Assembly: GCA_903895845.1 (NCBI GenBank)
Contig: CAITVK010000083.1
Coordinates: forward strand, 1-54,943
Direction of reading: 5' to 3'
Source: an uncultured Chitinophagaceae bacterium
GTDB lineage: Bacteria > Bacteroidota > Bacteroidia > Chitinophagales > Chitinophagaceae
DNA length: 54,943 bases
Shown: positions 1 through 54,943 of the stretch, in pieces
Position numbering within the stretch: position 1 is the stretch's first letter
How the letters are laid out: the number at the start of each line of letters is the position of its first letter
The notes under the pieces: generated by a model
What the model saw: the letters and a program-made list of their open reading frames with translations, nothing else
Database searches by the model: none
What the model was told of the DNA's origin: nothing
Position numbers and translations under genes: made by a program

Positions 1-1
1 G

Positions 2-175
2 AATGTAAACAGTTCAATCAGTGCTAATTTCTCCTATAAACTAAAGAATACAACCCTATTCGTAGGACCACAAATACGCTATCAACATTTGCCAACCTAC
101 GTAGATAAATACCCAATTAAAGAATATAGGATAGACTATGGCTTAAAAGTGGGCATTATAAAATCTCTCAGATAA
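2..175 (+). CDS. C-terminal end of an outer-membrane beta-barrel protein (partial)
   Basis: An open frame enters from the left edge and stops with TAA at 173-175, giving 57 residues of a C-terminus. Polar and hydrophobic residues alternate, as in amphipathic barrel strands (ANFSYKLKN, LFVGPQIRYQH, YGLKVGIIKSLR). The last strand ends close to the terminus, as in Bacteroidota outer-membrane beta-barrel proteins. The start lies outside the window, so the family cannot be named. The fold is inferred from strand pattern only. Confidence 0.6.
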   Translation, partial: NVNSSISANFSYKLKNTTLFVGPQIRYQHLPTYVDKYPIKEYRIDYGLKVGIIKSLR

Positions 176-205
176 ATTTTACACTATTTTTCACTGGTTC
201 TTGAA

Positions 206-213
206 TAGTTTTG
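206..213 (+). promoter_or_regulatory. TAnnTTTG (-7) promoter motif of the lipoprotein gene
   Basis: TAGTTTTG matches the Bacteroidota -7 consensus TAnnTTTG and ends four bases before the ATG at 218. If it is used, transcription would begin at or next to the start codon, giving a leaderless mRNA. No clear -33 TTTG is present. Confidence 0.4.
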
Positions 214-217
214 CGCA

Positions 218-808
218 ATGAAGCAACTACTTTATACATCGTTGTTACTATTTGTGATAGTAAGCGCATGCAAGTCTAAAAAAGAGAATCCCCCAGTACA
301 ACCCGAGCAAACAAATGCCAACGATACTGCTACATTTTATGATGTAAAGGGCTTTTTTGAGAGCGAGATAAAAGAGGTAAATACCACTCCCTACTTTATT
401 TATTACAAAAAAAACAAAGACAATAAAAAAAAGGATTCAATAGCTATCAAGAACAAGGATTTTAATGAATTGGCTAACCAGTTTCTGGATAAGGACATTA
501 CCCGTAAGGAAATTAAGCACTATTATAAAGAAGATGTATTCAGGGACTTAAGTACAAAAAGCATCACGCTTAGTTATAGTACAAAAAACAAGGAACTGGA
601 AATTCAAAGTATCGATGTATTACTAGATGAAGTGACAAACAAAGTAAAGTTTATTTTTATCAGGACTAATCAAAACGAAGGAGATTCTTCCATCATCAAA
701 CAAATGAGCTGGAATAAGGGCAAGAACTTTTTAATCAGTACAACTACCATCAAAAGTGATGGAACTAAATCTACTAGCCAAGAATATGTAAGCTGGAATG
801 ACGATTAG
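218..808 (+). CDS. Predicted lipoprotein of unknown function
   Basis: The 196-residue product begins MKQLLYTSLLLFVIVSAC. This is a lipoprotein signal peptide with a lipobox ending at Cys18, followed by a lysine-rich segment, so the mature protein is probably anchored in the outer or inner membrane. The rest is hydrophilic and alternates short beta-like stretches with charged residues; I recognise no domain. It stands alone between the barrel fragment and uvrC, with about 70 bases to the next start. The ATG is supported by the signal peptide directly behind it. Confidence 0.75.
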   Translation: MKQLLYTSLLLFVIVSACKSKKENPPVQPEQTNANDTATFYDVKGFFESEIKEVNTTPYFIYYKKNKDNKKKDSIAIKNKDFNELANQFLDKDITRKEIKHYYKEDVFRDLSTKSITLSYSTKNKELEIQSIDVLLDEVTNKVKFIFIRTNQNEGDSSIIKQMSWNKGKNFLISTTTIKSDGTKSTSQEYVSWNDD

Positions 809-880
809 AGCATATAAAGTATTTTCATCCACTACATCCCCAATGCAACCTAATACTTATTTCAGCGTTCATTTATTTAG

Positions 881-2692
881 ATGACACAAGAACAGTTTAA
901 AAATATTGCCCACACCATTCCCCATGAGCCTGGCATCTACAAATATTATAATGAGAACGATCAATTATTGTATGTAGGTAAGGCAAAAGATTTAAGGAAA
1001 AGGATAGGGTCGTACTTTTCGAAAAGTCTGGACAACTTCAAAACAATTCAACTCGTCAAGAAGATACATCACCTCCTGTTTACGATTGTGGACAGTGAGC
1101 AAGATGCTTTTCTATTGGAAAATGCACTGATAAAAGAATATAAACCTCGTTACAACATCAACTTAAAGGATGACAAAACCTATCCTTTCATCGTAATAAA
1201 AAAAGAATCCTTTCCTCGTGTGTTTTTTACCAGAAAGAAGTTGAATGATGGGTCAGAATATATAGGTCCATTTACCAATCAAGACACAGTAAGGGATTTA
1301 CTTACATTTATCAAAGAATACATTCCGCTGCGGAATTGTAAACTGCCATTAACAGAAGCCAATATCAATAAAGGCAAGTTTAAGGTTTGTTTGGAATACC
1401 ATTTAGGCAATTGTAAAGGCCCTTGCGAAGGGTTGCAATCTCTTCAGGACTATAGTGATGGCATTCAACAAATGCGTGATATGCTAAAAGGGAATGTTGG
1501 TTCTGTTATCAATAACTACAAATTGCAGATGCAAGACTTTGCTGCAAAGATGGAGTTTGAAAAGGCAGAGATGTTTCGCAAAAAGATTGAACAGTTGGAA
1601 AACTATCAATCCAAGAGTGTGGTGGTCAGTAAGCATCTATCCAATCTGGATGTATTTTCTATTTTAAGGGATGGCGATGTTGCCTATGTAAACTATTTAA
1701 TGGTACAAGCGGGTACCATCATTCAGACACATACAGCACAACTGGAAGCGCATTTAGATGAGTCTGACGAAGAAGTATTGGCATTTGCTATTATCAACAT
1801 GAGGGATCGCTTCAATAGTCAGAGCAATGAGCTAATAGTACCCGTTCCAATAACTTTTCCCGATGAGAGAATTACTATTACAATTCCAAAAGCAGGAGAT
1901 AAGAAGAAGCTACTGGAACTGTCTCTTAAGAATGTAAACTATTTTCAAGAAGAACTGCGTAAGAAAAAGATTCTGCATCTGGAGGGTAAATCAGATTGGG
2001 AGAAGAAAAATGTGTTGTATGAATTGCAGGAATACCTACAACTCCCCGAAGCCCCTGTTCATATTGAATGTTTCGATAACTCCAATTTTCAGGGAAGCTT
2101 TCCGGTGAGTGCAATGGTTTGCTTCAAAGACGGCATGCCAAGTAATAAAGATTACAGGCATTACAACGTAAAAACAGTAGAAGGTATCAATGACTTTGCT
2201 ACTATGAAGGAAGTGGTGGGCAGAAGGTATAAAAGGTTGGTAGCCGAAGAACAAAGCCTTCCACAATTGGTAATTATTGATGGTGGCAAAGGACAGCTTG
2301 GTAGTGCGATGGAAGCAATCTCTGAATTGGGTTTGGTCGGACAAATGGTGGTAGTGGGATTAGCTAAAAATGAAGAAGAAATATTCTTTCCGGGGGACAG
2401 TGAATCCAAAAAGCTGCCTTGGGATAGTGATAGCCTCAAGTTGATTCGCCGCATCAGGGATGAAGTCCATCGATTTGGCATTACCTTCCACCGCAATAAA
2501 CGTAGTAAAGGAACTTTTAAGAATGAGCTGGAAGAGATTAAAGGGATTGGTAAACAAACTGCCGAAGATTTGTTGAAAGCGTTTAAGTCTGTAAAAAATG
2601 TCAAGCTTAAATCCGAGAAAGAACTCGCTGAAAAGGTGGGCTTGGCAAAAGCAAAACTCATTATCAATCACTTTGCCGCAAAAACTTTATAA
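881..2692 (+). CDS. uvrC: UvrABC excinuclease subunit C
   Basis: UvrC makes the 3' and 5' incisions on either side of a DNA lesion after UvrB loading. The 603-residue length is normal. In order: an N-terminal GIY-YIG nuclease (GIYKYYN and LLYVGKAKDLRKRI, residues about 18-46), a UVR motif for UvrB binding (about 205-240), an RNase H-like second nuclease with IECFDNSNFQG (about 393-403) and VIIDGGKGQL (about 463-472), and C-terminal helix-hairpin-helix motifs (IKGIGKQTAEDLLKAF). All expected catalytic blocks are present, so it should be active. rimM follows after nine bases and is probably co-transcribed. Confidence 0.97.
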   Translation: MTQEQFKNIAHTIPHEPGIYKYYNENDQLLYVGKAKDLRKRIGSYFSKSLDNFKTIQLVKKIHHLLFTIVDSEQDAFLLENALIKEYKPRYNINLKDDKTYPFIVIKKESFPRVFFTRKKLNDGSEYIGPFTNQDTVRDLLTFIKEYIPLRNCKLPLTEANINKGKFKVCLEYHLGNCKGPCEGLQSLQDYSDGIQQMRDMLKGNVGSVINNYKLQMQDFAAKMEFEKAEMFRKKIEQLENYQSKSVVVSKHLSNLDVFSILRDGDVAYVNYLMVQAGTIIQTHTAQLEAHLDESDEEVLAFAIINMRDRFNSQSNELIVPVPITFPDERITITIPKAGDKKKLLELSLKNVNYFQEELRKKKILHLEGKSDWEKKNVLYELQEYLQLPEAPVHIECFDNSNFQGSFPVSAMVCFKDGMPSNKDYRHYNVKTVEGINDFATMKEVVGRRYKRLVAEEQSLPQLVIIDGGKGQLGSAMEAISELGLVGQMVVVGLAKNEEEIFFPGDSESKKLPWDSDSLKLIRRIRDEVHRFGITFHRNKRSKGTFKNELEEIKGIGKQTAEDLLKAFKSVKNVKLKSEKELAEKVGLAKAKLIINHFAAKTL

Positions 2693-2701
2693 CAATAGCA
2701 A

Positions 2702-3217
2702 ATGCAAGACTACATAAACATAGGAAAACTAGTAGCCACTTTTGGTTTGAAAGGAGAATTGATTTTGCAACACAGCCTTGCAAAAAAACTGGTATTGAAA
2801 GGGGTAGAAGCCATCTTTGTAGAACAAGTAAAGGGAAGCTACCTGCCTTATTTTCTTCTGACTTCAAAGGCTAAAACGCATGATGAAACCTTTGTTCAAT
2901 TGGAGGGTATTAGTACAAAGGAACAAGCGCACCGGTTGATTTCTAAACAAGTGTGGTTGTTGGATGCAGATTTCAGAAGGCTTGCGGGTAACTCTAGTCC
3001 TATTTCTTTGTTGGGCTACAAACTGTTTAATGAAGAGGAACATATTGGTAATATCGAGGAAGTAATAGAACAGCCCCATCAGGTACTCTTGAAAATAACT
3101 TACAACGGCAACGAAGCACTCATCCCGCTTCACGATGAAACCCTTGATAAAATAGATAGAAAGAAAGGTGAAGTCTTTGTAAAATTACCCGATGGATTGT
3201 TGGAGATTTATGGTTAA
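2702..3217 (+). CDS. rimM: Ribosome maturation factor RimM
   Basis: RimM binds ribosomal protein S19 and helps fold the 3' domain of 16S rRNA during 30S assembly. The 171-residue length is typical. The N-terminal barrel carries the family start IGKLVATFGLKGELIL. The C-terminal PRC-barrel part includes LLGYKLFNEEEHIGNIEEV and ends with LIPLHDETL and VKLPDGLLEIYG, as in the family. It lies nine bases behind uvrC on the same strand and is followed by a strong hairpin, so the pair looks like a two-gene unit. Confidence 0.95.
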   Translation: MQDYINIGKLVATFGLKGELILQHSLAKKLVLKGVEAIFVEQVKGSYLPYFLLTSKAKTHDETFVQLEGISTKEQAHRLISKQVWLLDADFRRLAGNSSPISLLGYKLFNEEEHIGNIEEVIEQPHQVLLKITYNGNEALIPLHDETLDKIDRKKGEVFVKLPDGLLEIYG

Positions 3218-3244
3218 TAACTTTACGGACTAGTATATAAATTA

Positions 3245-3290
3245 AAAAAGCCGCTTCAAACAATTCATGTTTAGAGCGGCTTTTTAGTTT
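3245..3290. terminator. Bidirectional intrinsic terminator between rimM and the convergent nucleotidyltransferase gene
   Basis: An 11-bp perfect stem (AAAAAGCCGCT at 3245-3255 pairing with 3275-3285) has a 19-base loop, an A-run on its left and a T-run on its right. It therefore works for the plus-strand uvrC-rimM unit and for the minus-strand gene ending at 3305. Confidence 0.85.
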
Positions 3291-3304
3291 AATAGTATTT
3301 CAGA

Positions 3305-4204
3305 TTACCCCCACAAGTTTGCAGGATATTCGCCACTGTTCACCAACTTTTCTACACTTGCTTTCACGCCCGGTGCATCTTCTTTGTAGGTAACACCAAA
3401 CCATTGTGCATCTGTACCAATCACTTCAATGTGAGCAAGCCCCTGTTTAATAAATTCGTCAGCAACTTTAGGAATAAAGAACTCGGACTTAGGAACATTC
3501 ATTTCCTCATCCAGAAACTGTTCAAAAAGTTGTTCTGCAAAAGGAATAAAGCTTGTTCCAAAACAATAGAAGTTCATACTCACTTTTGTGTCTGCAGGTA
3601 AAACGGTAGTCGCACCTTCTTCCTCATACACAATTTCTTCGCCAGCCTTATATATTTTAGTACGCTCGTTTATACCCACTAGATTGCCCGCTTCATCAAT
3701 GCTACAAACACCTCTGCTCACGCTGCCGTTTTCACTCAAGGTATTTTTCAGGTTGTAGCCAATCAGTGCGTATAAATTATCTGCCACTTTTGTATTAATA
3801 AATGCTGCTGCTTTTGCAAAACCATCCTGACCGTAGAAGTCATCAGCGTTTATCACTGCAAAAGGCTCTTTCAAAACGTCTTTGCAGCACAACAAGGCAT
3901 GGGCAGTTCCCCAAGGTTTAGTTCTGTCTGCTGGCAATGTTCTATTGCCCAAGAATGACTCTAACTTCTGATAGACGTAAACTGTTTCTATCTTTCCGGC
4001 TAGCTTAGGCTCGAAGATGGCCTTGAAACTATCCGCAAAGTCTTCCCTGATTATAAATACCACTTTGCCAAATCCTGCTCTGATGGCATCATAAATGGAA
4101 TAATCCATTATTGTCTCGCCATTTGGTCCAAATCCTGCAACCTGTTTCATTCCTCCATACCTGCTTGCCATTCCCGCAGCCAATATTACCAAAGTGGGCT
4201 TCAT
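3305..4204 (-). CDS. Sugar-phosphate nucleotidyltransferase family protein
   Basis: This 299-residue protein has the NTP-transferase fold. The glycine-rich nucleotide loop LAAGMASRYGGMKQV (residues about 8-22) is close to the GxGTR-type loop of glucose-1-phosphate nucleotidylyltransferases. VINADDFYG (about 118-126) supplies the metal-binding aspartate pair, and the remainder fits a sugar-binding half. The activated sugar cannot be told from sequence. It is transcribed alone, convergent with rimM and divergent from the PLP enzyme at 4261. The ATG sits directly before the beta-strand of the nucleotide loop, so the start is secure. Confidence 0.8.
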   Translation of the reverse strand: MKPTLVILAAGMASRYGGMKQVAGFGPNGETIMDYSIYDAIRAGFGKVVFIIREDFADSFKAIFEPKLAGKIETVYVYQKLESFLGNRTLPADRTKPWGTAHALLCCKDVLKEPFAVINADDFYGQDGFAKAAAFINTKVADNLYALIGYNLKNTLSENGSVSRGVCSIDEAGNLVGINERTKIYKAGEEIVYEEEGATTVLPADTKVSMNFYCFGTSFIPFAEQLFEQFLDEEMNVPKSEFFIPKVADEFIKQGLAHIEVIGTDAQWFGVTYKEDAPGVKASVEKLVNSGEYPANLWG

Positions 4205-4260
4205 ATATTTGTAATAATTAATTTAGAAAAATAACCGTGGGGTTAAAAATAATTCTCAGT

Positions 4261-5163
4261 ATGCAACTAAATTTTGAGGGCAAACATAAAGTATTTATCC
4301 AAAACATACAATTTAGTATAGAATCAAATTCTTGTATTGTTGATATCTTACGGCTAGACGAGATTCATCCCCTAATAAGTGGTAATAAGTTTTTTAAACT
4401 TCAGCTACACATTCTGGAGGCTATTAACAATCAATATTCTACTATTGCAACCTTTGGTGGCGCTTATTCCAACCACATCATTGCAACTGCTTGTTACTGC
4501 AATCAACTTGGTTTTAAAAGTGTAGGCATCATAAGGGGAGAAGAACCTCCCCAAAAAAGCGATACACTGTTGCAAGCAGAGGCGTTTGGGATGCAGTTAA
4601 TATATGTTTCTAGGGAATTGTTCAAGGAAAAAGAGCAGATCATTACAAGCTTTGAAGATGAAAGCTATTATTGGGTAAATGAGGGTGGATATAGTCGTTT
4701 GGGCGCCGAAGGGGCAGCGGATATTTGCAGTTGGATAGATGAAAGTTACACAGATATCGTCTGTGCTGTTGGAACGGGTACAATGATGGCGGGATTGATA
4801 ATTGGGGCTAGGCCACATCAGAAAGTAACGGGAATCAGTGTATTAAAAGGTAACGAAAAATTAATAGAGTCAGTCACGGATTTATTGACTGATGAGGAAA
4901 AAAAGAAGCATTTTGAATTGATTGATGGGTATCATTTTGGAGGTTACGCCAAACATCCAGAAGCGTTGTTGGATTGGATGAATTTCTTTTATAATCATAG
5001 CAAAGTGCCTACCGATTTGGTGTATACCGCCAAGCTTTGCTATGCGGTAAATGATTTATTGGACAAAGGATACTTTGCGCCCGACAGCAAAATAATGATT
5101 ATCCATAGTGGGGGGCTTCAAGGAAATTCTTCTTTGCCAACTGGCAAACTGGATTTTAACTAA
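4261..5163 (+). CDS. PLP-dependent ACC deaminase/D-cysteine desulfhydrase family enzyme
   Basis: This fold-type II PLP enzyme of 300 residues belongs to the family that opens 1-aminocyclopropane-1-carboxylate or releases sulfide from D-cysteine. HPLISGNKFFKLQ holds the PLP lysine (Lys43), FGGAYSNHI (about 70-78) is the conserved SNH substrate/phosphate region, and AVGTGTMMAGLI (about 163-174) is the glycine-rich phosphate cup. The frame is open upstream to a GTG at 4237, but the ATG at 4261 fits family length better. At 300 residues it is a little short, which is common for Bacteroidota members. Substrate choice cannot be settled by eye. Confidence 0.85.
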   Translation: MQLNFEGKHKVFIQNIQFSIESNSCIVDILRLDEIHPLISGNKFFKLQLHILEAINNQYSTIATFGGAYSNHIIATACYCNQLGFKSVGIIRGEEPPQKSDTLLQAEAFGMQLIYVSRELFKEKEQIITSFEDESYYWVNEGGYSRLGAEGAADICSWIDESYTDIVCAVGTGTMMAGLIIGARPHQKVTGISVLKGNEKLIESVTDLLTDEEKKKHFELIDGYHFGGYAKHPEALLDWMNFFYNHSKVPTDLVYTAKLCYAVNDLLDKGYFAPDSKIMIIHSGGLQGNSSLPTGKLDFN

Positions 5164-5231
5164 ATGCTTTTGCACAAATTAATCGACTAACTTCCAATCA
5201 TTCGTATGTGCTGCTACTATTTCATAGTACT

Positions 5232-5275
5232 AAAAAGGTCAAAAGTTGTCAGGTTCACACCTTCAACTTTTGACC
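5232..5275 (-). terminator. Intrinsic terminator of topA
   Basis: A perfect 12-bp stem (5237-5248 with 5264-5275, arm GGTCAAAAGTTG) encloses a 15-base loop that contains a further AGGT/ACCT pairing. Read on the minus strand it is followed by TTTTTA, so it should end the topA transcript. The rest of 5164-5316 holds only short heptamer-like runs. Confidence 0.75.
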
Positions 5276-5316
5276 CAAAACATATAACCTATAACGTACA
5301 ACTCTTGCCTTAAAAT

Positions 5317-7893
5317 CTATTTCCTCCTTGGCGTTGGCGCTTTCTTGGCAGCCACAGCTTTACCAGTTTTCATAGTCTTAACAGTAGCCGCCTTCTTAGC
5401 AAAAGCATTGGGCACCTGCTGTTCTATCATCTTCTTCACTTCTTCCAAAGGAATAACCGCAGCTTCTTCTTGCGAATATTTGCCACCACCGGGTCTGTTA
5501 GTCAGTTTCAACATCAGCTTTCCAAAGCGGATAAACGCGCCCCAACGACCATTCTCGATTGTAATCTTTTCTGCAGGCCATTGCTGTATAAAGCGATTCG
5601 CTTCTTTCTCCTGTTTCTTTTCTATCAGTTCCTCAATATCTTTTTGAGATAATGAGTCGTAATTATATCCTTTGGGTATGTTGATATACAAATCATCCCA
5701 CTTGATGAATGGCCCAAAACGCCCCTTCCCTTTTGTAACTGGCTTTTCTTGGTAATAACCAATCGGAGCATCAGCTTGATTTTTTCCTGCAATCAGTTCT
5801 ATGGCACGCTCAATAGTAAGTTCCATTGGATCGTCAGTTTTAGCAAGGGAAACAAACTGATCCTTAAACTTCACATACGGTCCAAACTTGCCCACATTCA
5901 CTATCAACTCTTCCCCTTCATATTCTCCGATACTCTTTGGCAACTGAAACAACGACAACGCTTCTTCCAGAGTTATTGTTTCGATACTTTGAGTAGCTTT
6001 TAGCTTAGCAAAGCGAGGCTTTTCAGTGGCGGATGTATTCTCGCCAATCATAACCATTGGGCCATACCGTCCCATTCTTGCTACAATCTTCTTACCCGAA
6101 ACAGGATCCAATCCAACTTCCCTTTCTCCTTTCGCACGCTCTGCGGTCTCTAAAGTAAGTTCTATATTCTGATGAAAAGGTTTATAAAACCCATCTATCA
6201 TATTCGCCCACTTTGTTTTACCAAGGGCAATATCATCAAATTCCTCTTCAATCTTAGCGGTGAAACTAAAATCCATTACCTTCTTAAAATGTTGGTTCAA
6301 GAAATCAGTTACCACCATGCCCAGATCAGTAGGGAATAACTTGGCTTTCTCTGCGCCCACATTTTCCATTATTATTTGCTGCTCTATTTCATTTTTTGCA
6401 GTCAATCTAAGCAAGCCTGCTTGTCTTTTTACGCCATCCTTATCTTTCTTCTCTACGTATTTGCGCTTTTCGATGGTAGTAATGGTGGGTGCATAAGTAG
6501 AAGGACGACCAATCCCTAACTCTTCCAGTTTCTTCACCAAAGATGCTTCAGTATAGCGCGCATTAGGGCGTGTATATTTTTCGGCAGCAGTCATCTCCTT
6601 AAAATCAAGCACTTGCTTCACAGACAATGGAGGCAGGATACCTTCCTGATCTTCTTCGTCTTCATCATCCTTTCCTTCCAGATAAACTTTCAGGAAACCA
6701 TCAAACTTCATTACTTCACCGCTGGCAAAAAGATTTTCTTTATTGGTACTGATGCTGATTTTCGCTGTAGTTTTTTCAAATGCAGCATCAGTCATCTGAC
6801 TAGCGATGGTACGCTTCCAGATCAATTCGTACAAACGCCTGCTTTCGGCATCATCCAACGTATGATTGTTCATGTAAGTAGGCCTGATGGCTTCGTGCGC
6901 CTCTTGTGCACTCTCATTCTTATTCTTAAACTTACGTGGCTGATTATATCTGTTTCCGTAAGCGGTATTTATCTCTTTACTGATGTCGGCCAAGGCAGTT
7001 TCACTCAAACTAACACTATCCGTACGCATATAAGTAATCTTACCACTTTCATACAACTTCTGCGCAATCAGCATCGTCTTGCTTACACTGTAGCCCAACT
7101 TACGAGAGGCTTCCTGTTGTAAAGTAGATGTTGTGAAAGGTGGTGCAGGGCTACGTTTGGTTGGTTTTACTTCTATCCCTTCTACAGTGTAACTGGCATT
7201 GATACAAGCATTTAAAAATGCCCTTGCCTCTTGTTGCGTATTTACTTTACTTGGCCCATCAGCTTTAAACGTTACAGGTTTGCCGTTAATATCTTTTGCA
7301 GCAAAGAATGCTTCTATCTTATAACTACTAACAGGTACAAAATGGTTTATTTCTCTTTCCCTGTCTACAATCAATCTTACAGCCACACTCTGCACACGAC
7401 CAGCACTAAGGCTTGGTTGAACTTTACGCCACAATACAGGACTCAATTCAAAACCAACCAATCTATCCAATACACGGCGGGCTTGCTGTGCATTAACCAA
7501 ATCCATGTTGATGACCCGAGGATTATCAACTGCCTTTTTAATGGCAGGAGCAGTAATTTCATGAAAAACAATACGTTTGGTTGTTGCTGGATTCAATCCT
7601 AATACTTCTGCCAGATGCCAGCTGATACTTTCTCCTTCACGGTCCTCATCCGATGCCAGCCAAACCTCCTTCGATTTTCTGGCAAGCGATTTCAGTTCAT
7701 TCACTACTTTTATCTTATCATCGGGAACAATGTAGCGAGGTTTATATTGATTATTAATATCAATACCCATGTCATCCTTCTCCAAATCCCGGATGTGGCC
7801 ATAACAGCTCCTCACATCAAAATCGCTACCTAGTATCTTTTCGATGGTCTTAGCTTTAGCAGGGCTCTCGACAATTAATAAATTCTTACTCAT
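5317..7893 (-). CDS. topA: DNA topoisomerase I
   Basis: Type IA topoisomerase relaxes negative supercoils by passing one strand through a transient break. The 858-residue protein begins with the Toprim domain (LLIVESPAKAKTIEKILG, residues about 5-22, and SDEDREGES, about 81-89). The catalytic tyrosine is Tyr288 in ITYMRTDS. The end lacks four-cysteine zinc fingers; instead there are at least four Topo-C repeats of the form GR(Y/F/W)GP (MGRYGPMVMIG, VGKFGPYVKF, GRFGPFIKW, GRWGAFIRFG), then a Lys/Ala-rich basic tail. Zinc-free, repeat-containing topA is common in Bacteroidota. Nothing looks broken. Confidence 0.97.
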   Translation of the reverse strand: MSKNLLIVESPAKAKTIEKILGSDFDVRSCYGHIRDLEKDDMGIDINNQYKPRYIVPDDKIKVVNELKSLARKSKEVWLASDEDREGESISWHLAEVLGLNPATTKRIVFHEITAPAIKKAVDNPRVINMDLVNAQQARRVLDRLVGFELSPVLWRKVQPSLSAGRVQSVAVRLIVDREREINHFVPVSSYKIEAFFAAKDINGKPVTFKADGPSKVNTQQEARAFLNACINASYTVEGIEVKPTKRSPAPPFTTSTLQQEASRKLGYSVSKTMLIAQKLYESGKITYMRTDSVSLSETALADISKEINTAYGNRYNQPRKFKNKNESAQEAHEAIRPTYMNNHTLDDAESRRLYELIWKRTIASQMTDAAFEKTTAKISISTNKENLFASGEVMKFDGFLKVYLEGKDDEDEEDQEGILPPLSVKQVLDFKEMTAAEKYTRPNARYTEASLVKKLEELGIGRPSTYAPTITTIEKRKYVEKKDKDGVKRQAGLLRLTAKNEIEQQIIMENVGAEKAKLFPTDLGMVVTDFLNQHFKKVMDFSFTAKIEEEFDDIALGKTKWANMIDGFYKPFHQNIELTLETAERAKGEREVGLDPVSGKKIVARMGRYGPMVMIGENTSATEKPRFAKLKATQSIETITLEEALSLFQLPKSIGEYEGEELIVNVGKFGPYVKFKDQFVSLAKTDDPMELTIERAIELIAGKNQADAPIGYYQEKPVTKGKGRFGPFIKWDDLYINIPKGYNYDSLSQKDIEELIEKKQEKEANRFIQQWPAEKITIENGRWGAFIRFGKLMLKLTNRPGGGKYSQEEAAVIPLEEVKKMIEQQVPNAFAKKAATVKTMKTGKAVAAKKAPTPRRK

Positions 7894-7900
7894 ATCTTTT

Positions 7901-7993
7901 AAGTTATGAGTTATTAGTTGTGAATTATGAGTTATGAACGACTGGCTTAGATTACTTAACCACTTATAACTTATAACTTATAACTTATAACTA
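7901..7993. repeat. Heptamer tract in inverted arrangement (hairpin)
   Basis: The left arm (7901-7938) is built of TTATGAG-like 7-bp units. After about 23 bases the right arm (7962-7993) carries the reverse complement, four near-identical CTTATAA units. The two arms can pair into a long hairpin. It lies just upstream of topA, between the divergent topA and the secreted-protein gene. Similar tracts are at 12089, 12533, 36441 and 43711. The rest of 7894-8120 shows nothing else I can name. Confidence 0.75.
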
Positions 7994-8120
7994 CTTCTTT
8001 CGGCTGCAATATTAGGGCAATCAATCAATACGCAATTAATGTTAAGAAAAACTATAGTTTTCATTTGCCGAAAATTTGGCATAGAGTTGGAATTGTAAAT
8101 TACAAATAAATTAAATTACA

Positions 8121-8657
8121 ATGAAAAAGGTTTACGCTTCGGTTTTACTATTAGCAGCTGCCTTTTGTATAAATAACGCAACTGCTGCTACCAACTGGCA
8201 TCACGGATTTGAAAGAAGAGAAAACAACAGAGGGTTTGAATTTAGAGGATATCATAACTTTCATGATGAACCAGGTTATTCCAATTATTACGACAGGCGC
8301 TACTATTACCACCCCCAAGTAGTGTATAATACAGCACCTGTGGTTGCTTACGATGCGTATCAATACGGTCCCAGACGAATGGGGTATTATTTCTATCCAG
8401 GCATAAATGTATATTTCAATCCAATCAATCATCTGTACATCTATCCTTCAAGGGGTGTTTGGGTGACTGCACCAGTATTACCAAGAGGGCTTGTGATTAA
8501 TGAGCCTTTCAGACAAGTATATTGTGGTGTGGGAGAAAATATCTGGGCCTACAACCGGGTACATGTAAACACCTATAGAAGAGCGCCGATATATGTAGAA
8601 AGAAGCTACGGTGCCGAACGCTTCAGAGAGAGAGAAGCATTTAGGGACAGGAGATAA
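8121..8657 (+). CDS. Secreted Tyr/Arg-rich protein of unknown function
   Basis: The 178-residue product starts with a clear signal peptide (MKKVYASVLLLAAAFCINNATA), so it is exported. The mature part is rich in Tyr, Arg, His, Phe and Asn (YYDRRYYYHPQVVYN, MGYYFYPGINVYFNP) and ends in an Arg/Glu-rich tail. This composition and the string of aromatic beta-like segments recall small envelope proteins found widely in Bacteroidota, but I know no function. It is transcribed alone with its own upstream region, convergent with the YceI gene. Confidence 0.75.
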   Translation: MKKVYASVLLLAAAFCINNATAATNWHHGFERRENNRGFEFRGYHNFHDEPGYSNYYDRRYYYHPQVVYNTAPVVAYDAYQYGPRRMGYYFYPGINVYFNPINHLYIYPSRGVWVTAPVLPRGLVINEPFRQVYCGVGENIWAYNRVHVNTYRRAPIYVERSYGAERFREREAFRDRR

Positions 8658-8685
8658 AGACTTTTGTTTTATACATTTTAAACCG

Positions 8686-9282
8686 TTACTTCCCTGCTAC
8701 CAACGTTACATTTACTTCAAATTCATCTTTAATGGCTTTGTCTGCTAATTCTTTTACAAATCCAGAGCCATAGATTACATTAAATTTCTTTCGGTCTATA
8801 TGGATATTGGCAGACGCATTAACGCCCGAAGCTGTAGTAGTGATGACCGCAGGGAATTTAATTTCTTGGGTAATATCTTTAATAGTCAGCTTACCTGTTA
8901 CCATATAATTATTACCATCCGAACTTACTGAAGTGATTACAAAAGAGACCTTAGGAAATTTAGACACTTCAAAGAAGTTGTCTTTCAGATGCCCCATCAG
9001 CCAGTTATTTTCTTTTTTGAACTTCAAATCGGTGTCAATCATAGAGGTTGCATCAATCACAAAAGAGCCACCTGTGAGCGTTTTGCCATTTGTTTGAACA
9101 GCGCCCGAAGCGATAGAGATAAAGCCATTGTGCTTCCCTCCTACTTTTCTGCCCACCCATTCTATTTTGCTTTTATTAAGGTCTACAGGCAAAGTAATAA
9201 TTGCTTTGGGAGCGATAAACGAGAGTAGCAACCCCGTTGAGAGGAGTAGTAAAAGTGTGAAAGGGAGAAGTGTGTTTTTCAT
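8686..9282 (-). CDS. YceI-family periplasmic lipid-binding protein
   Basis: YceI proteins are secreted lipocalin-like barrels that bind isoprenoid or other hydrophobic ligands. I place the start at 9282, because the 198-residue product then begins with a signal peptide (MKNTLLPFTLLLLLSTGLLL) while the upstream extension is not signal-like. The mature part follows the family: LNKSKIEWVGRKVGG at the front, SFVIDATSMID, HLKDNFFEVSKFPKVSFVI, then LTIKDITQEIKFP and the C-terminal DEFEVNVTLVA. It lies 67 bases downstream of the mrr-like gene on the same strand but has an unrelated role. Confidence 0.9.
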   Translation of the reverse strand: MKNTLLPFTLLLLLSTGLLLSFIAPKAIITLPVDLNKSKIEWVGRKVGGKHNGFISIASGAVQTNGKTLTGGSFVIDATSMIDTDLKFKKENNWLMGHLKDNFFEVSKFPKVSFVITSVSSDGNNYMVTGKLTIKDITQEIKFPAVITTTASGVNASANIHIDRKKFNVIYGSGFVKELADKAIKDEFEVNVTLVAGK

Positions 9283-9349
9283 GCCGTATTTAATTCTGAA
9301 AAAAGTTACATAACACGTAAGAATAAGGTTACATGAATTAAAATGAATA

Positions 9350-10252
9350 TTACTGCTCTTCAAAAAAGTCTTCATCAAGCTGCTTTACCTCGTAAATAGC
9401 TTTGATTTGTACGCCTACATTATATTCATGCATCAGGTGTACTAACTTTTCGCCATCAATTAAAATAATTTTGTGATGAGCATTTTTAGCTTTTTCAATA
9501 GCCCCACTATCAAAAATTGATGTGGTAACAAAAACCCCTTTGTTAGTATCTCCACTCATGGCTCCAATAAAGTTCCTGATATCTTTTTCTCTTACCTTGT
9601 TTTCGTTAAATCTTTTCGCTTGTATATAAATCTTATCTAGACCTAATTTATCCTCGTTAATAATTCCGTCAATTCCGCCATCTCCAGATTTAGAAGTCTC
9701 GATAAATTCGCCATATCCCATTTTTTTAAGTAGAATTAAAATAACTTTTTCAAAATAATATGGATCTATTTGCTTTAGCTTTTCAAGTAACTCATTTTTG
9801 ACTTCTACTTCTATTTGTGAAAAGCCCTTATCAATTAAATCTTGAGGTGAAGAGTTTACAATTTCTTTCAACTCAACTTTATCCAATTTTGTTTTGGAAT
9901 TTTCATCCGCATAAAAACTTATGATTCCAGTATCATCAATTGCATTTCCAAGTGTTAACTCATTTTTTTCTTTGAGCCCTTTTTCTGTTATTTTAACATA
10001 CCCCCTTTCTGGAAAAGAGATATAACCACCTTTCTTTAAATAAGATTTCCCCCAAGCTATCCTATTATTAATAAGTATCTCTCCTGACTTAGTTTTTTCG
10101 GACAATTGTTCTGAGGAAAGATTTGAGTAATGCAACTCAATAACTTTATTTATTAATTCCCTTGACTGAATAGTTTCTCCATTACTAAGAACATTAAGAA
10201 TTGGAACAAAGGTTTCATGAAATTTAGGTATCTCTTGATTCATTTTAGTCAT
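9350..10252 (-). CDS. Mrr-type restriction endonuclease (type IV, modified-DNA directed)
   Basis: The 300-residue protein combines an N-terminal winged-helix Mrr domain (about residues 1-95) with a C-terminal Mrr catalytic domain of PD-(D/E)XK type (about 160-290). The catalytic residues appear as GDGGIDGII followed by IYIQAKRF, i.e. the D...QxK signature, and GVFVTTSIFDSGAIEKA is typical of the domain end. Such enzymes cut DNA carrying foreign modification. No methyltransferase or specificity gene is nearby, as expected for type IV. An alternative ATG lies at 10243. The 700-base gap upstream holds a palindromic array, so shared regulation is possible but unproven. Confidence 0.88.
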   Translation of the reverse strand: MTKMNQEIPKFHETFVPILNVLSNGETIQSRELINKVIELHYSNLSSEQLSEKTKSGEILINNRIAWGKSYLKKGGYISFPERGYVKITEKGLKEKNELTLGNAIDDTGIISFYADENSKTKLDKVELKEIVNSSPQDLIDKGFSQIEVEVKNELLEKLKQIDPYYFEKVILILLKKMGYGEFIETSKSGDGGIDGIINEDKLGLDKIYIQAKRFNENKVREKDIRNFIGAMSGDTNKGVFVTTSIFDSGAIEKAKNAHHKIILIDGEKLVHLMHEYNVGVQIKAIYEVKQLDEDFFEEQ

Positions 10253-10481
10253 TTTTTACTATTATTATTCACTGTCTCATCTATTAAATCGCGACTGTAA
10301 ATATACTATTCCAAGCATAAACAGCTCCTACTTTATTTATCATCCATTGATGAAAACACCATCCCTCAAAAACTATTTAAAAACAACAATCAGATTATTT
10401 AAACCTCATTCTCAAGCCGATATTATCATCTTTAAAGTAGATTTAGATTAGCTTAAATAAAAAACACCTCATCTTCTCTTT

Positions 10482-10708
10482 CATTTACACCGTGTAAATG
10501 AGTATTTACACGGTGTAAATGAATTTTATCCCTTCGCAACGACCATTTACACTGTCGAAATGATCATTTACACGGTGTAAATGGTCGTTTACACCGTGTA
10601 AATCTTTTTTAGCCCGTCGAAATGGTCATTTACACTGTCGCAGCGTTCATTTACACTGTCGAAATGGTCATTTACACCGTGTAAATGGTTTTTTCCACGG
10701 TGTAAATG
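10482..10708. repeat. Tandem array of 21-bp units built on a 19-bp palindrome
   Basis: About eleven contiguous units start at 10482, 10503, 10523, 10544, 10565, 10586, 10606, 10627, 10648, 10669 and 10690, i.e. steps of 21 (three of 20). The best units are CATTTACACCGTGTAAATG (10482-10500, 10669-10687) and the same with the central base flipped (10565-10583): 9-bp arms around one base. Other units keep CATTTACAC but carry TGTCGAAATG in the second half. The 10253-10952 gap otherwise shows only a promoter near 10907-10936. Confidence 0.9.
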
Positions 10709-10906
10709 AATTTATTTCTTACAAGTCTTCTTATTTCTATGGCTAAATTCTTCCAAATTATATCCTTTAAAAATTATTTTACACCACCTTAAATGAAAAA
10801 TAAGCAAATCAGTTCTTGAAAATTTCACTTCAAGGGTCGTTTATTTATAAGTGCCTCAACTAATACCTACTAACTACCATCTCATCACTAAACTAATCCA
10901 CATTTA

Positions 10907-10936
10907 TTTGTAGTATTCCATATTCAAGTATGTTTG
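10907..10936 (+). promoter_or_regulatory. Bacteroidota promoter of the arginase-family gene
   Basis: TTTG at 10907-10910 (-33) is followed by 18 bases and then TATGTTTG at 10929-10936 (-7), matching TTTG-N19-TAnnTTTG. The start codon at 10953 lies 16 bases further on, implying a leader of about ten bases. Confidence 0.65.
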
Positions 10937-10952
10937 TGAGCAAACCCACAAT

Positions 10953-12083
10953 ATGAGCATACATACGATTGTAGATTTTCTGGAGCCGATAAACCGGTAT
11001 GAACTGAGTAATGACGAGGGCTACAAGGATACCCAGCTTGGCAGGCACATCCATGCGTACGAAGAGGAGTTTCCGGACCTCACTACTGCCGATATAGTAT
11101 TGGTGGGTTGTGGCGAGATGCGTGGCGAAGGCGGCATCAACAATACCGATGGTCCCAATGCAATCCGCAGCGCTTTTTACGGCCTTTTTCATTGGCATAA
11201 AACGGTTTCAGTTGCCGATATTGGCAACGTGAAAGTGGGTGCAAGCATTCAAGATTCGTATGCGGCATTGAAAACTGTTGTGAGCGAATTGCTGGAACAA
11301 GGCAAACGCGTGGTGATATTGGGCGGAAGTCATGATGTTACGCTGGCGCAATATGCAGCCTACACACACCTGGAACAAATAATAGAAGCAACTTGTGTAG
11401 ATGCCCGGATTGACCTGAATATGGACAGCGTTTTGCCTGCCGACAACTTTTTGATGGAATTATTGACGGGTGTTCCCAACTTTATACGACACTATAATCA
11501 CCTTGGCTTCCAGAGTTATTTTGTACATCCACACATGCTGGAAGTAATTGATAGCCTACGGTTCGATTGCTTTAGGGTAGGAAAAATAAAGGAGAACCTG
11601 GAAGAGATGGAGCCGCCGATACGTAATAGTCACCTGCTTAGCTTTGATATTGCCGCCATCCAACATGCACACGCTCCTGCAAACAGACTTACCCCCAATG
11701 GTTTTACGGGTGAAGAAGCTTGTACGCTGATGCAATATGCGGGAATGAGTCAGAATATGAGTAGCATCGGCATCTATGGTTACAACCCCGATCTGGACAC
11801 GCATAACCTGACGGCGAAACAGATAAGTCACCTGCTTTGGTATATTATGGATGGCATTTATCTGGGCAAAAAGGAAGCACGCTTTGAAGACCGGGATAAC
11901 TTCTTTGAATTTACCATGGCATTCGCTGAAGTAGAGACCGTTTTTCTACAAAGCAAAAAGACAGGTAGATGGTGGATGCAGATTGATGGCGATAAATTTA
12001 TTGCTTGCAGCAAACAAGACTATATCATTGCCTCCAACAACGACATGCCCGAAAGATGGCTGAGGGCAATGGAGAGAAGCTAG
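10953..12083 (+). CDS. Arginase/formimidoylglutamase-family protein with an altered metal centre
   Basis: The 376-residue protein has the ureohydrolase fold: LVGCGEMRGEGG early, then the three metal motifs GGSHD (His127), VDARID (Asp150, Arg152, Asp154) and SFDIAAI (Asp232, Ala234). Ureohydrolases normally read GGDHS, DAHxD and SFDxD. The four ligands equivalent to the Mn-A site (His, Asp, Asp, Asp232) are kept, while the two found only at Mn-B (His in DAHxD, second Asp in SFDxD) are Arg and Ala. It may bind one metal or have lost hydrolase activity. Bacteroidota homologues are usually labelled formimidoylglutamase; no other histidine-degradation gene is in this window. Confidence 0.8.
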   Translation: MSIHTIVDFLEPINRYELSNDEGYKDTQLGRHIHAYEEEFPDLTTADIVLVGCGEMRGEGGINNTDGPNAIRSAFYGLFHWHKTVSVADIGNVKVGASIQDSYAALKTVVSELLEQGKRVVILGGSHDVTLAQYAAYTHLEQIIEATCVDARIDLNMDSVLPADNFLMELLTGVPNFIRHYNHLGFQSYFVHPHMLEVIDSLRFDCFRVGKIKENLEEMEPPIRNSHLLSFDIAAIQHAHAPANRLTPNGFTGEEACTLMQYAGMSQNMSSIGIYGYNPDLDTHNLTAKQISHLLWYIMDGIYLGKKEARFEDRDNFFEFTMAFAEVETVFLQSKKTGRWWMQIDGDKFIACSKQDYIIASNNDMPERWLRAMERS

Positions 12084-12088
12084 ATAAA

Positions 12089-12152
12089 AAGTTATGAGCT
12101 ATAAGTTATGAGTTATAAGTTATGAGTTATAAGTTATGAGTTATGAGTTAGA
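12089..12152 (+). repeat. Heptamer tract, left of the four-helix-bundle gene
   Basis: About nine imperfect 7-bp units alternate between TTATGAG and TTATAAG. The tract begins six bases after the arginase-family stop codon and ends 20 bases before the ATG at 12173. Its reverse complement lies at 12533-12560 on the other side of that gene. Confidence 0.85.
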
Positions 12153-12172
12153 TTTGAAGCAAAATAAGGATT

Positions 12173-12544
12173 ATGAGTGAAAGAAAGAGTACAATGAAAG
12201 ATAAAAGTTTCGCTTTTTCAATCCGAATAATAAATCTTTATAAATATTTAAGTAAGTCTAAGAAAGAATTTGTGGTTAGTAATCAATTGCTAAGAAGTGG
12301 TACAGCGGTGGGTGCATTGATAAGAGAAGCTCAGAATGCAGAGAGTGGCAAAGATTTTATTCATAAACTAAGTATTGCGCAAAAGGAATGTGACGAATCA
12401 TTATATTGGTTAGAATTATTGATAGCAACTGACTTCTTAACATCAACTGAATTTGAAAGCATAAACAAAGAAGGGACTGAACTTTTAAAAATGCTTAGGA
12501 GCGCAATAGTTACCTCCAAAAAAAACGCCCCCCATAACTTATAA
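12173..12544 (+). CDS. Four-helix-bundle protein (23S rRNA intervening-sequence/bAvd family)
   Basis: The 123-residue product matches the family found in 23S rRNA intervening sequences and related to the accessory protein Avd of diversity-generating retroelements. The signature is visible: LLRSGTAVGALIREAQNAE (about residues 41-59), then FIHKLSIAQKECDESLYWLE (about 63-82). Biochemical role is unclear; a basic nucleic-acid-binding helical bundle is the general view. A second ATG at 12194 is a possible start. The last codons and stop (12536-12544) are supplied by the downstream heptamer tract, and the gene sits between inverted heptamer arms. Confidence 0.88.
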   Translation: MSERKSTMKDKSFAFSIRIINLYKYLSKSKKEFVVSNQLLRSGTAVGALIREAQNAESGKDFIHKLSIAQKECDESLYWLELLIATDFLTSTEFESINKEGTELLKMLRSAIVTSKKNAPHNL

Positions 12545-12560
12545 CTCATAACTTATAACT
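12533..12560 (-). repeat. Heptamer tract, right of the four-helix-bundle gene
   Basis: Four 7-bp units (CATAACT, TATAACT and the like) are the reverse complement of the tract at 12089-12152. They overlap the end of the four-helix-bundle gene and stop seven bases before the GTG start of the aminotransferase. Confidence 0.85.
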
Positions 12561-12566
12561 AAAAAA

Positions 12567-13757
12567 GTGTCTTTAAGAAATCTCTTTCTAGCCCACATTG
12601 CACAAACATCCCCTGCACCAATAGGATTGGAAATGGAGCGGGCGGAGGGTATCCATATTTATGATACCGATGGGAAGGCGTATGTGGATATGATCAGTGG
12701 TTTTAGTGTTGCTAATATCGGACATAGTCATCCCAAAGTGGTTGAAGCAGTTCAACAACAGGCAGCAAAGTATATGCACCTGATTGTATATGGCGAATAT
12801 ATTCAGCAGCCACAAGTTGCCTATGCACAACTGCTTAAGAGCCTCCTCCCCTCTTCGCTTAACTGTGTTTACTTCACCAATAGCGGCGCAGAAGCAACTG
12901 AAGGGGCTATGAAACTGGCAAAGCGAGTGACGAACAGAAGCCAGATTATTTGTTTTAATAAAGCCTATCATGGTAGTACGCAAGGGGCTTTGAGCGTGAT
13001 GGGTGATGAATATTTCAGAAATGCCTACAGACCTTTATTGCCAGATATTCTTCATTATGATTATAATAGTCAGGAGGCAATTGATGCCATCAGCGACAAG
13101 ACTGCTTGCGTTATCATGGAAACGGTGCAAGCTGAATCGGGCATCGTACCACCTAACGCAGACTGGATAAAAGCAATCAGACAAAAGTGCAATGCACACT
13201 GCTCCTTATTAATCCTCGATGAAATTCAGGCAGGCTTTGGAAGAACGGGAAGCCTTTGGGCTTTTGAGCAGTTTGGTATTATTCCAGACATTTTGTTATT
13301 GGGAAAAGCAATAGGAGGCGGAATGCCACTGGGTGCATTTGTTGCCGACAAACGACTGATGGATACGTTTACTTATAATCCGGTGTTGGGACATATTACC
13401 ACTTTTGGAGGACATCCTGTAAGTTGCGCTGCGGGTAAAGCTGGGTTAGAAGTATTACTTGAAGGGAAATATATAGCTGCAATAAAGGCGAAAGAAGCGT
13501 TGATGTTGGCATTGATTCAGCATCCGGAAATTATTACCCGTAGACATTGCGGCTTATGGATGGCGGTTGAGTTTGATAGTTTTGCGACCAATCATGCTAT
13601 CATAAAGAAATGTATTGAAAACGGATTAATTACGGATTGGTTTCTATTTAATGATAGAAGTCTACGTATTGCCCCTCCATTGATTATCACAGATGAAGAA
13701 TTGAGAAGGATGTGTGAGGTGATTGTAAAAAGCATTGAGGAGGTAGTACGCAAATAA
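12567..13757 (+). CDS. Class III (acetylornithine/ornithine/4-aminobutyrate type) aminotransferase
   Basis: This fold-type I PLP enzyme has 396 residues. Landmarks are YFTNSGAEATEGAMKLA (about residues 104-120, phosphate binding), CVIMETVQAESGIVPP (about 182-197), LLILDEIQAGFGRTG (about 213-227) and the Schiff-base lysine Lys247 in LLGKAIGGGMPLGAF. The start is a GTG; it keeps the usual N-terminus LRNLFLAHIAQTSPAPIGLE, which the first ATG (codon 24) would delete. The amino donor cannot be assigned. The heptamer tract reaches to within seven bases of the start, so any promoter must lie inside or beyond the tract. Confidence 0.88.
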   Translation: MSLRNLFLAHIAQTSPAPIGLEMERAEGIHIYDTDGKAYVDMISGFSVANIGHSHPKVVEAVQQQAAKYMHLIVYGEYIQQPQVAYAQLLKSLLPSSLNCVYFTNSGAEATEGAMKLAKRVTNRSQIICFNKAYHGSTQGALSVMGDEYFRNAYRPLLPDILHYDYNSQEAIDAISDKTACVIMETVQAESGIVPPNADWIKAIRQKCNAHCSLLILDEIQAGFGRTGSLWAFEQFGIIPDILLLGKAIGGGMPLGAFVADKRLMDTFTYNPVLGHITTFGGHPVSCAAGKAGLEVLLEGKYIAAIKAKEALMLALIQHPEIITRRHCGLWMAVEFDSFATNHAIIKKCIENGLITDWFLFNDRSLRIAPPLIITDEELRRMCEVIVKSIEEVVRK

Positions 13758-13772
13758 CCTAGTTTACAGCCC

Positions 13773-15752
13773 TCAATTAACTCCTTTAAAAGCCTTCTTC
13801 ACCATATCCAGATGCGCAATAAACTTATCTACATCAGCATCATACCCATACTTTATCTCACTTAGCGGATTGCCTTTTAAGTCCAGAAACATATATAATG
13901 GCTGTGCATTAAAGCCGAATTTTGTTATCTCATAATCAAGATTCTTCTCTCCCACTGTTGTTATCTTATCACCTTTAGCGGTTGTATACTGCTCTGTAGC
14001 TGGTAGTTCAGTACTTTCGTCCACATATAAACTAATCAATACAAAGTCTTCTTTCAAACGCTTCAATACCGCTTCATTCTTCCATACTTTCTCTTCCATC
14101 TTACGACAATTGGTACAAGAATGTCCGGTAAAGTCAAGCATCACGGGTTTATTCAATGCTTTTGCAGCAGCTAATCCTTCTTCAAGATCAAAGTAAGCAG
14201 TGAGTCCGAAAGGGACTTTCAGTTTATCAGTGTACTTCTTGGGGGCAACGGAGTTATTATTTGAGGAAGCTGAAGAAGTATTATTACCTATACCATATTG
14301 AAGATTATCCAGATTGAAATCTTGTGTGGTAGCAGGAGGAATCAAGCCACTCAAAGGCTTAAGCGGCGCACCCCACAATCCGGGAACCATATACAATGCA
14401 AAGCAAAAAGCCGCAATAGCAAAGAATAAACGAGGTACACTGATGAACTGCAGGACACTATCGTGAGAGAACTTCAACTTGCCTATCAGGTAATAACCCA
14501 ACAAGAAGAAATTGACAATCCAGATAGTCAAGAAAACATCTCTATCCAACAGATTCCAATGGTAGATAAGATCTACATTGGAAAGAAATTTCATTGCAAG
14601 TGCTAACTCTACAAAGCCAAAAGATACTTTAACCGAATTGAGCCAGCCACCACTCTTTGGCAAAGCGTGAAGCATTGATGGGAAGAATGCAAACAATGAG
14701 AAAGGCAGTGCCAGGCCCATACCAAAACCGAGCATCCCGATGACGGGTGCCAAGCTAATACCTTCGCTACTTGTTTGCCCGAGCAGTGTACCAACAAATG
14801 GACCAGTGCAAGAGAAAGAAACAATTGCCAGCGTCAATGCCATAAAGAAGATACCAGATATACCGCCCTTACCTGCTTTTTCATCGGCTTTGTTGGCCCA
14901 ACTATTAGGAAGGGACAACTCAAAGGCACCAAAGAAAGAGATGGCAAAAACAATAAATATGGCAAAGAACAACAGATTGGCCGTGGCAGAAGTGGAGATA
15001 GAATACAATACCGAATTGCCAAACAACAAGGTAAGCAGTAAGGTAGGCACCGTATAAATGCCAATGATGGACAAAGAATAGATGAGTGCGTTTCGAATGC
15101 CTGCCTGATGCGATCCACTACGTTTGATAAAGAAACTAACCGTAACAGGTATCAGTGGGAATACGCAAGGTGTAAACACAGCTAACAATCCCGCTAACAA
15201 TGCAATGATGAAAGTCCTGATTAAAGACATCTTCATTGCTTTGGTTTTAGAAGTTGGAGCAACAGTCTTTTGTGCATTGACTGTTACGGTGAACTTTTCT
15301 TCTCCCGAAGGAAACTCATCCCCTTTTTTACTTAACCAAACAAAATAGCCTTTGAGCGTAATGGCACTATCCTTATAAATATGCAAGGGAAACAAGAACT
15401 TAACCGAATCTGAAAACAAACGATAACTAGTACCATCTGGTTGCCTGATTGATTGCAATGTACCCACTTCGGTAGCAGTATCCTTTGCATTCATTAGTTT
15501 CAAGAACGCGGTGTCCAGCTTTAAGGCAGATACAAAAACATCAGCCTCATTGTTTTTCTTCACAGAAAACAGCTGCCATCCTTTAGGGATATTAGCAGAG
15601 ACCATTAATGTTTGCAAAGAATCATTGACAGGTACGGTGCTAAAACTAAACTGCACAGAAGGCTGGGTCTGTGCAGTAGCTTTGAAAGAAGTTGTTGCCA
15701 AGACAAAAGTCAGCAGCAACAAATATATATTTCTAAATGGGGTATTTATCAT
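13773..15752 (-). CDS. dsbD: Thiol:disulfide interchange protein DsbD
   Basis: DsbD carries electrons from cytoplasmic thioredoxin across the inner membrane to periplasmic thiol proteins. The 659-residue protein has a signal peptide, an N-terminal periplasmic beta domain (to about residue 165), an eight-helix transmembrane core with FTPCVFPLIPV and SCTGPFVGT as its two redox cysteines, and a C-terminal thioredoxin-like domain with HSCTNC (Cys546 and Cys549). Its ATG overlaps the stop codon of the gene upstream (TAATG), so the two are translationally coupled. A Ser/Asn-rich linker joins the core to the thioredoxin domain. Confidence 0.93.
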   Translation of the reverse strand: MINTPFRNIYLLLLTFVLATTSFKATAQTQPSVQFSFSTVPVNDSLQTLMVSANIPKGWQLFSVKKNNEADVFVSALKLDTAFLKLMNAKDTATEVGTLQSIRQPDGTSYRLFSDSVKFLFPLHIYKDSAITLKGYFVWLSKKGDEFPSGEEKFTVTVNAQKTVAPTSKTKAMKMSLIRTFIIALLAGLLAVFTPCVFPLIPVTVSFFIKRSGSHQAGIRNALIYSLSIIGIYTVPTLLLTLLFGNSVLYSISTSATANLLFFAIFIVFAISFFGAFELSLPNSWANKADEKAGKGGISGIFFMALTLAIVSFSCTGPFVGTLLGQTSSEGISLAPVIGMLGFGMGLALPFSLFAFFPSMLHALPKSGGWLNSVKVSFGFVELALAMKFLSNVDLIYHWNLLDRDVFLTIWIVNFFLLGYYLIGKLKFSHDSVLQFISVPRLFFAIAAFCFALYMVPGLWGAPLKPLSGLIPPATTQDFNLDNLQYGIGNNTSSASSNNNSVAPKKYTDKLKVPFGLTAYFDLEEGLAAAKALNKPVMLDFTGHSCTNCRKMEEKVWKNEAVLKRLKEDFVLISLYVDESTELPATEQYTTAKGDKITTVGEKNLDYEITKFGFNAQPLYMFLDLKGNPLSEIKYGYDADVDKFIAHLDMVKKAFKGVN

Positions 15753-16207
15753 TATTGCAGCTTAATATCAAACGACTTTTTGGTGGGAGGCAAACACTGA
15801 TCATCATTACAAACCATATATTCAATCGTTCCTGTAATATTTGTTTTAATTCCGGGCTTCACTTTCACTTCCTGCGTAAAAACAACAGAATTTGAATAAA
15901 ACAAAACATCTGTATGAAAGGCGTTGTCATATATCTTCTCTAGCTTGCCTGTTTCTTTCGGGGTACCCACTAGCTTTACCAATGGATTGGGTGCAAACTT
16001 AATTTCGGTAGGTACTGGTCCACTCTTACCTGTGTTTTGAGAATAGATATGCCAAGGCTTTTTTACAGTGGCAGTAATTTTTACTTCATACCCCTCGCCT
16101 TTTGGTTTTGCTTCATATCTAAAGTCCACTGGATTCTTTACCTGTGCACCAACCATTGTTACAAATGCCAAAGCAAATATTACTAAAAGAATCTTTTTCA
16201 TAATCAT
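15752..16207 (-). CDS. Secreted stand-alone DsbD N-terminal-domain protein
   Basis: The 151-residue protein has a signal peptide (MKKILLVIFALAFVTMVGAQ) followed by one DsbD-alpha-like immunoglobulin fold. KKPWHIYSQNTGKSGPVPTE and the C-terminal YMVCNDDQCLPP, with a C-x5-C pair, match the domain that receives electrons from DsbD and reduces periplasmic targets. Its stop overlaps the start of dsbD and it begins four bases after purQ. It probably works as a separate electron-accepting partner, extra to the N-terminal domain DsbD still has. Confidence 0.88.
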   Translation of the reverse strand: MIMKKILLVIFALAFVTMVGAQVKNPVDFRYEAKPKGEGYEVKITATVKKPWHIYSQNTGKSGPVPTEIKFAPNPLVKLVGTPKETGKLEKIYDNAFHTDVLFYSNSVVFTQEVKVKPGIKTNITGTIEYMVCNDDQCLPPTKKSFDIKLQ

Positions 16208-16211
16208 TCTA

Positions 16212-16871
16212 TCAATTCAATCCCAAAATATTAAATACCGTAATACCATCTATATTGCCCAACAATTTATTTGTTGCCCTTTCTGGATGCGGCATCATTC
16301 CAAATACATTTCCTGCTTTATTACGTATCCCAGCGATATTCCTTACAGCACCATTCGGATTTCCTTCACCACCCAATTCACCTTCTTCATTGCAATACCT
16401 AAAAAGAATCTGTTTGTTCGCTTCTAATTCATCTAAAAGCGCATCATCAGCAAAATATCTACCTTCACCATGTGCAATCGGAATCTTTAATGCATCTGAT
16501 GTTTCATTCTTTAAGTACACATTCTTACAAATAAACTGACGGCTTTCATTAAGTAACAAAGCACCAGGCAACAAACCGCTTTCACACAAAATCTGAAAGC
16601 CATTGCATACGCCCAACACCTTACCACCCTTGTTGGCAAACTCAATTACACTCTTCATCATTGGACTAAAGCGAGCAATAGCACCACAACGTAAGTAATC
16701 GCCATAGCTAAATCCGCCTGGCAAAACAATACAATCATCGGTGGTGAACATACTCAAGTCCTCGTCTTTATGCCAAAGCATTATTACTTCCTTACCCAAA
16801 TCCTGTTGTAAAGAATCAAACATATCCCTGTCACAATTAGACCCTGGAAAAACCACTACACCAAATTTCAT
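16212..16871 (-). CDS. purQ: Phosphoribosylformylglycinamidine synthase subunit PurQ
   Basis: PurQ is the glutaminase subunit of FGAM synthase in purine synthesis and passes ammonia to PurL. The 219-residue protein has the class I amidotransferase fold: [12 protein letters not shown] at the N-terminus, [15 protein letters not shown] (about residues 50-64), the nucleophile cysteine in [11 protein letters not shown] (about 85-95), and the His-x-Glu of MMPHPERA near the C-terminus. Small separate PurQ implies a separate PurL, which is not in this window. The two Dsb genes follow closely and are probably co-transcribed, an unrelated pairing. Confidence 0.96.
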
Positions 16872-16954
16872 AATAAATATTTTTTAAATTTAAGTCTAGC
16901 TATATGTTTTACATTGTTTCCTTTACCTAGAACTTACAACATAAAACGTATAAC

Positions 16955-17938
16955 TCATTTACACAATACCCAATTGGTATGCACCACCAAACCTACAGAT
17001 ACAAAGAAAATGATATTGGGCAGCCAAGCCTTCTTTGGGTATAAATAAGCGTTCCCAATGAAAGAGGACAGCGGCACTATCCACAAAATAGCTGAATCCA
17101 ACCCACAGTTTTTGAATGTGAAGGGAATTGGAAGCATTATCACCAACATCACCATCATAACACCCCAGTTCTTTCTTATCTGTATCACCATCCTCGAGTT
17201 CTGTAGGCTCCAATACTGCAAACCTATCAATAACATTGAAAATATTGACCCAACTTTTACCCACAGCCACACATCGGAATTGTTAATTGGCATTTTTAGC
17301 TGAAAATGAGGCAGTGTTTTGAAGAACAGAAACATTTTATCATCCAAGAAAACAAAAGATGCAAACAGATAGATAGGCGCTATGATACCTAACAATAATA
17401 CAAACCATTCGCTGAGTACAAATGGTCTCACAACGGCCAAAGCGAATAGTGCAACAGGTATTAATATGATTGTTGGATGATAACAAAGGAATGAAACCCC
17501 TACCAAAAGACCTGTATTGAACAATGTTTCCTTGGGCTTGGGACTTCCGTATAGTTTACTTAAAAAGATAAACACCCATATAACAAAAGAGTTACCGATA
17601 ACAGCGGCTGAAAGGGATGCCCATTGAGGCAAAATAGCTGTGAGTAATATATAGGCGAGGCCTGCTGTGAAGCCACTGAAGTTATACATCTTTAAATCGT
17701 TTAGCAACCAATTTAAACGGATGGCCTGTATCAAAATGATAACAAGATAGAGGTATGGCGTAACGAGTGAATAGAGAATATTGGACGAACAATACCTTAA
17801 GCCAAAAGATACCAGCCCATTGTCCTCGGTCATATTACTCGCTATTGGATGCAGGAATAAATGGATGTGTACCAGGCCACACAAGATTACCAGAAAGATG
17901 ATACTACCAATAGATTTGTCCTTGAATAAGAAAACCAC
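16955..17938 (-). CDS. Polytopic membrane protein, DUF6427-like
   Basis: The 327-residue product is almost wholly hydrophobic, with roughly nine to ten predicted transmembrane helices and short charged loops. The start MVFLFKDKSIGSIIFLVIL and the general pattern resemble the Bacteroidota family DUF6427, whose role is not known; that assignment is from memory and moderate. It follows the secreted gene at 17955 by 16 bases on the same strand, so the two may be one unit. Heptamer-like runs lie in the 83 bases between its stop and purQ. Confidence 0.6.
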   Translation of the reverse strand: MVFLFKDKSIGSIIFLVILCGLVHIHLFLHPIASNMTEDNGLVSFGLRYCSSNILYSLVTPYLYLVIILIQAIRLNWLLNDLKMYNFSGFTAGLAYILLTAILPQWASLSAAVIGNSFVIWVFIFLSKLYGSPKPKETLFNTGLLVGVSFLCYHPTIILIPVALFALAVVRPFVLSEWFVLLLGIIAPIYLFASFVFLDDKMFLFFKTLPHFQLKMPINNSDVWLWVKVGSIFSMLLIGLQYWSLQNSRMVIQIRKNWGVMMVMLVIMLPIPFTFKNCGLDSAILWIVPLSSFIGNAYLYPKKAWLPNIIFFVSVGLVVHTNWVLCK

Positions 17939-17954
17939 GACTTAGATTGAGTAA

Positions 17955-19472
17955 TTAAAAATCAATTTTTGCAAAGCAAATGTAGTTTCTATATCGGCAA
18001 GGCAAAACAATTTGTCTGATACCGGTCTGTTTTCCGTATCTCGGCATAAACTCATACTCACCATTCAGGGACTTTAAAGCAGGACTTCGGGAGAGTTGAC
18101 CATCGGGAGAAATACTCTGATCGTTCAGCAGCATTTCTCTTTTGGATTCTACGTTGAAGAGGAAATGAACTTTGTCGCCGGTGTTTAAAACCCCGTAACT
18201 TATTGTGTTTTCTGTATCGTCGGACTGTTGTGCTTTACGGATAACGTTGCTCCAATCTAGTTTTCCGTTTATGTTTACCGAAAGCATGATTACATTGTCT
18301 GCAAAATATCTGGTTGTATTACTGTAGTTTCTGGAATAAGGATTATAATACATTCCTCCTGCCCCATAAACCGAATAATTATTGAAGCCGCTGTAAGGGG
18401 AACCGTAGCCGTTCCATCTGTTAAATGGATCGTTGTTTTCTGTTGAGGTATAGTAAGATTCGGCAGCCAAGAGAAAGCCTCCATCTCTTTTCACAACTAT
18501 GTTTCGAAGGTAATAATCATTTAAAGCTGTTTTGGCTGTGCCATTGGTTTTAGCATCTTCCAAAAATTCATCATTGAATGTGAGTGTGGTATTTAGTAGC
18601 TGCTTTTGGGTAGTCTTATCCCATATATAGCAAAAGAATCCATTCACATCGCCACGACGCTGTTTGGAAAAGAGTGTTGTGATGAGGTAATGCTTATTGT
18701 AATTATCAACTTTCAAGCGTACATCATCCAGAAAGATACCATTGAGATTCACTTCATTAATGCCGACTGTATCTTCTAAGGCATGTTTGGTCATTAATTT
18801 CACACTACTTATTATTTCACTTTGTCCACTTCCGTTTGACTTGATAAAAACCAGATCCCCTTCATTGTCTACCTGAAACTCGGACAAAGTAGCATTGCGT
18901 TCTTTCATTGGAATAGTCATCACCGACCTTTTTTGCATTTCCAATTGTTTGTTATAGAGTGTTGTAGTAACAACATTTGCCTTTTCATCGTCTGGCTTGC
19001 CTATTTTAACCACCAAAATCTTTTGTTTGTCTTCGCTATTAATGACGGTGTAAATCTTGTTGTTGGCAAAAAAAGAGACATTGGTTGTATCCAACTGAAT
19101 AGGTTCGCCTACTTTTTTACCCATCTCATCAAACTTGACAGCCATACAATACACAACGCCTTTGTGCTGGTATTGGTAGAACATATAATAAAAGTCGGGG
19201 AAGAGAAGGAAGTTTTCGTTGATGATTTTCTCTGGCAGAAACTTGAGTTTCTCCTTTGCTACTTCCTGCATCTGTGCATCGTACAAAGCGATGACAGAGT
19301 TGTCTCTATAGTTTTTGTAAATATGGATATTGCCTTTGAGCTTACCAATGATTTCGTACTTCAAATCTTTTGCATCTTCACTATTCGCTTCAGAATAATT
19401 AATCAACTGACACTTTGCTGTGATTGTAGCAGCCATCAACAACAGCGAAACAATAAATATTTTCCATTTCAT
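17955..19472 (-). CDS. Secreted protein of unknown function, possibly beta-propeller-like
   Basis: The product is 505 residues if started at 19472, where a signal peptide begins (MKWKIFIVSLLLMAATITAKC); the open frame runs 20 codons further upstream without a plausible signal. The mature protein contains repeated stretches of the type VVALYDAQMQEVAKEKL and LVFIKSNGSGQSEIISSVKL, such as occur in beta-propeller-like Bacteroidota proteins, and an Asn/Tyr/Gly-rich loop (about residues 375-410). I do not recognise a named family. It is probably co-transcribed with the membrane protein at 16955. Confidence 0.65.
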   Translation of the reverse strand: MKWKIFIVSLLLMAATITAKCQLINYSEANSEDAKDLKYEIIGKLKGNIHIYKNYRDNSVIALYDAQMQEVAKEKLKFLPEKIINENFLLFPDFYYMFYQYQHKGVVYCMAVKFDEMGKKVGEPIQLDTTNVSFFANNKIYTVINSEDKQKILVVKIGKPDDEKANVVTTTLYNKQLEMQKRSVMTIPMKERNATLSEFQVDNEGDLVFIKSNGSGQSEIISSVKLMTKHALEDTVGINEVNLNGIFLDDVRLKVDNYNKHYLITTLFSKQRRGDVNGFFCYIWDKTTQKQLLNTTLTFNDEFLEDAKTNGTAKTALNDYYLRNIVVKRDGGFLLAAESYYTSTENNDPFNRWNGYGSPYSGFNNYSVYGAGGMYYNPYSRNYSNTTRYFADNVIMLSVNINGKLDWSNVIRKAQQSDDTENTISYGVLNTGDKVHFLFNVESKREMLLNDQSISPDGQLSRSPALKSLNGEYEFMPRYGKQTGIRQIVLPCRYRNYICFAKIDF

Positions 19473-19585
19473 AACCAAACTATTACTTGTTCCTTTCACA
19501 CTCTTAGAAACATAGAAGAAAACGCATATCACAATCCTATATGTACCAAGTTATCTGTGTATTTATCCCTTACAAAAATGACCTA

Positions 19586-20521
19586 TTAAATTGGTACTAC
19601 ATTTTCTTTTAGGTTATTTTTTACTTTTTCAGGTAAAGATGCAATAATTGACACTTTTAATGCCTCTACCAATCTCTTTTTAACAAAATCCCTGTGTGTG
19701 ATGATGCTTACTTCCCTCACAGGTTTGGGCAAACTAAAATGCCGAACACAACTCAATTGTTTTTCCGTCAAATCAAGTGTTGCCAATTCGGGCAGGATAG
19801 TAATACCATCATTTATTTCAACCATGCGCCTTAGTGTTTCCAAGCTACCTGCTTCGTATTCGAAGTGACTTCCTTCTTTGGTGTTGCGTCTTAGTTCGCA
19901 AAGGTTAACAATCTGGCTTCTAAAACAGTGTCCTTCTTCTAACAACCATAACTTTTCGGGATCTATATCTGTTGGCAGTACGTATGTTTTCTTGTAAGCA
20001 GCATTGTTTCTGCTAATGTATGCCACCATTTCTTCGTAGAATAATACATCTTCTTTGATCCCTTTTTCATTGAGAGGGGTTATCAGCAAACCTACATCTA
20101 TCCTTCCTTCTCTGAGGCGGGTGATGAGGAGATCGGTGGTGAGTTCGTTGATAACCAGCTTTACCAATGGAAATTTGAGGGCGAATGACTGAATGAATAA
20201 TGGCAAAAGATAAGGTGCCAGTGTAGGAATCACACCAATTTTAAGTTCCCCGGTGAGGATGTTCTTTTTTGAGTCTACCATTTCGGTAAACATGGCACAT
20301 TCGCTCAAAATTTTACGCGCTTGCTCTAATAGTTGCTCACCAGGTTCTGTGGGCATGATCGGTTGCTTTGACCGATCGAAAATCTTTACACCCAACTCTT
20401 CTTCCAGCTTTTGAATTTGGGCACTTAGCGTCGGTTGCGATACAAAACAATGCTCAGCGGCTTTACCAAAGTGCCTGTGCGTATCTACTGCCACCAAATA
20501 TTCAAGCTGAGTAATTGTCAT
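19586..20521 (-). CDS. oxyR: Hydrogen-peroxide-sensing LysR-type regulator OxyR
   Basis: The 311-residue protein has a LysR helix-turn-helix (MTITQLEYLVAVDTHRHFGK to about residue 60) and a periplasmic-binding-like sensor domain. The peroxide-sensing pair is present as EEGHCFRSQIVNLCELRR, giving Cys199 and Cys208, the same positions as in Escherichia coli OxyR, and it keeps the GHC context. It therefore most likely switches by disulfide formation and controls peroxide defence genes. No catalase or Dps gene is adjacent; the divergent neighbour is ccmB, with a 230-base gap between them. Confidence 0.93.
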   Translation of the reverse strand: MTITQLEYLVAVDTHRHFGKAAEHCFVSQPTLSAQIQKLEEELGVKIFDRSKQPIMPTEPGEQLLEQARKILSECAMFTEMVDSKKNILTGELKIGVIPTLAPYLLPLFIQSFALKFPLVKLVINELTTDLLITRLREGRIDVGLLITPLNEKGIKEDVLFYEEMVAYISRNNAAYKKTYVLPTDIDPEKLWLLEEGHCFRSQIVNLCELRRNTKEGSHFEYEAGSLETLRRMVEINDGITILPELATLDLTEKQLSCVRHFSLPKPVREVSIITHRDFVKKRLVEALKVSIIASLPEKVKNNLKENVVPI

Positions 20522-20747
20522 TGCTTAACTTTTTAAGAAAACATCAAAGTAAGTGTATTGTTGGATACTTTTTAATTGATAGGTCATTAGATTTCCTTCC
20601 TCTATCAAGAGTAAAAAAATTTCAGACATATATTTGTCAAAAGAAATTACCCTTAGCAACTGTTTACGGTTGTTTGTCTCCTTTTTAAAATATCGGACTC
20701 ATTGCAAGTTGTGGAATTATAAATAAACTTCAAATCGGTTGGAACTT

Positions 20748-20755
20748 TACATTTG
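20748..20755 (+). promoter_or_regulatory. TAnnTTTG (-7) motif of ccmB
   Basis: TACATTTG is a perfect -7 match and ends six bases before the ATG at 20762, so the message would be leaderless or nearly so. There is no good -33 TTTG. Confidence 0.45.
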
Positions 20756-20761
20756 CCAATA

Positions 20762-21424
20762 ATGAAACTGGTGAAACACCCCATAATAACACTGATTAGG
20801 AAAGATATATTGCTGGAGATGAGACAGCAATACACACTTTATGGTATCCTTCTGTACGTTGCTTCTACCACATTTGTTATCTATCTGTCCATGGGACAGC
20901 CAGAAGATCAGGTATGGAATGGGCTTTTCTGGATTACGCAATTGTTTATCTGCATCAACGCTGTTGCCAAAAGCTTCCTTCAAGAAAGCAGGGGGAGGAT
21001 GCTTTATTTCTATTCTATTGCGGGCGCAAAAGACTTTATCATCTCCAAATTAGCATTCAATCTATTGCTCATGTTGGTGATGAGCTGTATCTCTCTTTGT
21101 CTTTTTACGCTGCTTCTGGGCAATCCGGTAAACAAGATGAGCACTTTTATTGGAATCACCTTATTGGGTGGAGCAAGTCTTAGTTTGGTTTTTACTTTCC
21201 TTGCTGCGATTGCCGCAAGGGCACAACAATCCGCTGCATTGATGGCAATACTTGGATTCCCCATCATCATTCCACAAATACTCTTGTTGATGAAGATATC
21301 TGTCCCTGCGTTCAGCGATGTATTGTTGGAGGGATGGCTGCAATTGGTCTACTCATTGGTGGGACTCGATATATTAATCATTACATTAGCCATCATACTC
21401 TTCCCTTTTCTTTGGAAGGATTAA
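20762..21424 (+). CDS. ccmB: Heme exporter / cytochrome c biogenesis membrane protein CcmB
   Basis: CcmB is the membrane subunit of the CcmAB transporter used in cytochrome c maturation. The 220-residue protein has six predicted membrane helices with the family opening LIRKDILLEMRQQYTLYG, and the loop AKSFLQESRGRMLYFYSIAG. I use the ATG at 20762; a TTG nine bases upstream is unlikely. No ccmA, ccmC or cytochrome gene is next to it here. ruvX follows after 27 bases on the same strand. Confidence 0.9.
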   Translation: MKLVKHPIITLIRKDILLEMRQQYTLYGILLYVASTTFVIYLSMGQPEDQVWNGLFWITQLFICINAVAKSFLQESRGRMLYFYSIAGAKDFIISKLAFNLLLMLVMSCISLCLFTLLLGNPVNKMSTFIGITLLGGASLSLVFTFLAAIAARAQQSAALMAILGFPIIIPQILLLMKISVPAFSDVLLEGWLQLVYSLVGLDILIITLAIILFPFLWKD

Positions 21425-21451
21425 ATATAGCTTTTATAAACTATCAACTGA

Positions 21452-21859
21452 ATGAGAATAATATGTATTGACTATGGCGCAAAAAGAACAGGATTAGCCG
21501 TTACCGACCCCTTGAAGATTATTGCTACCCCCTTAACAACCATTGAGAGCAAAGAGCTGATTCCTTTTCTGAAACAGTACTTTGCCAAAGAGGAAGTAGA
21601 ACTGATATTGATTGGGATGCCACTAAACCTCGACAACTCCCCTACTCACGGAACGCCATTAGTACTCTCGATGATTAAGCAACTAGAAAAGAACTTCCCA
21701 ACAATTCCTGTTAAAACAGTTGATGAACGCTATTCGTCCAAACTGGCTTCCAAAGCAATGGTAGAGATGGGAATGAAGAAGAAAGACAGGCAAGTGAAGG
21801 GCAATATCGATCAGATAGCTGCGGCGATGTTATTACAAGAATACATGCTTAATGATTAG
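21452..21859 (+). CDS. ruvX: Holliday junction resolvase-like protein RuvX/YqgF
   Basis: The 135-residue RNase H-fold nuclease family is linked to processing of 16S rRNA ends and is nearly universal. Visible landmarks are the N-terminal IDYGAKRTGLAVTDP (first catalytic Asp), LILIGMPLNLDN, TVDERYSS and the C-terminal NIDQIAAAMLLQEYM. The stop codon is TAG, and this TAG is also the first copy of a TGATTAG heptamer run that continues downstream. Confidence 0.95.
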   Translation: MRIICIDYGAKRTGLAVTDPLKIIATPLTTIESKELIPFLKQYFAKEEVELILIGMPLNLDNSPTHGTPLVLSMIKQLEKNFPTIPVKTVDERYSSKLASKAMVEMGMKKKDRQVKGNIDQIAAAMLLQEYMLND

Positions 21860-21923
21860 TGATTAGTGAAAAAAATTATACTCTTTAAACTCCCCACCTG
21901 CAACTTGCAACCTTTAACCTAAA

Positions 21924-23039
21924 CTATCCCTCATAAACAAGAAATTGGTTGTGGATATAATCTACAACTTCTATCAGACTGCCAGAATCTTCAAATACTT
22001 TAAGTTGTCTGTCGGCACCGGTACCTCTTTCCATCATCGTCTCAATATAGCTGATTATATGACGACTACCTAGTTCATCTACAACATCATCCACAAAATC
22101 GAGAAGTTCAAGTATCAGTTTTCTGGCAGGGACTTCTATTTCTTTGCCAAAATCAATCAGGTTACCTTCAATACCATATCGGCTTGCACGCCATTTGTTT
22201 TCATTAATCAATGCCCGCTGATAGATCATAAAGTTCATATTCTGATTCCTTAGTTTATACAACTTAGCACAAATAGCCTGAAACAAGGCAGCTATCGCCA
22301 TTGTCTCTTTGATGGTAAGGGGCACGTCGCATACCCTGAATTCGATGGTATTAAAAAAAGGATGCACGCGCATATCCCACCAAACCTTCTTGGCATTATC
22401 AATACAATTTGTTTTTATAAGTAACTGAATAAAATTATCATAAGCCTCTATACTCTCAAAATATTCGGGGATACCAGTGCGTGGAAACTTGTCGAACACT
22501 TTGGAGCGATATGACTTGTACCCCGTCTTCCGTCCAATCCAGAAAGGCGAGTTGGTACTAAGGGCGTACACATGTGGCAGGAAATAACGGGCTGTATTGG
22601 CAATATGGATTGCCAACTTTCTGTTGGTGATGCCCACATGAACATGTAGGCCAAAGATGAGGTTGCTGCGGGCAGCTTCCTGCAATTCGTTTACCATCTC
22701 CTGATAGCGGATGTTATCTGTTATCAGCTGACTATTCCAATGGCTAAACGGATGGGTGCCACTTGCCCCTACCCAGAAGCCCATACTACCTGCAATGTCG
22801 GAGATATTGTTACGGAGATTAGAAACGTCCAGAAAAGCTTCGTCGACGTCTTTGCAAATGTCGGTACCTACTTCTACCACAGCTTGGTGCATTTCGGCTT
22901 TCACCTTATCTTTCATCAGTTTTTGCCCTTCTGCAACAATTCGTTGTTGGTGACTTTTCAGTGCACGGGTAGTTGGGTCTAGTACCATGTACTCTTCCTC
23001 GATGCCAATAGTAAAACTACTTAAATTAAGGTTACTCAT
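21924..23039 (-). CDS. Carboxylate-amine ligase of the GCS2/YbdK family
   Basis: This ATP-dependent ligase family includes YbdK, a weak glutamate-cysteine ligase. The 371-residue protein begins with the hallmark FTIGIEEEYMVLDP (residues 9-22); the acidic EEE binds metal. NLIFGLHVHVGI (about 120-131) and MRVHPFFNTIEFRVCDVP (about 220-237) follow the family. The true substrate of most members is unknown; glutathione synthesis is only one option. It faces rlmK across a 670-base gap holding a MITE-like element and a 21-bp array. Confidence 0.88.
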   Translation of the reverse strand: MSNLNLSSFTIGIEEEYMVLDPTTRALKSHQQRIVAEGQKLMKDKVKAEMHQAVVEVGTDICKDVDEAFLDVSNLRNNISDIAGSMGFWVGASGTHPFSHWNSQLITDNIRYQEMVNELQEAARSNLIFGLHVHVGITNRKLAIHIANTARYFLPHVYALSTNSPFWIGRKTGYKSYRSKVFDKFPRTGIPEYFESIEAYDNFIQLLIKTNCIDNAKKVWWDMRVHPFFNTIEFRVCDVPLTIKETMAIAALFQAICAKLYKLRNQNMNFMIYQRALINENKWRASRYGIEGNLIDFGKEIEVPARKLILELLDFVDDVVDELGSRHIISYIETMMERGTGADRQLKVFEDSGSLIEVVDYIHNQFLVYEG

Positions 23040-23121
23040 ACTTTGCTTTTCACAATCTAGTTTAAGGTTGTTCGGCTATAAAAATAGGTTATTCGTTATA
23101 GATATAAAACTATTTGTTGTT

Positions 23122-23289
23122 CAGAAGCTGTTTAAGTTGATTGTTTAGAATTATTTACGAGGGTTTATTTGATTGGAACAAGGCAAATTTTGCAGCAATA
23201 GTCCAACGCCTAAGGTGAAAAATTTAACGCAGTTGCAGTCAAAATTAAATCCCATAAAGAACATCAAATAATTAACTCCAACAGCTTCT
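23122..23289. mobile_element. MITE-like element with imperfect terminal inverted repeats
   Basis: The left end AGAAGCTGTTTAAGTTGATT (23122-23141) and the right end (23289 back to 23262) are inverted copies: ten identical terminal bases, AGAAGCTGTT, then about 60 percent match for 18 more. The 168-bp interior has no reading frame. A third copy of the end alone is at 24826-24854. This fits a non-autonomous element or an IS remnant; no target duplication is obvious. Confidence 0.55.
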
Positions 23290-23330
23290 TAGTTTAAGAA
23301 AAAGAGAAGATGAACCGCAAAGACCTGTAG

Positions 23331-23582
23331 CGCGTTTAAAGCATAGAGAGTCAACTTTGTGCATACTGTTTATCAGATAAAACGGAGGCAACATCAAATA
23401 AACCCCACCAGACCGACAATGTAGCATACATGAAGACGAATAAACCTCACACGACTGACAATGTAGCATACAAAAAGTCAAATAAACCCCACCAGACTTA
23501 AGATATAGGCTAGGCAACATCAAATAAACCTCATCGCGGGTAAGATATACCCCATCAATTTTCAAATAAAACACATCCCTTA
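23331..23582. repeat. Tandem array of 21-bp units, two alternating types
   Basis: Ten units in strict 21-bp register start at 23373, 23394, 23415, 23436, 23457, 23478, 23499, 23520, 23541 and 23562, with two weaker ones before them. Type A reads like TCAAATAAACCCCACCAGAC; type B, like GACAATGTAGCATACA, has an inner TGTA-GCA-TACA palindrome. Type A resembles the inside of the MITE-like element just to the left (GGGTTTATTTGA reversed). Because 21 is a multiple of three, the minus strand stays open for about 100 codons by chance. Confidence 0.88.
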
Positions 23583-23694
23583 ATCCAAAAAACTACCCAA
23601 TACTTCAATTTAGAAGTACATTGTTTCACAAACCAGCATCTCTTAACCATTGTAGAAAACGGAGCATGATGCACAAATAAGCCTTATCCAACTG

Positions 23695-23702
23695 TACTTT
23701 TG
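23695..23702 (+). promoter_or_regulatory. TAnnTTTG (-7) motif of rlmK
   Basis: TACTTTTG matches the -7 consensus and ends four bases before the ATG at 23707. Transcription would begin at the start codon, or the next ATG at 23719 is the real start. Confidence 0.4.
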
Positions 23703-23706
23703 GGCC

Positions 23707-24651
23707 ATGAATGAGAAAATGGCAATGTTTCACAATCGGTTGCTCAAGGTGTACAAGCATAAAAGCAAGCAAGCCATCAGGCAAAACATTACTTGCTATC
23801 GTGTGTACGACCATGACCTCCCCGAGTTTCCATTTTGTATAGAGTTATATGACGATAAGGTTTACCTGGCTGAATACCTTCGTCGGCATGGCATGACCGA
23901 TGAGGAGCATGAGCAATGGTTGGAAGAGTGCGTTACAGCTATTTGCGGGATATTACCTGTAACTGATGCCAATGTATATATTAAACAAAGAAAAAGGAAG
24001 TCTAATAGACTCGATCAATACGAAAAAACAGATACCAAGGCCGAATACTTTTCTGTAGCAGAACAAGGGCTTCAGTTCTTGGTAAACCTGACGGATTATC
24101 TGGATACTGGTTTGTTTTTGGATCATCGCATAACCAGACAAATGGTGCGCAACGAATGCAAAGAGAAACGTGTATTGAACTTATTTGCCTATACAGGTTC
24201 GTTTTCCGTATATGCAGCAGCAGGTGAGGCCGCATCAGTAACAACAGTAGATTTATCTAAAACATACCTTACTTGGGCAGAGCAGAACTTGGAACTGAAT
24301 AACCTGAAGAATGAGTCTAAACACTTTTTCATCCATGCCGATGTCAAACAATACCTTAAGACTTTGCAACCAAACAGCTTCGACTTAATAATAATAGATC
24401 CGCCCACCTTCAGCAACAGTAAACGGATGAAAGACTTCCTCGATATCCAACGCGATCATGTAGAGTTATTGAATGATGTAATTGCTGCTACCACTACAGG
24501 TGGAACAATTTACTTTAGTACCAACTTTACTAAGTTCTTATTGGATGCCGAAGCAATAAAGGCCACTTCTATCAAAGACATTACTAGGGCAACAACCCCA
24601 TTCGATTTCGAAGGGAAACTAAAAAGATGGTGCTATAAAATTAGCGTCTAG
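23707..24651 (+). CDS. rlmK: 23S rRNA (guanine-N7)-methyltransferase, stand-alone RlmK type
   Basis: The 314-residue protein corresponds to the C-terminal half of E. coli RlmKL, the part that makes m7G2069 in 23S rRNA. Clear matches are CYRVYDHDLPEFPF near the start, FLVNLTDYLDTGLFLDHRI (about residues 119-137), the SAM motif NLFAYTGSFSVYAA (about 157-170), TTVDLSKTYLTWAEQNL, and the catalytic-region DPPTFSNSKRM beginning at Asp231. There is no RlmL (m2G) half or THUMP domain. Alternative ATGs lie at 23719 and 23725. Confidence 0.9.
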   Translation: MNEKMAMFHNRLLKVYKHKSKQAIRQNITCYRVYDHDLPEFPFCIELYDDKVYLAEYLRRHGMTDEEHEQWLEECVTAICGILPVTDANVYIKQRKRKSNRLDQYEKTDTKAEYFSVAEQGLQFLVNLTDYLDTGLFLDHRITRQMVRNECKEKRVLNLFAYTGSFSVYAAAGEAASVTTVDLSKTYLTWAEQNLELNNLKNESKHFFIHADVKQYLKTLQPNSFDLIIIDPPTFSNSKRMKDFLDIQRDHVELLNDVIAATTTGGTIYFSTNFTKFLLDAEAIKATSIKDITRATTPFDFEGKLKRWCYKISV

Positions 24652-24806
24652 TTGAGAGAGTAATGGCAGCAAGCCAAGGCGAATTGTCCTACAATACGTT
24701 TACAAACGATTTATAATAGAAACCTTATAAAGATGCATTTGCCCAACAGGTAGAGAACCCGATGACTAAGACAACTCACATGCTTACAAAGTGAGCTTTT
24801 GCTAAT

Positions 24807-25082
24807 TTAACGTGAGTTTGAGCTAAGAAGCTGTTTGAGTTTATTGTTTGAATGATAGAAGCCAAGGGGGCTTTCGAGTGCACCAATCAGTCTAGAAAAG
24901 AAGAAAGCACCAAAAGTTGCGGCAATTAATAGTGTTACCCTATTTGAATCTGTGATGGTATCAACAGAACGTTTTCGGAGATATAGGAAATATCGGAAAC
25001 CGAGTGTAAAAGCTAGCATCTCACAAACTAAGTGCGCGCTGACTTTAACGTTTCCAAACCCTATTTCAACAGGAAAATGCAT
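24807..25082 (-). pseudogene. Truncated prolipoprotein diacylglyceryl transferase (Lgt)-like gene
   Basis: The 91-codon frame begins MHFPVEIGFGNVKVSAHLVC and has two hydrophobic segments, with FGAFFFSRLIGALESP near its end. This is the N-terminus of an Lgt-like membrane enzyme, which is normally about 250-280 residues. Coding similarity ends where the frame runs into the AGAAGCTGTT repeat at 24826-24854; the last 11 or so residues (KLKQLLSSNSR) are repeat-derived. The remainder is not found in the 155 bases downstream. It was probably broken by the mobile element. Confidence 0.65.
24826..24854 (+). repeat. Solitary end of the MITE-like element
   Basis: AGAAGCTGTT plus about 18 more bases matches the left end at 23122 and the inverted right end at 23289. 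It forms the break point of the Lgt-like fragment. Confidence 0.6.
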
Positions 25083-25144
25083 AAGAGAGTATTCGTCATT
25101 ACCGCATCTTGAATAAATAGTTTAAATACTATAAACTGAAAGAG

Positions 25145-26020
25145 TTACAACACATTCAAAACTTGTTCTTTAGCTTTTTCTAATTCGTCTTTCATAAGTA
25201 CCACGCACTTCTGTATTTCAGAATCATAAGCTTTAGAGCCCGTCGTATTTATTTCACGACCAAATTCTTGTAACAGGAACGACAGTCTCTTCCCTTTGCT
25301 TTTATCCTTTTCTTCCAGGATAGTTTTGAAGTAACTGATGTGGTTTTTCAGACGAACCTGTTCTTCACTAATATCTATACGCTCAATATAATAAATAAGT
25401 TCTTGCTCCAGTCTATTGGCATCATAGTTTTCTTTACCAACTCTTTCTTCCAACAATTTGGTGAGGTTGTCTTTTGTTTTTTGTCTGCGGTTAGGCTCCA
25501 ACGTTACAATGATGGCACTTTGAGTTTCAATATTAGCAAGACGTAATAGCATATCGCTTTCGATAGATTTACCTTCATCCAAGCGATGAATATTCAAATC
25601 AGCAATAGCAGCAAGAAGTACTTCTTTAAATTGCTCCCAATCTGTATCCTCCAACACTTCGTTGGAGCTAACTACTATCTCGGGTAATCTCAAAATAGCG
25701 GCCAATAATTGCTGTGTATCAGCATTTAGCTCATCTGCTACTAAAACAACGGAATTATAATAGGCTTTTAAAAGTTCGGTATTGATACTGACGGGCTTTG
25801 CAATACCGTTTTGTTTGATTGTAATAAAGCATTCGACACTACCTCTTTCCAATGCCTCATTTAGTATAGAACGTATATCAAACTCGTAAGGCTTCAGCAA
25901 AGCAGGAAGTTGCATTCTCAAATCAAATTGTTTTCCATTGAGGGAACGCAATTCAATAAGAAATACTTTCTCCCCAATGGTTTGTTCTGCACGTCCGTAA
26001 CCTGTCATCGAATAAAGCAT
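25145..26020 (-). CDS. yicC: YicC/YloC-family endoribonuclease
   Basis: YicC proteins act as endoribonucleases in RNA turnover. The 291-residue protein starts with the family hallmark MLYSMTGYGRAE and continues with ELRSLNGKQFDLRMQLP. The conserved C-terminal region contains KRLSFLLQEFGREINTTGSK (about residues 246-265) and ends with a helical stretch. Length is typical. It is transcribed alone, with the SusE-operon terminator upstream of it. Confidence 0.93.
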   Translation of the reverse strand: MLYSMTGYGRAEQTIGEKVFLIELRSLNGKQFDLRMQLPALLKPYEFDIRSILNEALERGSVECFITIKQNGIAKPVSINTELLKAYYNSVVLVADELNADTQQLLAAILRLPEIVVSSNEVLEDTDWEQFKEVLLAAIADLNIHRLDEGKSIESDMLLRLANIETQSAIIVTLEPNRRQKTKDNLTKLLEERVGKENYDANRLEQELIYYIERIDISEEQVRLKNHISYFKTILEEKDKSKGKRLSFLLQEFGREINTTGSKAYDSEIQKCVVLMKDELEKAKEQVLNVL

Positions 26021-26087
26021 AATAGTCTTTTTTAGGAAAGCATCATAACTTGCCTGTGCGGTAAAAGTAATAGAAATGGCGATTAGA

Positions 26088-26127
26088 ATAAAAACAAAAA
26101 CGGCTCTGCATGAAGCAAAGCCGTTTT
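26088..26127 (-). terminator. Intrinsic terminator of the sus operon
   Basis: A 9-bp perfect stem (AAAACGGCT at 26097-26105 with 26119-26127) is followed on the minus strand by a T-rich run. It lies 22 bases past the stop of the last sus gene. Confidence 0.85.
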
Positions 26128-26148
26128 CAAAGAGAAACTAATTGTATT

Positions 26149-27351
26149 TTACTTTACTGTAAAAGTTAAATCGTAGAAATTAGCTGTAATGGTGTATGTG
26201 CCACTAGCGGCAGGCCCATTAAAGTTGGTACTCAGATTGTAACCAAAGCTTCCGCCAGAACTTGGCACAGTACCATCAGCAACAGCATATTTGTTTGCCC
26301 AACTTCCTGCGACAGGTAACATCAAGAAACTTTTGCCACCAATTAATGGTATTGTCAATTGAAATCTGGCAGCATCTAGTTGCGTAAATGCAGGATTTAC
26401 TGGCGGATTGGAGTTATTCCATCCGTCGGCTGTCGCATCTCCAACAATATACAGGTTGGTAGGGAAGGTGCTGGTGTAAGGAGTAACTGTGTAGATTCCA
26501 TGTTGAAAATCAACTGTAATTGTGTACCAACCAGAGGTAGCTGGCGCTGGAATATTATTCGTGTAGTTAGACTTAACTGAGTTGGAATAAAAGCCAAATT
26601 TACCACCTGTACCAGCTGCAATTCCAGGAACTGAGACATCGCTAACGGCATATTTATAATTCCAGCTACCATTGAATGGTAATAGCAAATAGCTGTTTCC
26701 ACCAACTAAATTGAATACCCCCACATAAGTAACAGAATCTTTTTGATAAAACTGTTGTGTAGGGACTGGGACAGGATTACTCCAACCGCCTTGAGAACCA
26801 TCTCCCACCAGAAATAGTCCAGTTCCAACAACATTACCGGCATCACTTGGATCCAAGACTACCTGAGTTGGCGTAGCAACAACTGGAGGAGTTACATAAG
26901 GAGTCATGTTTAGTGTTACGGTATTGGAAATGTATTGCTCGTTGTTATTAGCATAAGATGAAATTAATCTTACATCTACCTTATAGGTAACTTTAAAATT
27001 AAAGCCTAATCCTAATAAGATACTATTAATATCTCTTGCAATAAAAGAATCTACCCTAGAACCTGTTACAGTAAACTTAACAGCTTTTGAAAAATTTCTC
27101 CCAGAAGAGTCAAACTCAATAACATATTTGGTTGTAGTGGAATCATTTGCATATTTTGGATTTGTCCACGAAAAAACAATTGCAGTTTTTAAAGAGTCCG
27201 CAGCCAATGAAGTAAAAGAACTTGTATTAGCAGTTAGAACTGGGGCAACTCCTGTCGAGAAATTATTGGACGGCAAATCGTCAAATTTATCGCAACTAGT
27301 ATAAACGAAAGCAATAATCGAAACAGCAAGTATTTTTAATATATTTTTCAT
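26149..27351 (-). CDS. SusE/SusF-like outer-membrane glycan-binding lipoprotein, two binding modules
   Basis: The 400-residue protein begins with a lipoprotein signal (lipobox ending at Cys20) and an N-terminal SusE-type Ig domain (SSFTSLAADSLKTAIVFSWT). Two repeats follow (about residues 170-285 and 295-400), each with the pattern LFLVGDGSQGGWSNPVPVP / LYIVGDATADGWNNSNPP, FLMLP or YLLLP, GSWxxKYAV and a final YTITVDF-like strand. They should bind glycan at the cell surface and help deliver it to the SusCD pair. It is last in a four-gene operon and 24 bases from its paralogue. Confidence 0.88.
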   Translation of the reverse strand: MKNILKILAVSIIAFVYTSCDKFDDLPSNNFSTGVAPVLTANTSSFTSLAADSLKTAIVFSWTNPKYANDSTTTKYVIEFDSSGRNFSKAVKFTVTGSRVDSFIARDINSILLGLGFNFKVTYKVDVRLISSYANNNEQYISNTVTLNMTPYVTPPVVATPTQVVLDPSDAGNVVGTGLFLVGDGSQGGWSNPVPVPTQQFYQKDSVTYVGVFNLVGGNSYLLLPFNGSWNYKYAVSDVSVPGIAAGTGGKFGFYSNSVKSNYTNNIPAPATSGWYTITVDFQHGIYTVTPYTSTFPTNLYIVGDATADGWNNSNPPVNPAFTQLDAARFQLTIPLIGGKSFLMLPVAGSWANKYAVADGTVPSSGGSFGYNLSTNFNGPAASGTYTITANFYDLTFTVK

Positions 27352-27375
27352 AATTTGTATTTAATTTTAAGATGA

Positions 27376-28251
27376 CTATTGTTTTGTTACGGTTATCAGC
27401 CCTGTTTGAAAGTTAACATCTATTAAATAAGTACCTGCTGCGGTAGGTCCAGGGAAATTATCACTTAAATCAAGACCAAAAGTCCCCCCCGAAAATGGTT
27501 GTGCGGCAACTTTTGCACAAGAATATTTGTGAGACCAACTTCCTGCCACAGGAACAATAAGATACTGATCACTTGCATTGGAAGGATCACCTCCAGATAA
27601 AGCAACAGTCAATTGATAGTCCGTTGCAGATATTTGAGTAAAAGTTTGGGAAGGTGGCGCAGGACTTACATTACTCCATGCACCAAGCAGAGCATCCCCC
27701 CCAACCAGAAACAATGTTCCAGAAGTTGGTGGGGTAACTACCGGAGGTGGTGGATATGGTGTGCAAGTGAAAGTAAGTACATTAGATTCAATCGGAGAAA
27801 TAATAGCTGAACCAGATGTGTATGGTGGAATAAACGAAATAACTTTAACTTGAATGTTGTGAGGAGAGCCAATAGCAAGTAAAAGTTTATTAGCAACAAG
27901 ACTATTTAGCTGGTCAACAGTAAGGCTAGTACCTAAGTCAGAACTTATTTGAATTGTTTGCATGTGCGGACTAGTAAAATTAGCACCAACAGTATCAAAC
28001 TCTAGATTGTATGAAACATTTAAAGAACTTATTCCATTGCTGAATTTGTAATTTGGATTTGTCCAGTTAAAAGCAATAGCAGTAGTGTTTTTTATAGAAG
28101 GATCAAGAACCACGGTACCTGATGCAGATGCACTTAAAACCGGAGCTACTCCTGATTGATAGACTACATTTGTCCCTTCTTTTTTACAAGCAGAGAGACA
28201 AAAAATTCCTGAAACAGCAAAAAGCAAGAATTTATTAATATATTTTTTCAT
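27376..28251 (-). CDS. SusE-like outer-membrane glycan-binding lipoprotein, one binding module
   Basis: The 291-residue lipoprotein (signal ending in CLSAC, Cys21) has a SusE Ig domain (FNWTNPNYKFSNGISS) and one glycan-binding module (about residues 178-291: LFLVGGDALLGAWSN, QYLIVPVAGSWSHKYSCA, GTYLIDVNFQTGLITV). It shares the module layout of its neighbour but with one copy in place of two, so the pair probably arose by duplication followed by gain or loss of a module. It lies 23 bases behind susD. Confidence 0.88.
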   Translation of the reverse strand: MKKYINKFLLFAVSGIFCLSACKKEGTNVVYQSGVAPVLSASASGTVVLDPSIKNTTAIAFNWTNPNYKFSNGISSLNVSYNLEFDTVGANFTSPHMQTIQISSDLGTSLTVDQLNSLVANKLLLAIGSPHNIQVKVISFIPPYTSGSAIISPIESNVLTFTCTPYPPPPVVTPPTSGTLFLVGGDALLGAWSNVSPAPPSQTFTQISATDYQLTVALSGGDPSNASDQYLIVPVAGSWSHKYSCAKVAAQPFSGGTFGLDLSDNFPGPTAAGTYLIDVNFQTGLITVTKQ

Positions 28252-28274
28252 AATTAACTTTTTTAAATTGAATA

Positions 28275-29906
28275 TTAATACCCAGTATTTTGTTTGAGGT
28301 TAGAATTAGCTTGCAAATCGGTATTAGGTATTGGGTAAATGTTGTAGTGACTATCTACAGCAGTTCCGCTTGAAACCCCCCCTTTCCAAGGCCATAAATA
28401 AGTACTTGTAGTAAATTCATTAAACCTTATTAAATCAGTCCTCCTGAAACATTCCCAAAAAAGTTCACGTCCTCTCTCATCTAGAATATTACTTAGTTGA
28501 ATAGTGGCAAAATTACCACTAGCATTACCGTAAGCTCTTGTACGCAAAAGATTTATATAATTTAATGCAGTACTGTTATCTCCTCCACTACCACCTCTTA
28601 GAACAGCTTCTGCATATATTAAATACTGTTCTGCTAATCGAAACAACGGAAAGTCAGTAGAACAGAAAGTGCCACCCGCACTTGGCTCTGCCTCTACCCC
28701 AGTTGAAGTTATATTTGTAAATTTAATAACTGGAATCCCCTGATTGAACTGAGCAACACTTGTTATTGTACTCGTTACCCCTTGGGTGTTTAAAAACAAT
28801 CCCCGTTTATCTACACTAGTATCTGGGGTAGGAAAAAGATTAGTTAGCCCGGACGTGCTCCTATTCCCACTCCATCCCCCACTTGGAACACCTGAATTCG
28901 CTGAAGCCATTGTATAACCTGTTTTTGCGATAGGGTCATAAGTTGAATTAGTACAAGAGCTGTTCACTAAAAAAGTAGTGCCGCCATAAGTTTGAGTATT
29001 AAGCCCATCATAAGAAATAGCCAAAATAATTTCAGGGTTATTCAAGTTATTATCTCCTTTAAATAAATTAGAATAGTTAGGCATCAAACTATATCCTGCA
29101 TTTATGACCTTTTTTGAATAAGTTATTGCATCAGTATATCTTGGAGTACCTGTATAAACCTCCGCGTTTAAATAAATTCTAGCTAGAAGTGCCCAAGCTG
29201 CAGCTTGATCAGCACGACCGTATTCATTTTGGTGTGGGGGCGTTAAAATATTACTACACGCAAGTAACTCAGATTCTATGTATTTGAATAAATCAGCTCG
29301 TTTAATTTGATTTGGGAAAGACAAAGAACCTACAGGAGTAGTTTCAGTAGCAAAAGGAGGATTCGCAAAAGCATCCATCAAAATAGAATATTGATATGCT
29401 CTCAGAAACCTAGCTTCTGCTCTGTAGTAGGCGACATTTTGAGTATCAGCAACTGAAAAATTATGACTTTTGTAGGAGGAAGGAGTGCAATGAGTTATAA
29501 AGTCATTACATAAAGCAATTTGATAAAGACTCCTTGCATACAACCCAACTAAAATTGGATCTGCCCCATTCCAAGACAAGTTATGAAAATCAGGTACACC
29601 CGGGTCTCCCCAAGCACAAACGGCTTCATCTGTTGGAAGCTCTTGAACATTCCATAAGCACCTTATAAAATCAGATGTCCCAGCATCTACCCCAGCTATA
29701 TCAGAACTACCTGGGCCAGATGTACCAGTTAAAGTATATCCTCCGTATACATTTGCTAATGACATTTTATAACCAGCAGGTGTATTGTATACGCTATCAG
29801 AAAACACCTGATTGGCAGGATATCGATTTAAATCTTTACTACAAGAACTCAATATCCCCGAAACCGCCACGAACAAAAAAAGTAATTTAAAACAACTATT
29901 TTTCAT
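28275..29906 (-). CDS. susD: SusD/RagB-family nutrient-binding outer-membrane lipoprotein
   Basis: SusD-type proteins form the lid over a SusC transporter. The 543-residue lipoprotein has a signal ending at Cys22, then the TPR-rich alpha-helical body of the family. Conserved pieces include AEARFLRAYQYSILMDAFAN (about residues 168-187), WALLARIYLNAEVY (about 240-253) and the C-terminal RLAEQYLIYAEAVLRGG with LLRTRAYG, and LDERGRELFWECFRRTDLIRF. It sits 26 bases behind susC. Ligand is unknown; no glycoside hydrolase is in the window. Confidence 0.93.
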   Translation of the reverse strand: MKNSCFKLLFLFVAVSGILSSCSKDLNRYPANQVFSDSVYNTPAGYKMSLANVYGGYTLTGTSGPGSSDIAGVDAGTSDFIRCLWNVQELPTDEAVCAWGDPGVPDFHNLSWNGADPILVGLYARSLYQIALCNDFITHCTPSSYKSHNFSVADTQNVAYYRAEARFLRAYQYSILMDAFANPPFATETTPVGSLSFPNQIKRADLFKYIESELLACSNILTPPHQNEYGRADQAAAWALLARIYLNAEVYTGTPRYTDAITYSKKVINAGYSLMPNYSNLFKGDNNLNNPEIILAISYDGLNTQTYGGTTFLVNSSCTNSTYDPIAKTGYTMASANSGVPSGGWSGNRSTSGLTNLFPTPDTSVDKRGLFLNTQGVTSTITSVAQFNQGIPVIKFTNITSTGVEAEPSAGGTFCSTDFPLFRLAEQYLIYAEAVLRGGSGGDNSTALNYINLLRTRAYGNASGNFATIQLSNILDERGRELFWECFRRTDLIRFNEFTTSTYLWPWKGGVSSGTAVDSHYNIYPIPNTDLQANSNLKQNTGY

Positions 29907-29932
29907 ATCTGTTAATTTAATTTAATTATGAA

Positions 29933-32884
29933 TTAGAAACTCAAATTTGCACCTAGCGTTATAGTTCTAGGTCTTGGATAAAGTACATTATCTATTCCTC
30001 CATATATCTCAGGATCTGATCCTGTATATTTCGTAACCGTAAATACGTTTTGACAGTTAAGCGATAATCGTAGATTATAGGATTGCTTTGATAAGTACCC
30101 TACATTGTAACTAAGACCGAGATTGTCCATCTTTAAGAAAGACGCATTTTCAACATAGTAGGAAGAGAAAAACTGATTATTATAGAAATTTGTATTTAGA
30201 ACTGAGGAAGGGGCATTTTGGAGAAATCCACTTGGGTTTAATATATTTCTTACAACCGCATTATTTGATGCTACATTGTTGTACATATAGTTACCCACAC
30301 TCGCACGAAGCACAGTGCTTAAAGTCCATTTTTGATAACTCAAACTAGTAGTGAACCCAAAACTGAAGGGTGCAAAAGGAGACTTATAATGTATTAAGTC
30401 ACTGGGATTTATTATACCATCCCTATTTTGATCGACATAGGCACCTTCAATTGGTTTTCCATCTTTTCCATAAACTTGCTGCAATACATAAAAAGTATTT
30501 GGATTATAGTTAACGGATTGCACCTGAATTGTATTACCAGTACCTCCGCTAATACTGCCTACATTATAATTAACAAATTTTGCCAATGAATCTTTTGACA
30601 CTGTCAAATTTGTGATATTAAACTTGTTATAAGCAACATTAAATCCGATATCCCAAGTAAAATTTTTATTTACAATAGGAGTAGCGTTGATAACAAAATC
30701 AACTCCTTCATCAGTCATATTACCAACATTCCTTGTAACTTGGTTACCAAAATTAGTAAGTGTCGGGATAAAGACAGTTGCTAACAAATCTTGTGTTTTT
30801 TTGTAGTAATAATCAATACTACCAGTAATCCTATTACTCAAGAATGCAAAATCAATACCCGCATCGGTCGTAGCTGTTTGTTCCCATTTCAAATCAGCGG
30901 CGTAAGCAGAAGGAGTCCAAGAGTGATAATAATTATTGCCAAAATTAACTTGTGAACTATTTCCTCCTTGTGAGTAAGAATTGAGATAACTATATAGACC
31001 AATCCCATCTTGATTACCTGTTACCCCATAACCAATACGCAATTTCAAATCAGATATCACACTAATGTTCTTGAAAAAATTCTCTTGCTTTGCTTTCCAG
31101 GTAAAGGCACCAGAAGGGAATACCCCCCAACGATTATTCTTAGCAAATTTAGATGACCCATCTGTACGTACTGACCCCATCAATACGTACTTATTATCAA
31201 TAGTAAATATCAAGCGAGAATAATATGATTCAAGAGTAGACTCGGTAAAGGAAGATGGATAAATTGGAGCAGAATTAGGCAATGTATCATTTGCAGCACT
31301 AATTGATGCGTAATTTTTGTAGTAATTATAATTGTCATAATAACCCATACCCGCAACAGCATTGATATTAGATTTTATTGATTGAATATCTTTTACATAA
31401 TTCAAATAAAATTCGCCAACCTTATTCGTATAATTGTTGTAGTACTGATTATTTTGTCCTCTTAGAGTTGGAACGGCATTGAAGGATTGCGCAGCATCAG
31501 CTGTTACAACCGTAGTTCCGTTGTACTTAGCAACATCATAACCCAAATTGGCATTAGCATGTAGTTCAGGCAAAAAGTGAAACTTATAATCAAGTTGCAG
31601 ATTCCCAAAACTTCTCAAAGCATGATTTTCATTATCATATTGATTTAATAGCGCAACGGGGTTACGATTAGACAAAGAATTGGGCGTGGTATCATTTGTT
31701 GTCCATTCAAAATATCCTCCAAAATGTTTATTTGTGGTACTATAAACTGACTGAGTAGGGTCAAAAGAAACAGCATTACCAATTGCCCCTGTGTTCGCAC
31801 TCCTAGAATCTGTACTTGCACCATGAACATTAATTTCTACTTTTAAATGGTTGTCAAAAAATTTAGGAGATAAGTTTATTGATAGCACTTCTCGCCTTAG
31901 ATTATCTGTTTTTAAAATGCCTGTCTGATTTAAATATTCGCCAGAAACACGGTAAGGCAAATTCTTGAAACTACCACTGATACTTAAATTATTGTCGGTT
32001 GTAACTGCAGTCTGGTAGATTTCTTTCTGCCAATCTGTACTTGAGGCACCTAATAATCCTTTCTGGGTAGCTGTACCTTGACTATTAATAATTGTTCGGA
32101 ATTGAGCAGATGACAATACAGGGAATTCTTTAGGTATATACGCTGCCGAAAGCTGAGTTGAGAAATTAACTACTGGCTTCCCACTTTTACCATGTTTTGT
32201 AGTAATTAAAATAACACCATTAGACGCCCTTGAACCATATATTGCTGTAGAGGAGGCATCTTTAAGCACAGTAAATGTTTCTATATCATCCGGATTAATC
32301 CCCTGCAAATTCACCGAGCTTAGTGGAACTCCATCAACAACTATCAGAGGATCGTTGCTTGCATTCAAAGATGCACCACCACGGATACGTATAACACTTC
32401 CAGATCCTGGCTGCCCGCCATTAGTAGTAATAGAGACACCAGCCACTTTTCCCGCAATTAATTGTTCTGGAGATGTAATAGACCCTTTTTGAAAATCTTT
32501 CGAAGTAACAGTAGAGACAGAACCAGTTAAATCCTTTTTCTTCACAGAACCATAACCTACTACTACTACTTCACCTAGAGCAGCATTGTTTTGCACTAAA
32601 CTTACTGTAATTGGAGAAGTGCTGGCCGAAACTTCCTGTTTTGCATAGCCGATTGATGTTACTACCAATGTAGCATCTCCGTCAACCCGTACCTTAAAAC
32701 TACCATCAGCGGCAGTTTGTGTTGCATTCTTGGTTCCTTTTACTTGTATGGTAATACCTGATAAAGGCGTCCCATCTTTTGAATCTGTTACCTTTCCAGT
32801 AACAACCCTTTCTTGTGCAATAGCTGTCACGCTGCAGATAACTGTCAACATAAGCAGCAAAGCAATCAATCGTTTAAAATTCAT
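29933..32884 (-). CDS. susC: SusC/RagA-family TonB-dependent outer-membrane transporter
   Basis: The 983-residue protein has a signal peptide (to about residue 23), a carboxypeptidase-D-like regulatory domain (VVTGKVTDSKDGTPLSGITI, about 27-115), the Sus-type hinge VVVVGYGSVKKKDLTGSVS, a plug domain (DPLIVVDGVPLSSVNLQGIN and VLKDASSTAIYGSRASNGVI), and a 22-strand-type barrel ending in TITLGANLSF. It imports oligosaccharides or other nutrients with TonB energy. Upstream is a likely promoter with two operator-like palindromes and a leader of about 225 bases. Confidence 0.95.
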   Translation of the reverse strand: MNFKRLIALLLMLTVICSVTAIAQERVVTGKVTDSKDGTPLSGITIQVKGTKNATQTAADGSFKVRVDGDATLVVTSIGYAKQEVSASTSPITVSLVQNNAALGEVVVVGYGSVKKKDLTGSVSTVTSKDFQKGSITSPEQLIAGKVAGVSITTNGGQPGSGSVIRIRGGASLNASNDPLIVVDGVPLSSVNLQGINPDDIETFTVLKDASSTAIYGSRASNGVILITTKHGKSGKPVVNFSTQLSAAYIPKEFPVLSSAQFRTIINSQGTATQKGLLGASSTDWQKEIYQTAVTTDNNLSISGSFKNLPYRVSGEYLNQTGILKTDNLRREVLSINLSPKFFDNHLKVEINVHGASTDSRSANTGAIGNAVSFDPTQSVYSTTNKHFGGYFEWTTNDTTPNSLSNRNPVALLNQYDNENHALRSFGNLQLDYKFHFLPELHANANLGYDVAKYNGTTVVTADAAQSFNAVPTLRGQNNQYYNNYTNKVGEFYLNYVKDIQSIKSNINAVAGMGYYDNYNYYKNYASISAANDTLPNSAPIYPSSFTESTLESYYSRLIFTIDNKYVLMGSVRTDGSSKFAKNNRWGVFPSGAFTWKAKQENFFKNISVISDLKLRIGYGVTGNQDGIGLYSYLNSYSQGGNSSQVNFGNNYYHSWTPSAYAADLKWEQTATTDAGIDFAFLSNRITGSIDYYYKKTQDLLATVFIPTLTNFGNQVTRNVGNMTDEGVDFVINATPIVNKNFTWDIGFNVAYNKFNITNLTVSKDSLAKFVNYNVGSISGGTGNTIQVQSVNYNPNTFYVLQQVYGKDGKPIEGAYVDQNRDGIINPSDLIHYKSPFAPFSFGFTTSLSYQKWTLSTVLRASVGNYMYNNVASNNAVVRNILNPSGFLQNAPSSVLNTNFYNNQFFSSYYVENASFLKMDNLGLSYNVGYLSKQSYNLRLSLNCQNVFTVTKYTGSDPEIYGGIDNVLYPRPRTITLGANLSF

Positions 32885-33091
32885 AGTCGAAAATTTACTT
32901 GTTAATGTAAAATGTTTAATGATAACTGAGAGTTTAAATGAAAATAATTTATGTGTCAGTTGAATAATGACTAGCGTAGAGATGGCAAAAAAGCCTTTTT
33001 GAATTGTCTACCAGCAATCGAGGCAGGTAGCAGTTTTGTAACAATCGTAATTTCATACAAGCTTTTTTAGTACTGCAATCGACTTATCTAA

Positions 33092-33108
33092 TGTGTACTT
33101 TTAACACA
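33092..33108. promoter_or_regulatory. Operator-like palindrome 1 upstream of susC
   Basis: TGTGTACTTTTAACACA is an inverted repeat whose arms extend to AATGTGT/ACACATT. It lies just downstream of the predicted susC start site and matches a second site 31 bases away. Confidence 0.55.
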
Positions 33109-33116
33109 TTCGACTA

Positions 33117-33147
33117 CAAAGATGTGTATTTTTTACACAATGGCAAA
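33117..33147 (-). promoter_or_regulatory. Likely promoter of the sus operon
   Basis: On the minus strand TTTG (33147-33144), then exactly 19 bases, then CATCTTTG (33124-33117). This fits TTTG-N19-TAnnTTTG with one mismatch. Operator palindrome 2 fills the spacer. Confidence 0.5.
33123..33139. promoter_or_regulatory. Operator-like palindrome 2 upstream of susC
   Basis: TGTGTATTTTTTACACA has perfect 6-bp arms around five bases. Its centre is 31 bases from the centre of palindrome 1, close to three helical turns. Confidence 0.55.
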
Positions 33148-33360
33148 ACTTTTTCCAACTTTTTTTTTAATCTATTCTCATAACTAGTTCACAAAAAGCA
33201 TCCAACTGCAATACAGTAAAGGATTTCAGAAGAAAAATAAAAAAGAAACTCAAGGTTTCAGCCACATAGAATTAATATAATTCGAAACTGTTAACTGGGC
33301 TATTGGTTCTGATCTTTCTCTACTAAATATAAAGAAATGTTTCTCCACTGTCTTCAACTC

Positions 33361-33398
33361 AAAACAAAAAGCCCTCGAAGAAAAATCTTCAAGGGCTT
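33361..33398 (-). terminator. Intrinsic terminator of the tolC-end of the efflux operon
   Basis: AAGCCCT (33369-33375) pairs with AGGGCTT (33392-33398), with a further GAAGA/TCTTC pairing inside. Read on the minus strand it is followed by TTTTGTTTT. It lies 40 bases beyond the TolC stop. The rest of 32885-33438 holds the sus promoter region and no gene. Confidence 0.85.
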
Positions 33399-33438
33399 AC
33401 TATCTTTAATTAATCTAGTACAATTTATAACTCCTCTA

Positions 33439-34716
33439 TTACCAATACTTATATCCCATCAACCTTGCCAATTCAACCTTTGCTAAACAAAATTGATATT
33501 GATACTGAAGCTTAGTCAACTCCGCCCTTTGTAAATTTGTACTTGCATTAGTCAATTCCAAATTAGTTCCTACCCCATTCTGAAACCGGCTTTCTGCTAG
33601 TTTATTTGCATATTTAGCTTGATCAATCTGCCCTTCCGTATTCTTGATCCTTTCCAGATTGGAAGACAAATCAGTAAGTGCCTGCTCCAAATCTTTTCTA
33701 TAACTGCTATTCAACGTTTCTATTGCCAACTCATTTTGCTTTACTAATGTTTGCGACAATGCTACTTGCTTCTTGGTTCGTCCTCCTTCATAAATAGGAA
33801 TTTTTAGAGCTATCCCAGCATTGTAGTTAAACTTTATTTCATTAACTGCCGGCACATAGCCATTCTTAGCACCTGCTTCTGCACCTACAAACACACTAGG
33901 CTTATTATCCAATTGTGTTATTGCCAAATCGTTTTGGGCCTGTTTCACCTTATCTTTTGCCAATAAAAAGTCGGGGTTGTTTGCTTGTGCATCTGCAATA
34001 GCTGCTTCTATATCCTTTAAGGGAATATCGAAGTCGAATGCATTGCCACTAGTTTGCTTCTGCCCGGTAGTGTACGCCAACAGATTCAGTTGTTTTTGCA
34101 AGCTGTTCTGCAGATCTACCTTACGGTTTTGCTCAGCATCTATCTGGGTTTGTATATTCAGGATATCTATCTTCAGTGCATCTCCGTTCTTGTATTTATT
34201 TTCTACGAAAGTTTTGTTTTCTCCCAAAAAGCTAAGCACACTGTCTTGGATGCTGATGGCATGTTGCAAAAAAACAACACTATAATAGATGGTTGAAACC
34301 TGAGAAGCCAACTGATATTTTGCAAAAGTCACATTGTGTTCTGCATACTGAATATCTGTTTTAGAACGCTCGATATTTGCTTTTAGCTTGCCAAAATCAA
34401 ATAACAGATAGTTTACATCTGCATGTCCATCAAGATTGTGTACAGGCGCAAACTGAAACTCTTGCCCACCTAAAGGGATTTGAATCTTTGGTTCTACAAA
34501 CCGATAAGCAACACTTGCATCTACTGTTGGGCTATTAATACTCGATACATCAAGCTTTTGTTTAGCAGTTGTCACTGTATTTTCTACTTCCTTTATCCTT
34601 GGGAAATAAGAAAATGATTGATTGATGAAAGACTTCAATTCATTATTTGCAGTTACCTGTGCCTGCGATGCAACAGCAACTGTCATCAGGAACGAAGCGA
34701 TAAAAATTTGTTTCAT
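33439..34716 (-). CDS. TolC-family outer-membrane efflux protein
   Basis: Starting at 34716 the product is 425 residues with a signal peptide (MKQIFIASFLMTVAVASQAQ); the open frame runs 26 codons further up without one. Two halves of long coiled helices with beta strands between are typical of TolC, e.g. KYQLASQVSTIYYSVVFLQH and NELAIETLNSSYRKDLEQAL. It should form the outer-membrane duct for the EmrAB-type pump encoded just upstream. The order tetR-hlyD-emrB-tolC on one strand suggests one operon, although a heptamer tract separates it from emrB. Confidence 0.92.
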   Translation of the reverse strand: MKQIFIASFLMTVAVASQAQVTANNELKSFINQSFSYFPRIKEVENTVTTAKQKLDVSSINSPTVDASVAYRFVEPKIQIPLGGQEFQFAPVHNLDGHADVNYLLFDFGKLKANIERSKTDIQYAEHNVTFAKYQLASQVSTIYYSVVFLQHAISIQDSVLSFLGENKTFVENKYKNGDALKIDILNIQTQIDAEQNRKVDLQNSLQKQLNLLAYTTGQKQTSGNAFDFDIPLKDIEAAIADAQANNPDFLLAKDKVKQAQNDLAITQLDNKPSVFVGAEAGAKNGYVPAVNEIKFNYNAGIALKIPIYEGGRTKKQVALSQTLVKQNELAIETLNSSYRKDLEQALTDLSSNLERIKNTEGQIDQAKYANKLAESRFQNGVGTNLELTNASTNLQRAELTKLQYQYQFCLAKVELARLMGYKYW

Positions 34717-34729
34717 AATTATTTTAATA

Positions 34730-34818
34730 TTTAATGATTTACGATTAGTGATTAATTTAATGTTTAGTGATTGACAGGTAAATAAATTAACCATTAACCA
34801 CTAAACATCAATCATTAG
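34730..34818. repeat. Heptamer tract in inverted arrangement between emrB and tolC
   Basis: Units like TTAGTGA and TTAATGA run from 34730 to 34772, and the reverse complement from 34787 to 34818. The tract starts right at the TAA stop of emrB (34820-34822) when read on the minus strand and can fold into a hairpin within the operon. Confidence 0.7.
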
Positions 34819-34819
34819 T

Positions 34820-36430
34820 TTAGTGTGCTTCTGCAGCTGCTTTTTTCATAGCATCCAACTCAGCCTGTGTTTTCTTTTTAGTTGTCAGGAACATTGTCAA
34901 CGGCAATACCAATACAAAGAAGATGGCAATCAGCCGGAATGTGTCCAGATACGCCAAATAATAAGCCTGTCGCTCAACGGTTCTTTCCAATACACTCAAT
35001 GCTTTTGATGCGGCACCAACTGCATCCCCCGTCTTGCTAAGAAACCCTTGCGTAAGCATATTCAATCTTTCCGTCAACAAAGGAGAATCTTTTGGCATAG
35101 CACTCACCAAGTTCATGCGGTGATCAGAATATCTGTTGGCTATGTAATTATTTGCTATCGCAATACCAAAAGCGCCTCCTAACTGTCGTATCATATTATT
35201 CAATCCGATTCCTGTAGCATAATCCTTCGGCTGCAATCCGGCGACTGCCTGATTGATCAAAGGCAACTGACAGAATGCTATACCAATGGCACGTACAAGT
35301 AATGGATAAAAGAAATCACCTTTACCTACATCCAAGCTTACACTCGCACTCATCATACTGTAAACAGAAAAGAGGATATAACCAATAATTATCAATGGGA
35401 TTGGCGATAAGCCCTTGCTCATACCTATGCCAATAACAGGCATTAGAAATACACAACAAAGTGTAGGTGCAAGAAGAGTAAGGCCTGTTTCGTAAGCAGT
35501 GAAGCCTAATACCCTTTGTGCTAAAACAGGAAATACAAACACAGAAGTGTAAAGCCCAAAACCTGCCACAAAAGTAAAAATGGTCGTGAAGGCCAGATTT
35601 CTGTTCTGCATTACCCGAAGGTTTACCGCTGGCTGTTTTATATTGAGTTCGTAGAGAATAAAAGCGATTAGACCAATAGCTGCAAATACAGAACAGTATC
35701 TGATAATCTCACTGCTGAACCAGTCTTCACTTTCACCACGTTCCAATACAAACTGCAAACAGCCAATACCTACCATCAGCAAGAGGATACCTGTATAATC
35801 TATCTTGATACTATCCTTTTTCTTCCCTTCATTCGGTTTCTTGTTGATGAATGTAAAAGAAAGAACTGTTGCAATGATACCGATTGGGATATTAATCATG
35901 AATATCAATGGCCAAGAGGCATGGTCTATGATGTATCCGCCCAATGTTGGTCCCAATGTTGGTCCCAACACGATACCCATCCCGAATAAACCAGAAGCTT
36001 TAGGTCTGTCCTTAGGTTCAAAAGCATCAAAGAGGATAGCTTGTGAGGTAGACAATAAGGCGCCGCCCCCAATACCTTGCACAAACCGCCAGATAATTAT
36101 TTCTATGAGCGAATGGGATTGTCCGCACATGTAAGATGCGATTGTGAAGATAATCATCGATACAATATAGTAATTCTTTCTGCCGAAATATTCAGCTAAA
36201 AAGCTTGTAAGCGGTATGATGATTACGTTTGCGATGGCATAAGAAGTTATCACCCAACTGATATCTTCTATGCTCACTCCAAGGCTTCCGCTCATGTCAT
36301 TGAGTGCCACGTTTACAATAGACGTGTCCACCAATTCCATGATCGCTGCCGTAATGGTAGTGATAACTATTATCGCCCGCGCCAACCCTGTTGGATATAC
36401 GATTGGCTGGGCTACAGAAGCTGATGACAT
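34820..36430 (-). CDS. emrB: DHA2-family (EmrB/QacA) multidrug efflux transporter
   Basis: A proton-driven major facilitator with 14 predicted membrane helices in 536 residues. Family motifs are LVDTSIVNVALNDMSGSLG (helix 1), WVITSYAIANVIIIP (helix 2), RFVQGIGGGALLSTSQAIL with the following GLFGMGIVLGPTLGPTLGGY (antiporter motif C, helix 5). It is the inner-membrane pump of a tripartite system with the HlyD and TolC proteins on either side. Regulation by the TetR gene at the head of the cluster is likely. Confidence 0.93.
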   Translation of the reverse strand: MSSASVAQPIVYPTGLARAIIVITTITAAIMELVDTSIVNVALNDMSGSLGVSIEDISWVITSYAIANVIIIPLTSFLAEYFGRKNYYIVSMIIFTIASYMCGQSHSLIEIIIWRFVQGIGGGALLSTSQAILFDAFEPKDRPKASGLFGMGIVLGPTLGPTLGGYIIDHASWPLIFMINIPIGIIATVLSFTFINKKPNEGKKKDSIKIDYTGILLLMVGIGCLQFVLERGESEDWFSSEIIRYCSVFAAIGLIAFILYELNIKQPAVNLRVMQNRNLAFTTIFTFVAGFGLYTSVFVFPVLAQRVLGFTAYETGLTLLAPTLCCVFLMPVIGIGMSKGLSPIPLIIIGYILFSVYSMMSASVSLDVGKGDFFYPLLVRAIGIAFCQLPLINQAVAGLQPKDYATGIGLNNMIRQLGGAFGIAIANNYIANRYSDHRMNLVSAMPKDSPLLTERLNMLTQGFLSKTGDAVGAASKALSVLERTVERQAYYLAYLDTFRLIAIFFVLVLPLTMFLTTKKKTQAELDAMKKAAAEAH

Positions 36431-36440
36431 AATTTATTTA

Positions 36441-36560
36441 GTTATGAATTATGAATTATGAGTTATAAGTTACGAATTGCGAGTTTAAAATAATTAGTTA
36501 CTAGGAGGACTACTTAAGTCATTCCTAAAACTTATAACTCATAATTCATAACTCATAACT
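36441..36560. repeat. Heptamer tract in inverted arrangement between hlyD and emrB
   Basis: Left arm 36441-36480 (TTATGAA, TTATGAG, TTATAAG units); right arm 36530-36560 is the reverse complement; about 50 bases lie between. The TAG stop of the hlyD gene (36559-36561) is the first unit of the right arm. Confidence 0.8.
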
Positions 36561-37599
36561 ATTTCGTTGCTACCACATACACACTTAAGCCAGCACGTAG
36601 TAATGCTTTGTATTTGGCGACTTCATTGATCCAGATTTTCACTGGTACACGTTGTGTAACTTTTACGAAGTTTCCGCTGCTGTTGTCTGGTGGTAACAAA
36701 GCGAACCTTGCTCCTGTAGCATCGCTGAGGCTTGCAACAGTTCCTGTCAGTTTCAAATCGGGATAGGCATCTACCCTCAAGTCTACTTGTTTGCCTTCTG
36801 TTAAAGAAGCAATCTGACTTTCCTTAAAGTTAGCAACTACCCAGAATGTGGTATCATTTACAATAGCAAACAATGGAGTACCTGCTTGCACAAACTGCCC
36901 TTCGCTCACATTCTTCTTACCAATTTTTCCAGCTTGCGGAGAGAATATCTTGGTATAAGTCAGCTTCAATTTAATCTGATCAATTGCCGCTTGCTTCACA
37001 GCCATTGTTGCTTCCGCCCTCTTAACGGCAGACTGCAATACGGCAATACGGCTCTGCGCAGAACCCAAATCATTGTGGGTATTGTCCAAAGATTTCACAG
37101 CTGTTTCATAAGCAAACTTGCTATCATCCAATTGTTTCTTGGTAATAGCTTCGGCTGCATACAAGCTCTTATTCCGGTTGTACTCTTCCAGGGCTTGTGC
37201 CTTCTTAACATCACTGATGTCTATGTTCCCTTTGTTAACATTCAACGAAACTTCTGCATTGTTCAGAGAAGCCTTGGCATTGATAATGTCTACCGCTGCT
37301 TGTGCATACTCGGCTTGTGCCGCTTGCAGTTGTGCCTGCAACTCTGCATCATCCAGTTCTGCAACCAGCTCACCAGCTTTCACGGTGTCATAATCATTTA
37401 CTGTAATGCTCTTCACATAACCAGATACTCGGGGAAGTACTGGTGTAATTTGTGTTTCTACTTGCGCATTGTCTGTTGTTTCGTGGGTAAAAACAAAACT
37501 GATTTGTTTGTATCCAAAGAAACCTCCAACCACTAATACCAGACCTAATATAATAGGTCTAACCAGCGAACTCTTTTTTTTGTCTTGCTCTTGTGCCAT
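36559..37599 (-). CDS. emrA: HlyD/EmrA-family periplasmic adaptor of the efflux pump
   Basis: The 346-residue membrane-fusion protein has an N-terminal anchor helix (IILGLVLVVGGFFGYKQI, residues about 13-30), a biotinyl-lipoyl-like half (TPVLPRVSGYVKSITVNDYD), a long alpha-hairpin (about residues 88-215) and the second lipoyl half (KIFSPQAGKIGKKNVSEGQF), then a beta-barrel. It links EmrB to the TolC-type duct. It follows the TetR gene by 32 bases. Confidence 0.93.
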   Translation of the reverse strand: MAQEQDKKKSSLVRPIILGLVLVVGGFFGYKQISFVFTHETTDNAQVETQITPVLPRVSGYVKSITVNDYDTVKAGELVAELDDAELQAQLQAAQAEYAQAAVDIINAKASLNNAEVSLNVNKGNIDISDVKKAQALEEYNRNKSLYAAEAITKKQLDDSKFAYETAVKSLDNTHNDLGSAQSRIAVLQSAVKRAEATMAVKQAAIDQIKLKLTYTKIFSPQAGKIGKKNVSEGQFVQAGTPLFAIVNDTTFWVVANFKESQIASLTEGKQVDLRVDAYPDLKLTGTVASLSDATGARFALLPPDNSSGNFVKVTQRVPVKIWINEVAKYKALLRAGLSVYVVATK

Positions 37600-37631
37600 G
37601 TGTTTATTGTTTTGTTATTAAAATTTAATTA

Positions 37632-38267
37632 TTACTTATGATTACTACTTTCTACTAAAAGGTGTGCGTGTATCATGCTCTTTATGTGCGTCACCAACCG
37701 TTGTTTAAACTTTTCATCCGTGTACGGTTCATTTGCTTCTGGTTGAGAGAGTAAAAGATTGCACATACTCTTAGAAACAACCACTTGTGAAATGCTACCA
37801 ATTATAGAGGTCACCGTCAATATTGGATCTACTTCCTTAAACATCTTTTTGTCGATACCCCTTTGTATGATTGCTGCGAAGTTTCTGGTATTTCTCGCTA
37901 TGGATTTATTTAAGAATGAGTGAATTACATCCCTTTTTGTGTCCATCATTTCTTTGTATAAGAATTTATGAAAGCTTGCACCAGACAATATCCTGTTCAC
38001 ATAATCTTCTATCAGTGCATCTATTTTATCTAATTCCGAAAGACTGGCATTTGATTCCAGTTCCTCTATCCTATCCTTCATGTAAGAGGCTTTCTCGTCT
38101 AATATTGCCTCTACCAGTTTCTCCTTACTACCAAAATAGTAGTTGACCATTGCCACGTTTACGCCCGCTTCGTGTGCCAGATCCCTGATACTTGTTCCTT
38201 CAAAGCCCCGATCCGCAAATAGCGCAATTGCGTGATTCATTATGTGGGCTTTCTTATCAACTGCCAT
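37632..38267 (-). CDS. TetR/AcrR-family regulator of the efflux operon
   Basis: Taken from the ATG at 38267, the product is 211 residues; the frame is open eight codons further. The N-terminal helix-turn-helix reads IMNHAIALFADRGFEGTSIR followed by DLAHEAGVNVAMVNYYFGSK. The C-terminal helices bind an unknown ligand. A perfect 14-bp inverted repeat directly upstream is its likely operator, so it probably represses its own operon with the pump genes. Confidence 0.92.
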   Translation of the reverse strand: MAVDKKAHIMNHAIALFADRGFEGTSIRDLAHEAGVNVAMVNYYFGSKEKLVEAILDEKASYMKDRIEELESNASLSELDKIDALIEDYVNRILSGASFHKFLYKEMMDTKRDVIHSFLNKSIARNTRNFAAIIQRGIDKKMFKEVDPILTVTSIIGSISQVVVSKSMCNLLLSQPEANEPYTDEKFKQRLVTHIKSMIHAHLLVESSNHK

Positions 38268-38296
38268 TGTAATTGCATTTAGAAAGTGCAAATATT

Positions 38297-38329
38297 AAAC
38301 AAACGTTTGAATAAATCAAACGTTTGTTT
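38297..38329. promoter_or_regulatory. TetR operator: perfect 14-bp inverted repeat
   Basis: AAACAAACGTTTGA (38297-38310) and its exact reverse complement (38316-38329) flank five bases. Each arm holds the ten-base palindrome CAAACGTTTG, so there are two overlapping levels of symmetry and room for two dimers. A near-consensus promoter (TTTG-N19-TAATATTTG) overlaps it on the minus strand. Confidence 0.8.
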
Positions 38330-38524
38330 AGTTTTTTCCAAAATAATAAACTCCTATGTGGCAATCAAAGGAAAACGCAATAGCTTATTATTTGTTCGCA
38401 ATACCAATTCTGAATTCTTTTTAGGGTAATTTATCTCTTTGGTAGTGGTTCTTCATTATATTTGAGTGATTCAACACCAGAGCGGTACTATTATCATCAA
38501 CAGCGTCACTAAACTTTGAAAAAT

Positions 38525-39268
38525 ATGGCAGTGCAAACAAAGAAATTTGAGATTGGTATCCATACGATATCCTACGAATACGAAGACACGACGCCCTGGA
38601 CGGAGTCGGATGAATTGCTGGAGAAAACACACCTTGCACTTGCAGAAAGAGAGGCTAGAATCAGGGAAATGATGTATGCTTCTCTCAATGAATATTCCCC
38701 GATCGACAAAGACATCCAGGAAGTAAGGACATTCTTGATGTTGATTAAAGACCTCTCGAAGGAGGCAAGGGATGAAGCCGACTTTTATGTGGAATCGTTG
38801 ATGCAGATGGACGATTATAGTAAAGATTCTTTGGGTGAAAAAGTAGAAACCGCTGTAAAAGCCTTTGAAGAATACCACAAGAAGTTGCTTTCATTGGAAC
38901 CCGGTATCAAAAAGCTGTCCGAATTCATTAATCAATACGTGGAAATGAGCGAGGACATGGCTCAATGGGAAAACCATTCCGAAATAATGAGTAACCATTA
39001 CAATAATTGGGCGACCAACAGCATTGACATCTGTTCTTTTGATAGGGAGATGGAGCGGTTTTATGCTTTTGTGAGTGTAAACAAAGATTCCAACAGTGGC
39101 ATTTATAGGTTATTGGATGGATATATCCTCGATTACAACAAACTCATGTTAGAAACTGAAGGTCAATATAGTCTTTGGGAAGAATTTGCAAAAAGAGTAG
39201 ACCTGTTGAACAAAATGGTGAAGGTAAAAGTGCCTGCCATGAATGCCGATGATTTAAACCTGAATTAG
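38525..39268 (+). CDS. Helical cytoplasmic protein of unknown function
   Basis: The 247-residue product (ATG at 38525) has no signal peptide or membrane segment. It is acidic and strongly helical, with heptad-like runs such as ELLEKTHLALAEREARIREM (about residues 24-43) and SKEARDEADFYVESLMQMDD (about 78-97), so coiled-coil packing is likely. I recognise no family. It is divergent from the TetR gene and single. Its TAG stop (39266-39268) is the first unit of a long TTAGATA heptamer run, followed by a terminator. Confidence 0.7.
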   Translation: MAVQTKKFEIGIHTISYEYEDTTPWTESDELLEKTHLALAEREARIREMMYASLNEYSPIDKDIQEVRTFLMLIKDLSKEARDEADFYVESLMQMDDYSKDSLGEKVETAVKAFEEYHKKLLSLEPGIKKLSEFINQYVEMSEDMAQWENHSEIMSNHYNNWATNSIDICSFDREMERFYAFVSVNKDSNSGIYRLLDGYILDYNKLMLETEGQYSLWEEFAKRVDLLNKMVKVKVPAMNADDLNLN

Positions 39269-39335
39269 ATGTTAGATATTAGATATTAGATGTTAGATAG
39301 TAGATATTAGATAGTAGTTATTAGATAATAGATAG
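39266..39335 (+). repeat. Heptamer tract of ten TAGATAT-like units
   Basis: Ten consecutive 7-bp units each begin with TAG, the first being the stop codon of the upstream gene. Variation is mainly at unit positions 6 and 7. There is no inverted arm here; a terminator hairpin follows directly. Confidence 0.9.
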
Positions 39336-39376
39336 ATCCCTTGGGGCTGAATGCTTCAGGGGATTTTCGTTTTTCA
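39336..39376 (+). terminator. Intrinsic terminator after the helical unknown gene
   Basis: ATCCCTTGGGGC (39336-39347) pairs with GCTTCAGGGGAT (39353-39364) with G-U pairs allowed, followed by TTTTCGTTTTT. Confidence 0.75.
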
Positions 39377-39467
39377 AGGCGACTCACCTATTACAAAACC
39401 TTCTTTTAAAGCAGTGTATTCCTTTCTGTATCATACCATTGATATTTAGGATTAAAACATTTACATC

Positions 39468-41672
39468 ATGAAACATTTACTCCCCCTTCTGTTCATTCCG
39501 TTGTTTATTTCAGCACAGCATCCTGCTTCTTCGGAGATAACCCGTTGGCAAAAGCACGCTGCCCAGTCAACAATTATCCGGGATAACTATGGCATCCCAC
39601 ATATTTATGGCAAAACCGATGCTGATGCCGTTTTTGGCTTACTCTACGCCCAATGTGAAGACGATTTTAGTCGGGTAGAGATGAATTATATAGACAAACT
39701 GGGGCGACTTGCCGAGGTAAATGGTGAGAAAGATTTATATGCCGATTTATTGACCCGTTTGATTATAGATACAACCGAGGCAAAGACCGATTATAAAAAT
39801 AGTCCGGTATGGTTACACAAGTTGATGGATGCTTTTGCAGATGGCGTAAACTACTATCTATACAAACATCCCAATACCAAGCCTGCTTTACTGCATCATT
39901 TTGAATCTTGGTATGCGTTGTTGTGGACAGATGGAAGCATTGGCGCCATCAGTACGGCAGGATTGGGCAAGAAAGACCTAAAAGATTTCTATGGGAATGA
40001 GGGGGTGGCTTCAATCAATCAAAATACTTCTTTTGATGAAACCGACATCAACACTGCCGATGAGAAGTTGACAGGGTCCAATGGTTTTGCCTTTGCGCCT
40101 TCCATCACCCAGAACGGACATGCCATCTTATATTTAAATCCGCATGTAACGCTGTATTTCCGTCCCGAAGTACACTTGGTTAGTGAGGAAGGTCTCGATG
40201 TTTATGGCGTTGTTACCTGGGGACAATTCTTTTTGTACCAAGGCTTCAACGAACATTGCGGTTGGATGCACACGTCTAGCTATGTGGATGTTTCTGATTC
40301 GTACAAAGAGAAAGTGAGCAAGCAAAATGGCAAATGGGTGTACGAATATGAACATCAGTTTAAGCCAGTTATGGAGAAAAGCATTCGAATCAGTTATAAA
40401 AAGGGTGATTTGATCAAGACAAAAACCATCACTGCATTCTTCACACATCATGGCCCTGTAATGGGCATGCAAGGAAGCGACTGGTTGAGCGTACGGTCGT
40501 ACAATCGCTCTATGATTAGCCTTGAACAGAGTTGGTTGCGCACCAAAGCCAATGATTTTGCCGCTTTCAAGAAGGTGTTGGATATGCGTGCCAATACTTC
40601 CAACAATACTTTTTATGCCGACGACAAAGGCAATATCGCCTATTGGCATGGCAACCATGTACCCATCCGCGATGCCCGCTTTGATTGGAATAAACCTGTG
40701 GATGGCACTACTGCGGCTACCGAATGGAAGGGTCTGCATCAGGTTAATGACCTCATCCACATGGAAAATCCTAGCAATGGATGGCTTCAAAACTGTAACA
40801 GCACGCCTTTTTCTGTTGCCGGGGACAATAGCCCGAAACGAGCCGATTATCCTGTGTATATGGCACCCGACGGTCAGAACTTCAGGGGCGTAAATGCGGT
40901 GAGGGTATTGCCTCGAGAAAAGAAATATACCCTCGATAAGGTAATCGCCGCAGGCTATGATACCTATCTATCTTTCTTTGAGAAGGTAGTTCCCGAATTG
41001 ATAAAAGCATACAATAGTTTACCCGATGATAGCGCCAAAACAGCTTTGTCCGAACCCATTTCTGTACTTAAAGCATGGGATTATCGATCGGGAGAACACT
41101 CTGTGGCGACTTCCTTGGGCGTTACCTGGGGCACACAACTACTTCCTTTTATCAATAATAAAGAAGAAATGGAAACGTATGATGACATTGTAACCAGAAC
41201 AGAAAAGTTTGCTGCCAACCTATCCAATGCGACCGTGATGTTGGCACAATTTAAAGAAGCCATCAACAATTTAACCACCAACTATGGCAAATGGAACGTG
41301 GAATGGGGTGAAATAAATCGCTTTCAACGGATAGATGACAACATCGAATTGCATTATGACGATGCACAACCAAGCATCCCCATGGGACTAACTTCTTCTC
41401 AATGGGGGCAGATACCTTCGTACACAAGCAAGGCATTTCCCAACACAAAAAAGAGGTATGGGGTAAACGGAAACAGCTTTATCTGCGCAGTAGAGTTCGG
41501 TAAACGGATAACAGCCAAGAGTTTGCTGGCAGGAGGGGAGAGTGGCAACCCATCCTCGCCACACTTCACCGACCAAGCCGAGATGTACACTAAAGGAAGG
41601 TTCAAAGATGTCTTATTCTACAAAGAAGATGTACTGAAACATGCCGAGAAAACCTATCATCCGGGGGAGTAA
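39468..41672 (+). CDS. Penicillin-acylase-family N-terminal-nucleophile hydrolase
   Basis: The 734-residue protein has a signal peptide (to about residue 16) and the layout of the penicillin G acylase/acyl-homoserine-lactone acylase family: alpha part with IIRDNYGIPHIYGKTDADA (about 36-54), a spacer, and the beta chain starting at the nucleophile Ser204 in TGSNGFAFAPS, preceded by Gly as required for self-cleavage. FNEHCGWMHT and NTSNNTFYADDKGNIAYWHG follow the family. Mature enzyme should be a periplasmic heterodimer that cleaves an amide; the acyl substrate is unknown. It is transcribed alone. Confidence 0.88.
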   Translation: MKHLLPLLFIPLFISAQHPASSEITRWQKHAAQSTIIRDNYGIPHIYGKTDADAVFGLLYAQCEDDFSRVEMNYIDKLGRLAEVNGEKDLYADLLTRLIIDTTEAKTDYKNSPVWLHKLMDAFADGVNYYLYKHPNTKPALLHHFESWYALLWTDGSIGAISTAGLGKKDLKDFYGNEGVASINQNTSFDETDINTADEKLTGSNGFAFAPSITQNGHAILYLNPHVTLYFRPEVHLVSEEGLDVYGVVTWGQFFLYQGFNEHCGWMHTSSYVDVSDSYKEKVSKQNGKWVYEYEHQFKPVMEKSIRISYKKGDLIKTKTITAFFTHHGPVMGMQGSDWLSVRSYNRSMISLEQSWLRTKANDFAAFKKVLDMRANTSNNTFYADDKGNIAYWHGNHVPIRDARFDWNKPVDGTTAATEWKGLHQVNDLIHMENPSNGWLQNCNSTPFSVAGDNSPKRADYPVYMAPDGQNFRGVNAVRVLPREKKYTLDKVIAAGYDTYLSFFEKVVPELIKAYNSLPDDSAKTALSEPISVLKAWDYRSGEHSVATSLGVTWGTQLLPFINNKEEMETYDDIVTRTEKFAANLSNATVMLAQFKEAINNLTTNYGKWNVEWGEINRFQRIDDNIELHYDDAQPSIPMGLTSSQWGQIPSYTSKAFPNTKKRYGVNGNSFICAVEFGKRITAKSLLAGGESGNPSSPHFTDQAEMYTKGRFKDVLFYKEDVLKHAEKTYHPGE

Positions 41673-41824
41673 GCCCCTACTTTCTTTGGTATTGTTGGCT
41701 GCTAGGATGTTGCTAAATAACTGTAAGGCTGCAATAGCCATTAGTTGAGGATTACCGTAAATGGGAATGAGTTTTTGTCCGACAAGAAGCAAATCTACAG
41801 CCGCATAACTGGTTTACTGGTCAT

Positions 41825-42117
41825 ATTGAATCGTTTTTAGCGGCCCTATGAGCCACTCATCGGGCTGAGAAAATGGTTTTCACGGCTGTATGAGCCGCTC
41901 ATTGGGCTATTTGCTGGTTCAACAAGACACTATACTGGCTTTGACAGCAGTAATTTTCGTTCATTCTGCCATATAAATGGTTGAATTATCTGTATGAGTG
42001 GCTCATCGGGCTGAATGAGTCATTCATAGAGCCATGAAAATCATTTTCACAGCCCGATGAGCCATTCATACAGCGCTAAAAATGATTTATCGGCTTAGAT
42101 TTTCGCCCCATTTTAAA
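41825..42117. repeat. Tandem array of 21-bp units with co-varying palindromes
   Basis: About 14 units in 21-bp steps (one 20) start at 41825, 41846, 41867, 41888, 41909, 41930, 41951, 41971, 41992, 42013, 42034, 42055, 42076 and 42097. Many hold a short palindrome whose two arms change together: ATGAG-CCA-CTCAT, GAAAA-TGG-TTTTC, ATGAG-CCG-CTCAT, ATGAG-TGG-CTCAT, TGAAAATCATTTTCA. A G/C-rich linker like CGGGCT separates them. The gap 41673-42421 shows no gene; outside the array I see nothing. Confidence 0.88.
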
Positions 42118-42421
42118 AAGGTTAAACAAAATGCGTTAGAAAAAGGGAGTGTTCGGGATAAGCAAAAAGGGCATTCTTCACACAAGAGGCATCACTAGGC
42201 ATTATCATCTGGAAAGGATAATACATAGTCGACAAAAAGAATAATGAAGGTGAGTTTTGGTTGGAGGGAGATGAGTACTTTCATGCCCCGTAACAGGGGT
42301 CTCAACAAAGTGACTAAAACAATGGCTTAGGCTTTCAAAAAAGTGCCATGAACTAACAACATATCAGAGTCATCTTGTACAAAAAATGGTACATTGCGTT
42401 ATAAAACATAAGCAAATTAAA

Positions 42422-43201
42422 ATGATTAATAGATTCAGGATTATAGTTATCTGCCTTATATTGACTTTCTGCTATAATTTTTCTTTTGGGCAAGACTCTA
42501 CAACAATTGACTTCTTTTCTAAGATAAAAAGCTACAATCTTTCAAAGGTTTTGATGGCTGATAGTATTTGGGGGGGAGTAGGTGATAACAATATGGAAAT
42601 GATTAAACGGGATGAGATGTTAGGATTTATTGGAGATGATTACCAAAGATTTTATATTCATTTTATTTCAATGGTTAAAGACCCAACAAACCCTTATTTA
42701 TATGTTGTCTCAGGAAAAACGAGGGTTAAGAATAACATTTGTTCTTTTAAAGGGACAATTATCATTAAGCAATCAAGGCTTTATAAGAACACAGATTGTG
42801 CAAAGTGTAAACAAGGCTTTGTTGATTGTAATGTAATATTGAATGAGGATAAAAAACAGGAAGCGTCAGGTACTATCAAAGGCAAATTAAGGTGCAATTT
42901 TTGGATTGAAAAGAAACATGGGTTTGGGTATGATGCCACTAATATGGTTTCTGATGGGTTTGCAAACAATCAATTTACAGGCACTTGGACAAGTTATAAA
43001 GCAAATGTTTCGAAGAAATGCAATTGGGGCGATTATCGTATTCCAGAATCAAAAGCCTTAGATATCGGAGTCGGGGATTTTAGTATCAATGACAAGTATT
43101 TGAAGAATGGTTGGGAGAACTATAAGCTTGCGAACAGTGATTCTGATAAACCCGAAGTAAAGAGAGCCAAAGAGAAAGAACTAGAGAAGTGGTGGAAGTA
43201 A
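42422..43201 (+). CDS. Secreted protein of unknown function
   Basis: Starting at 42422 the product is 259 residues with a signal peptide (MINRFRIIVICLILTFCYNF, cleavage near FGQ). The mature part alternates beta-like segments and ends in a charged helix. Two cysteines in CAKCKQGFVDC could form a small loop or metal site. I recognise no family. The base composition is more A/T-rich than the neighbouring acylase gene, and it lies between a 21-bp array and a decayed toxin-antitoxin locus, so recent acquisition is possible. Confidence 0.65.
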   Translation: MINRFRIIVICLILTFCYNFSFGQDSTTIDFFSKIKSYNLSKVLMADSIWGGVGDNNMEMIKRDEMLGFIGDDYQRFYIHFISMVKDPTNPYLYVVSGKTRVKNNICSFKGTIIIKQSRLYKNTDCAKCKQGFVDCNVILNEDKKQEASGTIKGKLRCNFWIEKKHGFGYDATNMVSDGFANNQFTGTWTSYKANVSKKCNWGDYRIPESKALDIGVGDFSINDKYLKNGWENYKLANSDSDKPEVKRAKEKELEKWWK

Positions 43202-43314
43202 TAAGTTGGTAAAATCTTACAGACAAGTAAGGGAAGCGCAGCCCCGATTCTAATGATGTAGCCGCACTTTTTGTTTAACAAGATTAATAAAATGTTATTG
43301 CGATTAATAACCTA

Positions 43315-43322
43315 TAACTTTG
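43315..43322 (+). promoter_or_regulatory. TAnnTTTG (-7) motif of the antitoxin gene
   Basis: TAACTTTG is a perfect -7 match ending five bases before the ATG at 43328; the transcript would be leaderless or nearly so. Confidence 0.45.
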
Positions 43323-43327
43323 TTTCT

Positions 43328-43558
43328 ATGGAAGCATTAAGACAATTGATTACACCCACAAACAGGAGGATAACCATAGCCATCCCGGAAGAATATGCCA
43401 ATAGGCAATTGGAAGTAATTGTACGTCCCCTATCGCCTGAAGAAGCTCCAACTAGAGATAATGAAAACAAATATGACTTCTCCGACTTAATAGGCAAGCT
43501 ACAATGGAAAGGTGATGCCCTGAAAGAGCAACAAAAACTAAGAGATGAATGGAAATAG
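43328..43558 (+). CDS. Antitoxin of a type II (PIN-toxin) module
   Basis: The 76-residue protein starts MEALRQLITPTNRRITIAIP and ends WKGDALKEQQKLRDEW, a layout typical of small antitoxins paired with VapC-like PIN toxins in Bacteroidota: an N-terminal DNA-binding beta part and a C-terminal helix that wraps the toxin. The toxin gene starts inside its last codons (43545, 14-bp overlap) but is cut short, so this is now an antitoxin without a working partner. A frame open upstream to 43271 lacks family support. Confidence 0.75.
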   Translation: MEALRQLITPTNRRITIAIPEEYANRQLEVIVRPLSPEEAPTRDNENKYDFSDLIGKLQWKGDALKEQQKLRDEWK

Positions 43559-43706
43559 GTTTTTGCTCGATACCAATGCCATAGTTGCCCTTCTTGATGG
43601 AAATGCAGATATAAACAGGTTGATTATTGGAGCAGATTGGGTAGGCGTCTCAATAATTTCTGTGCTAGAATACATGTCTTTCTCAAACCTTTCAATGGGC
43701 TTATAA
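43545..43706 (+). pseudogene. Truncated PIN-domain (VapC-like) toxin
   Basis: Fifty-three codons begin MNGNRFLLDTNAIVALLDGN. The first catalytic Asp (LLDTN) and the second acidic site (VLEYM) are present, then TAA at 43704. A PIN domain needs about 130 residues and two further acidic residues, which are missing. Coding ends four bases before a CATAACT heptamer tract (43711-43741), so loss of the toxin coincides with the repeat. The overlap with the antitoxin gene is intact. Confidence 0.8.
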
Positions 43707-43710
43707 AAGA

Positions 43711-43741
43711 ACTCATCATTCATAACTCATAACTCATAACT
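43711..43741 (-). repeat. Heptamer tract at the break of the PIN toxin gene
   Basis: Four CATAACT-like 7-bp units, the same family as at 12533 and 36530. It separates the toxin remnant from the trhO promoter. Confidence 0.8.
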
Positions 43742-43751
43742 TCCTTACACT

Positions 43752-43759
43752 TATCTTTG
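43752..43759 (+). promoter_or_regulatory. TAnnTTTG (-7) motif of trhO
   Basis: TATCTTTG, a perfect -7 match, lies 46 bases before the ATG at 43806. The -33 position falls in the heptamer tract and lacks TTTG. Confidence 0.45.
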
Positions 43760-43805
43760 CCTAGCAAATTTTACCTGCCCTGCAAGCGGGACTTAAATTT
43801 AATTT

Positions 43806-44849
43806 ATGGCAGTAGCATTATACAATCGCATTAGTAGCGAGGAATTGAAGCAACGCATGTTGCAAGAAACAGAACCAAGGACAACCATCAGTTTCTATCA
43901 GTATTTCCCCATTGAGAACCCGAAAGAATTCAGGGACTTTCTCTACCTTAACCTAGATAAGCTTGGTGTTTTTGGACGGATTTATGTTGCCAACGAGGGC
44001 ATCAACGCACAGATTAGTGTGCCTAGCAACAACTTCGAGGCATTCAAGACCTTCCTTTACAGTATTGAATCATTAAATGGACTTCGCCTGAACATTGCCG
44101 TGGACGATGATGGCAAAAGCTTCTGGGTATTGAAGATAAAAGTGCGGGAGAAAGTGGTGGCAGACGGCATTGACGACCCGAGTTTCAGCATGGAAAACAA
44201 GGGGAAGTATGTGAATGCCGAACAGATGAACCAATTGCTGGAACAAAAAGATACCATTGTAATAGACATGCGCAACCACTACGAATATGAAGTGGGTCAC
44301 TTTGTAAATGCCCTCGAAATACCTTCCGATACCTTTAGGGAACAGCTACCGATGGCTGTGGATATGATGAAGGGTAAGGAGGACAAGAACATCATTATGT
44401 ATTGTACGGGTGGGATACGTTGCGAGAAAGCAAGTGCCTATATGTTGCACAATGGCTTTAAGAATGTGTTTCACCTGGAAGGAGGTATCATCAACTATGC
44501 ACAACAGATAAAGAAAGAAGGACTTGAAAGTAAGTTTATAGGCAAGAACTTTGTATTCGATAATCGGCTGGGCGAACGGATTACAGAGGACATCATTGCC
44601 AAATGCCATCAATGTGGGCAACCTGCCGACTCGCATACCAATTGCAAGAATGATGGTTGCCATTTGCTGTTTATTCAGTGCGAAAGATGTGCTGCAGCTT
44701 ATGACGGTTGCTGTACGGAAGAATGCCAGACCATACACAACCTGCCCCTGGACGAACAAAAGAAACTAAGAGAGGGTATTGATAAAGGAAACATGGTGTT
44801 TAATAAGTCGAAGGCAAGATTGAGACCAAGACTCAATAATGATGAGTGA
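43806..44849 (+). CDS. trhO: tRNA uridine(34) hydroxylase TrhO (rhodanese-related)
   Basis: TrhO makes 5-hydroxyuridine at the tRNA wobble position using oxygen. The 347-residue protein has the N-terminal acylphosphatase-like domain ([19 protein letters not shown]) and a rhodanese domain with [13 protein letters not shown] and the active loop [11 protein letters not shown] (Cys200, Cys206). A cysteine-rich C-terminal part (CHQCGQP, CERC, CCTEEC) resembles a metal-binding tail, as in the YceA family. Start ATG fits family length. Confidence 0.93.
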
Positions 44850-44895
44850 TTAATTTGTGGAACGCCATTTGTATTATCTAATTAAAATAAGAACA

Positions 44896-47355
44896 ATGAA
44901 AAAGATATCTATCGCAATGGTCATGCTGTTTGTATCAATCAGCATGACTGTGTTTGCCAATGCCGCCCAAAATACCTGGCCCAAAGAGATTCCCTTGGCT
45001 AATGGAGGGAAGATTGTAATTTATCAACCACAACCCGAAAGCCTAAATGGGGTTGTCTTGTCTGCAAGGGCCGCGGTGTCTATAGCCACAACAGCCGATG
45101 CCGACCAAACCTTTGGCTCTATCTGGTTTGATGCCACTTTAGAGACAGACAAAGATTCCCGTACTGGTACGATGGAGAGTATGGTTATTAAGGAAGCTAA
45201 GTTTCCGGCCATAAAAGACCCCGCTCAGTTACAGCAATATACCAGCATCGTTGAGAATGAAGTTCCTAAATGGGATCTACAGTTTTCACTCGATCAGTTA
45301 CTAACTTCTGTACAGCAATCAACAGAGCTCAATGAACCTAACCTAAAGAATGATGCCCCTAACGTAATCTACAGGGACAGGGCTTCTACCCTAGTGGTTC
45401 TGGACGGTCAACCAAAGCTACAGTTAGACAATCAATCAGGTATGCAAAAGGTGGTGAATACGCCATCAACCATTGTTTTGAACCCCGACGACAACTTATA
45501 TTATCTGTATGGTGGCGGCTTGTGGTATAGCTCAAGAAATGTGTTGAATGGCTGGACTTATACCCCGAATATTCCCGCCAGGATACAACAACTGGATGAA
45601 CAGATTCAACAACAAGTTGCAAAGGATGCAGATGCAAACGGCAATCAGGATAAACCATCTACTCCCACTGACATTATTGTAAGCACTGTACCAGCCGAAC
45701 TGATACAAACAGAAGGGGCACCTTCGTATCAAACCGTTGAAGGGACTAATCTTTTGTATGTGGATAATAGCTTGAATGATATTTTTAAGGACATCAATAC
45801 ACAACAAAACTATATACTGATTTCTGGTCGCTGGTACACATCCAGTTCATTATTAGGCGGATGGAGTTATGTTCCTTCAAACCAATTGCCTGCCGACTTT
45901 GCCAAAATTCCTGAGGGAACAGAAAAGGACGGTGTTTTATCTAGCGTGGCAGGCACCAAAGCCGCCAATGAAGCTTTGATGGATGCCCAGATTCCCCAAA
46001 CAGCCAAAGTAGATAGGAAAACTGCCACTACAACTGTTACCTATGATGGCAGCCCAATATTTAAACAGATTGAGGGAACCAATCTTTCTGTAGCCGAAAA
46101 CAGTAGCATTACTGTATTAAGATCCAATGTAAATGGAATGTACTATGCAGTGGATAATGGCATCTGGTACATCAGCAATACGCCGGATGGACCTTGGCAA
46201 GTTTCTACCGACAGGCCTTCTGATGTGAATAATATACCAGCCAATAATATTGCCTACAACACTAAGTATGTGTATGTGTATGATTATTCCGACGACTATG
46301 TGTACACTGGATATACGCCAGGATATCTGGGTTGTTATGTGTATGGCTCAACCGTAGTGTGGGGCACAGGCTGGCACTATCATCCTTGGTATAGGCACTA
46401 CTATTATCCACGACCATATACCTGGGGTTTTGGCATGGCCTATAATCCTTGGACAGGATGGAGCATTGGCTATGTTTCGGGATATAGTCTGGGATGGCAT
46501 TATTCAGATTATAATGTGTACGCACATGGTTGGTTTGGACCACGCGCCTATCATCCTGCCTACAGACCATGGGGATACAATGGTGGATTTTATGGAAGAA
46601 GTACAAGAATAATCAATCAGCCCAGGATAGTTGTAAACAGACCTGTTTATGTAAATATGAATACGACCCATCATGATATACGGAATGTATATGTAGACAA
46701 TAATCATAGCATCAACCTTTACAATCGCGTACAGGGTGCAAGGACAATTGATGTGAACAGAAGGCAAGGTGCTGCCATTGGTGGAAACACTGAATTGAGA
46801 CAACCAAATAGAAACTTGGGCAACAATCAGCCAGCTTCAGCACACCCACAAGGAAATAACAATTACAATGCACCATTCAACAAACCTAATACGCCAGCTA
46901 TTAATCCAACCATGACAGAACAAAATCGCAGTGATATTAATAACAATGGGAGAAATAATAGACCGTTTACTCCAGGCAACAATGCTGGCACACAAACACC
47001 ACAACAGCGTCCTCAATGGAATAACAATGTAAACCACCCCTTGGCTGCACCTAGCAATACTGATAATAATATAGCAACCGACAGACAAGGAAACGTTTAT
47101 AAAATTGACAATAACGGCAGCATACAACAACGCACCCCAGATAGAACCTGGCAGCCAACACCACCTGCCAAGACCCCTACCGAAGTAAACAATGTACAAC
47201 AACAAAGAGATAGAGGCAATGTAAGGGCAGAAAACTTCACACGTGTTGCACCACCTCTTCAACCGCAAAGAATGCAGCCTCAGCCACAAAGGCCTCAGTC
47301 TGCACCGCAACAACGCCAAGGTGGCAATGGGGAAGATAAGCACAGACCGAGATAA
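44896..47355 (+). CDS. Large secreted protein with three WY-type repeats and an Asn/Gln/Pro-rich tail
   Basis: Starting at 44896 the product is 819 residues with a signal peptide (MKKISIAMVMLFVSISMTVF). After an N-terminal domain come three repeats (about residues 160-245, 255-345 and 370-455) with the shared frame VExTNLxxVDNS, then a strand, LWYSS/RWYTS/IWYIS, a Gly-Trp or Gly-Pro-Trp turn, and P..IP. A Tyr/Trp/Gly-rich segment (about 460-570) and a low-complexity Asn/Gln/Pro tail with HRPR end follow. No known family is recognised. An extracellular or envelope role is likely. A terminator follows. Confidence 0.8.
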   Translation: MKKISIAMVMLFVSISMTVFANAAQNTWPKEIPLANGGKIVIYQPQPESLNGVVLSARAAVSIATTADADQTFGSIWFDATLETDKDSRTGTMESMVIKEAKFPAIKDPAQLQQYTSIVENEVPKWDLQFSLDQLLTSVQQSTELNEPNLKNDAPNVIYRDRASTLVVLDGQPKLQLDNQSGMQKVVNTPSTIVLNPDDNLYYLYGGGLWYSSRNVLNGWTYTPNIPARIQQLDEQIQQQVAKDADANGNQDKPSTPTDIIVSTVPAELIQTEGAPSYQTVEGTNLLYVDNSLNDIFKDINTQQNYILISGRWYTSSSLLGGWSYVPSNQLPADFAKIPEGTEKDGVLSSVAGTKAANEALMDAQIPQTAKVDRKTATTTVTYDGSPIFKQIEGTNLSVAENSSITVLRSNVNGMYYAVDNGIWYISNTPDGPWQVSTDRPSDVNNIPANNIAYNTKYVYVYDYSDDYVYTGYTPGYLGCYVYGSTVVWGTGWHYHPWYRHYYYPRPYTWGFGMAYNPWTGWSIGYVSGYSLGWHYSDYNVYAHGWFGPRAYHPAYRPWGYNGGFYGRSTRIINQPRIVVNRPVYVNMNTTHHDIRNVYVDNNHSINLYNRVQGARTIDVNRRQGAAIGGNTELRQPNRNLGNNQPASAHPQGNNNYNAPFNKPNTPAINPTMTEQNRSDINNNGRNNRPFTPGNNAGTQTPQQRPQWNNNVNHPLAAPSNTDNNIATDRQGNVYKIDNNGSIQQRTPDRTWQPTPPAKTPTEVNNVQQQRDRGNVRAENFTRVAPPLQPQRMQPQPQRPQSAPQQRQGGNGEDKHRPR

Positions 47356-47376
47356 ATACTTTTTAAGCTGTAGAAG

Positions 47377-47416
47377 AAGCTGTTGTTTACCAGGTAGGCA
47401 GCAGCTTTTTTTATTT
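47377..47416 (+). terminator. Intrinsic terminator after the large secreted protein
   Basis: AAGCTGTTG (47377-47385) pairs with CAGCAGCTT (about 47399-47407) with G-U pairs, followed by TTTTTTTATTTTT. Confidence 0.8.
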
Positions 47417-47440
47417 TTCGTACCACCACTCGTATTTATT

Positions 47441-47448
47441 TATATTTG
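47441..47448 (+). promoter_or_regulatory. TAnnTTTG (-7) motif of gldA
   Basis: TATATTTG is a perfect -7 match, 23 bases before the ATG at 47472. A weak TTCG near 47417-47420 is at about the -33 distance. Confidence 0.45.
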
Positions 47449-47471
47449 TAGCCTTCCTCTATATAGGTATT

Positions 47472-48377
47472 ATGTCAATTACAATTAAAGGGTTAACCAA
47501 AGTTTATGGCGAGCAAAAAGCAGTAAACAATATATCAATCAATATAAACAGAGGAGAGATTGTAGGATTCCTTGGTCCAAATGGTGCAGGTAAAAGCACT
47601 ACCATGAAAATAATTACGGGCTATCTTACTGCCGATGCTGGTACCGCTTCTGTTTGCGGTATTGATGTAGCCAAGAACCCAATCGCTACCAAGAAAAAGA
47701 TAGGTTACCTGCCCGAAGCCAATCCCCTTTACTATGATATGTATGTGCGGGAATACCTTGCATTCATTGCAGGTGTTCATGGCGTTGCAGATATAAAAGG
47801 AGCTGTAGAAAGAGTTATAGCCCTCACTGGCTTAACAATCGAGAGCAGAAAGAAAACGGGGCAATTATCTAAAGGATATAAGCAACGTGTAGGATTGGCC
47901 GCAGCATTGATACACAACCCAGAGGTACTGATATTGGATGAGCCAACCAGTGGTTTGGACCCCAATCAGATAATAGAAATCAGAAACGTAATAAAGGAGC
48001 AAGGTAAAGACAAGACGGTTTTATTCTCTTCGCATATATTGCAGGAAGTAGAAGCCATCTGTGACAGGATTATTATTATCAACAAAGGACAGATTGTTGC
48101 AGATGACAAACTAAACAACTTAACAACAGGAAACAAATTGACTAATAACGTGGTGATAGAGTTACAGGAGGTTGTGGACGAATCTATCTTTATAAGTTTG
48201 GGGAAACCGATAAAGGCATCTGCGAACAAATGGGTTTTCACAACTGATAAACCAGATTTACTACGCAAAGAATTATTAGAAATTGTATCGAAGCAAAATT
48301 TGAATATAATTTCCTTAGTAAATGAGAGCAATATCAATTTAGAAGATGTTTTTAGACAGGCTACTCAAACGAAATAG
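47472..48377 (+). CDS. gldA: GldA-type ABC transporter ATP-binding protein
   Basis: The 301-residue ATPase has Walker A GPNGAGKST (residues about 35-43), signature LSKGYKQRVGLAAAL (about 133-147), Walker B VLILDEPTSGLDP (about 155-167) and the switch His in SSHILQEVE. Sequence around the Q-loop (GYLPEANPLYYDMYVREYL) matches GldA, part of the GldAFG complex needed for gliding in Flavobacterium. The partners gldF and gldG are not in the window, and GldA-like proteins also occur in non-gliders, so motility is not shown. Confidence 0.85.
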   Translation: MSITIKGLTKVYGEQKAVNNISININRGEIVGFLGPNGAGKSTTMKIITGYLTADAGTASVCGIDVAKNPIATKKKIGYLPEANPLYYDMYVREYLAFIAGVHGVADIKGAVERVIALTGLTIESRKKTGQLSKGYKQRVGLAAALIHNPEVLILDEPTSGLDPNQIIEIRNVIKEQGKDKTVLFSSHILQEVEAICDRIIIINKGQIVADDKLNNLTTGNKLTNNVVIELQEVVDESIFISLGKPIKASANKWVFTTDKPDLLRKELLEIVSKQNLNIISLVNESNINLEDVFRQATQTK

Positions 48378-48399
48378 TCATTACTTTTACCGCCATTAA

Positions 48400-49737
<1,338 letters not shown>

Positions 49738-49754
49738 CATCTGTTAATAGTTTT

Positions 49755-49805
49755 AGGTTGGTGGTTAATTATCAATTCGATAATTTTACCACCAACCTTT
49801 TTTTA
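49755..49805 (+). terminator. Intrinsic terminator of eno
   Basis: A perfect 11-bp stem (AGGTTGGTGGT at 49755-49765 with 49788-49798) is followed by TTTTTTTAT. Confidence 0.92.
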
Positions 49806-49820
49806 TTTAAGTAATCAGCA

Positions 49821-50123
49821 ATGAATAAAGCATTAAAGTTAATTACCAATAAATATATTCTTACCATACTTTGTTTCCTGGTATGGATGAGTTTCTTCGA
49901 CCAAAGGGACATCTTTAACACCATTGAACAAAAAGGAAAACTAAACCAGCTTCTAGCCAAAAAACATTACTACGAAAAAGAAATAGCCTCTGCCAAACAA
50001 GAGCTTACCGACCTACAAAACAGCTCTATCAGTTTAGAAAAATTTGCCCGTGAAAAGTATTTGATGAAGAAAGATGGAGAAGATATTTATCTGATTGAAG
50101 ACTCAAATGAAGTAAAAAAATAA
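49821..50123 (+). CDS. divIC: Septum formation initiator (FtsB/DivIC family)
   Basis: The 100-residue protein has one N-terminal membrane helix (about residues 13-25), then a coiled-coil (KGKLNQLLAKKHYYEKEIAS) and the family end FAREKYLMKKDGEDIYLI. FtsB/DivIC joins FtsL and FtsQ/DivIB in the divisome. A position directly behind eno is also seen in some proteobacteria. A strong terminator between the two suggests its own promoter or read-through. Confidence 0.9.
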   Translation: MNKALKLITNKYILTILCFLVWMSFFDQRDIFNTIEQKGKLNQLLAKKHYYEKEIASAKQELTDLQNSSISLEKFAREKYLMKKDGEDIYLIEDSNEVKK

Positions 50124-50174
50124 TCTCTTTCACAATATTATTCCTGCTCCTCCGTTTAAGTAGTGTCCCTCCCC

Positions 50175-50195
50175 ATGAAACAAATATTGTTTCAT
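50175..50195. promoter_or_regulatory. Perfect inverted repeat upstream of a small gene
   Basis: ATGAAACAA, three bases (ATA), and TTGTTTCAT form a perfect 9-3-9 palindrome that ends 18 bases before the ATG at 50214. It could be an operator, or it is internal if the gene starts at 50175. Confidence 0.4.
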
Positions 50196-50213
50196 TTTTA
50201 CTTTGATTATACT

Positions 50214-50444
50214 ATGCAGAAATTTTCGCAGGAGCAACTTATTCAGTACCTGTATGGGGATTGTTCTCCAATATTGAAGCTCGCTATTGAGAAAGCGATG
50301 TTGGACGACCTGCTGTTGCAGAAGGAAGTAAAAACATTACAACGCACCATTAAACAGTTGAGCAAACTAAAAACACAGTCACCTAGCAATGGCAGCATTG
50401 ATGCCATATTAAAATATGCAGCTAATACATCTAAAAAGAAATAG
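50214..50444 (+). CDS. Small acidic/basic helical protein of unknown function
   Basis: From the ATG at 50214 the product is 76 residues (MQKFSQEQLIQYLYGDCSPI...), helical and without membrane segment; an in-frame ATG at 50175 would add 13 hydrophobic residues. The pattern EQLIQYLYGDCSPILKLAIE resembles the N-terminal part of cytosolic anti-sigma-like or small regulatory proteins of Bacteroidota, but the match is weak. It follows divIC on the same strand. Confidence 0.55.
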   Translation: MQKFSQEQLIQYLYGDCSPILKLAIEKAMLDDLLLQKEVKTLQRTIKQLSKLKTQSPSNGSIDAILKYAANTSKKK

Positions 50445-50483
50445 AGAGAATAGATTCAGATTTTTAGAGTGGGCAGTTTCGAT

Positions 50484-50564
50484 TATCTAAGCGTATCCAG
50501 TTAGAAACTGGTTCGATTGGTAAACACGAGTGGCCAGATTCGCTGAACAGTCGAGCCAGTGGGG
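50484..50564 (+). repeat. Dispersed structured repeat, copy 1
   Basis: About 80 bp beginning TATCTAAGCGTATCCAGTTA with a CCAGTTAGAAACTGG hairpin and ending GAGCCAGTGGG. It is similar to 50904-50980 and 51799-51880. It fuses with, and truncates, the PIN toxin gene at its right edge. Confidence 0.75.
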
Positions 50565-50600
50565 TTTTACTAGTGATGAGGTGTCTAGAAATATTTTCAT
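50487..50600 (-). pseudogene. Truncated PIN-domain (VapC-like) toxin, second locus
   Basis: The frame starts with an ATG at 50600 that overlaps the antitoxin stop (ATGA). It reads MKIFLDTSSLVK, a typical PIN N-terminus with the first catalytic Asp, for only 12 codons. From about 50564 on, the sequence is dispersed repeat copy 1 and the frame ends by chance after 37 codons. The rest of the toxin is absent. Confidence 0.75.
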
Positions 50601-50842
50601 AAGTCTCTTCTTCTATCTTCTATAACGGCTTCACTCAATGACCCATTATAGTTTTCTAGGTTAGTCTGGCTCTTAGAAAAAGAAAAGTCTGATAAAGAAA
50701 GTACCTCTTCAGAAGTATTTTGCACCTCCTCCAAAAACGTTACAATCACTTTCACAGGATCTTCTGATGTATAATTCCTATCAAGTTTCACGTAACCATT
50801 TTGATATGTCCCCACAACTGCTACCATAATCTTCTTATTCAT
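50597..50842 (-). CDS. Antitoxin of a second PIN-toxin module
   Basis: The 81-residue protein begins MNKKIMVAVVGTYQNGYVKL and ends FSFSKSQTNLENYNGSLSEA followed by an Arg-rich tail, a form common for antitoxins next to VapC-like toxins in Bacteroidota and cyanobacteria. The stop overlaps the start of a PIN gene that is destroyed after 12 codons. The gene itself looks intact. Dispersed repeat copies lie on both sides (50484-50564 and 50904-50980). Confidence 0.7.
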   Translation of the reverse strand: MNKKIMVAVVGTYQNGYVKLDRNYTSEDPVKVIVTFLEEVQNTSEEVLSLSDFSFSKSQTNLENYNGSLSEAVIEDRRRDL

Positions 50843-50903
50843 TTCTTGTCAAATATACCTTTTATTATAAACTATTAATAAATTAGAGCGAAGTGGTTTT
50901 GTC

Positions 50904-50980
50904 TATCTAAGCTTACTCCTGTTAGAAACTGATTTGACTATTACACACAAGTGATGCTATTGGAACACTTGAGGGAGTGG
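50904..50980 (+). repeat. Dispersed structured repeat, copy 2
   Basis: Diverged copy of the 80-bp repeat (TATCTAAGCTTACTCCTGTT, CAAGTG...CACTTG pairing, end GAGTGG). It lies 62 bases upstream of the antitoxin start. To its right, 50981-51074 holds short hairpins (ACGCGAAACGCG) and a segment similar to 51755-51790. Confidence 0.65.
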
Positions 50981-51074
50981 ACATTCCTACCCCCTTTTGA
51001 ATGCACACGCGAAACGCGATGCGCTAGCCCTTGTAGATTTTAGCGAGTCACGCACTAGCTGAGACATTTGTGGA

Positions 51075-51524
51075 CTAAATGCTAGGAGTCTCAATTTTAA
51101 GGCGGGCATTAACCAGATGATAATGTTGCCATAAAACCAACCCTGCACTAATGATAATTACGTTTTTCATGATGTATTGACCCAGCAATGTAAAATCGTA
51201 AGGTATATGGGCAAATGTTTGTGATGGGAACAGTAAAAAAGGGAGGAAGGTAAAAAACATGTGCATAAACATCAGTGCCAATGCCTGCCGCATGAACCAT
51301 TTAAAAATGAAAAGCAACCCAATTGCACTCTCAAAGATGGCCAATAGCATCAACGAAACGTGGTCTGGCAAAAGCTTAAAAGTCAAAGCCCTAATGGTGG
51401 CAATGGCCAGTTGCTCGGCAGGGCTATAGCCCAAAAAGAATTTCAACAATCCAAACCAACAATAGATGATACCTATACTTGTACTAAGTAAATTAATAGA
51501 CCTGAGATACGATTTGCGTTCCAT
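51075..51524 (-). CDS. DoxX-like integral membrane protein
   Basis: From the ATG at 51524 the product is 149 residues with four predicted membrane helices (GIIYCWFGLLKFFLGYSPAE, LMLLAIFESAIGLLFIFKW, ALALMFMHMFFTFLPFLLF and a last helix near NVIIISAGLVL). Layout and the WFGLLKF / AIFESAIGLL pattern fit DoxX-type proteins; role unknown, often linked to oxidative stress. A TTG start four codons earlier is possible. It is surrounded by repeats on both sides. Confidence 0.65.
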   Translation of the reverse strand: MERKSYLRSINLLSTSIGIIYCWFGLLKFFLGYSPAEQLAIATIRALTFKLLPDHVSLMLLAIFESAIGLLFIFKWFMRQALALMFMHMFFTFLPFLLFPSQTFAHIPYDFTLLGQYIMKNVIIISAGLVLWQHYHLVNARLKIETPSI

Positions 51525-51627
51525 TATCCGATACAATTTAATAACTATATGCAGACTCCCGTTTAATGGACATGTTTAACTAGAAAGGTATAAAATAACC
51601 TTAAAGGATTCTAGTTGAAAATAGGAT

Positions 51628-51790
51628 ATTAGCGTAGCGCATCCTGAACTGCCGATAAGCAAGATCAGCTGATTCTTTGTACTTTAACGGGATTAAAATC
51701 CCTATCATTTGCTAGTTCGCGACGCTTCGCTTAACGTGATCGAACAGCAAATGCGAACACGCTCACTGGCTGATGTAGACTAACGAGGAA
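51628..51790. repeat. Cluster of hairpin-forming repeats
   Basis: Successive inverted repeats: AGGAT...ATCCT around GCGTAGCGC (51628-51650), GGGATTAAAATCCC (51690-51703), and TTTGCTAGTTCG...CGAACAGCAAA (about 51709-51751). The right end GCGAACACGCTCACTGGCTG has a diverged copy near 51040-51078. No reading frame is present. Confidence 0.6.
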
Positions 51791-51798
51791 TATTATTT

Positions 51799-51880
51799 TA
51801 TCTAAGCGTATTCCAGTTACAAACTAGTTCGACTAATAGACCCAAGTGACCAGCTATCGCTGAACACTTGAGCCAGTGGG
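51799..51880 (+). repeat. Dispersed structured repeat, copy 3
   Basis: Closest relative of copy 1: TATCTAAGCGTATTCCAGTT, a CAAGTG/CACTTG pairing, and the end GAGCCAGTGGG. Confidence 0.75.
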
Positions 51881-51982
51881 AATTTTGTTACAGATATAGA
51901 ATCTTCGGAAAACGATAGCATTTATAACTAAAAAGTAGGTAACTTTCACTTACAGTCTTCGCTTTAGTACTAACGAACAGGT

Positions 51983-52020
51983 ATTGCGAATGTGGCTGGC
52001 AAGAACGTTCCGTCCGCCGA
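51983..52020 (+). repeat. Left copy of a direct repeat flanking the CsgG-like operon
   Basis: TTGCGA...GGCAA followed by GTTCCGTCCGCCGA (52007-52020). The 14-base end is identical to 54930-54943 at the right edge of the window. The remainder of 51881-52140 has no gene. Confidence 0.7.
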
Positions 52021-52140
52021 CCACTAAAGCTTAATACTGTTCCAAAAGCCAAATATAAGAACCGAAGCCCAATATTGTTACGTCACCCGAAACAAAAGCT
52101 TAAAGAAAGTGCTGAAGTCGAGTTTGTTCCGTCAGCAGCG

Positions 52141-52172
52141 ATATTTGCAATATTGATGTTGTAGGTAGGGCG
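52141..52172 (-). repeat. Left copy of an inverted repeat flanking the CsgG-like operon
   Basis: The reverse complement contains CCTACCTACAAC then TATTGCAAATATCG. It matches 54886-54914 (CCTTACCTACAACGATAAAG, TATTTGCGAT) in opposite orientation. Confidence 0.55.
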
Positions 52173-52179
52173 TGTTTGG

Positions 52180-53094
52180 TCACAGTACAAGAATATTATA
52201 GTTTGTCAACTTGACTGTTCTTGAGTAGTATGCTTTTGCAATTTCTTTTTCTGCGTTTATCCTTTGTTTCTCCAAGTCAAATTCCTGTCTTTCCTTCCTT
52301 TCTACCTTGGATGATATTTCTGCAATTAATTTTTTTACTTCGGGGTAACAAGTTGAGTTAGGGTCTATTATTTCAAGGGATTTAAAAGCATCATCATAAT
52401 TATTTATAGCAATGGCATCTTTTGCTATTGTAATATTTTTTGTACATAGAAGAGTTTGATATTTTTTATAAATCTCTAGCGACTTCTCTTGTGCTTTATT
52501 GTAACAACTTGTACAAGCATAAGGTATTGACTGTAAAATGCTTATTGATTGCTCATAATCTTGTTCAGTAGATAATGTATTTGCAGTATTTATGATTGAA
52601 CTACAATTGTCGTTATAATATTTCAAAATTTTCGTCTTAGCATTTAATAAAAACTGGACATAGCTTTTGTCATTTACATTAATTTGACTTATGGCATTTG
52701 ATATGGATTGTGTTTTATTGTTTCCACTTCCCTTTATTTTTTTTGAAACTGAACTAAACACAAGATTCTTACTTATCTGTTTAATGAATAATGAAACCTC
52801 AATTGAGGTTACCGTAATATTCTGCATTCCGCCTTCTACCGTATTTGATTCCTCTACTGATATTACAGGATATATAACAAAATCGTTTGTATAGTCCACT
52901 GTCATTCCGTCAGAGTTATTGATAATCTGAACTATCTTGGTTTCCAATTTCGTGATTTGGTCTTGATTGAAATCATTTGAAGGTTGTGGCATTACTATAC
53001 CAAGAGTAAATGTAGTATTTGTGGATTGTGCCTTACTTCCATAATTTAGAATGAAGAAAGTTACTATCAATGCTATTCTTGTTGCTGTTTTCAT
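52180..53094 (-). CDS. Secreted protein with helical repeat part, third gene of the CsgG-like operon
   Basis: The 304-residue product has a signal peptide (to about residue 22), a beta-rich first half (about 30-135) and a helical second half with TPR-like pieces (EQDYEQSISILQSIPYACTS, YDDAFKSLEIIDPNSTCYPE) and a charged helix. Four cysteines in this half are spaced as if paired. No family is recognised. The end (YYSRTVKLTNYNILVL) runs to the edge of the repeat zone, so it may be shortened. It begins five bases after the DUF6175 gene, so the three genes form an operon. Confidence 0.65.
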   Translation of the reverse strand: MKTATRIALIVTFFILNYGSKAQSTNTTFTLGIVMPQPSNDFNQDQITKLETKIVQIINNSDGMTVDYTNDFVIYPVISVEESNTVEGGMQNITVTSIEVSLFIKQISKNLVFSSVSKKIKGSGNNKTQSISNAISQINVNDKSYVQFLLNAKTKILKYYNDNCSSIINTANTLSTEQDYEQSISILQSIPYACTSCYNKAQEKSLEIYKKYQTLLCTKNITIAKDAIAINNYDDAFKSLEIIDPNSTCYPEVKKLIAEISSKVERKERQEFDLEKQRINAEKEIAKAYYSRTVKLTNYNILVL

Positions 53095-53099
53095 TTTAC

Positions 53100-53963
53100 T
53101 TAGTTGATTGTTATGAAGATACTGTTACCCTTTATTTGTTTGCTTGGCGATAACCCAATGGATTTTAGAAAATTATAAATCTCCAAAGCATATTTATTAC
53201 TACTGTACTTGTTTCCGTTAACGTCTTGTAGTGGTATTTTAACATCATCAAATATCATTTTCAAATTGGTAGTTCCTTGAATATGGTAATTCCCGTTTAC
53301 AGAGTTTTTTGAAAACCAATTTTCTAAAATATCAGATAAAGCCAATTTATCTTTTCCTAATTCAGTTGTCATATTGTAGGTTGACCCTTCTGCAAAAGAA
53401 ATATCTATCAAAACAGAGTTTCCTTTTTGCTCTATTTCCATAAATTTTGTCATCATAGTTTGTGTAAAATCGTCAATACACTTTTCTACAGCTTTTGATG
53501 TAAGTTTTCCTATATCATCTGTATAGAATTTGCCCGAACTTCCAATCTTATTTGAAAGAGAGTTGCCGGTGGAAACTTCGTATGAGGATAGTATAACGTT
53601 AACACTAGACCCCGAAGCGTCTTGTTTGCTATCCACTTCTACAATCACATAAATATCGCAGCCAGACATTTCAATAATTTTAGTTTTTATGTCAGTTTGG
53701 TTATCGGACGTAAAAATCTGATTATCTCTAGCTGCTTTAAGTTTACCCACAAAGTCAACTGTTGTGTACCCCTTGTTGTCAAATCCTTCTTTCACTTTTG
53801 TTATTGCAATTCTTCTGTTAACATCATTATCCAAAACGGTTCTTATATCTTCCCCATCTTTTGTAAATGGTACAACCATTATTTTAGGTTGAATTGTGGG
53901 CGTTTGCCCGAAACTAAATACTGAAACGATGGATAAAATCAGGGCTATTATAATGTTCTTCAT
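53100..53963 (-). CDS. DUF6175-family secreted protein
   Basis: The 287-residue product has a signal peptide (MKNIIIALILSIVSVFSFGQ) and then the DUF6175 start IMVVPFTKDGEDIRTVLDND, GFDNKGYTTVDFVGKLKAA and SGCDIYVIVEVD. It ends with a strand-rich domain (YHIQGTTNLKMIFDDVKIP, FITIN). The opening VVPF and the overall plan echo the CsgG/LpoB-like fold of the gene upstream, which begins four bases before it. Function is unknown; an envelope role is likely. Confidence 0.75.
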   Translation of the reverse strand: MKNIIIALILSIVSVFSFGQTPTIQPKIMVVPFTKDGEDIRTVLDNDVNRRIAITKVKEGFDNKGYTTVDFVGKLKAARDNQIFTSDNQTDIKTKIIEMSGCDIYVIVEVDSKQDASGSSVNVILSSYEVSTGNSLSNKIGSSGKFYTDDIGKLTSKAVEKCIDDFTQTMMTKFMEIEQKGNSVLIDISFAEGSTYNMTTELGKDKLALSDILENWFSKNSVNGNYHIQGTTNLKMIFDDVKIPLQDVNGNKYSSNKYALEIYNFLKSIGLSPSKQIKGNSIFITIN

Positions 53964-53967
53964 TTTG

Positions 53968-54843
53968 TTATTCGTTAATTAGTTCGCATTTTATTTTAGC
54001 ACCTGCTTCAATTTTCTTTGTAATGTCAGCACCGCCTTCTGTGACTGTGCATATTGAAAAATTCTCATCTTCAACTTTAACTACTATAATTTTTCCTATA
54101 GTTTTTTTTCTAGTAAGTTTCTTGCCATCTACTAATAGCTCCGACACCTCATAGACTTTAAATACATTCTTTTCAACAACACCCGTTGAACTACCACCTG
54201 AAATTAAAACTTTAAGAGCATCGCCATTGTTCTTTTTCTCTTCTATGGATGCTATTGATGCCACAATTTTGAAATTATCTTTTATAAACTTTTCAATTTC
54301 GGGTTTGAGTGATTTTAAGGCATCTTCAAATGCACTCTTTCCTTTTGCTGTTTTACTAAAACTATTTGATGCGATAATTTCCCCAGTGGAAACATCTACT
54401 ATTCTTACGCTAAAGGCTATTTCCGCTACATAAGTAGTCGTTGTTCCCACATAAGGTAAACTAGATTGTTTTGTTTCCACTTTTGCATTAGAAATATTAC
54501 CAAGTACTATGTACTGCGCTCCTAACGATTTGGACTGCTCAACTACTTGTCCATCTATAAAATCTTCGTTCTTTTGAAGGTTCTTCTCCGATTTTAATTG
54601 GTCCATTTTCTCCCTTTCTACCAATGAGAACCTCTTTGTATTTAAAAAAGCATCTGAAACTGCATCCTGAATTGCAGTATTATATTCATTTGCTGATTTA
54701 CCTTGAGAATAATATCTCTGTCTTGGATTCTCTTCTTCTGAAGAACTTTTAAAAGGGACAATTCCTATTAAAGTTTTGGTTTGTCCAAAAGAATAACTAC
54801 AAAGTGTTAAGGCTACTAAAAGGGTAAGCATTTGTCTTTTCAT
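53968..54843 (-). CDS. CsgG/LpoB-like secreted protein
   Basis: The 291-residue product has a signal peptide (MKRQMLTLLVALTLCSYSFG), then the CsgG-type core: LIGIVPFKSSSEEEN, AIQDAVSDAFLNTKRFSLVE, LGAQYIVLGNISNAKVETK, and IAFSVRIVDVSTGEIIASNS. A C-terminal beta domain (VVEKNVFKVYEV, GKIIVVKVEDENFSICTVTE) is extra to that core. CsgG-like folds form curli secretion pores or, as LpoB, activate cell-wall synthases; there is no lipobox Cys here, so a membrane-anchored pore is less likely. First gene of a three-gene operon. Confidence 0.75.
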   Translation of the reverse strand: MKRQMLTLLVALTLCSYSFGQTKTLIGIVPFKSSSEEENPRQRYYSQGKSANEYNTAIQDAVSDAFLNTKRFSLVEREKMDQLKSEKNLQKNEDFIDGQVVEQSKSLGAQYIVLGNISNAKVETKQSSLPYVGTTTTYVAEIAFSVRIVDVSTGEIIASNSFSKTAKGKSAFEDALKSLKPEIEKFIKDNFKIVASIASIEEKKNNGDALKVLISGGSSTGVVEKNVFKVYEVSELLVDGKKLTRKKTIGKIIVVKVEDENFSICTVTEGGADITKKIEAGAKIKCELINE

Positions 54844-54885
54844 ATTTGTTTATTTAATTTTTTAATTTTTAGGATGCCGCTCAAG

Positions 54886-54943
54886 CCTTACCTACAACGA
54901 TAAAGTATTTGCGATGGCAGGGCAATAGTGTTCCGTCCGCCGA
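54886..54943 (+). repeat. Right repeat block flanking the CsgG-like operon
   Basis: Contains the inverted partner of 52141-52172 (CCTTACCTACAAC...) and the direct partner of 51983-52020, ending with GTTCCGTCCGCCGA at the window edge. The element may extend beyond the window. Confidence 0.6.

Follow-up and report, generated by a model that had tools for sequence, protein, structure and literature searches.

Plasmid iterons and par centromere repeats have a spacing of about two helical turns, and the protein that reads them binds the same face of the DNA side by side; each is a single site on its replicon, served by one cognate protein. The arrays considered here share that two-turn spacing, but have an extrapolated number of 220-290 per genome and units that are unrelated to one another. 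The sequence of eukaryotic satellite DNA evolves fast, and its unit length is thought to be ruled by nucleosomes. Satellites with nucleosome-sized units (PMC8122249) offer an analogy in which unit length equals a protein footprint while sequence evolves; the present arrays differ from them in being bacterial, with much shorter units, and dispersed in arrays of about 200 bp. Within the Bacteroidota, BrickBuilt of Porphyromonas gingivalis is a 23-nt minisatellite inside a MITE, with one unit sequence, a leader, a tail, inverted-repeat ends and 19 copies in ATCC 33277 (PMC4596501). The likeness lies in the phylum, the intergenic position, the spacer-free tandem units of about two helical turns, the many copies and the presence or absence between strains. 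By comparison, the arrays here have many unrelated units, periods of 20-22 bp and no constant ends in the members inspected, and one site keeps its period while the sequence differs. REPs, which are tagged GTAG or CGTC and tied to Y1 transposases in the REP/RAYT system (PMC3733652), are likewise short, intergenic, multi-copy and variable in family, and their palindromic unit has a counterpart in some of the arrays; the present arrays run head-to-tail without spacer. Heptamer repeats of the TAACTGA type are abundant intergenic tandem repeats that also occur in some Bacteroidetes (PMC4679880); with a period of 7 and a presence in other genera of the family, they are a separate phenomenon. Searches of an open-access library, in which subscription papers and preprints are largely absent, listed no title or abstract that sets out a genome-wide 21-bp rule.

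Results

Three arrays in one window

The window is the whole stretch of DNA analysed, 54,943 nucleotides from an uncultured Chitinophagaceae bacterium (genome G000 below). The sequence-only reading had placed three 21-bp arrays in it, and all three proved real and correctly bounded (Table 1), with self-matching at lag 21 or 42 beyond that of 300 dinucleotide shuffles in each. For A1 the signal stood at lags 21 (z = 13.5) and 83 (z = 13.6), for A2 at lags 42 (z = 9.9) and 21 (z = 5.3), and for A3 at lags 42 (z = 7.2) and 21 (z = 5.9). The top self-match was 0.771, 0.567 and 0.462 for A1, A2 and A3, and the corresponding shuffle maximum over lags 4 to 109 was 0.448, 0.442 and 0.386. A2 and A3 are chiefly 42-bp (2 x 21) alternations; A1 has a mean period of 20.8 bp because some of its steps are 20. 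Tandem Repeats Finder alone recovered A1 (21 bp) and A2 (42 bp) and did not recover A3. The fixed-lag scan caught only the two ends of A3 because its middle, at about 41909-42014, is degenerate, and missed A2 because that array was masked by a 100-aa frame, 23272-23574 (-), which was judged to be spurious.

Table 1 Arrays of the window and the stretch shared with a second locus of the same genome
Feature	Position	Strand	Description	Neighbouring genes
Array A1	10482..10708		units of 20-21 bp, about 11 in number, with consensus ATTTACACCGTGTAAATGATC and palindromic core	Mrr-type endonuclease (-) on one side, arginase family (+) on the other
Stretch matching C56 copy	10433..10803		91% identity; A1 and short flanks	
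Array A2	23331..23582		two 21-bp unit types alternating, 42 bp	GCS2 family (-); SAM methyltransferase (+)
Array A3	41825..42117		about 14 unit lengths of 21 bp, palindromic cores, e.g. TGAGCCGCTCA; middle degenerate	penicillin amidase (+); gene without Pfam match (+)

The units of the three arrays also showed no significant likeness to one another: profile comparison gave p values of 0.82 (A1-A2), 0.064 (A1-A3) and 0.73 (A2-A3), and no BLAST link was found among them. A2 and A3 were entered by hand in the BLAST comparison, from which two partial A3 rows were left out, and in the step counts and the comparison of array pairs below. Each array has relatives elsewhere in its own genome, at C56 for A1, at C118, C67 and C42 for A2, and at C116 for A3. 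A1 had no match to plasmids, nor did one exact A1-type pattern match viral contigs.

A genus-wide class of 20-22-bp arrays

The genus sample amounted to 939 kb and drew on 13 genomes belonging to the genus and one named relative (record L044). Tandem arrays of four or more units numbered 70 in its intergenic DNA: 38 had a period that was 20-22 bp or some multiple thereof (20-22, 41-42, 62 or 65 bp), 31 were ordinary 7/14-bp repeats, one had a period of 10.5 bp and none had any other period; this sample is non-random, as several G012 and G007 stretches had been fetched for matching G000 loci, array loci included. A less biased density came from 19 stretches of G000 with the window and C56 left out, which held about one array per 14-16 kb, two of them at stretch ends, where assemblies tend to break at repeats. 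Extrapolation gives the 220-290 arrays per genome mentioned above. Lengths ranged from 126 to 328 bp in 18 G000 arrays, with a detection floor near 90 bp, and the gaps that hold arrays are tandem, divergent and convergent.

When 18 further genera of the family (554 kb) were put through the same intergenic scan, no 20-22-bp array was found; G019 contributed 2 intergenic bases to this control and G028 507. The segments that did turn up there had periods of 19 bp (three), 23 bp (one) and 24 bp (two), along with 7-bp arrays. A further control from the Chryseobacterium group (59 loci, 530 kb) consisted of one gene neighbourhood in 59 related genomes, so that its samples are not independent and it is narrower than the 18-genus set. 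A1, A2 and A3 are samples of a genus-wide array class. The excess of 21-bp arrays with unrelated units that had been predicted for this genome and its sister species was found, and a lack of excess over other periods was not seen.

The period is held within narrow bounds

When 82 segments were fitted with periods of 17-25 bp allowed, 55 proved coherent, and 51 of those fell at 20.0-22.0; the other four were at 18.3, 19.0, 19.75 and 24.8. The step, harmonic, curvature and pairwise sets took in only arrays of more than 100 bp whose period was coherent and lay within 19.9-22.1. Among arrays so selected for a coherent period, every unit step (292/292) measured 20-22 bp, as did 660/667 and 928/975 with denser sampling and a looser threshold, and the 47 of 975 steps outside the range at the looser threshold compare with 106 in shuffles. 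Intergenic indels between sister species are often larger than one base (81 of 184 were at least 2 bp). In a toy model of drift that used the observed spectrum of indels, 22-41% of lineages still had a period of 20-22 after 10-21 substitutions per unit, which is weak evidence insofar as the model ignores in-register import.

A length of 20-22 bp is two turns of B-DNA. In 48 arrays the 10.5-bp harmonic was raised (z of mean 4.5) and the 21-bp fundamental less so (2.9), and the 7-bp harmonic was not raised (z of mean 0.3 for all bases and 1.7 for the A+T signal alone); with no clear 7-bp harmonic, an origin from 7-bp repeats is not supported. In arrays that keep to exactly 20 or 22 bp, successive units rotate gradually around the helix, so that only neighbour-to-neighbour phasing can be conserved. 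Coding heptapeptides, at seven codons per unit, were rejected because fitted periods include 20, 20.5, 20.75 and 22, which are not divisible by three. Curved DNA was rejected as well: under the wedge and twist parameters applied, predicted curvature had a median of 1.118 in 43 arrays and 1.135 in flanks (p 0.88), and the arrays were also not above their column-permuted copies. Of two parameter sets, one gave a weak relation between period and predicted twist (rho 0.33, p 0.024); the other gave none.

Different sequences at the same sites

The gap between trpD and trpC lies within a trp cluster whose genes share one orientation. An array of 20.5-21 bp is present there in 8 of the 11 species resolved. 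These arrays fall into five unrelated unit families (within-family profiles p <= 0.001, between-family p >= 0.069). No array was found in this gap in G004, G008 and G005, from which it follows that no single array is essential. At another site, G007 holds a hybrid of two unit families in one register, G012 a full array and G000 about two units; the L030:12385 array and its G012 orthologue have units that differ in concert. Site and period appear to outlive sequence. The earlier claim that spacing is fixed while sequence is free was supported by the trpD-trpC site and the 20-22-bp steps; that a protein does the fixing we infer.

At a given position, some species have an array and others have none. 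Instability between strains had been named as a point against the proposal, and presence and absence of this kind agree with it in part. Compared with G007 and G010, the array at L031:12185-12406 is inserted DNA; other species hold small genes in this gap, and related arrays lie at four further places in G000 (C111, C28, C53 and C48). A3 lies within a block that differs between species, and ORF calls of a near relative differ in the A2 region. Two explanations draw on such sites. One would have the arrays as MITE-like mobile elements that carry a minisatellite and are moved by a transposase in trans, as BrickBuilt of Porphyromonas is (PMC4596501), with the L031 insertion and its four relatives as an example. 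No clear target duplication and no inverted ends were seen at this one insertion, however, and C111 and C28, set beside it, share only the array, with no common leader, tail or terminal inverted repeat by eye. Many families have nothing but the period in common. Two Y1 transposase matches (PF01797, one weak) were found in G000, and the roughly 1.5 kb of sequence to each side of them held no period-21 array, so that Y1/RAYT mobilisation is not supported. A MITE-like origin is, on this balance, unlikely. The other explanation is an enzyme that duplicates or copies 20-22-nt pieces over and over, making new arrays of arbitrary sequence and equal period. It would account for one period whatever the sequence and for the position of A3, L031:12185 and A2 where species or ORF calls differ, but several arrays have relatives elsewhere or an orthologue, and so were not freshly made from local DNA. 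Such a mutational ruler is very unlikely.

Unit sequence, symmetry and shared words

Over 1225 array pairs, mean similarity was 7.88, against 7.82 in the null, and most pairs resemble each other no more than column-permuted units do. A score of at least 11 was reached by 18 of the pairs, including some that cross families, against 0.1% in the null. Symmetry had been proposed as fixed together with spacing, and as a general feature this failed: dyad symmetry exceeded the column-permuted null at p <= 0.05 in only 23 of 51 arrays. The word GYCGC/GCGRC occurred at least twice in 9 of 51 arrays (expected 2.7; highest of 300 permutations 8), an excess that comes in part from related families, and a universal motif was therefore rejected.

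The dyads, and the array inside the one-orientation trp cluster, would suit rows of hairpins acting in transcripts, in stability or termination. Against such an RNA-level function, arrays lie in gaps of all three gene orientations, 28 of the 51 have no significant dyad, nothing in a hairpin calls for a 21-nt period, and Rfam gave 0 matches within the window at gathering threshold. We regard it as highly improbable.

A1 is conserved at one locus and has a near copy at another

A1 has an orthologue in G012, with 83% identity over 227 bp and no gap; at this one locus the flanks reach 61-75% and third codon positions 68.6% (258/376). The copy at C56 in the same genome shows 97% identity within the array, and the difference from the 83% between orthologues points to conversion between loci. 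The shared stretch of Table 1 may be a conversion tract that links them.

Discussion

The reading that we tentatively favour, at somewhat less than an even chance, is that of a genus-specific, satellite-like class in which unit length (20-22 bp) is kept and sequence is nearly free, with a putative and likely architectural protein on the same helix face. Every unit would show that face to a protein responding to shape or dyad geometry and not to letters, one dimer per two turns, neighbours bound side by side. Arrays whose neighbouring units fell out of phase would lose function and vanish, and homology-driven exchange among many arrays would keep rewriting the letters. Unit families would replace one another at a site, arrays would shrink away to remnants, and the period would survive longer than the letters. 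The likely use would be chromosome architecture, in condensation, bridging or loop anchoring, which is favoured over promoter control because arrays are found in gaps of every gene orientation, even inside an operon. The narrower statement, that a letter-blind, helix-phased putative protein sets the unit length of 220-290 arrays per genome (extrapolated) and that orthologous sites stay 21-bp while sequences swap, is possible but on the doubtful side.

Helical phasing by a putative protein fits these observations and is unproven; a serious rival is a neutral pool of arrays that exchange units in register. One 21-bp array would have arisen in the ancestor of the genus, and its descendants would have spread and grown apart through slippage, unequal exchange and inter-array conversion; as only in-register units exchange, this process alone could hold the period without protein or function. 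The restriction to one genus fits a single origin, and the 18 high-scoring pairs, the two families joined in one register in G007 and the apparent conversion between A1 and C56 all fit exchange. Most pairs, however, are no more alike than column-permuted units, the drift model held the period in a minority of lineages (weak evidence, as noted), and A1, at its one locus, is conserved above its flanks. We consider a neutral pool an appreciable possibility, though short of probable.

Repeats are normally recognised by sequence, whereas these arrays of about 200 bp share a rule of length. The class is common in intergenic DNA across a whole genus, and at one site five unrelated sequences have the same period. 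Even if no protein is involved, the arrays would be a clean natural case in which to measure the exchange of tandem-repeat units and the holding of register. If a protein does enforce the period, a bacterial chromosome would be marked by geometry alone, and these arrays would be a small model for the way satellite DNA changes its sequence yet keeps its unit length.

Arrays of the window

All three intergenic arrays described in the sequence-only reading (A1, A2 and A3) were recovered in place and lay far above dinucleotide-shuffled controls, and no significant likeness was detected among their unit sequences, as had been claimed. The proposed 21-bp period held as a unit length of about 21 bp in each array (mean 20.8 bp in A1), with the amendment that in A2 and A3 two 21-bp types mostly alternate, giving a repeat of 42 bp. 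The middle of A3 is degenerate. The genes adjoining the three arrays are ordinary genes.

Positions and surroundings of selected 21-bp-period arrays
Array	Position	Surroundings
A1	10482-10708	between Mrr-type endonuclease gene and arginase-family gene
A2	23331-23582	between GCS2-family gene and methyltransferase gene
A3	41825-42117	between penicillin amidase gene and gene without Pfam match
trp-site array	L033:9529-9757	within cluster of four trp genes, single orientation

In a near relative (L043), the match to window positions 23039-23707 upstream of the GCS2-family gene is only about 52 bp and the ORF calls upstream are not the same, which raises the possibility that A2 sits where gene order is broken; further upstream, L043 carries a 21-bp array of its own. 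A3 and the penicillin amidase gene occupy a block of about 4 kb (39252-43281), in place of which about 148 bp are found at the matching position of another genome of the genus, G012 (contig C177); an amidase match in G012 is on a different contig, C11. Tandem arrays of 7 bp are numerous between window genes (7902-7992, 36440-36560, 39264-39334, 43710-43741) and were found in other genera of the family too. A gene of the 23S rRNA intervening-sequence protein family (12173-12544) has 7/14-bp arrays on both sides (12089-12150 and 12533-12560), with related, inverted sequences AAGTTATGAGTTAT and CATAACTTATAACT.

Frequency and distribution

The bacterium's own genome (G000; 4.01 Mb, 138 contigs) was surveyed by sampled stretches of 326 kb, window included, 49.6 kb of which is intergenic. 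The excess that the earlier reading had set as its check was observed in this sample: 25 of 52 intergenic tandem arrays had lags of 20-22 bp or multiples (the 21 class), and shuffled intergenic segments returned zero arrays. Lags of 7 or 14 bp accounted for 24 others, and 19, 19 and 26 bp for the last three. Without the window and locus C56, 19 stretches (251 kb) held 16-18 21-class arrays, a range set by the ORF mask, or one per 14-16 kb; under the most permissive mask, the 18 range in length from 126 to 328 bp. Extrapolation, allowing for two arrays at stretch ends, gives about 220-290 per genome.

The anticipated presence in sister species was also borne out, 21-class arrays occurring, unevenly, in all 12 other genomes of the genus. 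One array each was seen in G001 (at the trp site) and G002 (lag 61), and the sole class member seen in G004 is a 64-bp pair at lag 40. Most of these genomes are fragmented assemblies, and contig ends coincide with arrays in places, for example in G012 at L031:12185, a site in a sampled G000 stretch. A named relative (L044) also has one array of the class. The same intergenic scan of 18 other genera of the family (554 kb) returned none; L304 gave one 68-bp match of 21-bp period once the coding mask was removed. None was found in 530 kb of Chryseobacterium-group loci, a sample of a single neighbourhood across 59 genomes.

Period and unit sequence

The 939 kb of DNA surveyed in the genus yielded 70 arrays of at least four units, 38 with periods of 20-22, 41-42, 62 or 65 bp, 31 of 7 or 14 bp and one of 10.5 bp, with no other period represented; among shorter arrays, 9 of 34 had periods not near a multiple of 20-22 bp. 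Fits over 17-25 bp gave a coherent period for 55 of 82 segments, and in 51 of these it was 20.0-22.0 bp. Every step between neighboring units (292/292) was 20, 21 or 22 bp, as were 660 of 667 under denser sampling, 928 of 975 at a looser threshold (shuffles gave 106 steps) and 522 of 528 at a stricter threshold with 150 bp of flank. Indels of at least 2 bp made up 81 of 184 in intergenic DNA of G000 compared with its sisters, arrays excluded.

No word is common to all arrays. Unit likeness over 1225 array pairs was mostly at the column-permuted level, with 18 pairs scoring at least 11 (about one expected), and BLAST placed 20 of 63 arrays in eight groups and left 43 single. Of 51 arrays, 23 showed more dyad symmetry than the null. 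The z of mean was 4.5 for the 10.5-bp harmonic, which is raised, 2.9 for the less raised 21-bp harmonic and 0.3 for the 7-bp harmonic, which is not raised; derivation from heptamers was not supported. Nor were curvature, Y1-transposase mobility or coding. The closest published relative found, BrickBuilt (PMC4596501), is set apart by its single unit and constant ends.

Array histories

The A1 orthologue in G012 is 83.3% identical over 227 bp, gapless; in the same comparison the flanks are 61-75% identical, and the gene that follows is 68.6% identical at its third codon positions. The C56 array of G000 is 97% identical to A1 at a different locus, and the gene adjoining it corresponds to one in G012 (75% amino-acid identity) that also adjoins a related array, which together point to inter-locus conversion. 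At L030:12385 (sampled G000 stretch), the unit of the G012 orthologue has changed in concert. Next to a 21-bp array lies a roughly 100-bp dispersed repeat (L030:12257-12357), for which G012 and G007 have more than 10 match sites.

Arrays also vary in presence between species. The L031:12185 array, with G000 relatives at C111, C28, C53 and C48, is not in G007 or G010 and, by coordinates, is also missing from G003 and G004; the matching gap is about 710-770 bp in six species, with small genes by ORF calls in several. By eye, it shares no common flank with C111 and C28, the two relatives compared. Over L031:12158-12434, ORF calls give two small genes in G011, G002, G009 and G008, with an array in G000 and nothing in G007 and G010. 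The L030:8367 array is absent in G007, and at most one unit-like stretch of L031:6787 is left in G012.

Between trpD and trpC, arrays of period 20.5-21 are present in 8 of 11 resolved species (G000, G011, G010, G012, G007, G009, G006 and G001; G002 and G003 fall outside this set), the G012 array being short, at three to four units. The gap is without an array in G004 (61 bp), G008 (149 bp) and G005 (1364 bp, weak left flank). Unit profiles group G000 with G011 and G010, and G006 with G001 (p<=0.001); units of G007, G009 and G012 show no significant link (p>=0.069).

Maintenance of the period

Either a candidate geometry-reading protein would select for the period, or units are exchanged in register within a pool of arrays and the period is passed on passively. 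Next to the gene at L031:475-2151, the G012 array is complete and belongs to one family, and about two units are present in G000; the G007 array there is a hybrid, with left units of the G012-array family and right units of the L033 family in the same register. Because this one-register hybrid is directly seen, the evidence favors a constraint on the period only modestly. Array spacing appears to outlast array sequence.
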